From contig CAMDZD010000013.1 of assembly GCA_945910815.1 (NCBI GenBank), forward strand, positions 1 through 49,733: a stretch of 49,733 nucleotides of DNA. Direction: 5' to 3'. The notes under the pieces were generated by a model. It had not been told where the DNA came from, did not search any database, and saw only the letters and a list, made by a program, of their open reading frames with translations. Within the stretch, counting starts at the first letter, position 1; each line of letters opens with the position of its first letter. The DNA is from an uncultured Clostridia bacterium (lineage in GTDB: Bacteria > Bacillota > Clostridia > Oscillospirales > Ruminococcaceae). This document shows, piece by piece, positions 1-49,733 of the stretch. The position numbers and the translations under genes were made by a program.

Positions 1-40
1 CAGAGCTACTGCCAGATATTTCGGAATTTCAAAAAGCACT

Positions 41-55
41 GTACATAAAGATGTA
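41..55 (+). repeat. attL core (left copy of 15-bp direct repeat)
   Basis: GTACATAAAGATGTA, identical to 20555-20569. It contains a dyad, TACAT-AAAG-ATGTA, centred on the AA at 48-49, which fits the symmetric core with central dinucleotide used by serine recombinases. The bases either side differ between the two joints, so the shared block marks the crossover region. Confidence 0.85.
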
Positions 56-65
56 TCAAAAGGGA

Positions 66-94
66 ACGGAATCTTAAACAGATTCCGTTTTTTT
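66..94 (+). terminator. intrinsic terminator just inside the left end
   Basis: CGGAATCT (67-74) pairs with AGATTCCG (80-87) across a 5-base loop and is followed by T7 (88-94). It lies about 10 bp inside the element and would stop transcription entering from the truncated spoIIID, insulating the cargo from sporulation transcription. Confidence 0.75.
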
Positions 95-107
95 AATATG
101 CAAATTA

Positions 108-136
108 TTGATTATAAGAATAATTTATGATATACT
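108..136 (+). promoter_or_regulatory. sigma-A promoter for AAA/PD-(D/E)XK gene A
   Basis: TTGATT (108-113), 17-bp spacer, TATACT (131-136). The start codon follows about 37 bp downstream after GGAGG at 161-165. The same TTGATT-N17-TATAAT arrangement precedes paralog B. Confidence 0.65.
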
Positions 137-172
137 GAGATAATAAATATTGCAGGATACGGAGGAATAATA

Positions 173-1852
173 ATGACAGAACGCAAGAAAATTCCGATAG
201 GCATTGAAGATTTCAAAGAAATCATTGAAAGAAACTGCTATTTTGTTGACAAAACGCTTATGATTAAGGATATACTTGACAGCGGTGCAAAAGTTACTTT
301 GTTTACACGTCCGGGAAGATTCGGCAAGACCCTGAATATGAGTATGTTGCAGAGATTTTTTGAAAAGACAGTCAATAATAATTCATATCTTTTTGACGGA
401 CTTAATATTTCAAAAGCAGATGAAAAATATCTTTCACATATGGGACAGTATCCTGTTATAAGCATATCTCTGAAAAGTATGAAACAGCCGAGCTATGAAA
501 AAGCCTTTTATGAGTATAAGAATATTATTACAAATGAATTTAACCGCCATTCATATCTGCTTGAGTCAGATGAATTACTGCCCACAGACAGAGAAAAATT
601 TGAAGAAATTTTCTATGGCAGAACTAACAATGATGATATATATTTGAGTGCTGTTCGTTTATTGAGTGACTGTCTTTCAAAGGTATATCAGAAAAATGTT
701 GTAATTTTAATAGATGAATATGATGTACCGCTTGAAAATGCCTATTTCAGAGGGTTTTATGACAAGATAGCTGACCTTATCCGTTCAGCCTTTGAAAGTG
801 CGTTGAAAACTAATAATTCACTTGAATTTGCAGTTATGACAGGTTGCCTGAGAATATCAAAGGAAAGTATCTTTACAGGTCTTAATAATCTCAAAGTAAA
901 CAGTGTACGCTCAGGAGAATTCAGTGAGTATTTTGGATTCACAAAATCAGAGGTAGAAAATCTTGCTGAATATTATGGGGTATCGGATAAACTTGCGATA
1001 ATTAAAAACTGGTATGATGGTTATTGTTTCGGACAGACAGATATTTATAACCCATGGAGTCTGCTGAATTATATACAAAACAGTTTTTCAATGCCTGATG
1101 CACCGCCAGAGCCTTACTGGAGCAATACAAGTTCCAATTCTATTATTTATAAGCTTATAAGGGAATCAGGTGAGGAAACCCGTGAAATGATTGAGGAACT
1201 TATGAATGGCGGAAGTATTACAGTACCTGTCTATGAAGATACTATTTATTCAGATATTGATGTAAACAGCGACCATATATGGAGTTTTCTGTTGTTTACG
1301 GGGTATCTTAAACAGATAAAAACCGTACTCCGTGACAATCTTTTATATCTTACTTTAGTAATTCCCAATACTGAAGTAAAAAGTATTTACCGGAGAACAA
1401 TAATACAATGGTTCAAAGAAAGAACAAGTTCCGACTCACGCAGTCAGTTATTCAATGCTGTTATTTCAGAGGATACTGCAACAATTGAGAATATTGTATG
1501 TGACTGGCTCGATGAAACAATAAGTTTTCACGATGAGCAGGAGAATTATTATCACGGATTTCTTGCAGGTCTGCTGTCGGGATTCAAGGGGTATACCTTA
1601 AAATCAAACCGTGAGAGTGGTGACGGCAGACCTGATTTATTGCTTTTGGAACGCAGAAATCATAAAATTGCTGTTATAATTGAAATCAAGGCAACAAAAG
1701 AATTTACCAAGCTTGAATACTGGTGCGACAAGGCTCTCAATCAGATTGAAAAGTACCGCTATGAAACGGAATTAATCAATGACGGATACCGGAAAATTAT
1801 TAAATATGGGGTATCATTCTGCAAAAAGTCATGCAAGGTTAAAAAAATATAA
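173..1852 (+). CDS. AAA-ATPase-like / PD-(D/E)XK nuclease-superfamily protein (copy A)
   Basis: 559 residues with the two-domain layout of the AAA-ATPase_like (PF09820) plus PDDEXK_9 (PF08011) family, common and multicopy in gut Firmicutes and Bacteroidetes and of unknown function. The N-terminal domain has a Walker A-like RPGRFGKTL (46-54) and Walker B VVILIDEYD (176-184), then the family signature WYDGY...NPWS. The C-terminal domain has GRPD (D488) and EIK (E504, K506), the PD-(D/E)XK catalytic pattern, so the nuclease site looks intact. The usual second Arg of RPRRFGK is Gly here. It is the first gene of the element and has its own promoter. It is paralogous to 5420-7093 and to a relic at 8322-8394. 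A defence or mobile-DNA role is often suggested but unproven. Four GGGGTA motifs lie in the gene (977, 1300, 1588, 1808). Confidence 0.9.
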   Translation: MTERKKIPIGIEDFKEIIERNCYFVDKTLMIKDILDSGAKVTLFTRPGRFGKTLNMSMLQRFFEKTVNNNSYLFDGLNISKADEKYLSHMGQYPVISISLKSMKQPSYEKAFYEYKNIITNEFNRHSYLLESDELLPTDREKFEEIFYGRTNNDDIYLSAVRLLSDCLSKVYQKNVVILIDEYDVPLENAYFRGFYDKIADLIRSAFESALKTNNSLEFAVMTGCLRISKESIFTGLNNLKVNSVRSGEFSEYFGFTKSEVENLAEYYGVSDKLAIIKNWYDGYCFGQTDIYNPWSLLNYIQNSFSMPDAPPEPYWSNTSSNSIIYKLIRESGEETREMIEELMNGGSITVPVYEDTIYSDIDVNSDHIWSFLLFTGYLKQIKTVLRDNLLYLTLVIPNTEVKSIYRRTIIQWFKERTSSDSRSQLFNAVISEDTATIENIVCDWLDETISFHDEQENYYHGFLAGLLSGFKGYTLKSNRESGDGRPDLLLLERRNHKIAVIIEIKATKEFTKLEYWCDKALNQIEKYRYETELINDGYRKIIKYGVSFCKKSCKVKKI

Positions 1853-1873
1853 ATAAGATTGTTTTTATATATA

Positions 1874-3217
1874 TCAGAACAAAATAAAGTCATCAAACGG
1901 GTAATTGCTTATAATAAATTCAATCGTTCCCCTGCCGTCAAAAGGAATTTCCTTGTAATAATATTTTTTGTTACCGCTTTTAAGACCAAATATTAAATTA
2001 TAATATCCTCTTAATTGATAGTCATCTATCAGAAAACATCCGTTAGTTTCTTTAACTTTTATATCACTGTCTTTTTCGCCTTTCAGACGGGTTCGGGTTT
2101 TGGTAAATCTTCCAAAGAGCATAAATATACTGTCATCGGGTATTTTCTTGCAGAAATTCACCATTTTGTCGTAATCTTCTTGCGTAAATTCTTCAACAGT
2201 GTTTGACTCTCTTTTATATCCGCTTGAGTCCAGATACGGAGGGTCTAACAGAAACAATGTTTTCTCAGAACGATGGGTATCTTTAAGAACATTCAGAGCA
2301 TTTCTCTTTGAAACGGAAATAATATTCAGAAAGACTGCCATTTTTGAGACGTTGTTTGCATATTCTGAAAATTTTGCAATCTGCAAATCAGCACTGCTGT
2401 ATTTCTTGTTAAGATTTTCTGTTTTATGCCTTACGCTTACTGCATCAAGATACATATGTTCCGCAGAAGCTTTATAATTCAAATAAGTTTTTGTTCTGTT
2501 CTTTCGTTTTTCTTTTACTGTTTCAAAGTTTTCATTTCCTGATTTTAATTCATCAATCAGTTTTCCGCAAACCTTTTCTGTTTTCTCACTGTTAGTCTTT
2601 ATGCAACGATATAAATTAATCAGATTATAATCTGAATCATAAGCATAATAATCAAGACTGCGGTCTGAAAGGGTTTGGAGAACATTCAGAGTTAAACCGC
2701 ACATTCCCATGAAAGGTTCAACTACTGTATTAATGGAAGAAGGGATTTGCTTTAAAACTTTTTCTATTTCAAACCTTAGTTTATGCTTGTTTCCCATCTG
2801 ATAGCAAACATAAGGAAATGAAGAAGGGTTTTCTGAAGAGATACCCAGTTTTTTATAAAATTCATTTTTGTATGTATAATAGAGGATTGCAACAGCCAGT
2901 AATATTTTAATAACGTCAGATTTATTTTTAACATTCCATTTTCCCATTAACTGTCTGATACGATTATCTGAGCTATTATCACATCTGAGCGAAAATACTG
3001 TATTTTTCTTTTCATCAGGATTTGATTTGCTTTTGTAATCATTATATATGCAGTTAATGAGTTTTTTGGATTCATCAAATGACATATCTCCCAGTTTTGT
3101 AATTATATCTTCTGGCAGTTTGGAAATAATATTTCCATATTTCAGGTCGTTTGTACCTTTTAAATCTGTAACTCTTGCTTTAAAGTAATCGTCCATACGA
3201 ATATTGTATTTGCCCAT
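1874..3217 (-). CDS. D12-class N6-adenine DNA methyltransferase (orphan)
   Basis: 447 residues on the minus strand. From about residue 139 it has the D12 (Dam/MboI-type, PF02086) layout: YQMGNKHKL, then SAM-binding motif I VEPFMGMCG (166-174) and catalytic motif IV DPPY (325-328) in LFLLDPPYLDSSGY. The first 130 residues are an extra domain I do not recognise. Start ATG at 3217 is preceded by AAGGAG nine bases upstream. No restriction endonuclease or specificity gene is adjacent, so it is an orphan methyltransferase, unless the flanking PD-(D/E)XK proteins are partners. It is convergent with copy A (22-bp gap). Its upstream region holds the AATCTCA repeat cluster, a candidate operator. Unlike its neighbours it contains no GGGGTA in either orientation. 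The target sequence cannot be predicted. Confidence 0.88.
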   Translation of the reverse strand: MGKYNIRMDDYFKARVTDLKGTNDLKYGNIISKLPEDIITKLGDMSFDESKKLINCIYNDYKSKSNPDEKKNTVFSLRCDNSSDNRIRQLMGKWNVKNKSDVIKILLAVAILYYTYKNEFYKKLGISSENPSSFPYVCYQMGNKHKLRFEIEKVLKQIPSSINTVVEPFMGMCGLTLNVLQTLSDRSLDYYAYDSDYNLINLYRCIKTNSEKTEKVCGKLIDELKSGNENFETVKEKRKNRTKTYLNYKASAEHMYLDAVSVRHKTENLNKKYSSADLQIAKFSEYANNVSKMAVFLNIISVSKRNALNVLKDTHRSEKTLFLLDPPYLDSSGYKRESNTVEEFTQEDYDKMVNFCKKIPDDSIFMLFGRFTKTRTRLKGEKDSDIKVKETNGCFLIDDYQLRGYYNLIFGLKSGNKKYYYKEIPFDGRGTIEFIISNYPFDDFILF

Positions 3218-3281
3218 AATTAAGTTACTCCTTTATAATAAAAGATTAGTTTTTTTTACATCAGATATAAATCTGAAGAAA

Positions 3282-3462
3282 AATCTCACAACCTGTATTT
3301 TTCATCTCAGGAAAAATCTCAGACGTAAAATAATCTCAGCATAGGATTTTTATATCTAAGATGTCTTTTTTTAAACTCAATTATAGTAAGATAATCTCAA
3401 GGATAAAGAAATTTACATGACAAAAGTTTTTTTCAATCTCAAGTGATATTTTTTTAATCTCA
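3282..3462. repeat. cluster of seven AATCTCA repeats upstream of the methyltransferase
   Basis: AATCTCA (TGAGATT on the minus strand) occurs exactly at 3282, 3315, 3332, 3393, 3435 and 3456, with the variant CATCTCA at 3303, all in one orientation. Several spacings are 21, 42 and 61 bp, close to whole helical turns. Position and form suggest binding sites for a regulator of the divergent promoter region, or replication-type iterons. No binding protein can be named. Confidence 0.6.
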
Positions 3463-4087
3463 TTACAATAAAAATAAAAATGCTGTTCCCGATATCAGGA
3501 ACAGCACTTTTCAATATATAAATTTTAAAATCACAAGTATGAATTTAATTTTTAAGACGGTAGATTTTTAATATTTCAGTATATTATAAACAATGCGAGA
3601 AAAGGCAGATATTTTTCGGGTTATTTCAAAAAATACAGTTTAAAACGACTTAATTAAGTTATGATGTCTGATTAAATATAATTTGCAGTTTTTAAACAAA
3701 AAGCATAATATTGTAATATGATTGAACATCTGAATACTATGTTTAAACAATTATTTTCAGCGTTCTGATATTTTATATATCTGAATTGATTTATTATGCC
3801 TTTGTTTGAACATATAATAAGATTGTCCGGATATTTGATTTCTTTTTCAAGATTTACTTCTATTAAAAGAACTTATCGCCAATCTGTTTGAATATCTGAT
3901 TTTTTATTTCAAGATTTACTTTCATTGAAAGGACATTTGATTTTTTGATTCAACATTAAAGTTTATAAAAGTATACTTTTACGGACAGCAAATAAAAGTA
4001 TCATTTCAAGTCTGTAAAAGTCCAGATTTTATTAAACAAACGTCCGTAAATTAAACGGATATTTATAAACGCTTTAAGGAGGTATTT
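3463..4087. other. AT-rich spacer with direct repeats and palindromes; possible res/inversion site
   Basis: No gene is supported here. About 3833-3876 and 3893-3936 are imperfect direct repeats (both contain a TTTCAAGATTTACTT-like block followed by AAAAGAAC or GAAAGGAC). A perfect 16-bp palindrome, TAAAAGTATACTTTTA, lies at 3966-3981. TTTACGGAC (3978-3986) is mirrored by GTCCGTAAA (4042-4050). These lie directly upstream of a small serine recombinase, where resolvases usually have their res sub-sites, so a recombination site is likely but unproven. Confidence 0.45.
3480..3516. terminator. hairpin, bidirectional terminator-like
   Basis: TGCTGTTCC (3481-3489) pairs with GGAACAGCA (3498-3506) around CGATATCA. 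It is preceded by an A-rich run and followed by CTTTTC. It lies between divergently oriented genes, so it may end a short untranslated transcript or separate the two promoters. Confidence 0.55.
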
Positions 4088-4708
4088 ATGGAAAACAGAG
4101 TATATGGCTATGCGAGAGTTTCAAGCAAGGAGCAGAACGAAGACAGACAGCTTAATGCACTGCTTGATTTCGGGGTATCGAGAGAGAATATAATTACTGA
4201 CAAGGTATCAGGTAAGGACATCAACAGAACGGGGTATTTGTATCTTAAAAATTCACTTCTCCGAGATGGTGATACTCTCGTTATCAAGGAACTTGACAGG
4301 CTTAGCAGAAACAAGTCCGATATAAAGAAAGAGCTTGAATATTTCAAAGAACATAATATCCGTGTTAAAATACTGGATATTCCAACCACTCTTGCTGATT
4401 TCCCTGACGGTCAGCAATGGGTACTTGATATGATTAACAATATTCTTATTGAAGTTCTCGGAAGTATCGCAGAAGCTGAACGTATTAAGATAAAACAACG
4501 TCAGCGTGAGGGTATAAATTCCGCAAGAAAACGGGGTACTGTCAAATTCGGCAGACCAAAAGCAAATATACCTGATAACTGGTATAAAATACTTTCACAG
4601 GTTCATTCAGGTGAAATAAAATCCACAGATGCAATGAGAATACTTAATATGAAAAAATCAACATATTATAAACTGCGTAAGCTTTACCCTTTAAAATTAA
4701 ACAAGTAA
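4088..4708 (+). CDS. small serine recombinase (resolvase/invertase family)
   Basis: 206 residues. The N-terminal catalytic domain starts VYGYARVSSKEQN (Arg10, nucleophile Ser12), followed by LVIKELDRLSRNK and the long E helix region. The C-terminal 45 residues after GRPKANIP contain a Hin/resolvase-type HTH (DAMRILNMKKSTYYKLRKL). The length is typical of Tn3/Hin-type enzymes. AAGGAGG lies just ahead of the ATG. It acts on DNA as a tetramer at paired short sites; candidate sites lie in the palindrome-rich DNA upstream. It is distinct from the large recombinase at the other end and more likely maintains or inverts DNA inside the element, or is a remnant of a nested element. GGGGTA occurs at 4172, 4231 and 4533. 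Confidence 0.92.
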   Translation: MENRVYGYARVSSKEQNEDRQLNALLDFGVSRENIITDKVSGKDINRTGYLYLKNSLLRDGDTLVIKELDRLSRNKSDIKKELEYFKEHNIRVKILDIPTTLADFPDGQQWVLDMINNILIEVLGSIAEAERIKIKQRQREGINSARKRGTVKFGRPKANIPDNWYKILSQVHSGEIKSTDAMRILNMKKSTYYKLRKLYPLKLNK

Positions 4709-4831
4709 TTTAATTTTTAATTATAATAAAAATATACTTCGAGATTTTTTATTAACATAAGACTGATGATGAGATGATTAATATATAAATGAAGCAGGGG
4801 TACAGATATATTATAAGAATGATGATGTCAG

Positions 4832-5185
4832 TTATAAGTTATCAGATAACCGCTTTGCAAGACCGTTAAGATAGGCATTAAGAAGTTGCCTGTCAGACTT
4901 TGAAAGAGTTCTGTATGTTTCAATGAGATTGCGTTCATCGGAGTTAAGCATATCAGATGCGTTAATTATCGGGGTATCAGTATCAAAGAACTGAGAAAGA
5001 GTAATCTGAAAGCCGTTGCATATCTTTTCCAATGTGAATACGCTCGGTACAGTATTTCTTACAAAGATGTTGTTTAAAGATGAATATGCAAGTCCTGATT
5101 CCTTTGCAAGACGGTAAACAGTCCAGTTGCGTTCCTTTAAGAGCTGATACATTCTTTCTATAACATAATTTTGTTTTAATTCCAT
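4832..5185 (-). CDS. XRE-family HTH regulator
   Basis: 117 residues starting MELKQNYVIERM. This ATG is chosen because GAGGAG lies 10 bases upstream; the frame is open a further 11 codons without a better site. The N-terminal half is an HTH_3 domain: LKERNWTVYRLAKESGLAYSS then LNNIFVRNTVPSVFTLEKIC, ending in LSQFFD. The C-terminal part (SDERNLIETYRTLSKSDRQLL) is a common tail in clostridial XRE repressors. It is divergent from AAA/PD-(D/E)XK gene B, whose promoter lies in the shared spacer, so it could control that gene or itself. A + strand GGGGTATC at 4971 lies antisense inside this gene, showing the motif is not tied to coding direction. Confidence 0.88.
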   Translation of the reverse strand: MELKQNYVIERMYQLLKERNWTVYRLAKESGLAYSSLNNIFVRNTVPSVFTLEKICNGFQITLSQFFDTDTPIINASDMLNSDERNLIETYRTLSKSDRQLLNAYLNGLAKRLSDNL

Positions 5186-5358
5186 AGCATAAATACTCCT
5201 CAATTTAATATATTTCAATAATAATATTCTAAGTTAATTTCAGATAATAATACAGATGTAAAGTTGAGTCATATTTTTTGATATATATTAATTTTCAATT
5301 GAACATTATTAATAAGATGTACTGTTTAATTAAAGACGGTGCATCTTTTTATTTTCGG

Positions 5359-5387
5359 TTGATTTTTATATTGATATAAGGTATAAT
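5359..5387 (+). promoter_or_regulatory. sigma-A promoter for AAA/PD-(D/E)XK gene B
   Basis: TTGATT (5359-5364), 17-bp spacer, TATAAT (5382-5387), 32 bp before the ATG, with a GGGAGGGG ribosome site at 5408-5415. Confidence 0.7.
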
Positions 5388-5419
5388 AATTATAAGTTAA
5401 ATAATCAGGGAGGGGTATT

Positions 5420-7093
5420 ATGAATTACAAACCGATACCAATAGGAGTTGAGAATTTCAAGGATATAATAGACAAGGGGTATTATTACGTTGACAAAACC
5501 CTGTTTATCAAAGATATACTGGATAACAAAAGCTATGTAAATCTCTATACACGTCCAAGAAGATTCGGTAAAACGCTTAATATAAGTATGCTTCAGTATT
5601 ACTTTGAGAAATCAGATGAGGATACTTCATATTTATTTGACGGTCTTAATATTTCAGAGCAAGGTGAAAAATACAAGAGGTATCAAGGGCAGTATCCTGT
5701 TATAAGCATATCGCTGAAAAGTATGAAACAAGAAACATTTGAGCTTTCCTTAAATGAGTTCAAAAAGATAATTTCAAATGAATTTCGCAGACACAGAATT
5801 ATTCTTGACTCTGATAAAATATTTAATGCTGATAAAGACGAATTTCTAAAGATATGTAATCGTTGCGGAGATTATTCAACATATAATACGGCTCTTAAAC
5901 TGCTTTCAGACTGCCTTTTTGAGTTTTATAACAAAAAGGTAATAATCCTTATAGATGAGTATGATGTATTACTTGAAAGTGCGTATTTCAGAGGGTATTA
6001 TTATGAAATGGTAAATCTGATTCGTTCGGTATTTGAGAGTGCATTAAAGACTAATAATTCGCTTGAATTTGGGGTATTGACCGGCTGTCTGAGAATTTCA
6101 AAGGAGAGTATATTTACTGGTCTTAATAATCTGGCAGTTTATTCTGTCACTGATAATTTATTTTCTGAATATTTCGGGTTTACTGAATCAGAAGTCAAGC
6201 AATTTGCTGATTACTATGGATTATCAGAATATTTTAAAGATTTGAAAACGTGGTATGATGGTTACAGATTCGGCAACACCGAAATTTATAATCCGTGGAG
6301 TATTCTGAATTATATTCATTTTACAAAGGGTAATACAAATAACGTTTTAAAATCATACTGGAGTAATACAAGCTCTAATGATATTATCCATAAGCTTATT
6401 ACTGAGGGCGATGAGGATATAAAAGATACTGTTGAAAACCTTGTAAACGGGGGTATGATTTCAAAGCCTTTGTATGAAGATATTACTTACAGAAATATAA
6501 ATGTAAATTCAGATTATATATGGAGTTTTCTGCTGTACACGGGGTATCTTAAGGCTGTCCGCATCTATTTATCCGGAAATACTCTGTACGCCGATATGGT
6601 CATTCCTAACAGAGAAGTAACAAGTATTTATGAAAATACGATTATGCAGTGGTTTAATGAGAAAATCGTTTCAACTTCAAGAGATGAGCTTTTCAATGCC
6701 GTAATAAGCGGAAATACATTGCAGTTTGAGGAGATATTACTTGACTGGCTTGAGGATACTATAAGCTACTATGATACAAAGGAAAATTATTATCACGGAT
6801 TTCTGGCGGGTTTACTGTCGGGATTTAAGGGGTATAAAACGGAGTCAAACCGTGAGAACGGTATCGGCAGAAGTGATATAATCTTACTGGAACAGAGACG
6901 TCACAAGCTTGCTGTTATTATCGAAATAAAAGTTGCCGATGAGTTCTCGCAGTTAAGTCAGAAATGCGATGATGCTTTAATGCAGATTGAAGAAAAACAG
7001 TATGATATGCAGTTAAAAAGAGACTGCTATCAGCAGATTATCAAATATGGGGTAGCTTTCTATAAAAAGTCCTGTATGATTAAAAAGACTTGA
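5420..7093 (+). CDS. AAA-ATPase-like / PD-(D/E)XK nuclease-superfamily protein (copy B)
   Basis: 557 residues, clearly paralogous to 173-1852 over its whole length. RPRRFGKTL is the canonical Walker A-like motif here, followed by VIILIDEYD (Walker B), WYDGYRFGNTEIYNPWS, and a C-terminal nuclease-like domain with GRSD and VIIEIK. Asp replaces nothing critical: the D...EIK spacing matches copy A. It has its own promoter and is divergent from the XRE gene. Two paralogs in one element suggest duplication; a third, broken copy lies at 8322-8394. GGGGTA occurs at 5412, 5476, 6071, 6450, 6541, 6829 and 7049. Three of these positions are not GGGGTA in copy A although the protein aligns. Function unknown. 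Confidence 0.9.
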   Translation: MNYKPIPIGVENFKDIIDKGYYYVDKTLFIKDILDNKSYVNLYTRPRRFGKTLNISMLQYYFEKSDEDTSYLFDGLNISEQGEKYKRYQGQYPVISISLKSMKQETFELSLNEFKKIISNEFRRHRIILDSDKIFNADKDEFLKICNRCGDYSTYNTALKLLSDCLFEFYNKKVIILIDEYDVLLESAYFRGYYYEMVNLIRSVFESALKTNNSLEFGVLTGCLRISKESIFTGLNNLAVYSVTDNLFSEYFGFTESEVKQFADYYGLSEYFKDLKTWYDGYRFGNTEIYNPWSILNYIHFTKGNTNNVLKSYWSNTSSNDIIHKLITEGDEDIKDTVENLVNGGMISKPLYEDITYRNINVNSDYIWSFLLYTGYLKAVRIYLSGNTLYADMVIPNREVTSIYENTIMQWFNEKIVSTSRDELFNAVISGNTLQFEEILLDWLEDTISYYDTKENYYHGFLAGLLSGFKGYKTESNRENGIGRSDIILLEQRRHKLAVIIEIKVADEFSQLSQKCDDALMQIEEKQYDMQLKRDCYQQIIKYGVAFYKKSCMIKKT

Positions 7094-7130
7094 AAAAGAT
7101 AAAGTGATTCTAATTTTGTTCTAAATTAAG

Positions 7131-7158
7131 TTGTCAGCTTAAGCTGGCAATTTTTTTT
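7131..7158 (+). terminator. intrinsic terminator after gene B
   Basis: TTGTCAGC (7131-7138) pairs with GCTGGCAA (7143-7150), loop TTAA, then T8. The same hairpin recurs at 8467-8492, in both cases after AAA/PD-(D/E)XK 3'-end sequence. Confidence 0.75.
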
Positions 7159-7634
7159 AATCTGAGGAGTGTATTTATAAATTGCTTTTCAGAGATAAAA
7201 ACTTTAGCAAAGAATAAATTTGCAATAGAGATAAATATATACTATTCGATATTGATGTTAATTACAAGGAGAATAGCATTTGCGGAACTAATATTGATTG
7301 GTCAGATTGATGTATTGCAATCACAGGGCATAGAGGATTTTAAGATTTTTATATGCCTTTTAATATAAATTCTGAGATTAATCATGATAGTATAGAGATG
7401 AAATCTAAGATGATATAATATATATGAAGTTTGAGTATCAGGATTAAAACATACGGAGATACAGATAATGTATAATGAGATGTTTACAGAGATAAAGTGA
7501 TGTATATATCAGAGTAAAGTCAATGTACAGTAATGAGTATCAGGACTAAGACAGGACGGAGATACAGATAGTGTATGATGAGATATTGACAGAGGGGTAT
7601 CATAAGACAGGAGATTATTGATTTTGTATTTCAG
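7159..7634. other. gene-free spacer with a ~65-bp imperfect direct repeat
   Basis: No ORF of note. The segment from 7433 (GAGTATCAGGA...GGAGATACAGATA...TGAGAT) to about 7495 recurs at 7535-7600, about 102 bp apart. The second copy ends in GAGGGGTATC where the first has unrelated bases. The start of the spacer (7159-7175, GAGGAGTGTATTTATAAATT) resembles the ribosome site and start of the gene at 8513, with ATA in place of ATG, so it may be a decayed copy of that gene. Confidence 0.5.
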
Positions 7635-7663
7635 TTGACTTTATTATTGATACATCGTATAAT
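7635..7663 (+). promoter_or_regulatory. sigma-A promoter for the Fic gene
   Basis: TTGACT (7635-7640), 17-bp spacer, TATAAT (7658-7663), 36 bp before the start codon. Confidence 0.7.
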
Positions 7664-7698
7664 AGTTATAAATCAAGAAATTACAGTGAGGCGTAAGT

Positions 7699-8325
7699 AT
7701 GGCATTGGAAAACAAATTAGGTATAGAGGATTCAGCAGAACTTGCAAGGGTTGAGGAGAGAATAAGCAAGGCAAAGGCAGTTGATTTATTTGAAAGAGGT
7801 ATACTTGATAATCTTATGGCAGGCAGTTTTAAGACTTTATCTGTAATACACGAGTATCTGTTCAGTGATGTATACAAGTTTGCAGGTTTGATTCGTAAAG
7901 TTAATATTGCAAAGGGTAATTTCAGATTTGCACCAGTTATGTATCTTGGGGTATCTATTGAGAATATAGAAAAAATGCCACAGTCCACATTTGATGAGAT
8001 AATAGAAAAGTACGTTGAAATGAATATAGCACACCCATTCAAAGAGGGAAACGGCAGAAGTATGAGAATATGGCTTGACCACATATTAAAGAAAGAACTG
8101 AAAATGGTTATAGACTGGAGCAAGGTTGACAAGGAAGATTATCTGCTTGCAATGGAACGTAGTCCGATAAAAGATATTGAAATCAAGTATCTGCTTAAAA
8201 AAGCTTTGACAGACAAGATAAATGACCGTGAGATTTATATGAAAGGTATTGATACAAGTTACTATTATGAGGGGTATTCAGTTTATAAGGCAAGCGAGAT
8301 AAAGGAACAAGAAGAAATATACTGA
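7699..8325 (+). CDS. Fic-domain protein (class III-like, self-inhibited AMPylase)
   Basis: 208 residues. The Fic catalytic loop HPFKEGNGRSMR (112-123) matches HPFx(D/E)GNGRxxR with every key residue, so nucleotide transfer to protein targets is expected. Near the C-terminus SYYYEG (187-192) matches the inhibitory helix motif (S/T)xxxE(G/N), placing it with class III Fic proteins that hold their own brake rather than a separate antitoxin. Upstream residues (FAGLIRKVNIAKGNFRFAP) are the usual beta-flap region. It has its own promoter. Its stop codon overlaps the edge of a relic of the AAA/PD-(D/E)XK gene, so this gene appears to sit between two copies of that gene's 3' end. GGGGTA occurs at 7948 and 8271. 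Confidence 0.92.
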   Translation: MALENKLGIEDSAELARVEERISKAKAVDLFERGILDNLMAGSFKTLSVIHEYLFSDVYKFAGLIRKVNIAKGNFRFAPVMYLGVSIENIEKMPQSTFDEIIEKYVEMNIAHPFKEGNGRSMRIWLDHILKKELKMVIDWSKVDKEDYLLAMERSPIKDIEIKYLLKKALTDKINDREIYMKGIDTSYYYEGYSVYKASEIKEQEEIY

Positions 8326-8394
8326 AAAGTATGAAACAAGAAACATTTATGAAATAGCTTTTTATAGAAAGTCCTGTATGATTAAAAAGACTTG
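8322..8394 (+). pseudogene. relic of a third AAA/PD-(D/E)XK gene (internal deletion)
   Basis: Bases 8322-8348 repeat 5714-5740 of gene B exactly (the LKSMKQETF region). Bases 8349-8394 then match 7047-7092, the last 15 codons and stop, with few differences. About 1.3 kb between these blocks is missing. Where gene B has TATGGGGTAGC the relic has TATGAAATAGC. Only about 73 bp survive, so no product is expected. It shows the family has been duplicated and deleted within this element. Confidence 0.8.
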
Positions 8395-8432
8395 AGAAAA
8401 AATACAGGGATTATAATACTGAATTATTATCC

Positions 8433-8492
8433 TTAACATTTCAGAATATTTTGGTGTATAATTAAGTTGTCAGTTTGAACTGGCAACTTTTT
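8433..8492 (+). promoter_or_regulatory. promoter followed by leader hairpin ahead of the 8513 gene
   Basis: TTAACA (8433-8438), 18-bp spacer and TATAAT (8457-8462) are followed within five bases by the hairpin TTGTCAGTTTGAACTGGCAA (8467-8486) and CTTTTT. The transcript would begin at or in the hairpin, so it is either an attenuator-like leader or simply the terminator duplicated from 7131-7158. Ribosome site GGAGG at 8501-8505. Confidence 0.5.
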
Positions 8493-8512
8493 CTATTTCC
8501 GGAGGTATATTT

Positions 8513-8836
8513 ATGAAAACCAATTCAATATCAGATTCAGATGTCAAGTTAATTTATTTCCGTACATATGATGATTTCAGTTACAGTATCGGCGGAGATT
8601 TTAACGTTAAGGTTTCGGGAGACGGTAAAAAATTTACTGATTTTTATCTTGAAAAACGGGGTATCGTCAAAAAGGCTGTAACCATAAATCAGCCTGCACT
8701 TTCAGTTTTCAGATATTTATCACCTGATGTATTTATAGGTATGATTTCGGGGTATCTGATTTCATTATATAACAGCAACTCTTTTGAGAAATTCGCTGAT
8801 ATAGGGGAACTTTTAGAAAAATCAGTCAATAATTGA
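8513..8836 (+). CDS. hypothetical protein, 107 aa
   Basis: I do not recognise this protein. It is a soluble, mixed alpha/beta sequence beginning MKTNSISDSDVKLIYFRTYDD with no signal peptide or membrane segment. Residues 20-35 (FSYSIGGDFNVKVSGDGKK) look like a beta hairpin; the C-terminal third is helical. A strong GGAGG lies 7 bases before the ATG, and a promoter plus hairpin leader precede it. A degenerate copy of the leader (not the ORF) exists at about 7120-7175. It stands alone between the Fic gene and the LRR operon. Two GGGGTATC motifs occur (8658, 8749), in different reading phases. Confidence 0.65.
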   Translation: MKTNSISDSDVKLIYFRTYDDFSYSIGGDFNVKVSGDGKKFTDFYLEKRGIVKKAVTINQPALSVFRYLSPDVFIGMISGYLISLYNSNSFEKFADIGELLEKSVNN

Positions 8837-8915
8837 TTTTGTATATAAATACAGGGTTTTATATGCTGAGATTTGTAAAAAAATACGATTTTTTAATTGT
8901 GAGTTATAAAAATCA

Positions 8916-8945
8916 TTGACTTTTATATCTCTTTTAAATTATAAT
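8916..8945 (+). promoter_or_regulatory. sigma-A promoter for the LRR operon
   Basis: TTGACT (8916-8921), 18-bp spacer, TATAAT (8940-8945), 49 bp before the ATG at 8995. Ribosome site GGAGG at about 8983. Confidence 0.65.
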
Positions 8946-8994
8946 ACTTTTATAATAAGTATTAATTTTTAGTGTTCAATTTGGAGGTATATTT

Positions 8995-10437
8995 ATGAAT
9001 ATTAAAAAAAGATTTCTTGCATGTGCAATTGCAGTCGCAGTAACAAGTGCAGGCTTGCCTTATTACAACAAAAACATCTCGGGAGATGCTGAAATTACAG
9101 CAAGTGCAAGTACAACAGTTCTTTCAGAAAGTCAGCTTGAGTATCAGAAATTTGCTGATTATGTTCAGATAACTGAAGTTAAGGATTATTTATATGGAAA
9201 TATTGAATTTCCATCTACTATTGAAGGATTACCTGTAAAAGTTATTGGAAGAGAAGGCAATATTTATGGTATTGCACATTCATATAACTCAAAATTTAAA
9301 AATATTAAAATTCCAAATACAGTAACAACAATCCTTGAATACACTTTTGTTGATTGTTATAATCTTGAGTCTGTTGAAATTCCAAGTTCAGTTGTTGAGA
9401 TTGGCGATTATGCTTTTGCAAACGGTTCAAAGCTTTCCAGTGTTGATATTCCTGAAACAGGAGAAGGTATGACTATCGGAAATGCAGCATTTGCAGGCTG
9501 TACAACTTTGTCATCGATTACTATCCCCGACAGAGTTACTGATATGGGTGGTGGCTGTCTTGCAGGCTGTACAAATCTGCAGTATGTCACACTTTCAAAC
9601 ACGATGACAAAGCTTTATGATGAATCACGTTCAGACACATCAGTTCTTAGCAGTTATGGTTCTAAGTTCGGATTTTTTGAAAACTGTACAAGCTTGAAAA
9701 ATATCAAGTTCCCCGATTCAATTGCAAGCATTGATGAAAGAGCTTTCACAGGCTGTACAAACCTTTCAAAAATTACAATAGGTGCAAATCTTACTGAGCT
9801 TGGAAACCTTAAACTTGATTTGGAAAGCCTTACAGAAATCAATGTTTCAAATGATAATTCATCATACAGCAGTGATAATGGCGTTCTTATGAATAAAAAT
9901 AAAACATCTCTTATAAGATACCCCAAAGCTAACGGCAATACTGAATATGCTATTCCCGAAAGCGTTACTTCTATCGAAAGCGGTGCTTTTTCAGACTGCA
10001 CTAACCTTACAAAAGTAACAGTTCCCGAAGGCGTTGCAAAGATTAGTTCCAATACATTCAAGAACTGCACAAGACTTAAGAAAATCATTATCAGAAATGC
10101 AGACTGCAATATATACAGCAATCCGGAAACTATCTATAAAGATGCTGTTATTGTCGGCTATAAGGATTCTCCCGTACAGGAATATGCTGATACTTACAGC
10201 AGAACTTTCATTGATATAAAAGAAGAACTTGCAACAGCAACAACGACTGTTTCTGATATTCCTGTTGTTGAAACAACTACAACTACCGTTTCGGGCAATA
10301 CATATTCTTCAGGTGATGTCAACAGGGACGGTTTTATAAATGCATCAGATTCATCATGTATTCTTGCATACTACGCTTATATGTCTGCCGGAGGAACGCA
10401 GAGTCTTGAAGAATATTTAGAATTACAAAGTGACTGA
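8995..10437 (+). CDS. secreted BspA-type leucine-rich-repeat protein with dockerin-like C-terminus
   Basis: 480 residues. An N-terminal signal peptide (MNIKKRF then a hydrophobic core to about residue 25) directs export. Residues about 90-400 hold LRR_5/BspA repeats of the form CxxLxxVxIPxxVxxIGxxAF. After Thr/Val-rich linkers (TTTTVSD, ETTTTTVSG) the C-terminus has GDVNRDGFINASDSSCILAYYA, a dockerin-type calcium loop (D-x-N-x-D-x-x-x-D). Only one clear calcium repeat is visible where dockerins usually have two, so docking to cohesin is uncertain. Such proteins are typical of cellulosome-building Ruminococcus. First gene of an operon with the lipoprotein 8 bp downstream. A surface adhesion or interaction role is inferred. 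It carries the only reverse-orientation GGGGTA of the element (9919). Confidence 0.88.
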   Translation: MNIKKRFLACAIAVAVTSAGLPYYNKNISGDAEITASASTTVLSESQLEYQKFADYVQITEVKDYLYGNIEFPSTIEGLPVKVIGREGNIYGIAHSYNSKFKNIKIPNTVTTILEYTFVDCYNLESVEIPSSVVEIGDYAFANGSKLSSVDIPETGEGMTIGNAAFAGCTTLSSITIPDRVTDMGGGCLAGCTNLQYVTLSNTMTKLYDESRSDTSVLSSYGSKFGFFENCTSLKNIKFPDSIASIDERAFTGCTNLSKITIGANLTELGNLKLDLESLTEINVSNDNSSYSSDNGVLMNKNKTSLIRYPKANGNTEYAIPESVTSIESGAFSDCTNLTKVTVPEGVAKISSNTFKNCTRLKKIIIRNADCNIYSNPETIYKDAVIVGYKDSPVQEYADTYSRTFIDIKEELATATTTVSDIPVVETTTTTVSGNTYSSGDVNRDGFINASDSSCILAYYAYMSAGGTQSLEEYLELQSD

Positions 10438-10445
10438 GGTGAGAT

Positions 10446-12857
10446 ATGAAAAATAAAAGGTTACTGGCAACTGCCTTAACTGTTATATTTTCTTTGAATG
10501 GGGTATTATACGGTTGTGATTCATCAGAATCACAAAGCAGTTCCGATTCTGAAAATAATTCTGTAAGTCAGAGCGTTTCCGCAAAAACACCGGAGGATAA
10601 AAAGCTGACCCTTTCATCAGATAATCTTTCCAAAAATGATAAGGTTTACTATAATTATCTTATTGAACAGAAATTCTGCAATCTTAGAAAGGATTTCAGA
10701 ATAATTGAGGCGGGAGCTGTCAAAAACAGTCCGAACGGTCTTGCGGGTGCGGTAAAGTTCGATTTTGACGAAGACGGTACAGACGAGCTTGTTGTATTTA
10801 CATTTGACAGAAACAATAACAACGGTGAAGATATTCGCATTGATTTGCTTAAACCTGAGGGTGACAGCCTTAAATTAACTGACAGCAAATATCTTACTGA
10901 AATTCTTGATATGGATATTATTTCCGACACAGGCACGAATTTGACAGATAATTCCATATATTTCACCAAAAATATGAGTATGCAGATTGTTACATCGGAA
11001 TATCAGAACAAGCTTTATTTCGGCAGTCTGCTTACTTATGAAAACCTCGAAAGAGATGGTATTGATACATCTTCATATATAAAAACTTTCAACGTTTTCG
11101 GGGTAGAGGATAATAAAATTGTTCCATATTCAATAGGTGCATTTGATATAGAAAAGGACTTTTACAGAGCCGACCCGACAAAAGAGGGATTATTATACGC
11201 CAGAACACTTCCGCCGTCTATCAGAGATTCGGCAACATTTTCAGAATGTACAGTTTCCCCCGATTCCGATGAATCATATAAAAAGAGGGCGGAGCAGTTA
11301 GCCGAAGATGTAAATAACATTACAACATCTCAGAATAAATATAATATGTTCACCTTAATGCAGGCTCATCTTGAGGGCAATTATAAGGTTACAGGCGGTA
11401 TGTATTCATCTCTTGCATCGGCATTTTCAGCAATGCTTAACGAATTTGGTCTTGATATTGAATATATTCAGCCTTATATAGGTTCAGAAAGCAATACAGG
11501 ATTTTCAGCAAGTTTTGTTTCAAAAAATCAGTCCGAAATGAAAGAAATATTAAGGCTTGAGGCTATCAAGGATTATGACGGATATTATTCTGCAAACAGA
11601 TATATTCTTGATTCAGACATTGAAACAATTCTCGGAGATGATGCCGTATTTACAGAATCCTTTGCGAATGAAACAGAACTTTACACTGATATTTTCAAAT
11701 ATCCGTATTACTACCGTAATATATGGGACAGCTTTGTAAATTCCTGTGAAGAAACATGTTATTTTATTGCTGATATAAATCAGGACAGCAAGAAAGAACT
11801 TGTAATTATCGGTCAGGAGGGTGAAACTGTTTCTTCTGTTTCTGTTATCAAATCAGACCTTACAATTATCAATGCCGAAACTGACGGAGATGAAATCAGT
11901 TTTTATGATAATGGCTTAATCTGTGTTTGTCAGCATTATTCAGACAGCTATAATTATATAGATACTAACAGCGGAGATATATTTAACGGTGACGAGGCTA
12001 AAAAGAAAATTTCTGAAATTTCAGCAAATGCCATTTTCCCAGAAATGAACAGCTATAATATTCGTTACAGTGATACTCTGAACAATCTTAATATAATTGA
12101 AAACACAGAAGATATTAAAAAAGAATGGCAGGAAGCTTATATTTACGCAATAGATGATTTTTCAAATCACTTCTCAGCCGACTTTTCAAAAGATGAACTG
12201 TCTTATAAGTTGATTTATATCGATGGCGATGATATTCCTGAACTTTATATTTCAAATACAATTTACGGCGAGAGTCTGTTATATACATATTTCAACGGAA
12301 AAGCTACAATTATTTCAGAATCTTTTTCACCAAGAGATAACTCTTTCGGTGGATATATGGAAAAAAGCGGAATGTTTTTAACTCATTCAAGTGGCGGTGC
12401 ATCTAACCATATAGAAACAATTCACAAGATTTCAAACGGATTTTCTGAACCCGCTGAAACTCTGATTTACGACGAAAATGATAAAACTTCTATATACAAA
12501 TTAAACGATGAAGGTATTTCCAAAGAAGAATATGACAAAAAATCCGAAGATAATCAGAAGTATTTCAAGAGCGAAAATGTTTCCTATACATATGACGAAA
12601 TACTTAAGATTTTCAACGGAGAAACAGTTGAAAAAACTCCGGAAGTTCCACAGGAAAATATTTCATCTGAATCAGATACGGCAACTGTTAAAGCCGGAGG
12701 CGGTCTTAATATGCGTTCAGGTGCAGGAAAGGAATTTGACAAAGTTACTCTTATTCCCGATGGTGCAGAAGTTGAAGTCCTTGAAAGACAGTCTGAATGG
12801 TCTAAGGTCAGATATGCAGATTTTACAGGTTGGGTAAATAACAATTACCTGAAATAA
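10446..12857 (+). CDS. lipoprotein with Asp-rich repeats and C-terminal SH3b domain
   Basis: 803 residues. The signal peptide ends in a lipobox (LYGC, Cys24) followed by a Ser-rich tether, so it is anchored outside the membrane. The body contains three FG-GAP/VCBS-like acidic strands: FDFDEDGTDELVVF (about 105), DINQDSKKELVII (about 440) and YIDGDDIPELYIS (about 595). The last 60 residues (AGGGLNMRSGAGKEF...GWVNNNYL) are a bacterial SH3b domain, which usually binds peptidoglycan. The gene follows the LRR-dockerin gene by 8 bp and precedes a HipA-like kinase by 24 bp, so the three are probably one operon. Exact role unknown. GGGGTA at 10500 and 11100. Confidence 0.85.
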   Translation: MKNKRLLATALTVIFSLNGVLYGCDSSESQSSSDSENNSVSQSVSAKTPEDKKLTLSSDNLSKNDKVYYNYLIEQKFCNLRKDFRIIEAGAVKNSPNGLAGAVKFDFDEDGTDELVVFTFDRNNNNGEDIRIDLLKPEGDSLKLTDSKYLTEILDMDIISDTGTNLTDNSIYFTKNMSMQIVTSEYQNKLYFGSLLTYENLERDGIDTSSYIKTFNVFGVEDNKIVPYSIGAFDIEKDFYRADPTKEGLLYARTLPPSIRDSATFSECTVSPDSDESYKKRAEQLAEDVNNITTSQNKYNMFTLMQAHLEGNYKVTGGMYSSLASAFSAMLNEFGLDIEYIQPYIGSESNTGFSASFVSKNQSEMKEILRLEAIKDYDGYYSANRYILDSDIETILGDDAVFTESFANETELYTDIFKYPYYYRNIWDSFVNSCEETCYFIADINQDSKKELVIIGQEGETVSSVSVIKSDLTIINAETDGDEISFYDNGLICVCQHYSDSYNYIDTNSGDIFNGDEAKKKISEISANAIFPEMNSYNIRYSDTLNNLNIIENTEDIKKEWQEAYIYAIDDFSNHFSADFSKDELSYKLIYIDGDDIPELYISNTIYGESLLYTYFNGKATIISESFSPRDNSFGGYMEKSGMFLTHSSGGASNHIETIHKISNGFSEPAETLIYDENDKTSIYKLNDEGISKEEYDKKSEDNQKYFKSENVSYTYDEILKIFNGETVEKTPEVPQENISSESDTATVKAGGGLNMRSGAGKEFDKVTLIPDGAEVEVLERQSEWSKVRYADFTGWVNNNYLK

Positions 12858-12881
12858 AAATATCTATGGGAGGAGTTTCAA

Positions 12882-13991
12882 GTGAAGTTTTACATAATGA
12901 ATTTTGATACCGAAATAGCTTCATTTGAAACGAGAACCTCTAATCTCGGTGAAACTAAAGTATTCAATGAAAAATGTTCAGTAAAAGATACGAATTTGTT
13001 GTTAGGTACTGACCTGAAAAAATGGATTTACAACAGAAGTCCATTCAATAAGAGAGCTGAAATTGATAAGCTATTGGCAATACTGGGCATAAGAAACATA
13101 GAAAGGTATTTCGCAGTAACATACGGATTGTCTTTAAATGATGCCTTGTGGGTAAAGCCGGAAGAACATAGAAGATTAAAGTGGAGTTCTGTAAATTTAT
13201 ACAACAATCCTTTTAATGAGCAGATTGCAAGATTTTCTTTTGAGGGTAATGGTTCTGTAAAGAAAAGCACTTCTCCCGAATTTGATACTGATGGTGCGTT
13301 ACCTAAATGTTGGAAGAGAGTTAACGGCAATATTTACTTGTATAAGGGTGGCAGTACAGGTGCGGGAAATAGTGGCAGAGAGCCTTTCAGCGAGGCATAT
13401 GCTACACAGTTATTGCGAGCTATGGGTATTGAGTCAAGTTTTTATGTACCTTATGATTGTATTAAGTATCACGGCAAGTATGCAAGCAGATGTAAATTAT
13501 TTACCAGTGAAAATATTGGTTTCAGAAGTCAGTCTGAAGTGTTTTATGTAGATTCTTTTGAGGATTTATTGAACTGGCAATTGAATAGCAGATTTTCTGA
13601 CACTTTCAGATTGATGTATGTCTTTGATGCTTTGATTCTTAATGAAGACCGACACTTAGGAAATTATGGGTATCTGATTGATAACAGTACGGGCAATATT
13701 ACAGGTGTAGCACCTTTGTTTGATAATGGTTTAGGTTGCCTGTCTTATTTCTTCAGTAATGAAACAGGGGTATCTTTAGTTAGAGAATTTGATAACTATA
13801 TGGATACAAGATTAATGTCATCAGGTGCAGATTTTGTTGATGTAGCGAAGTATTGTCTGACCTCTGAATTGCGTTCTTGCTTATTGAATTTAAACGGGTT
13901 TAAGTTTAAGCCTGTTTCAGGAGATTACGAAAACAGAGCTATGTTTTTAGACAGAATGTTAAGCAGACAGATACAAAAATTAATATTTTAA
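12882..13991 (+). CDS. HipA-like protein kinase (copy 1)
   Basis: 369 residues starting at GTG 12882 with GGGAGGAG upstream. The kinase layout is visible: Gly-rich loop LYKGGSTG (153-160), conserved Glu in GREPFSE, catalytic loop LNEDRHLGN (Asp256) and metal-binding APLFDNG (Asp281). This is the HipA_C-type fold (Ser/Thr kinase, toxin of HipBA systems), but the N-terminal half does not look like HipA and there is no HipB-type XRE gene next to it. Related stand-alone proteins are common in clostridial mobile DNA. It is the last gene of the LRR-lipoprotein operon, and paralogous to 16340-17437 (shared YFxxTYGLSLxDxLWVKP and STSPEF.TDG.LPKCW). Substrate unknown. GGGGTATC at 13767. Confidence 0.85.
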   Translation: MKFYIMNFDTEIASFETRTSNLGETKVFNEKCSVKDTNLLLGTDLKKWIYNRSPFNKRAEIDKLLAILGIRNIERYFAVTYGLSLNDALWVKPEEHRRLKWSSVNLYNNPFNEQIARFSFEGNGSVKKSTSPEFDTDGALPKCWKRVNGNIYLYKGGSTGAGNSGREPFSEAYATQLLRAMGIESSFYVPYDCIKYHGKYASRCKLFTSENIGFRSQSEVFYVDSFEDLLNWQLNSRFSDTFRLMYVFDALILNEDRHLGNYGYLIDNSTGNITGVAPLFDNGLGCLSYFFSNETGVSLVREFDNYMDTRLMSSGADFVDVAKYCLTSELRSCLLNLNGFKFKPVSGDYENRAMFLDRMLSRQIQKLIF

Positions 13992-14022
13992 GCGAAAGAG
14001 ATATTTTATGGGGGGTAAGATT

Positions 14023-14127
14023 ATGATTAATATAATGAATATATTATCGAAGACAGGTACAGCAAAAACAATAGTATTATCAGTAGTTATGGCAGATGTG
14101 ATTAGTTTCAGAGGTAGCAATACATAA
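14023..14127 (+). CDS. possible small ORF, 34 aa
   Basis: ATG at 14023 follows GGGGGG (14010-14015) at a workable spacing. The product, MINIMNILSKTGTAKTIVL then SVVMADVISFRGSNT, is mildly hydrophobic in the middle. It lies between the kinase and the DUF4143 ATPase and is followed by a hairpin. It resembles nothing I know; it may be a leader peptide or chance. Confidence 0.35.
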   Translation: MINIMNILSKTGTAKTIVLSVVMADVISFRGSNT

Positions 14128-14152
14128 TAACAAGTATCAGTGCAAGGGGTAA

Positions 14153-14185
14153 GGCACAGGGATTTCAAGTTCCTGTGCCTTTTGA
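14153..14185 (+). terminator. hairpin terminator or attenuator before the DUF4143 ATPase
   Basis: GGCACAGG (14153-14160) pairs with CCTGTGCC (14172-14179), followed by TTTTGA. It ends the kinase operon or attenuates reading into 14217; the short U-run suggests incomplete termination. Confidence 0.55.
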
Positions 14186-14216
14186 TACATTCAGTTATAA
14201 ATTGAGGTAATGACAA

Positions 14217-15767
14217 ATGGATTTCAGAATTGAGTACAATGATAATGCAGATATAACCAAGACTGGGGTAGCGGACGTATACACAGATGAAAGTCTGAGA
14301 TTATTAATCAATTCGAGTGGGGTAATGAGTTTAAGAAGTCGTGATTTTGTTAAGGGTGTAGTTAGCTATGCGAGAAACAAGGATAACAGGGTAGTAGGAA
14401 TATCAGGTTTAAGAGGTACTGGAAAGACGACAGGATTTTTACAGGCGATATACAAACTGGGGTATAATAAGTGTGCGTATATGGTAATAAATCCGGATAC
14501 AGATGTAACTTGCAGGGATATATACAATTTAGTGATGGGAGAATTATCGTCTTACAGATATATATTTATAGATGAGATAACGAGAGTAAAGGATTTTATA
14601 TTGCAGTCATCAATATTATATGATAGCATAATACTACCCACCAATAAGAAGATATTTATAGGTGGTACAGAGTCATTGAGTTTAGTTATGAGTTACAGAA
14701 AAGGTTTATATCACAGAATGGTATTAACGAGTGTAACATTTATAAATTATGGTGAGGCTAAGCGTACAACTGGGGTATCATTGCAGGAGTATATCAGAAT
14801 TGGTGGTTTATACAAGGCGGATATTTTTTCTGACATAAATGGGTTATATAATTATGTCAGAACATCTGTACTTGATAATATAGTTGGTACTATGAGGAGA
14901 AATGCGGATATAATACCGATTTTATCAGGGGTATCTGATTCCAAATTGATGAGGGTGATATTTATGGTATTATACACTGTTACATTTTCGAATTTGAGAT
15001 ATTCTTTAAACCTAAAGCGAATGATAGATTTATTTGATTTGAGAGGTAGCTTATATTCTTTCATTGACGTAGATGATTTAATAAAGAGGCGTTTTGGAAT
15101 AGCGGATAAAGACCTGATAAGTGACGGGGAATTTTCAGCTGTATTGCAGATATTAATGCAGATAGGTTTGGTAATCAGATTAGAAAACATATGCAAAGCG
15201 GGGGAATATGAGTATTTTATAGTAAATCAGTGTATGACGAATGTATTATTGAGAGATTTAGCGAAGGTAATACAGGAGAGCATTTCAGATAATACACAAT
15301 TAGCCGATGATGATAATTTAAATTCTTATATATTGAGGTCATCGGTGGTAGCACACGCATTGCAGTTAGCAAGTAAGAGGGGTATCGGGGTATATTTTTA
15401 CAGAGATACGGACGGCAGAGAGATAGACTTAGTTTTTGAGTTGGAGTCATATGATGATTTTGATGATATGGCACTAAGATATTATCTTTACGAAATAAAA
15501 ATGACAGGTAATATAGATACAGCTATAACAGAGACAAAGTGGTTGAATGATAATAAGGTAACATCTTATTTTTCAAGTAGGGGTGAGATAGTTAATAAAA
15601 GCATAATATACGGTGGTAAGCGTAGTATTTTTAATAGTTTTACATCAACATCGGGTATTTATGGAGATAAAGGTAGGTCATTAGCTGACATAGAGAAACT
15701 AAATCGGGGTACTACACTTGAGTCTGCGAGTGATTTTCTGATAAATATGTATAAGTATATAAAATAG
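14217..15767 (+). CDS. AAA-family ATPase with DUF4143-type C-terminus
   Basis: 516 residues. Walker A GLRGTGKTT (63-71) and Walker B YRYIFIDEITR (about 112-122) belong to the AAA_14 domain. The C-terminal half ends in a restriction-nuclease-like DUF4143 segment (GIGVYFYRDTDGREIDLVFE...YLYEIKMTG), with D...E.K residues reminiscent of PD-(D/E)XK. The start is supported by GAGG nine bases upstream. Function of the family is unknown; a role in mobile-DNA conflict is possible. It is the richest gene in the polar motif: GGGGTA at 14265, 14319, 14459, 14772, 14928, 15379, 15387 and 15706, plus 15767 at the stop. Codon use (many GTA, ATA, GGT) differs from the chromosomal genes to the right. Confidence 0.85.
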   Translation: MDFRIEYNDNADITKTGVADVYTDESLRLLINSSGVMSLRSRDFVKGVVSYARNKDNRVVGISGLRGTGKTTGFLQAIYKLGYNKCAYMVINPDTDVTCRDIYNLVMGELSSYRYIFIDEITRVKDFILQSSILYDSIILPTNKKIFIGGTESLSLVMSYRKGLYHRMVLTSVTFINYGEAKRTTGVSLQEYIRIGGLYKADIFSDINGLYNYVRTSVLDNIVGTMRRNADIIPILSGVSDSKLMRVIFMVLYTVTFSNLRYSLNLKRMIDLFDLRGSLYSFIDVDDLIKRRFGIADKDLISDGEFSAVLQILMQIGLVIRLENICKAGEYEYFIVNQCMTNVLLRDLAKVIQESISDNTQLADDDNLNSYILRSSVVAHALQLASKRGIGVYFYRDTDGREIDLVFELESYDDFDDMALRYYLYEIKMTGNIDTAITETKWLNDNKVTSYFSSRGEIVNKSIIYGGKRSIFNSFTSTSGIYGDKGRSLADIEKLNRGTTLESASDFLINMYKYIK

Positions 15768-15773
15768 GGGTAT

Positions 15774-16309
15774 TTGATACAGTATTATGACATACGGTTT
15801 AAATAAATAATATATCAGCACTATAAATTGATATTCATTAAGTTTCATTTATTGATTTTAAAACCAGAAGATAAATTAAAGCTAACGCACTTTTCACCGT
15901 ATGCCATTAAACTTAAAGTTTTGAAGTTAAAAAACCCCTGATACAGTGCGGTAATTTACATCAGACAGCCCCAAATTTTTAAAGATTTTTGGCGTTTCAA
16001 GATTTTTATTCAATTCCGGAGTTTTGAAAAATCCGATAAGTTACAAATTATAAGAATATTAATTGCAAACAGGCTGAAAGAGATGTATAATAAAGAAAAG
16101 AGTTTAAAGGTATATGAGAAGTTCGGTGTATAATTCTGGTAAGGTACAGTTCAGTATAGAGACTGTATTAATGCTAAGTGAAAAGCAATAGAGGGGTAGA
16201 TTATTACAAAGCGAGTTTGTTATCAGAGTTATATGAAAAATATTTCAATTTTGAGTGAAAATACATATCAGACAAGATATGCACTATCAAGTGTTGTTTA
16301 AGATACTTA
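15774..16309. other. gene-free spacer of about 540 bp
   Basis: No supported gene. One frame stays open from 15942 to the stop at 16131 (ending ...LKEMYNKEKSLKVYEKFGV) but has no start codon with a ribosome site and no recognisable relative; it could be a decayed gene end. One GGGGTA at 16193. No tRNA or strong hairpin seen. Confidence 0.4.
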
Positions 16310-16339
16310 ATGAAATTCAGAGGAGTTATGATTTTTAAT

Positions 16340-17437
16340 ATGAAAAAGTATTTTATTATGAATAAAGACAAGCCTTTGCTTGAATATGCCTATACTTTGA
16401 AAGACGGATTTTTAAGACCGGTAATTATTGACGGAGATATTCCTCTCCCCTATCAGAAATTTAATTTATCAAGTTTTCTTGACAGCAGAAGTATAGCCAA
16501 GAAACGCAATGAAATAAGACGTATACTCAAATCTATGAATTTGAAAACCCAAAAGGATATTTTAGATGTTACATATGGTTTATCGTTAACTGATACTTTA
16601 TGGGTAAAGCCTGCTGATTCTGTATTGAAGTGGTCTGACATAAATCTTTATGAGAATGATTTTGATGAAACAATAGGCAAGCTGTCTATTCTGGGCGAGA
16701 AAATGATTTCGGGATTTAAGACAACATCTCCCGAATTTGGTACTGACGGAATGTTGCCTAAATGTTGGGTACGCAGGACGGACGGCATATATATGCTTAA
16801 AGGCGGAACAAGCGGAAGCACTTCTATGGGCAGAGAACCAGTTACCGAAGAACTCGCATATCAGCTTGAAAAGGCTCTTGACATAAACTGCGTATCTTAC
16901 AAAACAGAGATTTATCACGGCAAGACAGTATCCTGCTGTAAGCTTATGACAGATACAAATAGGGGTATCACACCGCTTTATGCGTTAAGCACTGTACAGA
17001 ATTTCTATGATTTAATTGATACAGGCAAGAAATACGGAATAGAGAAAGATTTAAAAACTATGCTGTCATTTGATATTCTGACAGGTAATAATGACCGTCA
17101 TCAAGGCAATATACAGCTGATGTTTGATAATGATACATTTGAAATACAAGGCTTATCCCCTGTTTTTGATAATGGTCAGGCTTTGTGCAATCGTATTCCT
17201 GAGATAAAGTTTGAAAATATGCAGGAACAGTTTTACAGACGATACCCTGCTTTGTATGATGATTTTTATGATTATTATGATTCAATTGTATCGGAGGAGT
17301 TTTATTGCAAGCTCAGGAGTATTCAGGATTTTGAATTTACTGATAACGGATTTTTATCAGATAATGAGTTATGCGAATATAACAAGTTCATACAATGGAG
17401 AATAAAAGATATGATTTTAAGATATGAGAATATCTGA
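16340..17437 (+). CDS. HipA-like protein kinase (copy 2)
   Basis: 365 residues from the ATG at 16340, chosen because MKKYFIMN aligns with MKFYIMN of copy 1; in-frame ATGs at 16310 and 16328 also exist, and AGGAG at 16321-16325 is 14 bases from the chosen start, so the start is uncertain. Kinase residues are intact: MLKGGTSG loop (about 152), GREPVTE, NNDRHQGN (Asp252) and SPVFDNG (Asp277). It shares with copy 1 the motif LPKCW before the glycine loop. No antitoxin gene is adjacent. It stands alone after a 540-bp spacer and ends before a strong terminator. Likely a Ser/Thr kinase of unknown target. GGGGTATC at 16962. Confidence 0.83.
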   Translation: MKKYFIMNKDKPLLEYAYTLKDGFLRPVIIDGDIPLPYQKFNLSSFLDSRSIAKKRNEIRRILKSMNLKTQKDILDVTYGLSLTDTLWVKPADSVLKWSDINLYENDFDETIGKLSILGEKMISGFKTTSPEFGTDGMLPKCWVRRTDGIYMLKGGTSGSTSMGREPVTEELAYQLEKALDINCVSYKTEIYHGKTVSCCKLMTDTNRGITPLYALSTVQNFYDLIDTGKKYGIEKDLKTMLSFDILTGNNDRHQGNIQLMFDNDTFEIQGLSPVFDNGQALCNRIPEIKFENMQEQFYRRYPALYDDFYDYYDSIVSEEFYCKLRSIQDFEFTDNGFLSDNELCEYNKFIQWRIKDMILRYENI

Positions 17438-17482
17438 TATACAAAAAGAACGGACGTTAATTTATAAATAAATACACATATT

Positions 17483-17526
17483 AAAAGCCGTTTGAGTTGA
17501 AAATGCAACTCAAACGGCTTTTTTTC
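17483..17526. terminator. strong bidirectional terminator
   Basis: AAAAGCCGTTTGAGTTG (17483-17499) pairs with CAACTCAAACGGCTTTT (17506-17522), flanked by A4 and T7. It lies between the convergent kinase and GGDEF genes and can serve both. Confidence 0.9.
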
Positions 17527-17555
17527 TTTGCGAAAAAATACGATAAAACGTAATA

Positions 17556-18626
17556 TTATGAAACCATTTTTTTATATTTTTGCTTATTTTTATACATTTC
17601 AGCATCAGCTCTGGCACATAAGCTGTCAAAATTCTCTCCGTTTGCATAAGCAACACCCATAGCACAAGTATAAGGTGTTTGTCCTATTTCCGTACGAATA
17701 TTCTCCAGTAATTTTTCTACAGATTTCTGCCTGATTCTGATACACAATATCATAAATTCATCACCGCCGGTTCGGTAGAGGAGACAGCCTTTCGGAACAA
17801 CTTTATCAATAACATTTACAATTGCACAGATAGCTTCGTCACCCTTTGCGTGACCGTAGGTATCATTTATCTTTTTCAGGTTGTTCAGGTCAATGGAAAC
17901 AACAGCAGTGATAACATCTTTATACTTTTCGGAATCGATATAGAAACAATGACGGTTAAGAGCGTTTGTCAGAGGGTCTCGCTTGAAACTTTCAACGCTG
18001 AAAAACATATAATAGAAAACAATAGAAAGTGAATATGCATTTCTGCTTGAACCGTACATTCCGAGAAATGATTCCATAAACATCGCTAAAATATTCACGG
18101 TTACAATGAGAAATATGATAAGCCCCTCAGAATAGTCTCTGTGGCAGAATCGGCTTACTGTCAGCATAAGCAACAATAACATATAAATAATGCATACAAA
18201 ATGTGTGATGTAACCTAATGAACCTCTCACAAATTCATTTTTGTCATTGTATGTATAAACAATGTCTGTGAAAAATGCAGAAAATGCAGCCATAGCATTT
18301 ATAATCATAGGAACAAGTATCAGAAATTTAAACTTACGGCTTGTATTATCGTTTCGAAGTGAAAGCTTTACAAATATATATATTATAACCGGACGGACAG
18401 AATATCCCAACGCACAGAAAAAAATGCAAAGATTTGGGGAACTGCCTTTTTCTACTGATTTGATTTCAGCACAATATGTTATCATTTCAATCACAGTTAT
18501 AATCAGACTCAATCCGAATGTTCTGTTTATTTTTTTCTGAAAAATCGAGTTAATCATCAGAAATACTGACATAAAAACAAGTATAATCAATGCAGGAAAA
18601 TTCAGTTCAACAAACCATCTAATCAT
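17556..18626 (-). CDS. membrane-bound GGDEF diguanylate cyclase
   Basis: About 356 residues from ATG 18626 (AAGGGG eight bases upstream; a GTG at 18635 is also in frame). The first ~200 residues form roughly seven membrane helices, a likely sensor. The C-terminal domain has DPLTNALNR, SIDLNNLKKINDTYGH and the active-site loop RTGGDEFMIL, so c-di-GMP synthesis is expected. The inhibitory RxxD site five residues before GGDEF is absent (PKGC there). It lacks GGGGTA in either orientation, unlike most element genes. It has a housekeeping promoter and diverges from the recombination module. c-di-GMP controls motility, adhesion and sporulation in clostridia, so the cargo may influence the host's sporulation decision (inference). 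Confidence 0.9.
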   Translation of the reverse strand: MIRWFVELNFPALIILVFMSVFLMINSIFQKKINRTFGLSLIITVIEMITYCAEIKSVEKGSSPNLCIFFCALGYSVRPVIIYIFVKLSLRNDNTSRKFKFLILVPMIINAMAAFSAFFTDIVYTYNDKNEFVRGSLGYITHFVCIIYMLLLLMLTVSRFCHRDYSEGLIIFLIVTVNILAMFMESFLGMYGSSRNAYSLSIVFYYMFFSVESFKRDPLTNALNRHCFYIDSEKYKDVITAVVSIDLNNLKKINDTYGHAKGDEAICAIVNVIDKVVPKGCLLYRTGGDEFMILCIRIRQKSVEKLLENIRTEIGQTPYTCAMGVAYANGENFDSLCARADAEMYKNKQKYKKMVS

Positions 18627-18674
18627 CTGCACCACCCCTTTTTAAGTATGTTTTTATAAGGTGATTTTTATTAT

Positions 18675-18703
18675 ATTATATCACATTATTTATGTTTTGT
18701 CAA
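18675..18703 (-). promoter_or_regulatory. sigma-A promoter for the GGDEF gene
   Basis: On the minus strand TTGACA (18703-18698), 17-bp spacer, TATAAT (18680-18675). A perfect housekeeping match, in contrast to the differently built promoter of the divergent recombination module. Confidence 0.8.
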
Positions 18704-18793
18704 TTCTCCGTCAGTTTAATTTCATGAAAACGGCATTTCTGATTCTGTCAAAAATTATTTAATAAACAGCGATATTAAGACAAGTATAATATT

Positions 18794-18822
18794 TCATATC
18801 AGACAAATAAAATTCATATTAT
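18794..18822 (+). promoter_or_regulatory. candidate sigma-E (mother-cell) promoter for the recombination module
   Basis: TCATATC (18794-18800), 14-bp spacer, CATATTAT (18815-18822), against the sigma-E consensus KMATATT-N14/15-CATACAHT: 6 of 7 and 6 of 8 matches with correct spacing. A second overlapping match is TCATATT (18814-18820), 13 bp, GATATTAT (18834-18841). I see no good TTGACA/TATAAT pair in this spacer on the + strand. AT-rich DNA gives chance matches, so this is suggestive only. Confidence 0.45.
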
Positions 18823-18872
18823 TAAACGTAAAAGATATTATTCTATGTGAGTAAGGAAAGGAGAATGTTATT

Positions 18873-19019
18873 ATGAATACATATTACTTTAACAGCAATT
18901 CAAGTTCTGAAAAAGAAAATCTGATTAAAAAACTGGAAACGATAATATCAGATTCAATAACAAGACAGATTAACGCTGTAAATAACAATTTTGTTAAAGC
19001 AGAAAAACATATTACTTAA
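18873..19019 (+). CDS. small protein (48 aa) upstream of the large recombinase
   Basis: ATG 18873 follows AAAGGAG (18857-18863) nine bases upstream, a strong site. The product starts MNTYYFNSNSSSEKENLIKK and is mostly helical and charged, rich in Asn, Ser and Lys (LETIISDSITRQINAVNNNF). The stop at 19017 is 22 bp before the recombinase ATG, so the two are co-transcribed. Recombination directionality factors of serine integrases are often tiny, and SPbeta's SprB (58 aa) is needed for sporulation-time excision. Size and position suggest this role here, without sequence proof. Confidence 0.6.
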   Translation: MNTYYFNSNSSSEKENLIKKLETIISDSITRQINAVNNNFVKAEKHIT

Positions 19020-19041
19020 AATTCAGGGAGGTAAAAAATCA

Positions 19042-20529
19042 ATGTCAAATTCAACAAATGTTGTCGCATACTGCCGTGTGTCTACCAATAAGGAAGACCA
19101 GATAAATTCTTTGAATGCACAGAAAACATTCTTTGATAACTATGCAAAAAATAATAATCTTAATCTTATCAAAATTTATGCCGATGAAGGCATAACAGGA
19201 ACATCACGCAAGAAACGTGACAGCTTTAACGAGATGATGAAAGACAGCGAAAAAAATGTCTTTTCAACCATTCTTGTTAAGGACTTTTCAAGATTCGCAA
19301 GAAATACTGTTGACTTTCTGGAATGTATACGCAAGCTTAAAAAACGTAATATCGATGTTGTTTTTATCAACACAGGTATGCACTCGCTTACAACCGATGA
19401 ATTTGCAATGACTATGCTTGCATCAATAGCACAGAAAGAATCTGAGAATATTTCAAGCCGTATTAAATTTGGAAAGAGAATCAGTGCCGAAAACGGCAGA
19501 GTTCCTAATTTATGTTATGGCTATATCAAGAAAAACGGTAATTCTTTTGATTTGGATATTAATCCCGCTGAGTCAGAAATAGTAAGAGAGATTTTTGATA
19601 TGTATGTCAATCAGGGGTACGGCTCTCACAAGATTTCAAAAATTCTTAACAGCAGAGGTCTGACAAGTTTAAGGAATGTTAAATGGTCAGCAACGGCAAT
19701 CAGCAGAATTTTGAAAAACAAGCTGTATGCAGGATATGTAATAAACGGGAAAAGCGAAGTCACGGATTTAATCGAAAGAGTCCGTACAAAAAAAGATGAA
19801 AGTGAATGGATTGAGACAGAACGTCCTGATTTGCAGATTGTTCCTCTGGAAATGTGGGAAAAAGCTCAGAATATCAGCAAGCTTAACAATACCAGATTAA
19901 AAAAAAACCTTCATAAAAAAAACAGTAGCAAGCACCTTTTCAGTACACTGATTACTTGTTCGGTATGCGGTTATTCATTCAGACAGAGTAAGCGAAAAAA
20001 TAAAGACGATACAAGAATTATATGGTTGTGCAGTGGTCGTAATCATCACGGTGCGAAATATTGCAATAACAAGACAATTATTCCCGAAGATGAGCTTATC
20101 AAAAATATTGACAGCTATTTTCTTTCAATAATAAGTGATAAGCAAAAGTTTATTGACAGTATCGTCAGCAAGTATGAAAGCAGACAGCAGAAAAATCCAA
20201 TGCGTGAACTTTCGGAAAATCTTGAAAAACTTCAGATAAAAAAGCAGAAACAGATAATGATGTTTGAGAACAGCATTATTACTATTGATGAACTTAAAGA
20301 ACGTGTTAAAAATATTGACAATGCTATTGCTAATATCAGGCTTGAACTTGACAGCACAGAAAATCTGAAAAGCATTGAAGAAAGGTCACGCAAGCTTTAC
20401 AATATGCTTTCAAAAAATTTCAGCAAATATGTATCGGTTGCAAATATGACAAACGCTGAAATCAAAACGCTTATAAAATTCATCACTGCTGACGAAAACG
20501 GCAATATTCATATAGAAATGAATTATTGA
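19042..20529 (+). CDS. large serine recombinase (SpoIVCA/phage-integrase type)
   Basis: 495 residues from ATG 19042, chosen because GGGAGGT (19026-19032) is nine bases upstream; the frame is open 17 codons further with no such site. The catalytic domain begins VVAYCRVSTNKEDQ (Ser14 nucleophile), followed by DEGITGTSRKKRDSF and KDFSRFARN. The Recombinase domain (about 155-260) contains GYGSHKISKILNSRG. A zinc ribbon follows with ITCSVCGYSF and CSGRNHHGAKYC, then a coiled coil (about 400-470). Length and layout match SpoIVCA (500 aa), which removes the sigK skin element. It ends 25 bp from the right repeat, so it is the integrase/excisionase of this element acting at GTACATAAAGATGTA. GGGGTA at 19614. 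Confidence 0.95.
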   Translation: MSNSTNVVAYCRVSTNKEDQINSLNAQKTFFDNYAKNNNLNLIKIYADEGITGTSRKKRDSFNEMMKDSEKNVFSTILVKDFSRFARNTVDFLECIRKLKKRNIDVVFINTGMHSLTTDEFAMTMLASIAQKESENISSRIKFGKRISAENGRVPNLCYGYIKKNGNSFDLDINPAESEIVREIFDMYVNQGYGSHKISKILNSRGLTSLRNVKWSATAISRILKNKLYAGYVINGKSEVTDLIERVRTKKDESEWIETERPDLQIVPLEMWEKAQNISKLNNTRLKKNLHKKNSSKHLFSTLITCSVCGYSFRQSKRKNKDDTRIIWLCSGRNHHGAKYCNNKTIIPEDELIKNIDSYFLSIISDKQKFIDSIVSKYESRQQKNPMRELSENLEKLQIKKQKQIMMFENSIITIDELKERVKNIDNAIANIRLELDSTENLKSIEERSRKLYNMLSKNFSKYVSVANMTNAEIKTLIKFITADENGNIHIEMNY

Positions 20530-20551
20530 AAATTCGTTCTCAAATTGCACG

Positions 20552-20734
20552 ACCGTACATAAAGATGTAAGCGAAAGACTTCCCGAAATAAACAAGCAAC
20601 TTGCAAGGGAAGTAAAAAGCATACTTGAAATAAATAAAAAGGAACGCCATATCCGTGGCGGTATGGCTACTAAAATGAAATATCAGCGTATTGCCGAAGA
20701 ACTTAAAAAACGCAAATCACAGCATGCTTTCTGA
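20552..20734 (+). pseudogene. spoIIID: spoIIID, 3' portion (interrupted)
   Basis: Reads TVHKDVSERLPEINKQLAR, EVKSILEINKKERHIRGG and MATKMKYQRIAEELKKRKSQHAF before TGA at 20732. This closely follows the B. subtilis SpoIIID pattern (ERLPEINPDL, EVKEIL, RHLRGGEATKLKYK). There is no start codon or ribosome site of its own. After loss of 41-54 to 20554 the codons join the 5' half in phase, giving at least 72 visible residues plus the N-terminus outside the window. The frame shows no decay, which argues for a recent insertion or for continued use by excision. Confidence 0.92.
20555..20569 (+). repeat. attR core (right copy of 15-bp direct repeat)
   Basis: GTACATAAAGATGTA, identical to 41-55. In the rejoined host site the core would be flanked by TATTTCGG (17-24) and CCGAAATA (20583-20590), an inverted pair typical of integrase attachment arms, though these bases also encode conserved SpoIIID residues. 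Confidence 0.85.
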
Positions 20735-21093
20735 ATACAAAAACAACGACTGCCCCATTTATTAACAGGGCAGTCAAATCTATATTAAAGTGAAAAATTA
20801 AACTACACTGCCCTGAAGCTGTTCACGGGCAGTTACACCACTTCAAAGGGCATTGTTTCCTGCGAAACCGTAAAGTTTAATCTTTCGCTATAATATTTTA
20901 TGCTGTTTTTTGCTTTTTGCAACATGTAATTTTTGTCAGATTTATGTAACCATTTAAAAATATTCTGTAAAAAAATGTAAATTTCCTGTTATTGTATTTT
21001 ACGTTTCTTTTTGATATAATTTAATCAGAAAATTTTTATGTCCGAAACAATTTAAATATTTTCTGACACTATATCTATAAAGGAGGTATTTTT
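20735..21093. other. post-spoIIID spacer with paired and alternative hairpins
   Basis: GACTGCCC (20748-20755) pairs with GGGCAGTC (20768-20775). A second unit has ACTGCCC (about 20807-20813) with GGGCAGT (about 20827-20833), inside a closing stem ATTAAACT (20797-20804) / AGTTTAAT (20874-20881). The left arm of one hairpin can pair with the right arm of the other, so alternative folds are possible. I cannot assign a known RNA family. A sigma-A promoter for the next gene follows. Confidence 0.5.
20992..21020 (+). promoter_or_regulatory. sigma-A promoter for the vWA lipoprotein
   Basis: TTGTAT (20992-20997), 17-bp spacer, TATAAT (21015-21020). AAAGGAGG lies directly before the ATG at 21094. Confidence 0.6.
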
Positions 21094-22452
21094 ATGAAAA
21101 GCAAAATAAAAATATCAGCAATTTCAGTATCATGTCTGCTTATGATGTCACTTTTTACGGGTTGCGGTGCAGATATGACAGATACATCAATGACTATGGG
21201 TGAAAAATCTGCCGATAAAAATTCAGCAGAAATAGTAAAAGAAGATTCCGCCTCATCTGTTGCTGAAGAAGTTCCCGCTGAAGATTTTGCTGATGCTGAA
21301 ATGATGGCTGACGGAGCTTTTGAAAGCGAAATGTCCGTTAAATCTGATGGGGATATTATTACTGATGAACCTATCGGAGAACCTGTAATTGAACCTATTG
21401 AAGAACCAACGGAAATTTCACCGGAAGCCGGACTTCTTACTGCCGGAGAATGGAACGATAATGATAACTGGGGCTTCTTTCAGAATCTTGTAAACTCTAA
21501 TGCAATAGAATTTCCTGTATTCAATATAAATCCGGTAAACCGTGCGGAAGTAAATGTCAAAAATGAATCAGGTGAACCGTCCGTCAATGCAAAAGTGGAA
21601 ATGCTTTCCGCTGACGGCTCTGCAATATGGACTTCAATAACTGACAAGGACGGAAAAGCATATCTATTTTATGAAACAGACAACCTGCCCGAAAAATTCC
21701 GTGTATCTTTTGGGGAAACATCACAGGAATTTGAAATTGAAAAAAATACGGATTTATCCGGAAACGGACAAGGTTCATCAATTACTGCTGTTCCGGAAAG
21801 CACTGATATTGTATTCAGTTCATCAGGCGAATTATATCCTGCTACCGATATTATGTTTATAATGGATTCAACAGGCTCGATGTCTGATGAAATGCTGTTT
21901 CTGCAAAGTGAGTTTTCAGCTATTGCAAACGAAACAGGTACTGACAATGTAAGATATTCCGTAAACTTCTATCGTGATGAGGGCGATGATTATGTTACAA
22001 AATGCTTTGACTTCACAAATGATATATCAGAAATTCAGCAGACTCTCAACAATGAACGTGCTGACGGCGGAGGAGATACTCCCGAAGCTGTTACAGAAAT
22101 TCTTGACGAAACTATGAATAAATCCGACTGGGGAGAAAATTCCGTAAAGCTTGCATTTATGATTTTCGATGCTCCTCCGCACTCCGACCGTGATAACCTT
22201 GATGTGCTTAACAATGCAGTAAAGACCGCTTCCGAAAAGGGTATCAGAATTATTCCGGTAGTATCTTCAAATTCCGAAAGAAATACAGAGCTTTTCGGAC
22301 GTGCTTTAAGTATCTGCACAAACGGTACTTATGTTTTTCTTACAGATGATTCCGGCGTAGGTGATTCACATCTTGAACCTATCATAGGCGACCATGAAGT
22401 CGAAAAGCTTTACGATATAATCATCAGAGTTATAAACGAATACAGACAGTAA
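21094..22452 (+). CDS. von Willebrand factor A domain lipoprotein
   Basis: 452 residues. The signal peptide ends in the lipobox LFTGC (Cys24). A long acidic, Pro/Glu-rich stretch (about 25-140) looks disordered. A small beta-sandwich-like segment (EVNVKNESGEPSVNAKVEML) precedes the C-terminal vWA domain from about residue 250. That domain opens DIMFIMDSTGSMSDEM with the MIDAS pattern DxTxS and continues with GGGDTPEAV, so it should bind a divalent metal and a protein or glycan partner outside the cell. Monocistronic with its own promoter. It is the first intact chromosomal gene right of the element. Partner unknown. Confidence 0.88.
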   Translation: MKSKIKISAISVSCLLMMSLFTGCGADMTDTSMTMGEKSADKNSAEIVKEDSASSVAEEVPAEDFADAEMMADGAFESEMSVKSDGDIITDEPIGEPVIEPIEEPTEISPEAGLLTAGEWNDNDNWGFFQNLVNSNAIEFPVFNINPVNRAEVNVKNESGEPSVNAKVEMLSADGSAIWTSITDKDGKAYLFYETDNLPEKFRVSFGETSQEFEIEKNTDLSGNGQGSSITAVPESTDIVFSSSGELYPATDIMFIMDSTGSMSDEMLFLQSEFSAIANETGTDNVRYSVNFYRDEGDDYVTKCFDFTNDISEIQQTLNNERADGGGDTPEAVTEILDETMNKSDWGENSVKLAFMIFDAPPHSDRDNLDVLNNAVKTASEKGIRIIPVVSSNSERNTELFGRALSICTNGTYVFLTDDSGVGDSHLEPIIGDHEVEKLYDIIIRVINEYRQ

Positions 22453-22461
22453 TTTTTTTCA

Positions 22462-22480
22462 GAGGGGACGCTGTCCCCTC
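22462..22480. other. GC-rich hairpin between convergent genes
   Basis: GAGGGGAC (22462-22469) and GTCCCCTC (22473-22480) with a GCT loop. No U-run follows on either strand, so it may be a weak or 3'-protecting terminator. Confidence 0.45.
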
Positions 22481-22483
22481 CAG

Positions 22484-24118
22484 CTAATCAAAGTTTTTCG
22501 CATACTGGAAATTTACTGCCTGCGAAAAAGGTTCGTATAAAATATCCGTGTTTTCGGATTTCATTACAAGATAGGTATTTTTATAGAATACCGGAATATA
22601 GCAATACTGATTAAGAATGTCCCTTTCTATATCCGAAAATGCACTTACATAATCCTGAGCATCGGCAATATATGACAGGTCTGTTATTGACTGTTTTGTA
22701 TCGTCTTTTATATCAAAATAAGGATTTTTCGCAAACTGATAAAGGAACGATATTCCGCTGTTATAGTCAGCTGTAACAGGATATAATGCAATGGAATAAT
22801 CTCCGTTGTCAAGGCGTGAATAGAAATCAGATTCTGTAACTTCTTCAATGCCTATATATATTCCAAGCAAATCACTCCACTGCTGTGAAAGAACGTGAAG
22901 CTCGTCGGGATTGACACTTTCATTGCATACAAGAATTTTTACAGTGTCAAAAGTTTCACGGTTAAGCTCCGATTTTGCTTTTTCAAGATATTCAAGAGCT
23001 TTTTTTTCATCATATACAGAAAGCGTATCATCGGCTGAAAGTTCCCTGTAACTTCTTCCGAGAAGTGTTACTGCCGGAGCTATAAGACCGCCTGCCATTT
23101 CGACATCACTGTCGATTTTTTTCTTTGCGGATTCCCTGTTTATACCGTATGCAAGAGCCTTTCTGAGATTTTCATTTGAATATATCGGGTCTTTCGGATT
23201 GAATATCAGTCCGAGAGTTATTGAACAGTATGAATTATATGAGTATTTTTTCTTTGAAAATCTGCTGTCAAATTCGAGAGTGCTTATGCAGTCCAAATCA
23301 CTGGAAATAAATTCGGAATTTATATCTTCCTGTGAATCCTCTATGCTGAAACTTAAATAAGAAGGGTAAACTTTATCATACTGACTGTTTACGCTGTTAC
23401 GTTTCATATAAAGTATATTGTGATTTCCGTAAGGGTCATAGAACCACTGACGCATAAAAAATGCTCCGTTTGAAATTACTGAATCTTCATCAAGTCCGTA
23501 TCTGCCTTTTGTACTGTAAAAAAATTCTTCATTGCATGGAAGTGCCGGAGAAGTGGTCAGAAGCTTAAGAAAATCCGCACTTGAATGTTCAAGCTGAAAT
23601 ACAAGCGTATAGTCATCTTCAGCATAAACGCCTGTTTCTTCGGGAGAAAGCTTGCCTTGCATAATTTTTTCGCTGTTTTTTATGCATATGAAATTGCCTG
23701 CGAGATTTGACCTTGTTTCCGGATTGAAAAGTCTCTGAAATGCAAAAACATAGTCATGTGCCGTAACCGGAAAATATTCTCCCTCGCTGTAATCCTCATC
23801 ACCGTCAGTATCCCTGAACCAGTAATTGTCTTTACGCAGCTTGAATTTATATGAAAGACCGTCAGCGGAAATTTCATAGCTTTCGGCATTGTCGTTTACA
23901 ACATTTCCGTCAGAATCAAGCGAAAGAAGTCCGCTGAACATATTTGAAATTACTGTTCTTGATGATACATCATCAGCAATCTGGGGGTCAAGGCTCTGAG
24001 GATTTTTATAGAGTGAGGCATCAAACATTTCACCGCTTCCGTCATTTGTATCACTTCCGCATGATACAAGTAATGACATTGCAAAAATAAGGGATAAAAT
24101 AAAGGCTGATTTTTTCAA
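22484..24118 (-). CDS. peptide/oligopeptide ABC transporter substrate-binding lipoprotein (OppA-like)
   Basis: 544 residues with an apparent TTG start at 24118 (AGGAG/AGGAAAG upstream). The signal peptide ends LLVSCGS, a lipobox. The SBP_bac_5 pattern is clear: SLDPQIADDVSSRTVISNMFSGL near the N-terminus, AESYEISADGLSYKFKLR, VTAHDYVFAFQRL and LRKALAYGINRE in the lobes. It would capture peptides for import, but no permease or ATPase genes are adjacent. It follows the VanY-like gene by 23 bp on the same strand, suggesting a shared transcript and perhaps cell-wall peptide recycling (inference). Confidence 0.9.
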   Translation of the reverse strand: MKKSAFILSLIFAMSLLVSCGSDTNDGSGEMFDASLYKNPQSLDPQIADDVSSRTVISNMFSGLLSLDSDGNVVNDNAESYEISADGLSYKFKLRKDNYWFRDTDGDEDYSEGEYFPVTAHDYVFAFQRLFNPETRSNLAGNFICIKNSEKIMQGKLSPEETGVYAEDDYTLVFQLEHSSADFLKLLTTSPALPCNEEFFYSTKGRYGLDEDSVISNGAFFMRQWFYDPYGNHNILYMKRNSVNSQYDKVYPSYLSFSIEDSQEDINSEFISSDLDCISTLEFDSRFSKKKYSYNSYCSITLGLIFNPKDPIYSNENLRKALAYGINRESAKKKIDSDVEMAGGLIAPAVTLLGRSYRELSADDTLSVYDEKKALEYLEKAKSELNRETFDTVKILVCNESVNPDELHVLSQQWSDLLGIYIGIEEVTESDFYSRLDNGDYSIALYPVTADYNSGISFLYQFAKNPYFDIKDDTKQSITDLSYIADAQDYVSAFSDIERDILNQYCYIPVFYKNTYLVMKSENTDILYEPFSQAVNFQYAKNFD

Positions 24119-24141
24119 CTTTCCTGTACTCCTGAAAGAAT

Positions 24142-25140
24142 TTAATTAAGTGTAACCGTAACTATAAAGCCGTCTATATTGTTGCCTGATATTGTATATG
24201 TTTTATCTGACGGCACGGGAACTTCCGTAACATTGTTTACATTTGCAGGAACATAATAAATATCATAGTTTTTTGTACCGTCAGTAACTTTAAGGGGCTT
24301 ATCCTTATTGTATGACTTTATATTTTCGATATACTCCTCAAGAGTAAGATTATTCTGTGCAATATATATTGCGTGAGGAACTCCCACATATCTGAATCTG
24401 TATGTGCTTGACGGCATACCTGTTATCAAGTCCTTGCTTACGGGATATCTTAATATAAAGCCGTAATTCTGCATATTGTCATAAATCCATGAATAAACTC
24501 CCTCATCAAGCAGATAATATGAAGTTCCGTCTTTCGGGAAAGAACCGAGTGCAAAGCTTCTTGCGGTATTGTAATCGGAATATCCCCCTGTCACATCAGT
24601 TTTGTTTCCGCTGACCTGCTTGTCCTGTTCCTCCTTTGAACGGTATGCCTCTATTACTCTTATATCAGTATTGTTATTTGCCTTATAGTAGGCCTCCATC
24701 ATCGCATTGAGCTGATTTATAACACTGCTTTCGAGAGATACTTCCATATCCTTGACAGTATAGTAATCATTTCTGTTACTGTATACATCAACAATATTCA
24801 AATCCTCTGTGAATTTATATTCATAAGTTTTGTTTACAAGAACCAAATCGCCCTTGTTTATTTCTGAATATTCAAGCTTCTGAACAGTAAAATCAGAATT
24901 TTCCGTAACAGGTTCAGTTGTAGTAATTGACGCGGGTTCGGTATTGTCTGTCTGTGATGATTCTTCAGTTGCGGTCTGAACCGGCTGTGATGAAATTACA
25001 ACGGAACTTTCTTCATTTTTATCTGAACAGCTTCCTATGCATGAAACAAGCAGAACAATCAGAATTATAAAAAGAACTCCGACAGCAATAACTCTGTCGT
25101 ATCTGAGTTTCTTTTTTCCTTTTCTGTTACTGGCACTCAT
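24142..25140 (-). CDS. VanY/M15-like membrane-anchored protein, active-site residues apparently lost
   Basis: 332 residues. One N-terminal membrane helix (VIAVGVLFIILIVLLVSC) is followed by a Ser/Thr-rich linker (about 45-85), so the domain is outside the cell. The C-terminal region keeps VanY/D-Ala-D-Ala carboxypeptidase landmarks: EAYRSKEEQ, then the position of SxHxxGxAxD, YDNMQNYGFILRYP, and FRYVGVPHA. The zinc-ligand motif reads SDYNTARSFAL, and the WH of the later WHxRYVG motif reads YR, so the usual His/Asp/His ligands are missing. It is probably a non-catalytic peptidoglycan-binding relative. A good promoter lies at 25178-25206 on this strand. Confidence 0.8.
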   Translation of the reverse strand: MSASNRKGKKKLRYDRVIAVGVLFIILIVLLVSCIGSCSDKNEESSVVISSQPVQTATEESSQTDNTEPASITTTEPVTENSDFTVQKLEYSEINKGDLVLVNKTYEYKFTEDLNIVDVYSNRNDYYTVKDMEVSLESSVINQLNAMMEAYYKANNNTDIRVIEAYRSKEEQDKQVSGNKTDVTGGYSDYNTARSFALGSFPKDGTSYYLLDEGVYSWIYDNMQNYGFILRYPVSKDLITGMPSSTYRFRYVGVPHAIYIAQNNLTLEEYIENIKSYNKDKPLKVTDGTKNYDIYYVPANVNNVTEVPVPSDKTYTISGNNIDGFIVTVTLN

Positions 25141-25177
25141 TTAGAAACTCCCTTTCATGAAAATTTAATCAGTATTC

Positions 25178-25206
25178 ATTATATCATAAAAATTTACTCT
25201 TGTAAA
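25178..25206 (-). promoter_or_regulatory. promoter for the VanY-like/OppA-like pair
   Basis: On the minus strand TTTACA (25206-25201), 17-bp spacer, TATAAT (25183-25178). AAAGGGAG precedes the ATG at 25140. Confidence 0.65.
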
Positions 25207-25257
25207 CAGTATTTTTTAAAATTTCCCGAATACTCTCTCAAAAATATTATTTTTCTA

Positions 25258-25286
25258 TTGATTTTTTCCGGAATATGAGATATAAT
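25258..25286 (+). promoter_or_regulatory. sigma-A promoter for the TSCPD/YdcF pair
   Basis: TTGATT (25258-25263), 17-bp spacer, TATAAT (25281-25286). Confidence 0.65.
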
Positions 25287-25322
25287 AAGATATAATATAA
25301 AAAGAAAGGAATGATATTTTCT

Positions 25323-25565
25323 ATGGAATATACATATGTTCCCAAGGGCGTATGCTCAAGACTTATCAGCTTTGAAGTTGAAAACGGTATCGTAAAAAAC
25401 GTTAAGTTTACCGGAGGCTGTAACGGTAATCTTAAGGGTATCGCCAGCCTTGTTGAAGGTATGGACGTTGAAAGCGTAATCAAAAGACTTGAAGGAATTA
25501 AATGCGGTATGAAACAGACTTCATGTCCTGACCAGCTTTCAGAAGCTCTCAAACAGGCTTTATGA
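25323..25565 (+). CDS. TSCPD-domain protein (TIGR03905 family)
   Basis: 80 residues from ATG 25323, chosen over the in-frame ATG at 25311 because that one directly abuts AAAGGA. It has four Cys at the family positions: VPKGVCSRL, FTGGCNGN, IKCGMKQ and the signature TSCPDQL near the end. The TSCPD domain also occurs at the C-terminus of some ribonucleotide reductases, where the Cys may bind metal; the role of the free-standing form is unknown. It overlaps the next gene by four bases (ATGA), so translation is coupled. Confidence 0.88.
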   Translation: MEYTYVPKGVCSRLISFEVENGIVKNVKFTGGCNGNLKGIASLVEGMDVESVIKRLEGIKCGMKQTSCPDQLSEALKQAL

Positions 25566-26305
25566 GTTTATCAAGATTAATTCCGCTTGTAATACTTCTG
25601 ATTCTTCTTGCATTTTTCATAGCACCTCTTTTTGCCGGAATATGTAATCTCGGCAATATTGCCGGAATTATTATTACATCTCTGCTTGCTTTTCTGTTAA
25701 TAAAACCTGAAATTATTTCAAAAATTCCTAAGCCACTGCTTATATTATCGGAAATAATTGCTGTTATAGGATTTATAATTCTGCTGATAATAAATGTATT
25801 TATGATTAAAAGCGTTAATGACTATCCGCAGAAAAAAAATTCAACAGTAATAGTTCTTGGTTGCAGAGTAAAGGGCGACCGCCCCACTCTTATGCTTAAA
25901 AGACGTCTCGATTCGGCATATGAATATCTTTCCGTAAATCCCGATGCTTTAGTTATAGTATCAGGAGGAAAGGGAGATGATGAAATTATGAGCGAAGCTA
26001 AATGTATGAAGGATTATCTCTGCGGAAAGGGAATTTCCTCCGAAAGAATTATTATGGAAGATAAATCTGCCTCTACTTTTGAAAATCTGAAATTTTCAAA
26101 ATCAATTATCGAAAACAGTAACCTTTGCAGTGATATAGTAATAGTTACTGACGGCTATCATCAGCTCCGTGCTGAAATGATTGCAAAAAATCTCGGATAT
26201 GAAAACATATCCAATATATCTGCTCCGACTTCTCCGTGGCTTGTGCCTACCTACTGGGTACGTGAATGGTTCGGAGTTGCATATCAGTTCATATCAGAAT
26301 TTTAA
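25562..26305 (+). CDS. YdcF/ElyC-type DUF218 membrane protein
   Basis: 247 residues. Three N-terminal hydrophobic helices (about 1-90) anchor the protein. The DUF218 domain follows: STVIVLGCRVKGDRPTLML, ALVIVSGGKGDDE, SEAKCMKDYL, EDKSASTFENLKFS and IVTDGYHQLRA, the conserved acidic and glycine positions of the family. DUF218 proteins are linked to envelope lipid-carrier or peptidoglycan metabolism but the reaction is not settled. It is translationally coupled to the TSCPD gene and ends at an intrinsic terminator. Confidence 0.88.
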   Translation: MSLSRLIPLVILLILLAFFIAPLFAGICNLGNIAGIIITSLLAFLLIKPEIISKIPKPLLILSEIIAVIGFIILLIINVFMIKSVNDYPQKKNSTVIVLGCRVKGDRPTLMLKRRLDSAYEYLSVNPDALVIVSGGKGDDEIMSEAKCMKDYLCGKGISSERIIMEDKSASTFENLKFSKSIIENSNLCSDIVIVTDGYHQLRAEMIAKNLGYENISNISAPTSPWLVPTYWVREWFGVAYQFISEF

Positions 26306-26336
26306 CGGATACTTATAATTGAGTATCCGTTTTTTT
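26305..26336 (+). terminator. intrinsic terminator after ydcF-like gene
   Basis: ACGGATACT (26305-26313) pairs with AGTATCCGT (26322-26330), followed by T6. Confidence 0.9.
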
Positions 26337-26340
26337 AGGG

Positions 26341-26369
26341 TTGATTTTTAATATTCATAATGCTATAAT
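26341..26369 (+). promoter_or_regulatory. sigma-A promoter for the moxR operon
   Basis: TTGATT (26341-26346), 17-bp spacer, TATAAT (26364-26369). CAGGAGGAA precedes the ATG at 26405. Confidence 0.7.
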
Positions 26370-26404
26370 TGAATGTATATAAATAATTAATTTCAGGAGG
26401 AAAC

Positions 26405-27361
26405 ATGAACGCAAATTTTTATACAAGCCAGATTAACAAAATAGTAAGCGAAGTTAAAAAAGCGGTAATCGGAAAGGATACTGTTATAATCAAAACTATG
26501 CTTGCAATGCTCTGTAAAGGCCATATTCTTATTGAAGATATTCCGGGAGTAGGAAAGACTACTCTTGCACTTGCATTTTCAAAGGCTCTTAATCTGAAAC
26601 ACAACAGAATGCAGTTTACGCCTGACGTTCTTCCGTCCGATGTCACAGGCTTTAATGTATACAACAAAATGAAAGGCGTTTTTGAATTCAAGGAGGGTTC
26701 AGCATTCTGCAATCTTTTTCTCGCCGATGAAATAAACAGAACTTCAAGCAAGACACAGTCGGCACTTCTTGAGCTTATGGAAGAAAAAAATATAACCGTT
26801 GATGGAATTACCTACAAGCTCCCCGAACCTTATACAGTTATTGCTACACAAAATCCAATCGGTTCGGCAGGAACTCATCTTCTTCCCGAATCACAGCTTG
26901 ACCGCTTTATGATAAAACTTAGTATGGGTTATCCGACCTCGGAGGGAGAAATTGCTATACTGAAATCAAAATATAATTCAAATCCACTTGATAATGTTCA
27001 GCAGGTTGCGAACAGCGATTTAATCATAGAAATTCAGAACGCTGTTTCAAATATTTATATAGACGACAAAATATATTCATATATAGTAAGCATTGCAAAC
27101 GCTACGAGAAATCATCCGTTAATAAAACTCGGTGTAAGTCCGAGAGGTACACTTGCACTTATGAATATTTCAAAGGGAATTGCTCTTGCTATGGGACGTG
27201 ACTATGTTATACCCGATGATGTAAGCTATATATGCCGTGATGTTTTTGCACACAGAATAATTTTAAATTCAAAGGCAAAGCTGAATGACAAAACTCCCGA
27301 TGACGTCATACTTGATATATTAAAAACAACTCCCGTTCCGAAAATTGCAGGCGGTAAGTAA
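26405..27361 (+). CDS. MoxR-family AAA+ ATPase
   Basis: 318 residues. Walker A EDIPGVGKTTLA (about 45-56), Walker B NLFLADEINRTSSKTQSALLE (about 103-123) and sensor 1 ATQNPI are all present, with the MoxR signature around FTPDVLPSDVTG. MoxR ATPases act as chaperones that assemble or activate neighbouring DUF58/vWA-type protein complexes. Its stop lies 3 bp before the DUF58 gene, followed by a transglutaminase membrane protein: the standard MoxR-DUF58-TgpA cluster. The cytoplasmic ATPase probably works with those membrane partners; substrates in Firmicutes are unknown. Confidence 0.93.
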   Translation: MNANFYTSQINKIVSEVKKAVIGKDTVIIKTMLAMLCKGHILIEDIPGVGKTTLALAFSKALNLKHNRMQFTPDVLPSDVTGFNVYNKMKGVFEFKEGSAFCNLFLADEINRTSSKTQSALLELMEEKNITVDGITYKLPEPYTVIATQNPIGSAGTHLLPESQLDRFMIKLSMGYPTSEGEIAILKSKYNSNPLDNVQQVANSDLIIEIQNAVSNIYIDDKIYSYIVSIANATRNHPLIKLGVSPRGTLALMNISKGIALAMGRDYVIPDDVSYICRDVFAHRIILNSKAKLNDKTPDDVILDILKTTPVPKIAGGK

Positions 27362-27363
27362 TT

Positions 27364-28551
27364 ATGATTATAATGAAAATTCTGTTTCTGATTCTGATAA
27401 CAGCAAGCATATTTTTCAGAATCCTTTATATATGGGATTTTTCAATAGTTCTTCTTGTAATCTCATGCGTTATACCGGTATTTCTTTTTATATGGGTAAC
27501 ATATCTCAAGCATACTCTTAAAATAAATTTCTCCGTTACGGAAAAAACTGCCGAAAAAGGTCAGCCGTTTACAGTTACGCTCAACGTTGAAAACAAAAGT
27601 ATTTTTCCTGTTCCGAAAGCGGAGGCAGTTATAGAATATCAGAATACTATTAACGGCGATATAAATACAGTTGAACTTTATTTTCCGATACAGAGCTGTA
27701 ACTGTCAGAAAATTGACTTTCAGCTTACTTCAAAATTCTGCGGGAAAATAAAAATCCGCACTGATTTCGTTATGATATATGACCCGATAAGACTTTTCAA
27801 AGCAAAGACTGCCCGCAACATTCAGACTGAAATAAATATAATGCCAACATATCAGGAAATAAACGGATATATTTCTGATTCGTGCTATATGGACGAGGAA
27901 AGCAATAAATTCTCACAGACAAAGCAGGGAGATGACCCCTCCGAAGTATTCGATTTCCATGAATACAGAACAGGCGACAAGCCAAGCCGTATTCACTGGA
28001 AGCTAAGTTCAAAAAAAGATGAGTTTATCGTTAAGGAATTAAGTATGCCCATAAATGAAAAAACAATACTTTTTGCCGATACACGCTGTTATGAAAATTC
28101 TGAATATACACTTCCTGTATTTGATACGATTATGGAAACTCTTATGTCAGTTTCAGTATTTCTTCTCGAAAACGAACACCCCCACTATATAATAAGCTAT
28201 GACAGCAAATCCGGAAAGTTTACTGATACATATATTGATGATGTGAAAGCACTCTGCAATTTTATGTTTAATGCTGTAAATAATACGGATATAAGATATA
28301 ATAAAAATCCCGTTGCGGAATTTTTCAAAGAATATCCCGAAATCTCATGTTCATCATTTACATGCATATCGCATGAAGCCGATACGGAAACTATGATTCA
28401 TATAAATCAGAATGTTTCATCAGGAATTAAAAATCTTGTTTACGTTTCCGGAAACAGCGATGAAAAAAATATCCCCGATTTTGAAGAAATAAATATCATT
28501 CCTGTTACTGCCGGAAAAATATCCCAGTCAGTAACCGGCATAGAATTATAA
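27364..28551 (+). CDS. DUF58 membrane protein
   Basis: 395 residues. Two N-terminal membrane helices (about 5-45) are followed by a beta-rich extracellular or immunoglobulin-like part (KINFSVTEKTAEKGQPFTV). The DUF58 core is DPSEVFDFHEYRTGDKPSRIHWK (about 190-213), a vWA-like fold. DUF58 proteins are the usual partners of MoxR ATPases. It starts 3 bp after moxR and is followed 15 bp later by the transglutaminase gene, so the operon is tight. The role is inferred from genomic context in the family: envelope or surface-protein maturation. Confidence 0.9.
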   Translation: MIIMKILFLILITASIFFRILYIWDFSIVLLVISCVIPVFLFIWVTYLKHTLKINFSVTEKTAEKGQPFTVTLNVENKSIFPVPKAEAVIEYQNTINGDINTVELYFPIQSCNCQKIDFQLTSKFCGKIKIRTDFVMIYDPIRLFKAKTARNIQTEINIMPTYQEINGYISDSCYMDEESNKFSQTKQGDDPSEVFDFHEYRTGDKPSRIHWKLSSKKDEFIVKELSMPINEKTILFADTRCYENSEYTLPVFDTIMETLMSVSVFLLENEHPHYIISYDSKSGKFTDTYIDDVKALCNFMFNAVNNTDIRYNKNPVAEFFKEYPEISCSSFTCISHEADTETMIHINQNVSSGIKNLVYVSGNSDEKNIPDFEEINIIPVTAGKISQSVTGIEL

Positions 28552-28566
28552 ATCGGAGTGTGACAT

Positions 28567-31215
28567 ATGAAAAAAGAAAATATAAATTTAAGCGGTATAA
28601 AAATAAATGACAGCATAACGATGTCCGTCCGCCACAGACGGAAAAATTTAAGGGAACTTGAATCGCTTTTTATTGCACTCTGCGGATATTCGGGAATTAT
28701 AATGTTTTTTCTGAATACCTTTACAATCCCCTTTGACAGTCAGACAGTATTGATATTTTCGGTTCTTTTCGCACTTCTTTACGGAACTGCAACGGCACTG
28801 CGGGGCAAGGCTATGATTATATTCCCTGTTACTTTTGCATTAATGGGATTTGGTGCTTTCAGATATTACAGTCAGATAAAAAACGGATTCTGTCTTGTAT
28901 TCAATATAATGTACAAGAAATTTACTGACACCGGAATAAATTATTTCAAATCCGTAAGTCCTCTGCATACGGAGCATAATATAACAGTATTTCTTATATT
29001 TGCCGTATGGATTCTTTCAGCAGTGATATTCTTCTTTACGGTTTACAGACCTAATATACTGGTAATAGTTGCAGTAACATTCCCGATAATTGAAATGTGC
29101 CTTTACTACGGAATTGAAGTTCCCATTATATGGACAGTTCTCACTGCGGGCTACTGGTTCGCACTTCTTTCAGTCTGCACAAGCGATTTGGGTGAATATT
29201 ACGGAGGAGGCGGAGGCTTTACCCGTAAAGATGATGTATTCTTTCCAAAGCGTAAAATGAAATTCAAGGTTACCGAAAAATGCGGTATATGGATTATAGC
29301 TGTATCAATGATTTCCGCACTTATAACAAATGCAGTCATTGATATAACAGGCTACGAAAGAACAGACAAAATCAAACAGCAAAGACGTGAATTAAAAACT
29401 GCTATAAATTCCTTTTCAATGGAGGATTTCGCATCAAGCGTATCTGATATAACGGAATCTCTCGGATTTTCATTTGAATATCAGGACAACAGACTCGGAA
29501 AATTCAATAAGATTACATATAAGGGTAAAACCGATTTGATAATCACTCTTGATGAAGCTCCGGAAAACGGTCTTTATCTCAAAGGCTTTACGGCATCGGA
29601 ATACGGCGATAATGAATGGCTTGAACCCGACAGCGAAAAATACAGCGATATTAATGCCATGTTTGAAAAATACAATATATATCCTCAGCAGATACCATAT
29701 ATGACAGATATATTTGAATCAGAAACAAGCTGTAAAATAAAAATAAGTCCCCAGAAAAAAAGCCGTAAATATTACGTTCCGTATGCGGTAGTTCCTGACG
29801 AAAGTTTTTCATTCACTGATGACAAATCCATAACACGAACACGTGAAAAAACATACTCCTTTGAATTTTATTCTCCGGATATAAAAAAACTTTCTGAAAA
29901 TCTGAATCTTGCAGATATAAAAATTGACCTTGACTATTATCATCAGTTTACCGATGAACAGAATCAGACTATAATAGATTTCAGCGACAAATATAATATG
30001 AATATGCTTTTAAGCAACCGTGAAAATCTCCCTGTGCTTTTAAACTATAATTCTATGATGGCTATGCTTATTGAAAATCAGTACAGAGATTTTGTATATA
30101 AAAATTATCTGAGCTATCCCGATAATGACGATTTCAAGGAAATTTACAATGAATATTCAGATATTCTTGAAAATGCTCCTGTATCAACTGCATACGAAAA
30201 ACTCGAAACACTTCAGAAAATAAAGGACAAAATAAATTCAGATGTGGAATATACTCTTGAACCCGGAAAAACTCCCTCAACAAGAGATTTTACAAACTAT
30301 TTTCTGCTTGAAAACAAAAAAGGCTACTGCGTTCACTATGCAACAGCCGGAGTAATGCTTGCACGTATGGCAGGAATCCCCGCAAGATATGCAACAGGAT
30401 ATGTTTCAGTCGGTGATGATTACAATGAAAGCAATAAAAATCCTGACGGCTCTTATACAGTAAAGTTACCCGACAGCCGTTCACATGCATGGGCTGAAAT
30501 ATATCTTGACGGCTACGGCTGGATTCCCTTTGAATTTACTGCCGGATATTCAAGCCTTACAATCGACAGCGAACACCCCGAAAGAGTTACTACTGCCGTT
30601 TCTGAAACTTCCTCAGAAATTACAACTACTACAACAGTTTTACCTTCATCAAGCATAACGCAGTCAGCAATAACTAAAAATTCCGGAACTTCAAAAACAG
30701 GAATTACCTCAACTGTTATAACATCTCTGAAAATAACTGAAAGCACTGTTTCTTCCGTAATAATGCCGGTTCCAAACAGAAACGGAAATATCAGCAAATC
30801 CTTCAAAAAAATTTTTGCAGTTATTTTTGTTTTCCTCTTGATTTTTGTAAGAAGATGGATTATAATAGGTATCAGAAGCAAAAGGCTTAATTCCGGAAAT
30901 TCCGGAAAACGTGTGATAAATAATTACAGGTATGTCATAAAACTACTGAAATATCTTAAATTAAAACAGGATAATCTCCAGTACAGTGAATTTTCAGATA
31001 TTGTTGAAGAAAAACTTTCCGGTGAATATTTCAAGGAAGGCTGTTTCTCCTCTTTCAGCGGAATTGCTATGAAATCCGCTTTCGGAAACTCTGAACCCAC
31101 TGATGAAGAACTTCAATTTTTATCAGCCTTTTCAAAGGAACTTGCCGGAAATATATACAGAAAATCAAATATATTTGTAAGAATATATCTGAAATTAATT
31201 TCTGTTCTTATTTAG
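28567..31215 (+). CDS. TgpA-like membrane transglutaminase-domain protein
   Basis: 882 residues. Several membrane helices fill the first ~250 residues. An extracellular domain contains the transglutaminase core: Cys in KKGYCVHYATAGVMLARMAGIPARYATGYV, His in SRSHAWAEIYL and Asp in DGYGWIPFE, so the Cys-His-Asp triad is complete. A Ser/Thr-rich linker (about 680-735) leads to one more membrane helix and a C-terminal cytoplasmic helical tail (DUF4129-like position). In this operon type it could crosslink or cleave surface proteins. The ribosome site GGAG precedes the ATG. No truncation is seen. Confidence 0.9.
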   Translation: MKKENINLSGIKINDSITMSVRHRRKNLRELESLFIALCGYSGIIMFFLNTFTIPFDSQTVLIFSVLFALLYGTATALRGKAMIIFPVTFALMGFGAFRYYSQIKNGFCLVFNIMYKKFTDTGINYFKSVSPLHTEHNITVFLIFAVWILSAVIFFFTVYRPNILVIVAVTFPIIEMCLYYGIEVPIIWTVLTAGYWFALLSVCTSDLGEYYGGGGGFTRKDDVFFPKRKMKFKVTEKCGIWIIAVSMISALITNAVIDITGYERTDKIKQQRRELKTAINSFSMEDFASSVSDITESLGFSFEYQDNRLGKFNKITYKGKTDLIITLDEAPENGLYLKGFTASEYGDNEWLEPDSEKYSDINAMFEKYNIYPQQIPYMTDIFESETSCKIKISPQKKSRKYYVPYAVVPDESFSFTDDKSITRTREKTYSFEFYSPDIKKLSENLNLADIKIDLDYYHQFTDEQNQTIIDFSDKYNMNMLLSNRENLPVLLNYNSMMAMLIENQYRDFVYKNYLSYPDNDDFKEIYNEYSDILENAPVSTAYEKLETLQKIKDKINSDVEYTLEPGKTPSTRDFTNYFLLENKKGYCVHYATAGVMLARMAGIPARYATGYVSVGDDYNESNKNPDGSYTVKLPDSRSHAWAEIYLDGYGWIPFEFTAGYSSLTIDSEHPERVTTAVSETSSEITTTTTVLPSSSITQSAITKNSGTSKTGITSTVITSLKITESTVSSVIMPVPNRNGNISKSFKKIFAVIFVFLLIFVRRWIIIGIRSKRLNSGNSGKRVINNYRYVIKLLKYLKLKQDNLQYSEFSDIVEEKLSGEYFKEGCFSSFSGIAMKSAFGNSEPTDEELQFLSAFSKELAGNIYRKSNIFVRIYLKLISVLI

Positions 31216-31228
31216 GAGGATTTTTTCT

Positions 31229-31780
31229 ATGAATATTAAAAAATTTCGTTACAGCTTTGAGGCAGTAATTATTATACTCGGCATAATAATTATATTCAAC
31301 CCCGCAATAATTGATATGATTTTCAATATTTTCGGTGTGGTAATCGTTGCATACAATGTCATTAAATTTGTTATGGGAAAACTCGGAAAAGCTCCGGAAT
31401 ATCCTATCCCGAAATTTATAGTCGGACTTCTTATCGGTATATCCGTTTCAGCAATACCGCATATGGTCAAATTCGGAATACCGCTTGTGCTTGGCTGTTT
31501 CGTACTCTATAACGGTCTTGAAAGGCTTGTCCTTTCATATCAGATTAAACAGCATGGCGGAAATTCAGGAACGTCTCTTATTATGGGAATTGCATTTGCA
31601 CTTCTCGGAATAATAGTTATAATAAATCCTTTCAAAACTTCTGCATTTCTTTTCAGACTTCTTGGGATAGTTCTTGCCGGTATGGGTGTTATGAGAATAG
31701 TTTCCGATATGAGAATAAGAAAACAGAATGAGGATATTATCCCCGATATAATTGAAGGAGTTTTCCACGACAAGAAATAA
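31229..31780 (+). CDS. DUF308/HdeD-like small membrane protein
   Basis: 183 residues with about five to six hydrophobic helices in pairs, each starting near Gly/Pro-rich turns (IIILGIIIIFNPAIIDMIF; ALLGIIVIINPFKTSAFLF), the repeat pattern of the HdeD/DUF308 family. The C-terminal 20 residues are charged and cytoplasmic. It follows the transglutaminase gene by 13 bp with AGGAGG, so it is the last gene of the moxR operon, ending at a terminator at 31787-31812. Function unknown; E. coli HdeD is linked to acid stress, but that does not transfer safely. Confidence 0.85.
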   Translation: MNIKKFRYSFEAVIIILGIIIIFNPAIIDMIFNIFGVVIVAYNVIKFVMGKLGKAPEYPIPKFIVGLLIGISVSAIPHMVKFGIPLVLGCFVLYNGLERLVLSYQIKQHGGNSGTSLIMGIAFALLGIIVIINPFKTSAFLFRLLGIVLAGMGVMRIVSDMRIRKQNEDIIPDIIEGVFHDKK

Positions 31781-31786
31781 AAAACA

Positions 31787-31812
31787 GCGGTTCAGAATTG
31801 AACCGCTTTTTT
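31787..31812. terminator. bidirectional terminator between the moxR operon and upp
   Basis: GCGGTTCA (31787-31794) pairs with TGAACCGC (31799-31806), flanked by A-run and T6; it serves both converging transcripts. Confidence 0.9.
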
Positions 31813-31822
31813 ATGACTGTTT

Positions 31823-32452
31823 TTACTTTGTACCAAACATTCTGTCGCCTGCATCGCCTACGCCCGGAACGATAAATTTATTTTCATTAAGACATTCGTC
31901 CATAACTCCGGCATAAATATCAACATCGGGGTGAGCTTTCTGCAATGCCTCAACGCCCTCCGGACAGCAGATTATACACATAAACTTGATATTTGTTACT
32001 CCGAGACTTTTAAGTTCATCAATAGCAGTACAAGCAGAAAATCCTGTTGCAAGCATAGGGTCAACAACTACAACATCACGCTCTGAAATATCATCAGGGA
32101 ATTTTGAGTAGTATTTTACCGGCTTATGTGTTGAGGGGTCACGGAAAAGTCCGATATGTCCGATTTTTGAAGCCGGTACAAGTGTTGTTATACCGTCAAC
32201 CATTCCGAGACCTGCACGGAGAATCGGAACGAATGCCATTTTTCTTCCTGAAATTATTTTTGATTTTGCAACGGCAAGAGGAGTTTCAAGTTCGATTTCT
32301 TTAAGCGGTAAATCTCTTGTAGCCTCATAGCATATAAGCATAGCTATTTCGGAAACAAGTTCTCTGAATTCCTTAGTGCCTGTGTTTTTATCTCTCATAA
32401 GAGAAATTTTGTGCTGAATAAGCGGGTGGTCAATAATATGTAAGCCTGACAT
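31823..32452 (-). CDS. upp: uracil phosphoribosyltransferase
   Basis: 209 residues from ATG 32452 ([15 protein letters not shown]), with AAGGAGG eight bases upstream; the frame extends further upstream into rpiB but without a start site. It converts uracil and PRPP to UMP in pyrimidine salvage. The PRPP loop is [19 protein letters not shown] (about residue 125-143) and the C-terminal [14 protein letters not shown] is the uracil-binding tail. Length is the family norm. It lies 25 bp downstream of rpiB on the same strand, a sensible pairing because both feed ribose phosphate and PRPP metabolism. Confidence 0.97.
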
Positions 32453-32477
32453 AATCAGAACCTCCTTTTTTGTTAGA

Positions 32478-32912
32478 TTATTTGTTTTCAAGTTCAGTAA
32501 TAAGGTCAATACGTTGCTGATGTCTTCCGCCCTCAAAACCAGTTCTGAGGAATATTTCGGCAAGTTCAAGAGCAAGTCCCGATGCTATAACTCTTGCACC
32601 TAAGCACATAACGTTTGAATCGTTGTGAAGCCTTGTATATTTAGTTGAAAAGCAGTCTGAACAGAGTGCAGAACGTATTCCCTTTATTTTGTTTGAAGCA
32701 ATAGACATTCCTATTCCAGTACCGCAAATCAGTATGCCTTTATCACATCTGCCGGAAGTAATTTCACCGCATACAGCCTCAGCAATAACAGGATAGTCAC
32801 AGCGTTCACCGTTACAACCCATATCCTTAAATTCAAAACCCTGTTCGGAAAGAGCTTCAATAAGAACTTTTTTCAGTTCATAGCCTGCATGGTCACAGCC
32901 GATAGCAATCAT
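32478..32912 (-). CDS. rpiB: ribose-5-phosphate isomerase B
   Basis: 144 residues. [14 protein letters not shown] opens the RpiB/LacAB fold; [15 protein letters not shown] carries the catalytic Cys and anion hole, and [10 protein letters not shown] plus the C-terminal HQQRIDLI are family hallmarks. It interconverts ribulose-5- and ribose-5-phosphate in the cytoplasm. It is the first gene of the rpiB-upp pair, with AGGAG upstream of the ATG. No oddities. Confidence 0.96.
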
Positions 32913-32975
32913 TAAAAAATCTCCTTTCTGAAAAAAATAAACGATAATTAATTATATCACAAGCTGAAAGAAAAA

Positions 32976-33668
32976 TCAATCATTTTGAGAATGTTTTTCC
33001 AAATCTTTTTCAGCTTTGACTTTCTGCATATAAGATACTTCAAGAAATTCGGGAGCAGTTTTCTGTTTTTCAGCAGACGCAAGACATACTCCGCATGCAT
33101 TCTGAAGTCTTGTATTAGGAGGTGCAACAAGGAAAATTTCAGATTTATACTGACTGAAAAATTCTTCCGCACCGTCACCGCACAGGAGTACCTTTTCCGC
33201 ATCGAATGAAAGAAATTCCGCAAGTTCTTCAGCAGGCATAATTTTTTCATTCATAATAAATTCGCAGACAGAGTTCTTAAAATAATATACTGCGGTATAT
33301 ACAAGATTTCCCCTTGCTTTCATAACAGGACATACAATACCCTGAAATGCACTATTATTGTATGCAAGGCTTTCAAGAGTAGAGACTCCGCATACAGTAC
33401 AGCCTGCACCGAATGACATTGCTTTTACTGATGCTATGCCTATTCTTAAACCAGTATAAGAGCCGGGTCCGTTTGCAACTGCAATTGAATCAATATCTTT
33501 AAGGGATTTTCCGGCTTTTTCAAGTGTTTCTTTGCATAAGGGCATAATTACCTGCGAATGTGTAAGGCTTGTATATATTGAGGAATCCGCAAGAAAAATT
33601 TTCTTTTCGGAATCGTATACTGCAACAGATGCAGTTTTTCCGGAAGTATCCATTCCAAGTATAAGCAT
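32976..33668 (-). CDS. tsaB: TsaB, tRNA threonylcarbamoyladenosine synthesis
   Basis: 230 residues. MLILGMDTSGKTASVAVYD is the ASKHA N-terminus and VANGPGSYTGLRIGIASVKA is the TsaB signature. TsaB lacks catalysis but binds TsaD and TsaE to transfer threonylcarbamoyl to A37 of ANN-decoding tRNAs. It immediately follows tsaE on this strand: the tsaE stop codon and the tsaB start are contiguous at 33668/33669. The C-terminal tail (YMQKVKAEKDLEKHSQND) is typical. tsaD is not in the window. Confidence 0.95.
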   Translation of the reverse strand: MLILGMDTSGKTASVAVYDSEKKIFLADSSIYTSLTHSQVIMPLCKETLEKAGKSLKDIDSIAVANGPGSYTGLRIGIASVKAMSFGAGCTVCGVSTLESLAYNNSAFQGIVCPVMKARGNLVYTAVYYFKNSVCEFIMNEKIMPAEELAEFLSFDAEKVLLCGDGAEEFFSQYKSEIFLVAPPNTRLQNACGVCLASAEKQKTAPEFLEVSYMQKVKAEKDLEKHSQND

Positions 33669-34091
33669 TTATTCTTCACCGCCCTTTACAGTGATTTCCC
33701 TTGTATTTTCATCTATGGAGCGTATATCTATATATATAGTATTTTCGGGCAGAACGTCTGCAATATTTTCAGACCATTCAACAGCAAATATGCTTTCTTC
33801 AAGCGGATAGTCATAATACCCCGTTGATTCCAAATCATCGGAATTTTCTATTCTGTACATATCAAAGTGATAAAGCGTAAGCTTTTCGCCCCTGTATTCA
33901 TTCACGATTGCAAAGGTCGGAGATGTCACAACATCTCCGAGTCCAAGACCTTTTGCAAGTCCTCTTGTGAAGGTAGTTTTGCCTGCACCAAGACCGCCCC
34001 TGTATGCAATAACGTCCCCTGCTTTAAGATTTTCTGCAAATTTTTCTGCTGTCTGAATAGTTTCTTCCGCCGAATGAGTAATAAATTTCAA
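33669..34091 (-). CDS. tsaE: TsaE, P-loop ATPase of tRNA t6A synthesis
   Basis: 140 residues. Walker A GGLGAGKTTFTRG (about 33-45), TSPTFAIVNEY and LYHFDMYR follow the TsaE pattern. TsaE's ATP turnover resets the TsaBD complex during t6A37 formation. It is directly upstream of and contiguous with tsaB, and lies 16 bp downstream of fhs on the same strand, so all three may share a transcript. The start ATG at 34091 has a GGGAGTG ribosome site overlapping the end of fhs. Confidence 0.95.
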   Translation of the reverse strand: MKFITHSAEETIQTAEKFAENLKAGDVIAYRGGLGAGKTTFTRGLAKGLGLGDVVTSPTFAIVNEYRGEKLTLYHFDMYRIENSDDLESTGYYDYPLEESIFAVEWSENIADVLPENTIYIDIRSIDENTREITVKGGEE

Positions 34092-34107
34092 AGAAAATCA
34101 CTCCCAA

Positions 34108-35784
34108 TCAGAAAAGTCCGGAAATATTACCGTCATTGTCGCAATCGATTTTCATAGCAGACGGAACTTTCGGAAGTCCGGGCATTGTGAGTATATCACC
34201 GGTATATATTACAACAAATCCTGCACCTGATGATAATTTAGCATCACGGACAGTAATTCTGAAGTTTTCCGGCTTTCCGAGAAGTGACGGATTATCCGAA
34301 AGCGAATACTGCGTTTTTGCGATACATACCGGAAGATGTCCGAATCCGAGCTTTTCGATTTCAGCAATTGACTTTTCAGCCTGTGCAGTATAATTTACAC
34401 CGTCAGCACGGTAAATTTCTCTTGCAACGGTTTCGATTTTATCCTTAACAGGCATATCTGTATCATATATAGGGCTGAACTGATTGTTTCCTGAACAGAG
34501 CTGAATTGTTTCGCATACTTTTTCTGCAAGGTCAGTACCGCCTGCACCGCCCTTTGCAAATACTTCGCACATTGAAACTTCAACACCCATATCAGCACAG
34601 AATTTTTCAACAAACTGAATTTCATCATCAGTATCCGAACCGAATCTGTTTATAGCTACAACTACCGGAATATGATATTTATACATATTTTCAATATGAA
34701 TTCTGAGATTTTCAATACCCTTTTCAAGTGCCGGAAGATTTTCGGAACTTAATGCTGATTTTGGTACACCGCCATTATATTTCAATGCCCTGATAGTTGC
34801 AACCATTACAACACATGAGGGAACAAGTCCGCCGTAACGGCATTTTATATCAAAGAACTTTTCAGCACCCAAATCAGAACCGAATCCCGCTTCTGTAATG
34901 CAGTAGTCACCAAGTTTAAGAGCAAGTTTTGTGGCACGTATTGAATTACAGCCATGTGCGATATTTGCAAAAGGCCCTCCGTGAATAAGTGCCGGATTGT
35001 TTTCAAGAGTCTGGACGAGATTAGGCTTGAGAGCATCTTTTAAAAGTGCAGTCATAGCTCCGCAACAGCCGAGTTCCCTTGCAAAAACAGGTTCGCCGTC
35101 AAGATTATAAGCTACAAGTATATTTTCAAGACGCTTTTTCAAATCCGCAAGACTCGTCGCAAGGCAGAGTATAGCCATAACTTCAGATGCAACAGTAATC
35201 TGGAAGCCGTCCTCACGTGGTACGCCGTTTACCTTTCCGCCGAGACCTACTACAATATTTCTCAATGCACGGTCATTCATATCGAGACAGCGTTTGAACA
35301 TAATTCTTCTTTGGTCGATTTTAAGGGCATTTCCCTGCTGAAGATGATTGTCTATAACGGCACAGAGCAGATTATTAGCGGAAGTTATAGCATGCATATC
35401 TCCGGTAAAATGGAGATTTATGTCTTCCATTGGTACAACCTGAGAGTATCCTCCGCCGGCTGCTCCGCCCTTGATTCCGAAAACAGGCCCCAAAGACGGT
35501 TCACGGAGTGCAAGAACTGCTTTTTTTCCGATTTTAGCCATAGCCTCGGCAAGCCCGACACTTACGGTAGTTTTTCCCTCTCCGGCAGGAGTCGGATTTA
35601 TAGCTGTAACAAGTATAAGCTTTCCGTCCGGCTTTGATTCAAGCTTTGAATAAAGCGATTCCGAGAGCTTAGCCTTATAATGCCCGTAAGGCTCTAAATA
35701 ATCGGAAGAAATCCCAAGATTTCCGGCAATTTCGTCAATGCGTTTCATCTCCGCATTCTGAGCGATTTCGATGTCTGATAACAT
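34108..35784 (-). CDS. fhs: formate-tetrahydrofolate ligase
   Basis: 558 residues from ATG 35784 ([14 protein letters not shown]), with GGAGG seven bases upstream; ten further in-frame codons upstream lack a ribosome site. It makes 10-formyl-THF from formate, THF and ATP for one-carbon metabolism. The N-terminal [17 protein letters not shown] is the nucleotide-binding loop; [32 protein letters not shown] and [13 protein letters not shown] are family blocks. Length is standard. A promoter (35819-35847) precedes it. tsaE follows 16 bp downstream. Confidence 0.97.
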
Positions 35785-35818
35785 AACAATACCTCCGGTA
35801 ATTAATATTGACAATACT

Positions 35819-35847
35819 ATTATATCATCTTTTATTTATAAATGCAA
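35819..35847 (-). promoter_or_regulatory. sigma-A promoter for fhs
   Basis: On the minus strand TTGCAT (35847-35842), 17-bp spacer, TATAAT (35824-35819). Confidence 0.65.
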
Positions 35848-35867
35848 GACAAATTCTCTGAAAAAGC

Positions 35868-35918
35868 TTGACATGACAAAAATAATATGCTAAAATTGAA
35901 AATGAAAATCGTTTTCAT
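35868..35918 (+). promoter_or_regulatory. promoter with Fur-family (Zur-type) operator
   Basis: TTGACA (35868-35873), 17-bp spacer, TAAAAT (35891-35896). An inverted repeat, ATGAAAA-TCG-TTTTCAT (35902-35918), covers the expected transcription start, a typical place for a Fur-family repressor to block its own operon. The first gene downstream encodes such a repressor. Confidence 0.7.
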
Positions 35919-35936
35919 ATTCGGAGTGATGAAAAA

Positions 35937-36350
35937 ATGTACAATACAAGACAAAAGGAAATTCTTTTAAAATTTCTCCGTGAAAATTCATCGGAGCATA
36001 TAACAGTTCAGAAAATATGCAATTTTATGAATAATGCAGGAACTCCCATGGGTACGGCTACCGTATACCGTCAGCTCGACAAGCTCGTTGAACAGGGATT
36101 TGTCAGAAAATATCTTCTTGACGGACGTTCCGGAGCTTGTTATCAGTATACAGGAAATAATGGTGAATGTTGTGAGCATTATCATCTGAAATGCACTTCA
36201 TGCGGAAAACTTATTCATCTTGACTGCGAATTTCTGAATGATATAAACAAGCATATTCTTGAACACCACGGATTCGTTGTTGACAATTCAAAAACTGTTT
36301 TTTACGGTCAGTGCAGTGACTGTCTGAAAGGAGATAATAAAAATAAATGA
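35937..36350 (+). CDS. zur: Fur-family metal regulator, probably Zur
   Basis: 137 residues. The winged helix contains GTPMGTATVYRQLDKLVEQGFVRK. The metal sites include HYHLKCTSCGKLIHLDCEF and a C-terminal CxDC (YGQCSDC), giving two CxxC pairs for structural zinc. Fur-family members sort by context: here the next three genes are a zinc-type ABC importer, the regulator gene overlaps the first by four bases, and a palindrome overlies the promoter, so Zur is most likely. With zinc bound it would repress its own operon. Fe or Mn sensing cannot be excluded by sequence. Confidence 0.87.
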   Translation: MYNTRQKEILLKFLRENSSEHITVQKICNFMNNAGTPMGTATVYRQLDKLVEQGFVRKYLLDGRSGACYQYTGNNGECCEHYHLKCTSCGKLIHLDCEFLNDINKHILEHHGFVVDNSKTVFYGQCSDCLKGDNKNK

Positions 36351-37363
36351 GAAAAAAAACATTGCTGACAGCAGTTACACTTTGCTTGTCAGTATTTACA
36401 GGCTGTACTCAGGCTAATGCGGATTACATAAAAAGTGATGAGCTATCCATAGTAACGACATGCTTTCCACCGTATGATTTCGCAAGGGCAGTAAAAGGAA
36501 ATTCCGATAATATAACTATGCTTTTATGTGCCGGAGCAGAGGCACATTCATATGAACCGACTCCGCTTGATATACTGAAAATCCAGCAGTGCGATGTATT
36601 TATATATATCGGCGGTGAGGGAGAAGTATGGGCAGATGAAATTCTTGAATCTATGGATACTTCCGATAAATATATACTTAAACTTTCCGACTATGCGGAA
36701 CTTCTTGACGAAATTGATATTCCCGGAGCAAATTCATCTCATGAACATCATCACCATCATCACGATGAACATGATGACGAACATGAAGAACACGAAGAAC
36801 ATGAGCATGATGAAGGCGAAGAAGAACATGAATGTGAATTTGATGAACATATATGGACTTCTCCCGAAAACGCCGTGAGTATGGTTCAGGCTGTATGCGA
36901 TACCTTATGCAGTACCAATTCCGAAAAATCATCTGAATATAAATCCAATACGGAAGAATATATAAATAAGCTCAATAAGCTTGACTGCGATTTCAGAGAA
37001 ATGATTTCAGAAGCTCCGGATAATCTTATAGTAATGGGTGACAGATTCCCTTTCAGATACCTTGCAGACGAATACGGTCTTGAATACTATTCGGCATTCA
37101 GTGGTTGCAGTTCCGAAACTGAACCGGGGGTATATACAATGGCATTCCTTATTGACAGGATTCTTGAAAACAATGTGAAAAATGTTTTCTGCCTTGAATT
37201 TTCAACAAGAAAGGTTGCTGAAAAGCTTTCCGATGCAACAGGGGCGGAAATTCTTACACTGCACTCCTGCAATAACGTATCAAAGGAAGATTTCAAAAAT
37301 AATGTCACATACATAGACTTGATGTATCAGAATTTAAACAGCTTAAAGGAGGCTTTATATTAA
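36347..37363 (+). CDS. znuA: zinc ABC transporter solute-binding lipoprotein
   Basis: 338 residues. The signal peptide ends in the lipobox FTGC (Cys20). The cluster A-I binding fold is seen in TTCFPPYDFARAV, GAEAHSYEPTP (metal-ligand His) and HIWTSPENAV (ligand His). Between them (about 128-165) lies a His/Asp/Glu-rich loop containing EHHHHHHDEHDDEHEEH, the hallmark of zinc rather than manganese binders. It captures zinc outside the membrane for ZnuBC. It overlaps zur by four bases and znuC by one base. Confidence 0.94.
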   Translation: MRKKTLLTAVTLCLSVFTGCTQANADYIKSDELSIVTTCFPPYDFARAVKGNSDNITMLLCAGAEAHSYEPTPLDILKIQQCDVFIYIGGEGEVWADEILESMDTSDKYILKLSDYAELLDEIDIPGANSSHEHHHHHHDEHDDEHEEHEEHEHDEGEEEHECEFDEHIWTSPENAVSMVQAVCDTLCSTNSEKSSEYKSNTEEYINKLNKLDCDFREMISEAPDNLIVMGDRFPFRYLADEYGLEYYSAFSGCSSETEPGVYTMAFLIDRILENNVKNVFCLEFSTRKVAEKLSDATGAEILTLHSCNNVSKEDFKNNVTYIDLMYQNLNSLKEALY

Positions 37364-38061
37364 TGAGTAAAACATTGATTTCATGCAAATCAATATCTGC
37401 AAGCTATGACGGCATGAACGTCCTCAGAGACCTGACATTTTCAGTCAATGAGGGCGATTATCTCTGTATAGTAGGCGAAAACGGTTCGGGAAAAAGTACG
37501 CTTATAAAATGCCTTTTAGGTATAAAACAAGTAGATTCAGGCGAAATAATTATGGGCGAAGGTCTTAAGCAGACTGATATAGGATACCTTCCGCAACAGA
37601 CCGTATTGCAGAAAGGATTCCCTGCAACCGTTGGGGAAGTCGTACTTTCGGGCTGTCTTAACAGCAGAGGCTATCACCCTTTTTTTACGTCAAAGGAAAA
37701 AAAGAGAGCTTCCGAAAGTATGGAAAAACTTGGCATATCTGATTTGAAATCACGTTCATACCGTGAGCTTTCGGGAGGTCAGCAACAGAGAGTACTTCTT
37801 GCAAGAGCTTTATGTTCTGCTAAAAAAATGATTCTTCTTGATGAACCTGTCACAGCTCTTGACCCTCTTGCATCATCGGAACTGTATTCCGTTATATCAG
37901 AACTGAATCAGAAATACAACATAGCTGTTATAATGGTATCGCATGACATTGAAAATTCTGTCGGAAATGCATCGCATGTACTTCATTTAAGAAAAAACGG
38001 TTACTTTTTCGGAACATCTTCCGAATATTCTGATTCAGAATCTGAAAGCAAATTCATTTAG
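37363..38061 (+). CDS. znuC: zinc ABC transporter ATP-binding protein
   Basis: 232 residues. Walker A VGENGSGKSTL (about 38-48), Q-loop IGYLPQQ, ABC signature ELSGGQQQRVLLARAL, Walker B KKMILLDEPVTALD and the H-loop VSHD are all intact. It powers zinc import with the ZnuB permease. It overlaps znuA by one base and is followed by znuB 13 bp later. The C-terminus (YSDSESESKFI) is short and acidic. Assignment to zinc rests on the His-rich ZnuA and Fur-family neighbour. Confidence 0.95.
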   Translation: MSKTLISCKSISASYDGMNVLRDLTFSVNEGDYLCIVGENGSGKSTLIKCLLGIKQVDSGEIIMGEGLKQTDIGYLPQQTVLQKGFPATVGEVVLSGCLNSRGYHPFFTSKEKKRASESMEKLGISDLKSRSYRELSGGQQQRVLLARALCSAKKMILLDEPVTALDPLASSELYSVISELNQKYNIAVIMVSHDIENSVGNASHVLHLRKNGYFFGTSSEYSDSESESKFI

Positions 38062-38074
38062 GAGATTATTCAAT

Positions 38075-38899
38075 ATGAACGAAAATTTAAAGCTTATGCT
38101 CGAACCTGAATTTTTCAGGGCGATAATTCTTCCAGCACTTATAGGCGGTATTGCAGTAACAATATGTGCCTCACTGCTCGGAGTTACACTCGTACTTAAA
38201 AAATATTCTATGATTGGTGACGGTCTTTCACATATAGGCTACGGAGCGTTGTCAATCGGAGCTGTAATGAATCTTGCTCCGCTGAAAATAGCCTTGCCGG
38301 TAGTAATTATATCGGCTTTTATATTGCTGAGACTTAACGAAAACAGCAAATTGCATGGTGATTCCGCAATAGCACTTTTTTCCACAACTGCACTCGCAAT
38401 AGGTATTCTTGTATCATCAAAAGCAGGTATTACAAATGATGTCAGTCAGTATATGTTCGGAAGTATTCTTGCAATGAGTACCGAAGATGTAATCATAAGC
38501 GTTGCGATGTCGGTTATAGTGATACTTGCATTTATATTCCTTTACAACAGAATTTTTGCCGTAACCTTTGACGAAAATTTCGCAAGAGCTACCGGAGTAA
38601 ATGCAGGAATCTACAATATGATTTTTGCAGTTCTTACAGCAGTTACAGTAGTTCTCGGAATGATGATGATGGGTTCTCTTTTAATATCAAGCCTTATAGT
38701 TATCCCCTCTCTTACTGCAATGAGAGTATGCAGAAGCTTCAGAGGAGTAGTAATAACATCGGCATTAATATCCGTAATAAGCTTTTTAATCGGAATGTTT
38801 ATGGCTCTTTTAATGAATACAACTCCGGGGGCAAGCATAGTAATAGTAAATGCAGTATTTTTTGTGATATTCTCAATAATCGGAAAATTCAGAAAATAA
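38075..38899 (+). CDS. znuB: zinc ABC transporter permease
   Basis: 274 residues with about eight membrane helices of the ABC-3 family. GGIAVTICASLLGVTLVLKKYSMIGDGLSHIGYGA carries the conserved DGLSH element near the N-terminus, and later helices include LLISSLIVIPSLTAMRV. It forms the membrane channel of the zinc importer. It is the last gene of the zur-znuACB operon and is followed at once by a strong terminator. Confidence 0.94.
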   Translation: MNENLKLMLEPEFFRAIILPALIGGIAVTICASLLGVTLVLKKYSMIGDGLSHIGYGALSIGAVMNLAPLKIALPVVIISAFILLRLNENSKLHGDSAIALFSTTALAIGILVSSKAGITNDVSQYMFGSILAMSTEDVIISVAMSVIVILAFIFLYNRIFAVTFDENFARATGVNAGIYNMIFAVLTAVTVVLGMMMMGSLLISSLIVIPSLTAMRVCRSFRGVVITSALISVISFLIGMFMALLMNTTPGASIVIVNAVFFVIFSIIGKFRK

Positions 38900-38903
38900 A
38901 ATC

Positions 38904-38931
38904 GGGCGACCATTGGTCGCCCTGTTTTTTT
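38904..38931 (+). terminator. terminator of the znu operon
   Basis: GGGCGACC (38904-38911) pairs with GGTCGCCC (38915-38922), followed by TG and T7. Confidence 0.92.
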
Positions 38932-39049
38932 ACTTCTTTACAACATAGATTTTAACTTCATCTGTATCGGAATATTTCGGAATCCTTTTCTGAGAGGGCG
39001 GACAATAAATTTTTACAACCTCATTCTGAATACTGCTTAACTGCTCCAT
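38930..39049 (-). CDS. small protein, 39 aa (too short for usual gene callers)
   Basis: ATG at 39049 is preceded by AGAAGGAG with a ten-base gap, a strong site. The product is MEQLSSIQNEVVKIYCPPSQ followed by KRIPKYSDTDEVKIYVVKK, basic at the C-terminus with one Cys. It reads like one half of a small zinc-ribbon or nucleic-acid-binding protein but has no second Cys pair. The stop codon overlaps the T-run of the znu terminator. It lies between the znu operon and the anti-sigma-like gene, downstream of the latter on the same strand. Confidence 0.5.
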   Translation of the reverse strand: MEQLSSIQNEVVKIYCPPSQKRIPKYSDTDEVKIYVVKK

Positions 39050-39104
39050 AAAAATCAGACTCCTTCTGTTTTTATATATTATGTCACAAAAAATCTGATT
39101 TTAT

Positions 39105-40898
39105 TCAGAATTTATAAATATTCGACGGAAAATATATTTTTATGTCAACGCCCTGTATTTTCCATTCATAATTATTCTGAACGATGTCAAAATAAACTTC
39201 GGCTTTGCTGTAAATTCCGCTGTCGCCCGTATTAAAGCAGACATAAACATAATGATTTGTTTTTCCGTCAGAAGAACCAGAACCGCTTAAACGCATATCC
39301 GTTATATTATCGCTGTATTTAAAATTATTTCCGATATAGTCAAGAGCAGTCTGCATAGCAATTTTTGAATTTTTTACATCAATTTCATTTATCTGCGAAT
39401 CAAGAGAATCAAGTTCTTTACAAAGTTCATCTGTATCCTCGCCGTTTTTTTCAAGTTCCGTAATCTGTGCCTTTAATATATCGCTTTTGGCTTGCAGTTC
39501 CGCAATTTTATCAGAATTTTTGATTTGTTCCTTTATGAGAGCATCAGCCTCATTTGAAACTGTTTCGCTTTTCTGAATGAAATCAGTATCGTAATAATTC
39601 AGTTTCTGAATATTTTCCCGACTGAAAAGCTTTATAGCATTGTTGTATTCCTGAAGTTCTCTTGAAGTATTTCTCGCCAATGCAATGTCATTTGAATATT
39701 CAGCAATTTTTATTATTCTTTCAAAAGAATTATCTCTGACAGGAATTTTTATTTCAAGTGTTCTCTGATTATTTATTATCTGACGTTCATAATTCGGGGA
39801 CGCACTGCTTGAAGAACCGTCATTCACATAAATATAATTGTCAAGGAAGATATCCTTCTGAGTCATACTCTCTGAAATATTTTCCCTTATGAAATAATTA
39901 TCCTCCGCAACATCATCAAATCCCGTATGCTCATCATACTGATAAACAGTTTCGTTCCAGAGATTCTGAATATCATAAAATTCATAAAACGAATTGTCAA
40001 CAGTTTCATACTGTCCGCCGGAATTTAAAGCGTCTGAATCTGTATTCGGATTATATATTGATACAATATCATAATGCTTTATATCCTGATTAGTATCGGA
40101 TTCGTCAAACCAGAAAATTCCCGATGAAAGAAGATTGTAAACCTTTCCGGATTCCTGTTCCTTATACAGAAAATGATAATTTATTTCAAACATATTCTGC
40201 ATATCATCAGCAGGAGGATAATAAAAATCACTGTATGGCAACGGATTGACTACATTCTGCCATGTTATATTATACTGCGGAAAGAATGTTGCATTGTCTT
40301 TATCATCACTGCTGAATTTTGCTGTCGAATCGGTTATGCTGATTATATTTTCATCACAGTATTCGCCGAGATAGTGGACGAGATAAATCTGATTTGTCTC
40401 TGTTTTCTGACTTCCGACAGTAAATATTTTTGTATATACTCTTACTTTTGTATCTTCATCTTCTTTGATTAGAGGACATTCCGCAAGAGGATTTATACAG
40501 CCTATATTCATCTGATATTCATCAAATGACAAATCATAGTAAATGTAGGTGAAATTTTCAAGCTCATAATCAAGCTCGGATTTTATATCCGCAAAAGTAT
40601 TGTAATATTCGCCGTTATTCTGTTTAATCTGATAGAAAAATTCCTTTATACTGCTCTGCATAATCAAAAGCGAACCGATAAAAATTACAAAAGCAACAGT
40701 GAGAACCGGTGCAAGCGGAAAACGCCTTCTGCCCGTAACGTTTTCAAGACCGCTTTCAGAATAGTATCCGTCCTCGGTTATGCCGTTATTTTCGGGAAAA
40801 GCCTTTTTTGCAATTCTGTCAAAGCAATTCACATTGTCTGAAAGTTCTGACATTTTATCAGAAAGATTTTTTTCAAAATCCTTTTCAAAATTTTTCAT
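39105..40898 (-). CDS. membrane protein, putative anti-sigma partner of the ECF factor
   Basis: 597 residues. About 80 cytoplasmic residues (MKNFEKDFEKNLSDKMSEL..., with a Gly-Arg-Arg-Arg before the membrane) lead to a single helix PLAPVLTVAFVIFIGSLLIM, then a large extracellular part. That part contains a coiled coil (about 460-520: DALIKEQIKNSDKIAELQAK and following) and Tyr/Asp-rich segments. It overlaps the sigma-factor gene by four bases (ATGA), the classic sigma/anti-sigma arrangement. I see no ZAS zinc motif, so anti-sigma function is inferred from layout only. Confidence 0.75.
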   Translation of the reverse strand: MKNFEKDFEKNLSDKMSELSDNVNCFDRIAKKAFPENNGITEDGYYSESGLENVTGRRRFPLAPVLTVAFVIFIGSLLIMQSSIKEFFYQIKQNNGEYYNTFADIKSELDYELENFTYIYYDLSFDEYQMNIGCINPLAECPLIKEDEDTKVRVYTKIFTVGSQKTETNQIYLVHYLGEYCDENIISITDSTAKFSSDDKDNATFFPQYNITWQNVVNPLPYSDFYYPPADDMQNMFEINYHFLYKEQESGKVYNLLSSGIFWFDESDTNQDIKHYDIVSIYNPNTDSDALNSGGQYETVDNSFYEFYDIQNLWNETVYQYDEHTGFDDVAEDNYFIRENISESMTQKDIFLDNYIYVNDGSSSSASPNYERQIINNQRTLEIKIPVRDNSFERIIKIAEYSNDIALARNTSRELQEYNNAIKLFSRENIQKLNYYDTDFIQKSETVSNEADALIKEQIKNSDKIAELQAKSDILKAQITELEKNGEDTDELCKELDSLDSQINEIDVKNSKIAMQTALDYIGNNFKYSDNITDMRLSGSGSSDGKTNHYVYVCFNTGDSGIYSKAEVYFDIVQNNYEWKIQGVDIKIYFPSNIYKF

Positions 40899-41470
40899 TG
40901 CATTTCACCTGCTTTCTTACGCAATATATCCATTGCACGTTTATATCTCGACTTGACGGTTGATTCCGGAGAACGCATAATTTTGGCAATCTCCTTGAAT
41001 GAAAGTTGATTACAGCATCGCATAACAACAATCTGACGCTGTTTGTCTGAAAGATTTTTCAAAAGCTGATTGATATAGATACTGTCCTCAACAGTTTTTT
41101 CAGCCTCTCCGTAAGCCTGAATGACATTACTGCAAGCCTCTTTCTTGTAACGGCGATGAATTTCCATAGCACAGTTGCGTGCTATTTTGAGAATAAAGCC
41201 TTTTCCGTCACCGCCGGATTTTGAAAAGCGTTTAACCTGAGTAAGCCTCACGAATGTTTCCGCAACACAGTCCTCCGAAAGATGATAGTCGCCGAGAATA
41301 CTGAAAGCAAGTGAAAAAACATCTTTCTTGAATGTATTGTAAAGTATTTCAAGGCTTTTTCTGTCAGTACGGCATTGTTCAATAAGTCCGTTGGTATCAA
41401 TATCCGGCTTTTCACGTATGATTTTTATTTCATCAGCTTCACCGAAAAGCAGTTCATTGCCTGCAATCAT
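40895..41470 (-). CDS. ECF-type RNA polymerase sigma factor
   Basis: 191 residues. Region 2 is ILYNTFKKDVFSLAFSILGDYHLSEDCVAETFVRL (about 47-81) and region 4 is LSDKQRQIVVMRCCNQLSFKEIAKIMRSPESTVKSRYKRAMDIL (about 140-183); no region 3, as in ECF factors. The 39 N-terminal residues are an extra tail. It would redirect RNA polymerase in response to an envelope signal passed on by the co-encoded membrane protein. The CC in the region 4 helix is unusual but not in a known contact. Confidence 0.92.
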   Translation of the reverse strand: MIAGNELLFGEADEIKIIREKPDIDTNGLIEQCRTDRKSLEILYNTFKKDVFSLAFSILGDYHLSEDCVAETFVRLTQVKRFSKSGGDGKGFILKIARNCAMEIHRRYKKEACSNVIQAYGEAEKTVEDSIYINQLLKNLSDKQRQIVVMRCCNQLSFKEIAKIMRSPESTVKSRYKRAMDILRKKAGEMQ

Positions 41471-41576
41471 AAAAAATCACTCCTTTTTTCTGAAATTTTT
41501 AAAGGCTTTTAATATACAGTGATTTTAACAGGCAAAAAAGACGAACTTTTTTGAAATTTTTCTGAAAAAATTTTTC

Positions 41577-41600
41577 GGGCGGAAATAAAAATTTCCGCCC
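41577..41600 (-). terminator. metK terminator
   Basis: On the minus strand GGGCGGAAAT pairs with ATTTCCGCCC, followed by an A/U-rich tail with a U6 run after a short gap. Confidence 0.75.
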
Positions 41601-41609
41601 GTTGCGATA

Positions 41610-42794
41610 CTATTCTTCAAGAGCCTTTGCAATAGCCTCTGTCATATTTGTTTTTTCCCATGCAACGCCCAAATCCTCACGTCCGAAATGACCGTATGAT
41701 GCAAGCTGTCTGTACTGTGGCTTTCTGAGGTCAAGCATTTTGATGATTGATTCAGGTCTTAGGTCGAATACTTTCTCTACTGCTTCGGCAAGCTTTTCAT
41801 CTGATACTTTACCTGTACCGAATGTATCAACTAAAATGGATACCGGTTCAGCAACTCCGATAGCATATGCAAGCTGTACTTCGCACTTTTCGGCAAAACC
41901 GCCGGCAACTATATTTTTAGCAATGTATCTTGAAACATATGCTCCGGAACGGTCAACTTTGGTCGGGTCTTTTCCGGAGAATGCACCGCCTCCGTGACGT
42001 GAATATCCGCCGTATGTATCAACTATTATTTTTCTTCCGGTAAGACCGCTGTCGCCCTGTGGACCTCCTATTACAAATCTTCCTGTCGGATTTATATAAT
42101 ATTTTGTTTCACTGTCAAGGAGTTCAGCAGGAATAACAGGCTTTATAACATATTCAATTATATCATCACGGATTTTCTCTGATGTTATATCGGGTGCATG
42201 CTGTGAAGAAATTACAACGGCATCAACTCTCTTTGGCTTTCCGTTTTCATATTCAACAGTAACCTGTGACTTTCCGTCCGGACGGAGATAGCGGAGCGTA
42301 CCGTTTTTGCGTACTTCGGCAAGTTTCATTGAAAGCTTGTGAGCGAGTGAAATCGGCATAGGCATAAGCTCCGGAGTTTCATTGCAGGCATATCCGAACA
42401 TAATTCCCTGGTCGCCCGCACCGGTAGAAAATTCTGTTTCGGAATTGTTTTCCCTGTATTCAAGAGCCTCATCTACTCCCATAGCAATATCAGAGGACTG
42501 CTCGTCTATTGAAGTAATAACGGAACATGTATGGCCGTCAAATCCGAATTTTGCACGGTCATATCCGATATCAACTACAACCTGACGGGCAATTTTAGGA
42601 ATATCAACCTTTGCAGTTGTGGAAATTTCTCCCATACAGAGAATCATTCCGGTAGTACAGGCAGTTTCGCATGCAACACGGGCATTTTTATCCTGTTCAA
42701 GAATTGCATCAAGGACAGCATCGGAAATCTGGTCACAAATTTTGTCGGGGTGACCTTCTGTAACTGATTCTGAAGTAAATAAAATTTTAGACAT
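41610..42794 (-). CDS. metK: S-adenosylmethionine synthetase
   Basis: 394 residues from ATG 42794 ([18 protein letters not shown]), seven bases after GGAGG; 13 upstream in-frame codons have no ribosome site. It makes SAM from Met and ATP. Family blocks [29 protein letters not shown] and [19 protein letters not shown] are intact. A SAM-I riboswitch with terminator lies in its leader (42834-42990), so expression falls when SAM is abundant. It is transcribed alone from the promoter at 42998-43026. Confidence 0.98.
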
Positions 42795-42833
42795 TAAAAA
42801 ACCTCCGTTAAAAAATTTTTCTGACTTTATCAC

Positions 42834-42860
42834 AAAAAAAGCATACCGTTTCCGGTATGC
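42834..42860 (-). terminator. riboswitch-controlled terminator before metK
   Basis: GCATACCG (minus strand, 42860-42853) GAAA CGGTATGC (42848-42841) then U7 (42840-42834). It is the expression platform of the S-box. Confidence 0.92.
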
Positions 42861-42876
42861 CGATGATTTTTTTAAA

Positions 42877-42990
42877 AATCCTCATCTTCCGGTTTAACCG
42901 CAGGATTTAGCACCTTTTCTGAATAAAAAACATTCAATAGGTTGCCGGGCTTCACAGAACCTGTATTCTCCGCCACTCTTGATAAGGTCA
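42877..42990 (-). promoter_or_regulatory. SAM-I riboswitch (S-box)
   Basis: On the minus strand CTTATCAAGAGTGGCGGAG (42986-42968) starts the aptamer, followed by AGCCCGGCAACC, GGTGCTAAATCCTGC and GATGAGG, the conserved S-box blocks in order. P1 is CCTTATC pairing with GATGAGG (about 42881-42988). It is followed by an intrinsic terminator and then metK. Confidence 0.95.
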
Positions 42991-42997
42991 TAAAAAT

Positions 42998-43026
42998 ATG
43001 ATACACTATATATATTATTTTGTCAA
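42998..43026 (-). promoter_or_regulatory. sigma-A promoter for metK
   Basis: On the minus strand TTGACA (43026-43021), 17-bp spacer, TATCAT (43003-42998). Confidence 0.7.
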
Positions 43027-43103
43027 TAGAAATCGAAAAATTTTTTCAGAAAAAAATTTTCCTTTTAATTCAGCCGATTATTTGCAAAATTTTCTCTGAA
43101 TGT

Positions 43104-43183
43104 TTGCATATCCTGAAAAAATATGTTATAATAAAAAATAATATTGGTAATCTATTTGCATAGCCGAAAAAATATGCTATAAT
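43104..43183 (+). promoter_or_regulatory. tandem duplicated promoters for the helicase gene
   Basis: TTGCAT (43104-43109), 17 bp, TATAAT (43127-43132), and again TTGCAT (43156-43161), 16 bp, TATAAT (43178-43183). The ~30-bp units (TTTGCATA...GAAAAAATATG.TATAATA) are near copies, so the promoter has been duplicated. Confidence 0.65.
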
Positions 43184-43274
43184 AGATAATGTTGTTTTCA
43201 ATTCAATATAAAATAATGTATTCGGCTATACATTAGAATTTTTGACAAAAAATTATATCGAATGGGGTAATAAT

Positions 43275-45635
43275 ATGAAAAATGAAACTTTTATCCAGTT
43301 GAGAAAAAAGGCTCTTGAAAAATATTTTTCAGGTCTGAACGATATGCAGAAAAAAGCTGTCTTTCATGTCAATGGCTCTCTGCTCGTGCTTGCCGGTGCT
43401 GGAAGCGGAAAGACTACCGCTATTATTAACCGTATTATAAATCTTGTTAAATTCGGAAACGCTTATTATGATGAAGCTTCTGCCGGCAATGAATACGATG
43501 AAAAAATCATCAGAGATTATCTTGAGGGAAAACCTGTAAGCGATGACGATTTAAGAAATGCTGTTGCCGTTTCTCCCGTAAGTCCTTGGAATATACTTGC
43601 TATTACTTTTACAAACAAGGCAGCTGAAGAACTTAAAAAACGTCTTGAACTTAAACTCGGCAATGACGGATTAAATGTAAATGCATCAACTTTTCATTCC
43701 GCATGTGTCCGCATATTAAGAAGATATATTGACCGCCTCGGATTTCAGAATAATTTTACAATATATGATTCCGACGACAGTCAGAGAATGATTAAATCCG
43801 TTATGGAAGAACTTGAAATTCCCGAAAAGAATTTTCCTCCTAAAGCAATGCTTTCATATATAAGCTCCGCAAAGGACAAGCTCGAATCTCCTAAACACCT
43901 CCTTGAAAATGCCGGAAATGATTACCGTGCCAAAATGATTGCAAGAATTTATGCAAGCTATCAGATGCGTATGAAAGAGGCTAATGCTCTCGACTTTGAC
44001 GACATTATTCTTTTAACAGTCATGCTGTTTGAATCTCACCCTGATGTTCTTGAATATTACCGCAAAAAGTATAAATATATAATGGTAGATGAATATCAGG
44101 ATACAAACTATGCACAGTTCAAGCTTGTATGGCTCCTTGCATCAGGTCATAAAAATATATGCGTTGTCGGTGATGATGACCAGAGTATCTATAAATTCAG
44201 AGGTGCAGATATTAAAAATATCCTAAACTTTGAAAAGCATTTTGAAGGTGCGGAAGTAATAAAGCTTGAACAGAATTACCGTTCAACAAAAAATATCCTT
44301 GATTCCGCAAACTCCATAATTAAAAATAACACCAGCAGAAAACCAAAATCACTCTGGACTGATGACGAAAAGGGCAGTAAAATTATATGGTACAAGGCTC
44401 TTGATGAAAATGATGAATCTGACTTCGTTTCAAATCAGATTAAGGAGAATTTCTCAAAAAATAAAAAATACAGTTCAAATGCAATTCTTTACAGAATGAA
44501 TGCACAGTCAAATATAATTGAAAAATCTCTGATTAAAAACAAGATACCTTATAAAATATACGGCGGTATGAGATTCTTTGACAGAAAAGAAGTCAAGGAC
44601 GTTACAGCATATCTCAATGTCATAAACAATCCTTTTGATATGCTCCGTTTCAAGCGTATTGTAAACGAACCAAAAAGAGGTATCGGTGATGCTACTGTTT
44701 CGCTTATCGAGGAAATATGCCGTGACCTTAAAATCTCTCCGATTGATGTAATGAGAAATGCTTCGGAATATCCTCCGATTTCAAAAAAAGCTGTTCAGCT
44801 TAAAAACTTTGCATCAATTCTCGATAGCCTCATGGAAAAGCTTGAGACTACTCCGCTTCCCGAATTTATCGATGAAGTAATTTCAAAGACCGGCTATTTA
44901 AGCATGCTCCGCAATATGGGCGATGAAGGTGCTGACCGTCTCCAGAATATAGGTGAACTTAAAACAAATGCTGTTCAGTATCTTGAAAAAAATCCGGACG
45001 GCGGTCTTGACGGATTCCTTGAAGAAGTAGCTCTTTACAGTGAGGCTGACCGTGACAATTCAACTTCTGACCGTGTTGTCCTTATGACTGTACACTCCGC
45101 AAAGGGTCTTGAATTTGACAATGTATTCTTAGTAGGTCTCGAGGACGGACTTTTCCCGAGTTCACGCTCCTTTGATAATAATGATGACCTTGAGGAGGAA
45201 AGACGTCTTGCATATGTTGCTATAACACGTGCAAAAAAACAGCTCTATATTTCAAGTGCAAGCTCAAGAACCCTTTTCGGTCAGACACGTCAGAATATTA
45301 CTTCACGCTTTATAAAGGAACTTGATATGGAGCTTGTCGAAAAACATGAAAATTCTTCCATAAAGCTTAAAAATTCCTCCTATAAGGATATTTCCGCTGT
45401 TCAGTCGATACCTTTACAGCAACAGATTCTCAGAAACAGAGCAAATTCCGCAAAGGCTACGACTCAGAATACAGAGTTCAAACCCGGTGACAAGGTTATC
45501 AACAGAAGTTTCGGTGAAGGCACTGTTATTTCAATATCACAGCCCGACAGCAAAAATACTATCCTTGAAGTTTGTTTTGATAAGGTCGGAGTCAAGAGAA
45601 TGGCTTCCGGCTTTGTAAAGAAAAAAGAAAATTAA
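43275..45635 (+). CDS. pcrA: UvrD/PcrA-family DNA helicase
   Basis: 786 residues from ATG 43275 (MKNETFIQLRKK), with GGGG at 43264-43267 as the likely ribosome site; a TTG at 43242 in frame is less likely. Superfamily 1 motifs are complete: GAGSGKTTAI (motif I), TFTNKAA (Ia), VDEYQDTN (II), GDDDQSIYKFRGA (III), LEQNYRS (IV), TVHSAKGLEFDNVFLVG (V) and RLAYVAITRAKK (VI). It unwinds DNA 3' to 5' in repair and plasmid or phage replication. The C-terminal ~45 residues (GDKVINRSFGEGTVISI) are the PcrA Tudor-like domain. An 30-residue insert after motif I (YYDEASAGNEYDEK...) is longer than usual. Confidence 0.92.
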   Translation: MKNETFIQLRKKALEKYFSGLNDMQKKAVFHVNGSLLVLAGAGSGKTTAIINRIINLVKFGNAYYDEASAGNEYDEKIIRDYLEGKPVSDDDLRNAVAVSPVSPWNILAITFTNKAAEELKKRLELKLGNDGLNVNASTFHSACVRILRRYIDRLGFQNNFTIYDSDDSQRMIKSVMEELEIPEKNFPPKAMLSYISSAKDKLESPKHLLENAGNDYRAKMIARIYASYQMRMKEANALDFDDIILLTVMLFESHPDVLEYYRKKYKYIMVDEYQDTNYAQFKLVWLLASGHKNICVVGDDDQSIYKFRGADIKNILNFEKHFEGAEVIKLEQNYRSTKNILDSANSIIKNNTSRKPKSLWTDDEKGSKIIWYKALDENDESDFVSNQIKENFSKNKKYSSNAILYRMNAQSNIIEKSLIKNKIPYKIYGGMRFFDRKEVKDVTAYLNVINNPFDMLRFKRIVNEPKRGIGDATVSLIEEICRDLKISPIDVMRNASEYPPISKKAVQLKNFASILDSLMEKLETTPLPEFIDEVISKTGYLSMLRNMGDEGADRLQNIGELKTNAVQYLEKNPDGGLDGFLEEVALYSEADRDNSTSDRVVLMTVHSAKGLEFDNVFLVGLEDGLFPSSRSFDNNDDLEEERRLAYVAITRAKKQLYISSASSRTLFGQTRQNITSRFIKELDMELVEKHENSSIKLKNSSYKDISAVQSIPLQQQILRNRANSAKATTQNTEFKPGDKVINRSFGEGTVISISQPDSKNTILEVCFDKVGVKRMASGFVKKKEN

Positions 45636-45656
45636 GTAAAATTCCGGTTATTTCTG

Positions 45657-45685
45657 TTCACTTCATTTCAGAATTATGATATAAT
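45657..45685 (+). promoter_or_regulatory. sigma-A promoter for pyk
   Basis: TTCACT (45657-45662), 17-bp spacer, TATAAT (45680-45685). AAGGAG precedes the ATG at 45722. Confidence 0.55.
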
Positions 45686-45721
45686 AAATAATGTAATAAA
45701 ATAAAAGGAGATTTTTTTCTT

Positions 45722-47152
45722 ATGAGGAAAACTAAAATTATCTGTACTGTCGGCCCTGCTACCGATGACGAATCCGTTATGCGTGAGCTTATGGTCAACG
45801 GAATGAACGTTGCCCGTTTCAACTTCTCTCATGGCGACTATGCAACACACCAGAAACGCTTTGAACAGGTTGTCAAGCTCCGCAATGAACTTGACCTCCC
45901 TATTGCTACTCTTCTTGACACAAAAGGCCCTGAAATAAGACTCGGAAAATTTGCTGACAACAAACCCGTTGAAATTCATGACGATGACATTTATATACTG
46001 ACTGCCGATGATGTTATATGCGATGAAAAAAGAGGAAGTGTTTCTTTTAAAAACCTCCCCCGTGACGTAAGTGCCGGAACTCAGATTCTTATAAATGACG
46101 GCGTTATTGAACTCCGTGCAGAAAAGATTACCGGAAATGATATTATATGCCGTGTAATTCATGGCGGAACTCTTTCAAACAACAAGGGAATAAATGTCCC
46201 CGGAGCTAAACTCTCTATGCCGTATCTCAGCGACAACGATATGAATGACCTTGAATTTGGTGCTAAAATGGGATTTGATTTCATTGCGGCAAGCTTTGTG
46301 CGTTCGGCAGCTGATATAAATTACCTCCGCAAATTCACTAAGAGTCTTGGCTGGTTCGATGTGAAAATCATCGCTAAAATAGAAAATAATGACGGTGTTG
46401 AAAATATTGACGAAATTATAGAGGCTGCTGACGGAATTATGATTGCCAGAGGCGATATGGGCGTTGAAATTCCTTTTGAAAAAATCCCTGCTATTCAGAA
46501 ATCCCTTATATATAAGGGTTACCGTGCAGGAAAACAGGTAATTACTGCAACTCAGATGCTTGAATCTATGATTACAAATCCAAGACCTACAAGAGCCGAA
46601 ATTACTGACGTTGCAAATGCTATTTATGACGGTACAAGTGCAATTATGCTTTCAGGCGAAACCGCTGCCGGAGCATTCCCGATTGATACTGTTAAAACTA
46701 TGGCTCTTATAGCCGAAACTACTGAAAACAACATCGATTATAAACACCAGTTCTCAAATAACAGCAAGAGCGATTCAAATGAAAGCATTGCTGACGCTAT
46801 CGCACATGCTACTGTTACCACTGCCCACGACCTCAACGCTAAGGCTATTATTACGGTTACAAAGGGCGGAGGCACTGCAAGACTTATTTCAAAATACAGA
46901 CCGCAGGCTATGATTATCGGCTGTACTACAAGCGAAAAGGTATGCCGTCAGCTTAATATGAGCTGGGGCGTTACTCCATTTGTAATTGATGAAAAATCAA
47001 ATACTGATGAACTTTTTGCCGTTGCCGTTGAAACTGCTGAAAAACGCCGTCTCGTTGAAGCCGGTGATATTGCGGTAATAACAGCAGGTGTTCCGATAGG
47101 CGTTTCAGGCACTACAAATCTTATGAAAGTTGAAAAAGTAGGTCTCCACTGA
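45722..47152 (+). CDS. pyk: pyruvate kinase
   Basis: 476 residues. It converts PEP and ADP to pyruvate and ATP at the end of glycolysis. Blocks seen: TKIICTVGPATDDE, NGMNVARFNFSHG, DTKGPEIRLG, KIENNDGVENIDEI, MIARGDMGVEIPFEKIP, ATQMLESMITNPRPTRAE and DVANAIYDGTSAIMLSGETAAG, all with catalytic residues intact. The protein ends after the standard C domain (PIGVSGTTNLMKVEKVG), without the extra PEP-utilizer domain found in Bacillus Pyk. Monocistronic, ending at a terminator at 47171-47198. Confidence 0.98.
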   Translation: MRKTKIICTVGPATDDESVMRELMVNGMNVARFNFSHGDYATHQKRFEQVVKLRNELDLPIATLLDTKGPEIRLGKFADNKPVEIHDDDIYILTADDVICDEKRGSVSFKNLPRDVSAGTQILINDGVIELRAEKITGNDIICRVIHGGTLSNNKGINVPGAKLSMPYLSDNDMNDLEFGAKMGFDFIAASFVRSAADINYLRKFTKSLGWFDVKIIAKIENNDGVENIDEIIEAADGIMIARGDMGVEIPFEKIPAIQKSLIYKGYRAGKQVITATQMLESMITNPRPTRAEITDVANAIYDGTSAIMLSGETAAGAFPIDTVKTMALIAETTENNIDYKHQFSNNSKSDSNESIADAIAHATVTTAHDLNAKAIITVTKGGGTARLISKYRPQAMIIGCTTSEKVCRQLNMSWGVTPFVIDEKSNTDELFAVAVETAEKRRLVEAGDIAVITAGVPIGVSGTTNLMKVEKVGLH

Positions 47153-47170
47153 ACAGAATAAAAAAATTAA

Positions 47171-47198
47171 GGGTACTTTTTATCAAGTACCCTTTTTT
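47171..47198. terminator. terminator after pyk
   Basis: GGGTACTT (47171-47178) pairs with AAGTACCC (47185-47192), followed by T6. It overlaps the stop region of the convergent gene and may serve both. Confidence 0.88.
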
Positions 47199-48055
47199 CC
47201 TGATATAATTATGTAAATAAGTGTCAGAATAAATCCCGTTGCAAGTATTCCGATTTCAAATGCTGTAACAGTATCAACTATTCTGTACATATATGATGTA
47301 AATGCTGTGAAAATCTGTTCCTGTTTTATTACGAACGAATCAAAATATTTCGTTGAAGTAAGATATACGCATGGAACAAGTCCGATTACTGCACTTATCG
47401 TAAAGCCTGTGCCTGTCCAGTAAAGAATTTCTCTTTTATTTTTTATGCATAAAAGCAATAAAAGCAATATACAGAATATATCAGCACCGATACAGATATA
47501 TGTTATTTTATCGAGATATTTTATATATCTTCTTGCCTGTGAAAGAACGCCGTTTTTATTAAGAGTATCAAGCTTGAATATATCTGTATAGCTTATAACT
47601 GTGCTGTGGGCATTGCTTATTTCTTTTTGTAGCTTGTCATAATAAGAGGAATCCTTGACATAGCCGTTTTCTTCAGCATAATTGCTGAAAAAATCCGTTA
47701 TGTTTTTGTCAAGTGATTCAAAATCGGGCGAAACGCTGAATTTATCTGTATTTCCGTTAAGGTATTCAAAGCCTTCAATTACATTAAGCTTTACAATATT
47801 ATCGATATACTTTTCTGTAAGAACATCGGTATAGACTTCCGCAGGAATACCTGTTGAATTATATTTCTGCTTAAAATTCTTTTCAAGAAGGTTTTTTATT
47901 GTTTCGGAAATTTTCTTTTCGCTTATAATTTCAAGGCATGTCTGATTATTCAGAATAACTTTGTCCGCTGTTATGCAGATTACCGTTCCGAGCATTGAAA
48001 ATACAAGAATTATCGTAAGGAGAACGCATGGAATATAAGTTTTTGCACTTTTCAT
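47183..48055 (-). CDS. membrane protein of unknown function in the sortase operon
   Basis: 290 residues. One N-terminal membrane helix (CVLLTIILVFSMLGTVICI), an extracellular region of about 150 charged residues (KKISETIKNLLEKNFKQKYN...) with helical character, then three C-terminal helices (ICIGADIFCILLLLLLCI; FTISAVIGLVPCVYL; FEIGILATGFILTLIYIII). I do not recognise a named domain. It starts 3 bp after the sortase gene ends on the same strand, so it belongs to this operon and may assist surface-protein display. Confidence 0.75.
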   Translation of the reverse strand: MKSAKTYIPCVLLTIILVFSMLGTVICITADKVILNNQTCLEIISEKKISETIKNLLEKNFKQKYNSTGIPAEVYTDVLTEKYIDNIVKLNVIEGFEYLNGNTDKFSVSPDFESLDKNITDFFSNYAEENGYVKDSSYYDKLQKEISNAHSTVISYTDIFKLDTLNKNGVLSQARRYIKYLDKITYICIGADIFCILLLLLLCIKNKREILYWTGTGFTISAVIGLVPCVYLTSTKYFDSFVIKQEQIFTAFTSYMYRIVDTVTAFEIGILATGFILTLIYIIISGKKGT

Positions 48056-48058
48056 AAA

Positions 48059-48745
48059 TTATTCTCCTTTCGGCTCTGCATAGAATTTTTTATCGGTAAT
48101 TTTGCATACAGCACCTATACGCATATCAGAACCGCCAAGAATATCGGGCTTGCATGTATAAAGCGTAAGTATTTCCTCATCTTTCGGAACTACATATTTT
48201 TTATTTGTCTTTTTAAATTCTATAAGCTCATCGACTTCGTATGTAAATATGCCGTATTTTGTGCTTACTTCAACTTTATCGCCCTTTTCAAGCTTGTCAA
48301 GCTCCGAAAAAAATGTATTTACATGGGCGGAAATAACTGCATTTCCCTTTTCACCGCAAAGCACTGAATTTGATGCCTGACATGCTCCACGCTCAAACAA
48401 TTCGCTGTTGCTTCCCCAGTATACAGGAATATCAAGTTCAAATTTATCTGAAGAAATCTTTGCAAACTGTTCTCCGAATGACGGGCGAATTACTTCGCCC
48501 GTATCGGAAAATACGCTGTTATAATTGGTCTGTATATCATTTTCCTTAATATGAAGTCCTGCTGTAACTCCGCTTGTATCCGGAACTGTCTTCAGATTAT
48601 CCATAAATGCAAGATGAATATATGATGATATTTTATTATAGGGCTTTATCGCTCCTATAACTGATATTCCCGAACATATTGCAAATATAAATACCGGAGT
48701 AAGAACTGATAAAATTACATGTCCTGATTTTTTTCCGTTACTCAT
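48059..48745 (-). CDS. sortase
   Basis: 228 residues. An N-terminal membrane helix (VILSVLTPVFIFAICSGI) anchors it outside-facing. The sortase beta-barrel carries His in GNAVISAHVNTFF, the nucleophile Cys in ILTLYTCKP (TLxTC motif) and Arg in SDMRIGAVCKI, the complete catalytic triad. It would join LPxTG-like surface proteins to the wall or to each other. It overlaps the upstream hypothetical gene by eight bases and lies 3 bp from the next. The exact class is unclear; the short form resembles class D or E. Confidence 0.9.
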   Translation of the reverse strand: MSNGKKSGHVILSVLTPVFIFAICSGISVIGAIKPYNKISSYIHLAFMDNLKTVPDTSGVTAGLHIKENDIQTNYNSVFSDTGEVIRPSFGEQFAKISSDKFELDIPVYWGSNSELFERGACQASNSVLCGEKGNAVISAHVNTFFSELDKLEKGDKVEVSTKYGIFTYEVDELIEFKKTNKKYVVPKDEEILTLYTCKPDILGGSDMRIGAVCKITDKKFYAEPKGE

Positions 48746-49547
48746 GTTCTTTTTCGTCCTTTGATATTTTTCTGTAAATAAGATAAATTCCCGTTGCCGA
48801 TGCGATTATTCCGGCTGATACAAAAGCAAAAATCATTCTGTAATCATAGCCGGTATCTTCAACGATAACTCCCATACTTGACTGGTCAACGAGAACTCCC
48901 TCATCATTTCTGACTGACAATGAAACACTGTCATTTGTGATTTCGTCAATAGTCATATTAAGTCCCATCTGCTCTCCTGCCTCGGCAAAGCGTGAAAGAA
49001 GTTCGGTTTTATCATCTATGGGAAGTTGCTTTATAATGCTGTTGCGTTCCTCCGTTGAAAGGTTTTCAATAAAAGCACCTCTTTCGGATTCAGGAAGTGA
49101 ATTTATATATTCAGCTTTCTGGTCGATAGTCATATTGATGAAATCCGTATTCGTTTCGGATTTTGTTGTAGTTTCTGTTGTTACTGCTCCTGCCTGACTG
49201 CTTTCAGAGACGGTTGTTTCAGTCTGAACCGGTTCTTCTGACGGTTCGGATGGTGTATCAGTTATTCCGAAATATGCCTTAATCATTGAATCGGAATCTG
49301 TTCCGTAAAGGTGAAGCGTATCAATTATAATATCAAAATCTTCAGAAGTATATTTTTCCGGATTCGCATAGTAGGCATTATATGCCGACTGTATTGCCGA
49401 TTCTGATACGCCGTAACTTCTCGCAACTTCGGCACAGTCATCAACAGTTGCGGAATATGCACTCACTGACGGTAAAGCCATACTGCATAAAGCTGTAATA
49501 ACTGCTGTTATTCCTTTGATATAGTTTTTCATTAGTGTTGTCCTCAC
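48738..49547 (-). CDS. secreted, membrane-anchored protein in the sortase operon
   Basis: 269 residues. A signal peptide (MRTTLMKNYIKGITAVITALCSMALPSVSAYSA) is followed by a helical segment (EVARSYGVSESAIQSAYNAYYAN), a Ser/Thr/Glu-rich linker (about 95-130), a second helical domain (MTIDQKAEYINSLPESERGAF...) and a C-terminal membrane helix with a charged tail (FAFVSAGIIASATGIYLI, then YRKISKDEKEHE). No LPxTG motif is obvious before the helix, so anchoring is by the membrane. As first gene of the operon it could be a sortase substrate or partner. A perfect promoter precedes it. Confidence 0.75.
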   Translation of the reverse strand: MRTTLMKNYIKGITAVITALCSMALPSVSAYSATVDDCAEVARSYGVSESAIQSAYNAYYANPEKYTSEDFDIIIDTLHLYGTDSDSMIKAYFGITDTPSEPSEEPVQTETTVSESSQAGAVTTETTTKSETNTDFINMTIDQKAEYINSLPESERGAFIENLSTEERNSIIKQLPIDDKTELLSRFAEAGEQMGLNMTIDEITNDSVSLSVRNDEGVLVDQSSMGVIVEDTGYDYRMIFAFVSAGIIASATGIYLIYRKISKDEKEHE

Positions 49548-49588
49548 TTTTCTTTATATTTTTCAGGAAAAATTTTTTCCATAAAAAT

Positions 49589-49617
49589 ATTATATCCGCA
49601 TTTCAACTGCAAGTCAA
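49589..49617 (-). promoter_or_regulatory. sigma-A promoter for the sortase operon
   Basis: On the minus strand TTGACT (49617-49612), 17-bp spacer, TATAAT (49594-49589). Confidence 0.75.
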
Positions 49618-49648
49618 GTGGAAAAATATGAAAATCTGAAAAAATTTT

Positions 49649-49674
49649 CGGCACGGAATTTTATTTCCGTGCCG
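49649..49674. terminator. hairpin, likely terminator of a gene outside the window
   Basis: CGGCACGGAA (49649-49658) pairs with TTCCGTGCCG (49665-49674) around TTTTAT; U-rich tails on both strands are weak. Confidence 0.5.
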
Positions 49675-49733
49675 TTATTATAGTGAACGCATAAAATAAT
49701 TTGATTTTGACAAACAGATTCATAAGTGATATA

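Follow-up and report, generated by a model that had tools for sequence, protein, structure and literature searches.

Sporulation genes split by intervening elements

Programmed excision of intervening DNA during sporulation has been described for sigK, gerE, spsM and spoVFB, and yabG is also known to carry an intervening element (PMC10747680, PMC6957869, PMC5595907). In Clostridioides difficile, the skin element is reported to have a small directionality factor that sigma-E and SpoIIID control, and SpoIIID is placed upstream of sigK both there and in Bacillus subtilis (PMC5025042). The gin element, which splits gerE of B. cereus ATCC 10987 (GirC/GirX), is 28.6 kb long and is described as carrying three serine recombinases and no phage-related genes (PMC5595907). 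The yin element in yabG of C. botulinum is prophage-like, with a recombinase and a putative directionality factor, and its integrated and circular forms coexist in culture; its authors call it "unique" and report a putative sigma-K promoter (PMC10747680). Precise excision of SPbeta (SprA/SprB) in sporulation rebuilds spsM (PMC4191935), and att/int/RDF units are described for this system (PMC6957869).

A 20.5-kb element interrupts spoIIID

In the window analyzed here (the whole stretch of 49,733 bp, on contig C13), direct reading of the sequence showed one spoIIID gene in two pieces, 2–55 and 20552–20734, around an element of 20,514 bp at 41–20554. Both pieces are on the forward strand, as are all features below unless noted. 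The first encodes RATARYFGISKSTVHKDV and the second TVHKDVSERLPEINKQL, up to the stop codon. A previous sequence-only reading had taken the two pieces as the halves of spoIIID. They do belong to the same gene, but the window contains just the end of the N-terminal half, and the gene start lies on another contig (C12:57322–57444, the first 123 bp of the gene and the end of that contig). The last 55 bases of C12 are the first 55 bases of the window.

A 15-bp core, GTACATAAAGATGTA, is present at both joints, as attL (41–55, with the inferred crossover at the CA at 44–45) and as attR (20555–20569). Within the 2.54-Mb assembly, allowing up to one mismatch, the core was found only at these two joints and at the end of C12, which equals the window start. 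The earlier observation that the two copies share codon phase holds for this genome. The 15-bp identity is particular to it, however, and the only bases common to both joints in all 22 joined split genes that we compared are the CA of the His codon. C12 terminates exactly on the last core base, the point at which an integrated and an excised allele would part, a break that is no more than suggestive of excision. The assembly branch could also reflect a mixture of strains, given that all 14 named loci of the recombinase clade described below are from metagenome-assembled genomes (MAGs).

That precise excision would rebuild spoIIID had been proposed, and the protein models agree: the rejoined halves give a 95-aa SpoIIID that scores 119.3 bits against the TIGR02844 equivalog cut-off of 111.5, whereas the separate halves (46.6 and 78.6 bits) fall below it. 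As integrated, the gene codes for its helix-turn-helix half plus a short foreign tail, and its 3′ half lacks a start of its own. A search of the genome for a second intact spoIIID found none. Close relatives were checked for empty sites and carry the uninterrupted gene, in which both halves are one gene and not two unrelated ones. The proposal of a skin-like element in spoIIID was thereby borne out, and chance can be excluded since other species have the split at this very codon. The recurrence in many species and the split sigK of this genome, both described below, go beyond that proposal. Specifically, the locus shares with skin-like sporulation-gene-intervening elements a single reading frame that excision would restore, att sites at both joints (the 15-bp repeat and an attP inverted repeat from both arms) and a recombinase adjoining a joint, here and in relatives. 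Its target is spoIIID, which separates it from the skin element proper, an insertion in sigK.

Among other sporulation genes of this genome, spoIVA is intact, as is a sigE-like gene, and sigK is likewise split, by a separate insertion with another recombinase of its own. A search upstream of that sigK recombinase gave neither a sigma-E-like match nor an ORF that we would take for a directionality factor.

A recombinase clade and its attachment sites

The large serine recombinase that the sequence-only reading had placed 25 bp from the right joint is indeed there (18991–20529, with its stop at 20529; Resolvase, Recombinase and Zn ribbon; ATG 19042 is the likelier start). The element-side arms P′ (45–72) and P (20531–20558) are the two halves of an attP inverted repeat centered on C*A, which they rebuild together around one CA. 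Across 22 pairs of arms, palindromy reached 409 of 616 positions, compared with 175 ± 10.7 in shuffled arms; the weakest repeat was that of this genome (14/28).

A distinct clade of large serine recombinases adjoins split spoIIID. Of 14 genus genomes examined, 9 have a member no more than 3 kb from a spoIIID half, as do 13 of 14 family genomes examined, 3 named loci and 6 of 10 genomes new to the analysis. No clade recombinase was found near the split in G226, G227, G257, G461, G031, G114 and G116.

Recurrence across the genus and family

In searches of a single genome for each species, this His codon was the site of a spoIIID split in 9 of the 125 genomes from the genus and, beyond these, in 17 of 396 family genomes and one Clostridiaceae MAG. 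The family count comes from 27 re-examined genomes, 17 of which had both halves at the same site, and is a lower bound because, where a family genome gave just one weak match, the re-examination covered only G144, G245, G257 and G407. The halves were joined for 12 of these 17 (G151, G227, G255, G321 and G461 were left out). All 22 joined pairs across the dataset were open and restored STVHKD, and none had decayed. The N-terminal hits of G285 and G405 also contain a stop, yet the joined genes are open. G226, G308 and G376 were tallied separately because their N-terminal hits pass the site with stops. We set aside G098, whose N-terminal hit reads on past the site to STVHKDVSERL before the contig ends, G243, in which the pieces are adjacent and overlapping, and G242 and G301, which have an intact gene plus additional pieces.

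A conserved short ORF and a sigma-E-like motif

Upstream of the recombinase lies a 48-aa ORF (18873–19019) that is kept in this position in relatives: all 11 Ruminococcus loci have it, and so do 11 of 16 others (it is missing at 5 of 16 family-level loci by the filter used). It had no Pfam match above the cut-off and showed no homology to a known factor, and we regard it as a candidate recombination directionality factor. A protein cluster related to this ORF (P0024) bears a source name that begins with "Bitta", probably Bittarella, and may lead to a cultured carrier. A sigma-E-like promoter, TCATATC-N14-CATATTAT, is located at 18794–18822 and is the sole match to TCATATN15CATANTAT on either strand of the window. 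The motif occurs at 9 of 11 Ruminococcus loci, against 0.0004 expected in all; G073 has a degenerate version, and the -35 of G053 is weaker by eye. Among 11 upstream regions from outside Ruminococcus, 3 showed a looser ATA-CATA pair.

Calibration of the promoter on known genes failed. The motif was present in 0 of 29 regions upstream of intact spoIIID, and was found neither at this genome's spoIIID nor at its spoIVA. The box mostly common to spoIIID genes is just CATATAYAT-like, and the relaxed ATA-N15/17-CATA pattern matched 5 of 29 spoIIID upstream regions, compared with 6–7% in the background. As a result, the promoter assignment rests on conservation between elements and on the sigma-E consensus.

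Cargo of the element

Just within the element is a hairpin (65–96), scored as terminator-like on the minus strand and, by eye, a stem followed by a T run on the plus strand. The cargo begins with an AAA-ATPase-like / PD-(D/E)XK protein (173–1852), a second of which lies at 5420–7093. Between them are a Dam/type-II-like DNA methyltransferase (1874–3217, minus strand; below the NCBIfam cut-off and without a Pfam match), a small serine recombinase of invertase/resolvase type (4088–4708) and a Cro/C1-type HTH regulator (4832–5218, minus strand). No clear invertible segment emerged from inverted repeats near the gene of the small invertase. Further along are a Fic/DOC-family protein (7699–8325; PADLOC candidate PDC-S04), a 107-aa ORF (8513–8836) that matched nothing in Pfam, PHROGs or PADLOC, a BspA-type leucine-rich repeat protein (8995–10437) and a protein with a C-terminal SH3 domain (10446–12857). 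The remaining cargo comprises two HipA-like proteins, both below the Pfam cut-off (12882–13991 and 16310–17437), an AAA_14 ATPase (14217–15767; DUF4143 below cut-off) and a GGDEF protein (17556–18635, minus strand). The cargo scans with PADLOC, PHROGs and Pfam left our reading of the locus unchanged.

We found no phage structural or packaging genes (Pfam for the 14 element ORFs; PHROGs for 9 of the 14 and the short ORF) and no relaxase or conjugation genes (Pfam, same 14 ORFs), so the element is classed neither as a prophage nor as an integrative conjugative element. The circle junction had 0 matches in viral contigs. A known virus as the source of the element is unsupported, because the 12 recombinase loci recovered from viral contigs are only 24–33% identical.

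Predicted excision in the mother cell and its alternatives

Our best reading of these sequences is that the elements are a new family of sporulation-gene-intervening elements, targeting spoIIID and predicted to excise in the mother cell. We put at roughly three in four the probability that the element, which interrupts spoIIID at one fixed His codon, excises precisely in the sporulating mother cell by means of its own recombinase and predicted directionality factor, and so rebuilds the gene. From the integrated state, with the element between the attL and attR halves, sigma-E would activate the short ORF together with the recombinase via the conserved TCATATY-N14-CATANTAT promoter. The recombinase would then cross over at the CA dinucleotide and release a circle, leaving a joint whose sequence encodes the complete 95-aa SpoIIID. 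SpoIIID would be made in sporulating mother cells only, and as mother cells die, the forespore line would keep the element. Purifying selection, paired att arms, the short ORF conserved by the recombinase and the sigma-E-like promoter all suggest that excision is programmed. Two things weaken this argument: the signs that the elements move horizontally, and the failed promoter calibration.

Those signs could point to an opportunistic site-specific mobile element, for which spoIIID, needed only in a terminal cell, is a safe harbor; excision would occur at random or on stress outside mother-cell control, and sporulation only via cells that chanced to lose the element. Recombinases of different genera are 84–92% identical (G240, G285, G414, G439), and recombinase identity does not follow SpoIIID identity (Spearman 0.11, p 0.17, 19 loci), which suggests elements that pass from host to host and are not necessarily domesticated. 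The cargo is diverse and of mobile-element type, the halves lie as close together as about 5.4 kb (G333) and as far apart as about 125 kb (G385), and G005 retains an element next to an intact spoIIID. We nonetheless consider this account improbable, since Ruminococcus keeps the short ORF and recombinase together with the sigma-E-like promoter, and since split spoIIID, with no decayed case among the joined genes, is constrained about as intact spoIIID is (median omega 0.048 for split-intact and 0.037 for intact-intact pairs, pairwise omega taking in time before insertion).

It is very unlikely that the insertion is dead, disrupting spoIIID in lineages that do not sporulate or are losing sporulation. 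Both integrated halves fail the SpoIIID model and sigK of this genome is split as well, as such decay would predict, but all 22 joined frames are open with conserved residues and omega of about 0.05, the attP arms are paired and intact, spoIVA and the sigE-like gene are intact, and one codon has been hit repeatedly in many genera. A misjoined contig that placed unrelated DNA between the halves is hardly credible: the N-terminal half is on a separate contig joined here by a 55-base overlap, but the same layout, halves and element included, lies within single contigs in G006, G053, G073, G079 (genus; apparently from different projects) and 11 family genomes.

Under mother-cell excision, the gate known at sigK elsewhere would shift one step earlier, to spoIIID, and with this genome's sigK split as well, the two joints may work one after the other. 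More tentatively, and with the odds somewhat against it, two serial excisions could take place in one mother cell, sigma-E leading to loss of the spoIIID element, SpoIIID to loss of the sigK element, and sigma-K following. A dedicated recombinase family might, more widely, have made spoIIID a recurrent developmental DNA switch in many Clostridia.

Comparison with known systems

If our reading is correct, DNA rearrangement gates sporulation earlier here than in any system we found described, and spoIIID could be missed when such genomes are annotated. Together with many of their recombinases and candidate directionality factors, the 22 matched attL/attR pairs also form a natural series. In contrast to SPbeta, which its sources present as an active phage, the searched ORFs of the spoIIID element include no phage structural gene. 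By description, gin is similar in splitting a small regulator gene; the spoIIID elements differ in their target and recur in many species. As reported, yin is likewise an intervening element with a recombinase and a putative directionality factor, but it splits yabG, and its putative promoter is of sigma-K type. The skin element in sigK (SpoIVCA in B. subtilis; CD1231/CD1234 in C. difficile) is again alike by description, with a mother-cell regulator split in frame and a large serine recombinase. The spoIIID element differs in that its candidate factor, without a Pfam match above the cut-off, lies directly upstream of the recombinase, and in that it targets the very regulator that, in the cited accounts, takes part in excising skin in B. 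subtilis and C. difficile. Here this regulator upstream of sigK is itself split, in more than 20 species, the named ones being uncultured MAGs.

The split gene encodes SpoIIID

Direct reading of the window bore out the positions that the sequence-only reading had claimed for the two pieces of spoIIID, which are separated by a 20,514-bp element (41-20554). The 15-bp GTACATAAAGATGTA stands at 41-55 and 20555-20569, and elsewhere in the assembly of this genome (G000; 2.54 Mb, 78 contigs) it recurs, allowing at most one mismatch, only at the end of contig C12 (57,444 bp), whose final base is the last base of the repeat. Because the first 55 bases of the window are the last 55 bases of C12, the start of spoIIID (C12:57322-57444) runs on into the window. 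The joined gene encodes 95 residues without a stop (LNNTDEHRPV...SQHAF), and the claim that the halves together make SpoIIID held: the joined protein reached 119.3 bits with the NCBIfam model TIGR02844, above its cut-off of 111.5, as compared with 46.6 for the integrated form of the 5' piece (N-half) and 78.6 for the 3' piece (C-half). The joined protein aligned with the solved SpoIIID structure 2l0k over residues 6-81, and no further SpoIIID above the Pfam cut-off was found in G000.

A hairpin with a T run lies just inside the element (65-96). Hairpins ahead of T runs come after the left joint, attL, in several relatives too, so that spoIIID transcription may end there in the integrated state. 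Within the cargo (4088-5218), an HTH gene converges on the gene of a small recombinase of the invertase type; no clear invertible segment was found.

Median omega was 0.048 for split-intact pairs (25 of 261 pairs, dS < 1.5) and 0.037 for intact-intact pairs (65 of 406); between G000 and its relative G090, dN was 0.024 and dS 0.504. The similar medians indicate that split genes are about as constrained as intact ones, in a comparison that also spans the time before insertion. Uninterrupted proteins come as close as 97% identity to the joined SpoIIID (P0140, 95 aa), with P0142 at 96%.

Recurrence of the interruption

With each species of the genus represented by one genome, the joined protein was matched in 114 of 125; in the family it was matched in 356 of 396 genomes (≥85% complete). 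Both halves lay at the same site in nine of the 125 (G000, G006, G031, G053, G073, G079, G092, G113 and G115), while G114 and G116 held the N-half, then an element arm and no more. Close relatives do carry an uninterrupted spoIIID, the nearest being G090 (87% identical) and G110 (85%). In G005 (L058/L059), an intact spoIIID adjoins an element terminating in another copy of the C-half (95% identity to the intact gene over 212 bp); it looks as though an acquired 3' half repaired the gene and left the element stranded. An altered N-half and element arm ~7 kb upstream of the intact spoIIID of G051 (L060) look like an element remnant, and no recombinase of the element's clade was found in that genome.

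Among 27 family genomes flagged by eye and re-examined, 17 carried the N-half and the C-half at the site, and in 11 of these a single contig held the pair. These 17 include G285 and G405, with a stop in the N-half hit yet an open joined frame, and G227 and G420, with more than one such hit. The other ten comprised three with both halves but a blurred N-half hit, four with the C-half only and three set aside. A Clostridiaceae MAG (L120) also held both halves within one locus. The smallest element (G333, L232; ~5.4 kb) has as its open frames one long ORF, a short ORF and the recombinase, and in G385 (C3:595313-720931) ~125 kb separates the spoIIID halves, with a recombinase inside.

We conclude that the interruption of spoIIID is real, recurrent and site-specific, and is made by a family of mobile elements that carry a recombinase of their own.

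Recombinase and joints

The window recombinase (18991-20529, + strand) has Resolvase, Recombinase and zinc-ribbon domains, and its identity to seven relatives from the genus is 56-66%. Members of its clade stood no more than 3 kb from a spoIIID half in 9 of the 14 genus genomes examined (none in G031, G051, G098, G114 and G116), in 13 of the 14 family genomes that were fetched, and in L119, L120 and L121; in G385 the recombinase is inside the element, at a distance of 36 kb from the C-half. Six of ten genomes new to the examination also had one no more than 3 kb from a half, and G226, G227, G257 and G461 had none there. The clade profile yielded 80 named loci, some from genomes that also carry G handles. 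Twelve of the 14 nearest (42-67% identical) adjoin a spoIIID half, and the other two (L112, L122) are on 4- and 6-kb contigs; among the remaining 66, a SpoIIID match was nearby only in L163, where it was intact. Recombinase and SpoIIID identities were uncorrelated (19 loci), and recombinases 84-92% identical occurred in different genera, so the elements are mobile.

We joined 22 pairs of halves (9 genus, 12 family and L120). All joined frames were open and all restored STVHKD. The run shared by both joints varied from 2 to 15 bases, and the CA of the His codon was the sole part common to both joints in every pair. The element-side arms, when combined, form an inverted repeat centred on this CA, pairing at 409 of 616 positions versus 197 for host-side arms and 175 ± 10.7 for shuffled arms (maximum 216, 2000 rounds); the G000 arms were the weakest (14/28). 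Even with ~5 to ~125 kb between them, the two arms thus match as parts of a single site. Precise rebuilding of spoIIID is very likely possible.

Possible excision and its predicted timing

Among the 40 ends of the 20 largest G000 contigs, two pairs overlapped by 55 bases, C12/C13 (C13 being the window) and C4/C18; C2/C20 had their terminal 55 bases in common, and C11/C17 a low-complexity overlap of 54. We infer that the 55-base overlaps fit a k = 55 graph assembly. Where a contig ends in an otherwise absent 55-mer, a second continuation is expected, and C12 breaks at the exact base where excised and integrated alleles would diverge. This suggests that element-free DNA was present in the sample, which either excision or a mixture of strains could supply. 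The C4/C18 break resembles that of C12/C13.

Directly upstream of the recombinase, a short ORF (48-68 aa from a conserved start; 48 aa at 18873-19019, + strand, in the window) was present at each of the 11 Ruminococcus loci examined (G000, G079, G053, G115, G092, G073, G006, G005, L112, L113 and L122). A similar ORF of 42-64 aa with an (N/D)PN motif was found at 11 of 16 further loci, and was missing by the filter used from G421, G414, G439, G321 and G420. Six examples against Pfam and one against PHROGs gave no family match above cut-off; among 5.8 billion proteins, the Ruminococcus form had 18 relatives and the other form 131. In place and size the ORF recalls known directionality factors, for which it is a candidate.

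Upstream of this ORF, nine of the 11 Ruminococcus loci carry TCATAT(C/T)-N14-CATANTAT with varied spacers (chance expectation 0.0004 over 11 loci in resampled sequence, though relatedness inflates the contrast). The window copy (18794-18822) is the sole match on either strand. The motif is sigma-E-like. C. difficile sigma-E promoters are described in section 8 of PMC3789822 as having ATA at -35 and a sigma-K-like -10. A calibration of the motif failed, with no copy upstream of any of 29 intact spoIIID genes and none at spoIIID or spoIVA of G000. Nor was a sigma-E motif found at the sigK recombinase of G000. By eye, a CATATAYAT-like box is common to many spoIIID genes and CATAATAT lies upstream of G000 sigK. 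Outside Ruminococcus, a looser ATA-CATA pair occurred in 3 of 11 upstream regions (G285, G333 and L120). Excision is predicted, and likely, to be timed to the mother cell.

Comparison with known intervening elements

In G000, spoIVA is intact, as is a full-length sigma factor that, from its score and neighbour, we take to be sigE. A second serine-recombinase element (L069, L070; C12:1256-1600, C8:8227-10306) interrupts sigK of this genome, with the N-half of the gene at C12:1256-1600, the C-half at C8:9929-10291 adjoining another serine recombinase, and GTATAGAAAA common by eye to both sides of the joint. The double split is not the rule, since among the other Ruminococcus with a split spoIIID, G006, G031, G053, G073, G092 and G115 each show a full-length match that scores as expected of sigK (~270-290 bits); the best matches of G079 and G113 were lower, at a sigE-like level.

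Titles and abstract openings searched, with subscription papers and preprints outside the scope, reported no element in spoIIID; the papers found concern intervening elements in sigK, spsM, gerE and yabG, and passages name spoVFB too. A serial reading, in which the spoIIID element would be excised before the sigK element, is motivated by the roles of SpoIIID in two known systems: it activates the sigK recombinase gene in B. subtilis (a passage of PMC517825), and in C. difficile skin excision is under sigma-E and SpoIIID via CD1234 (a passage of PMC5025042).
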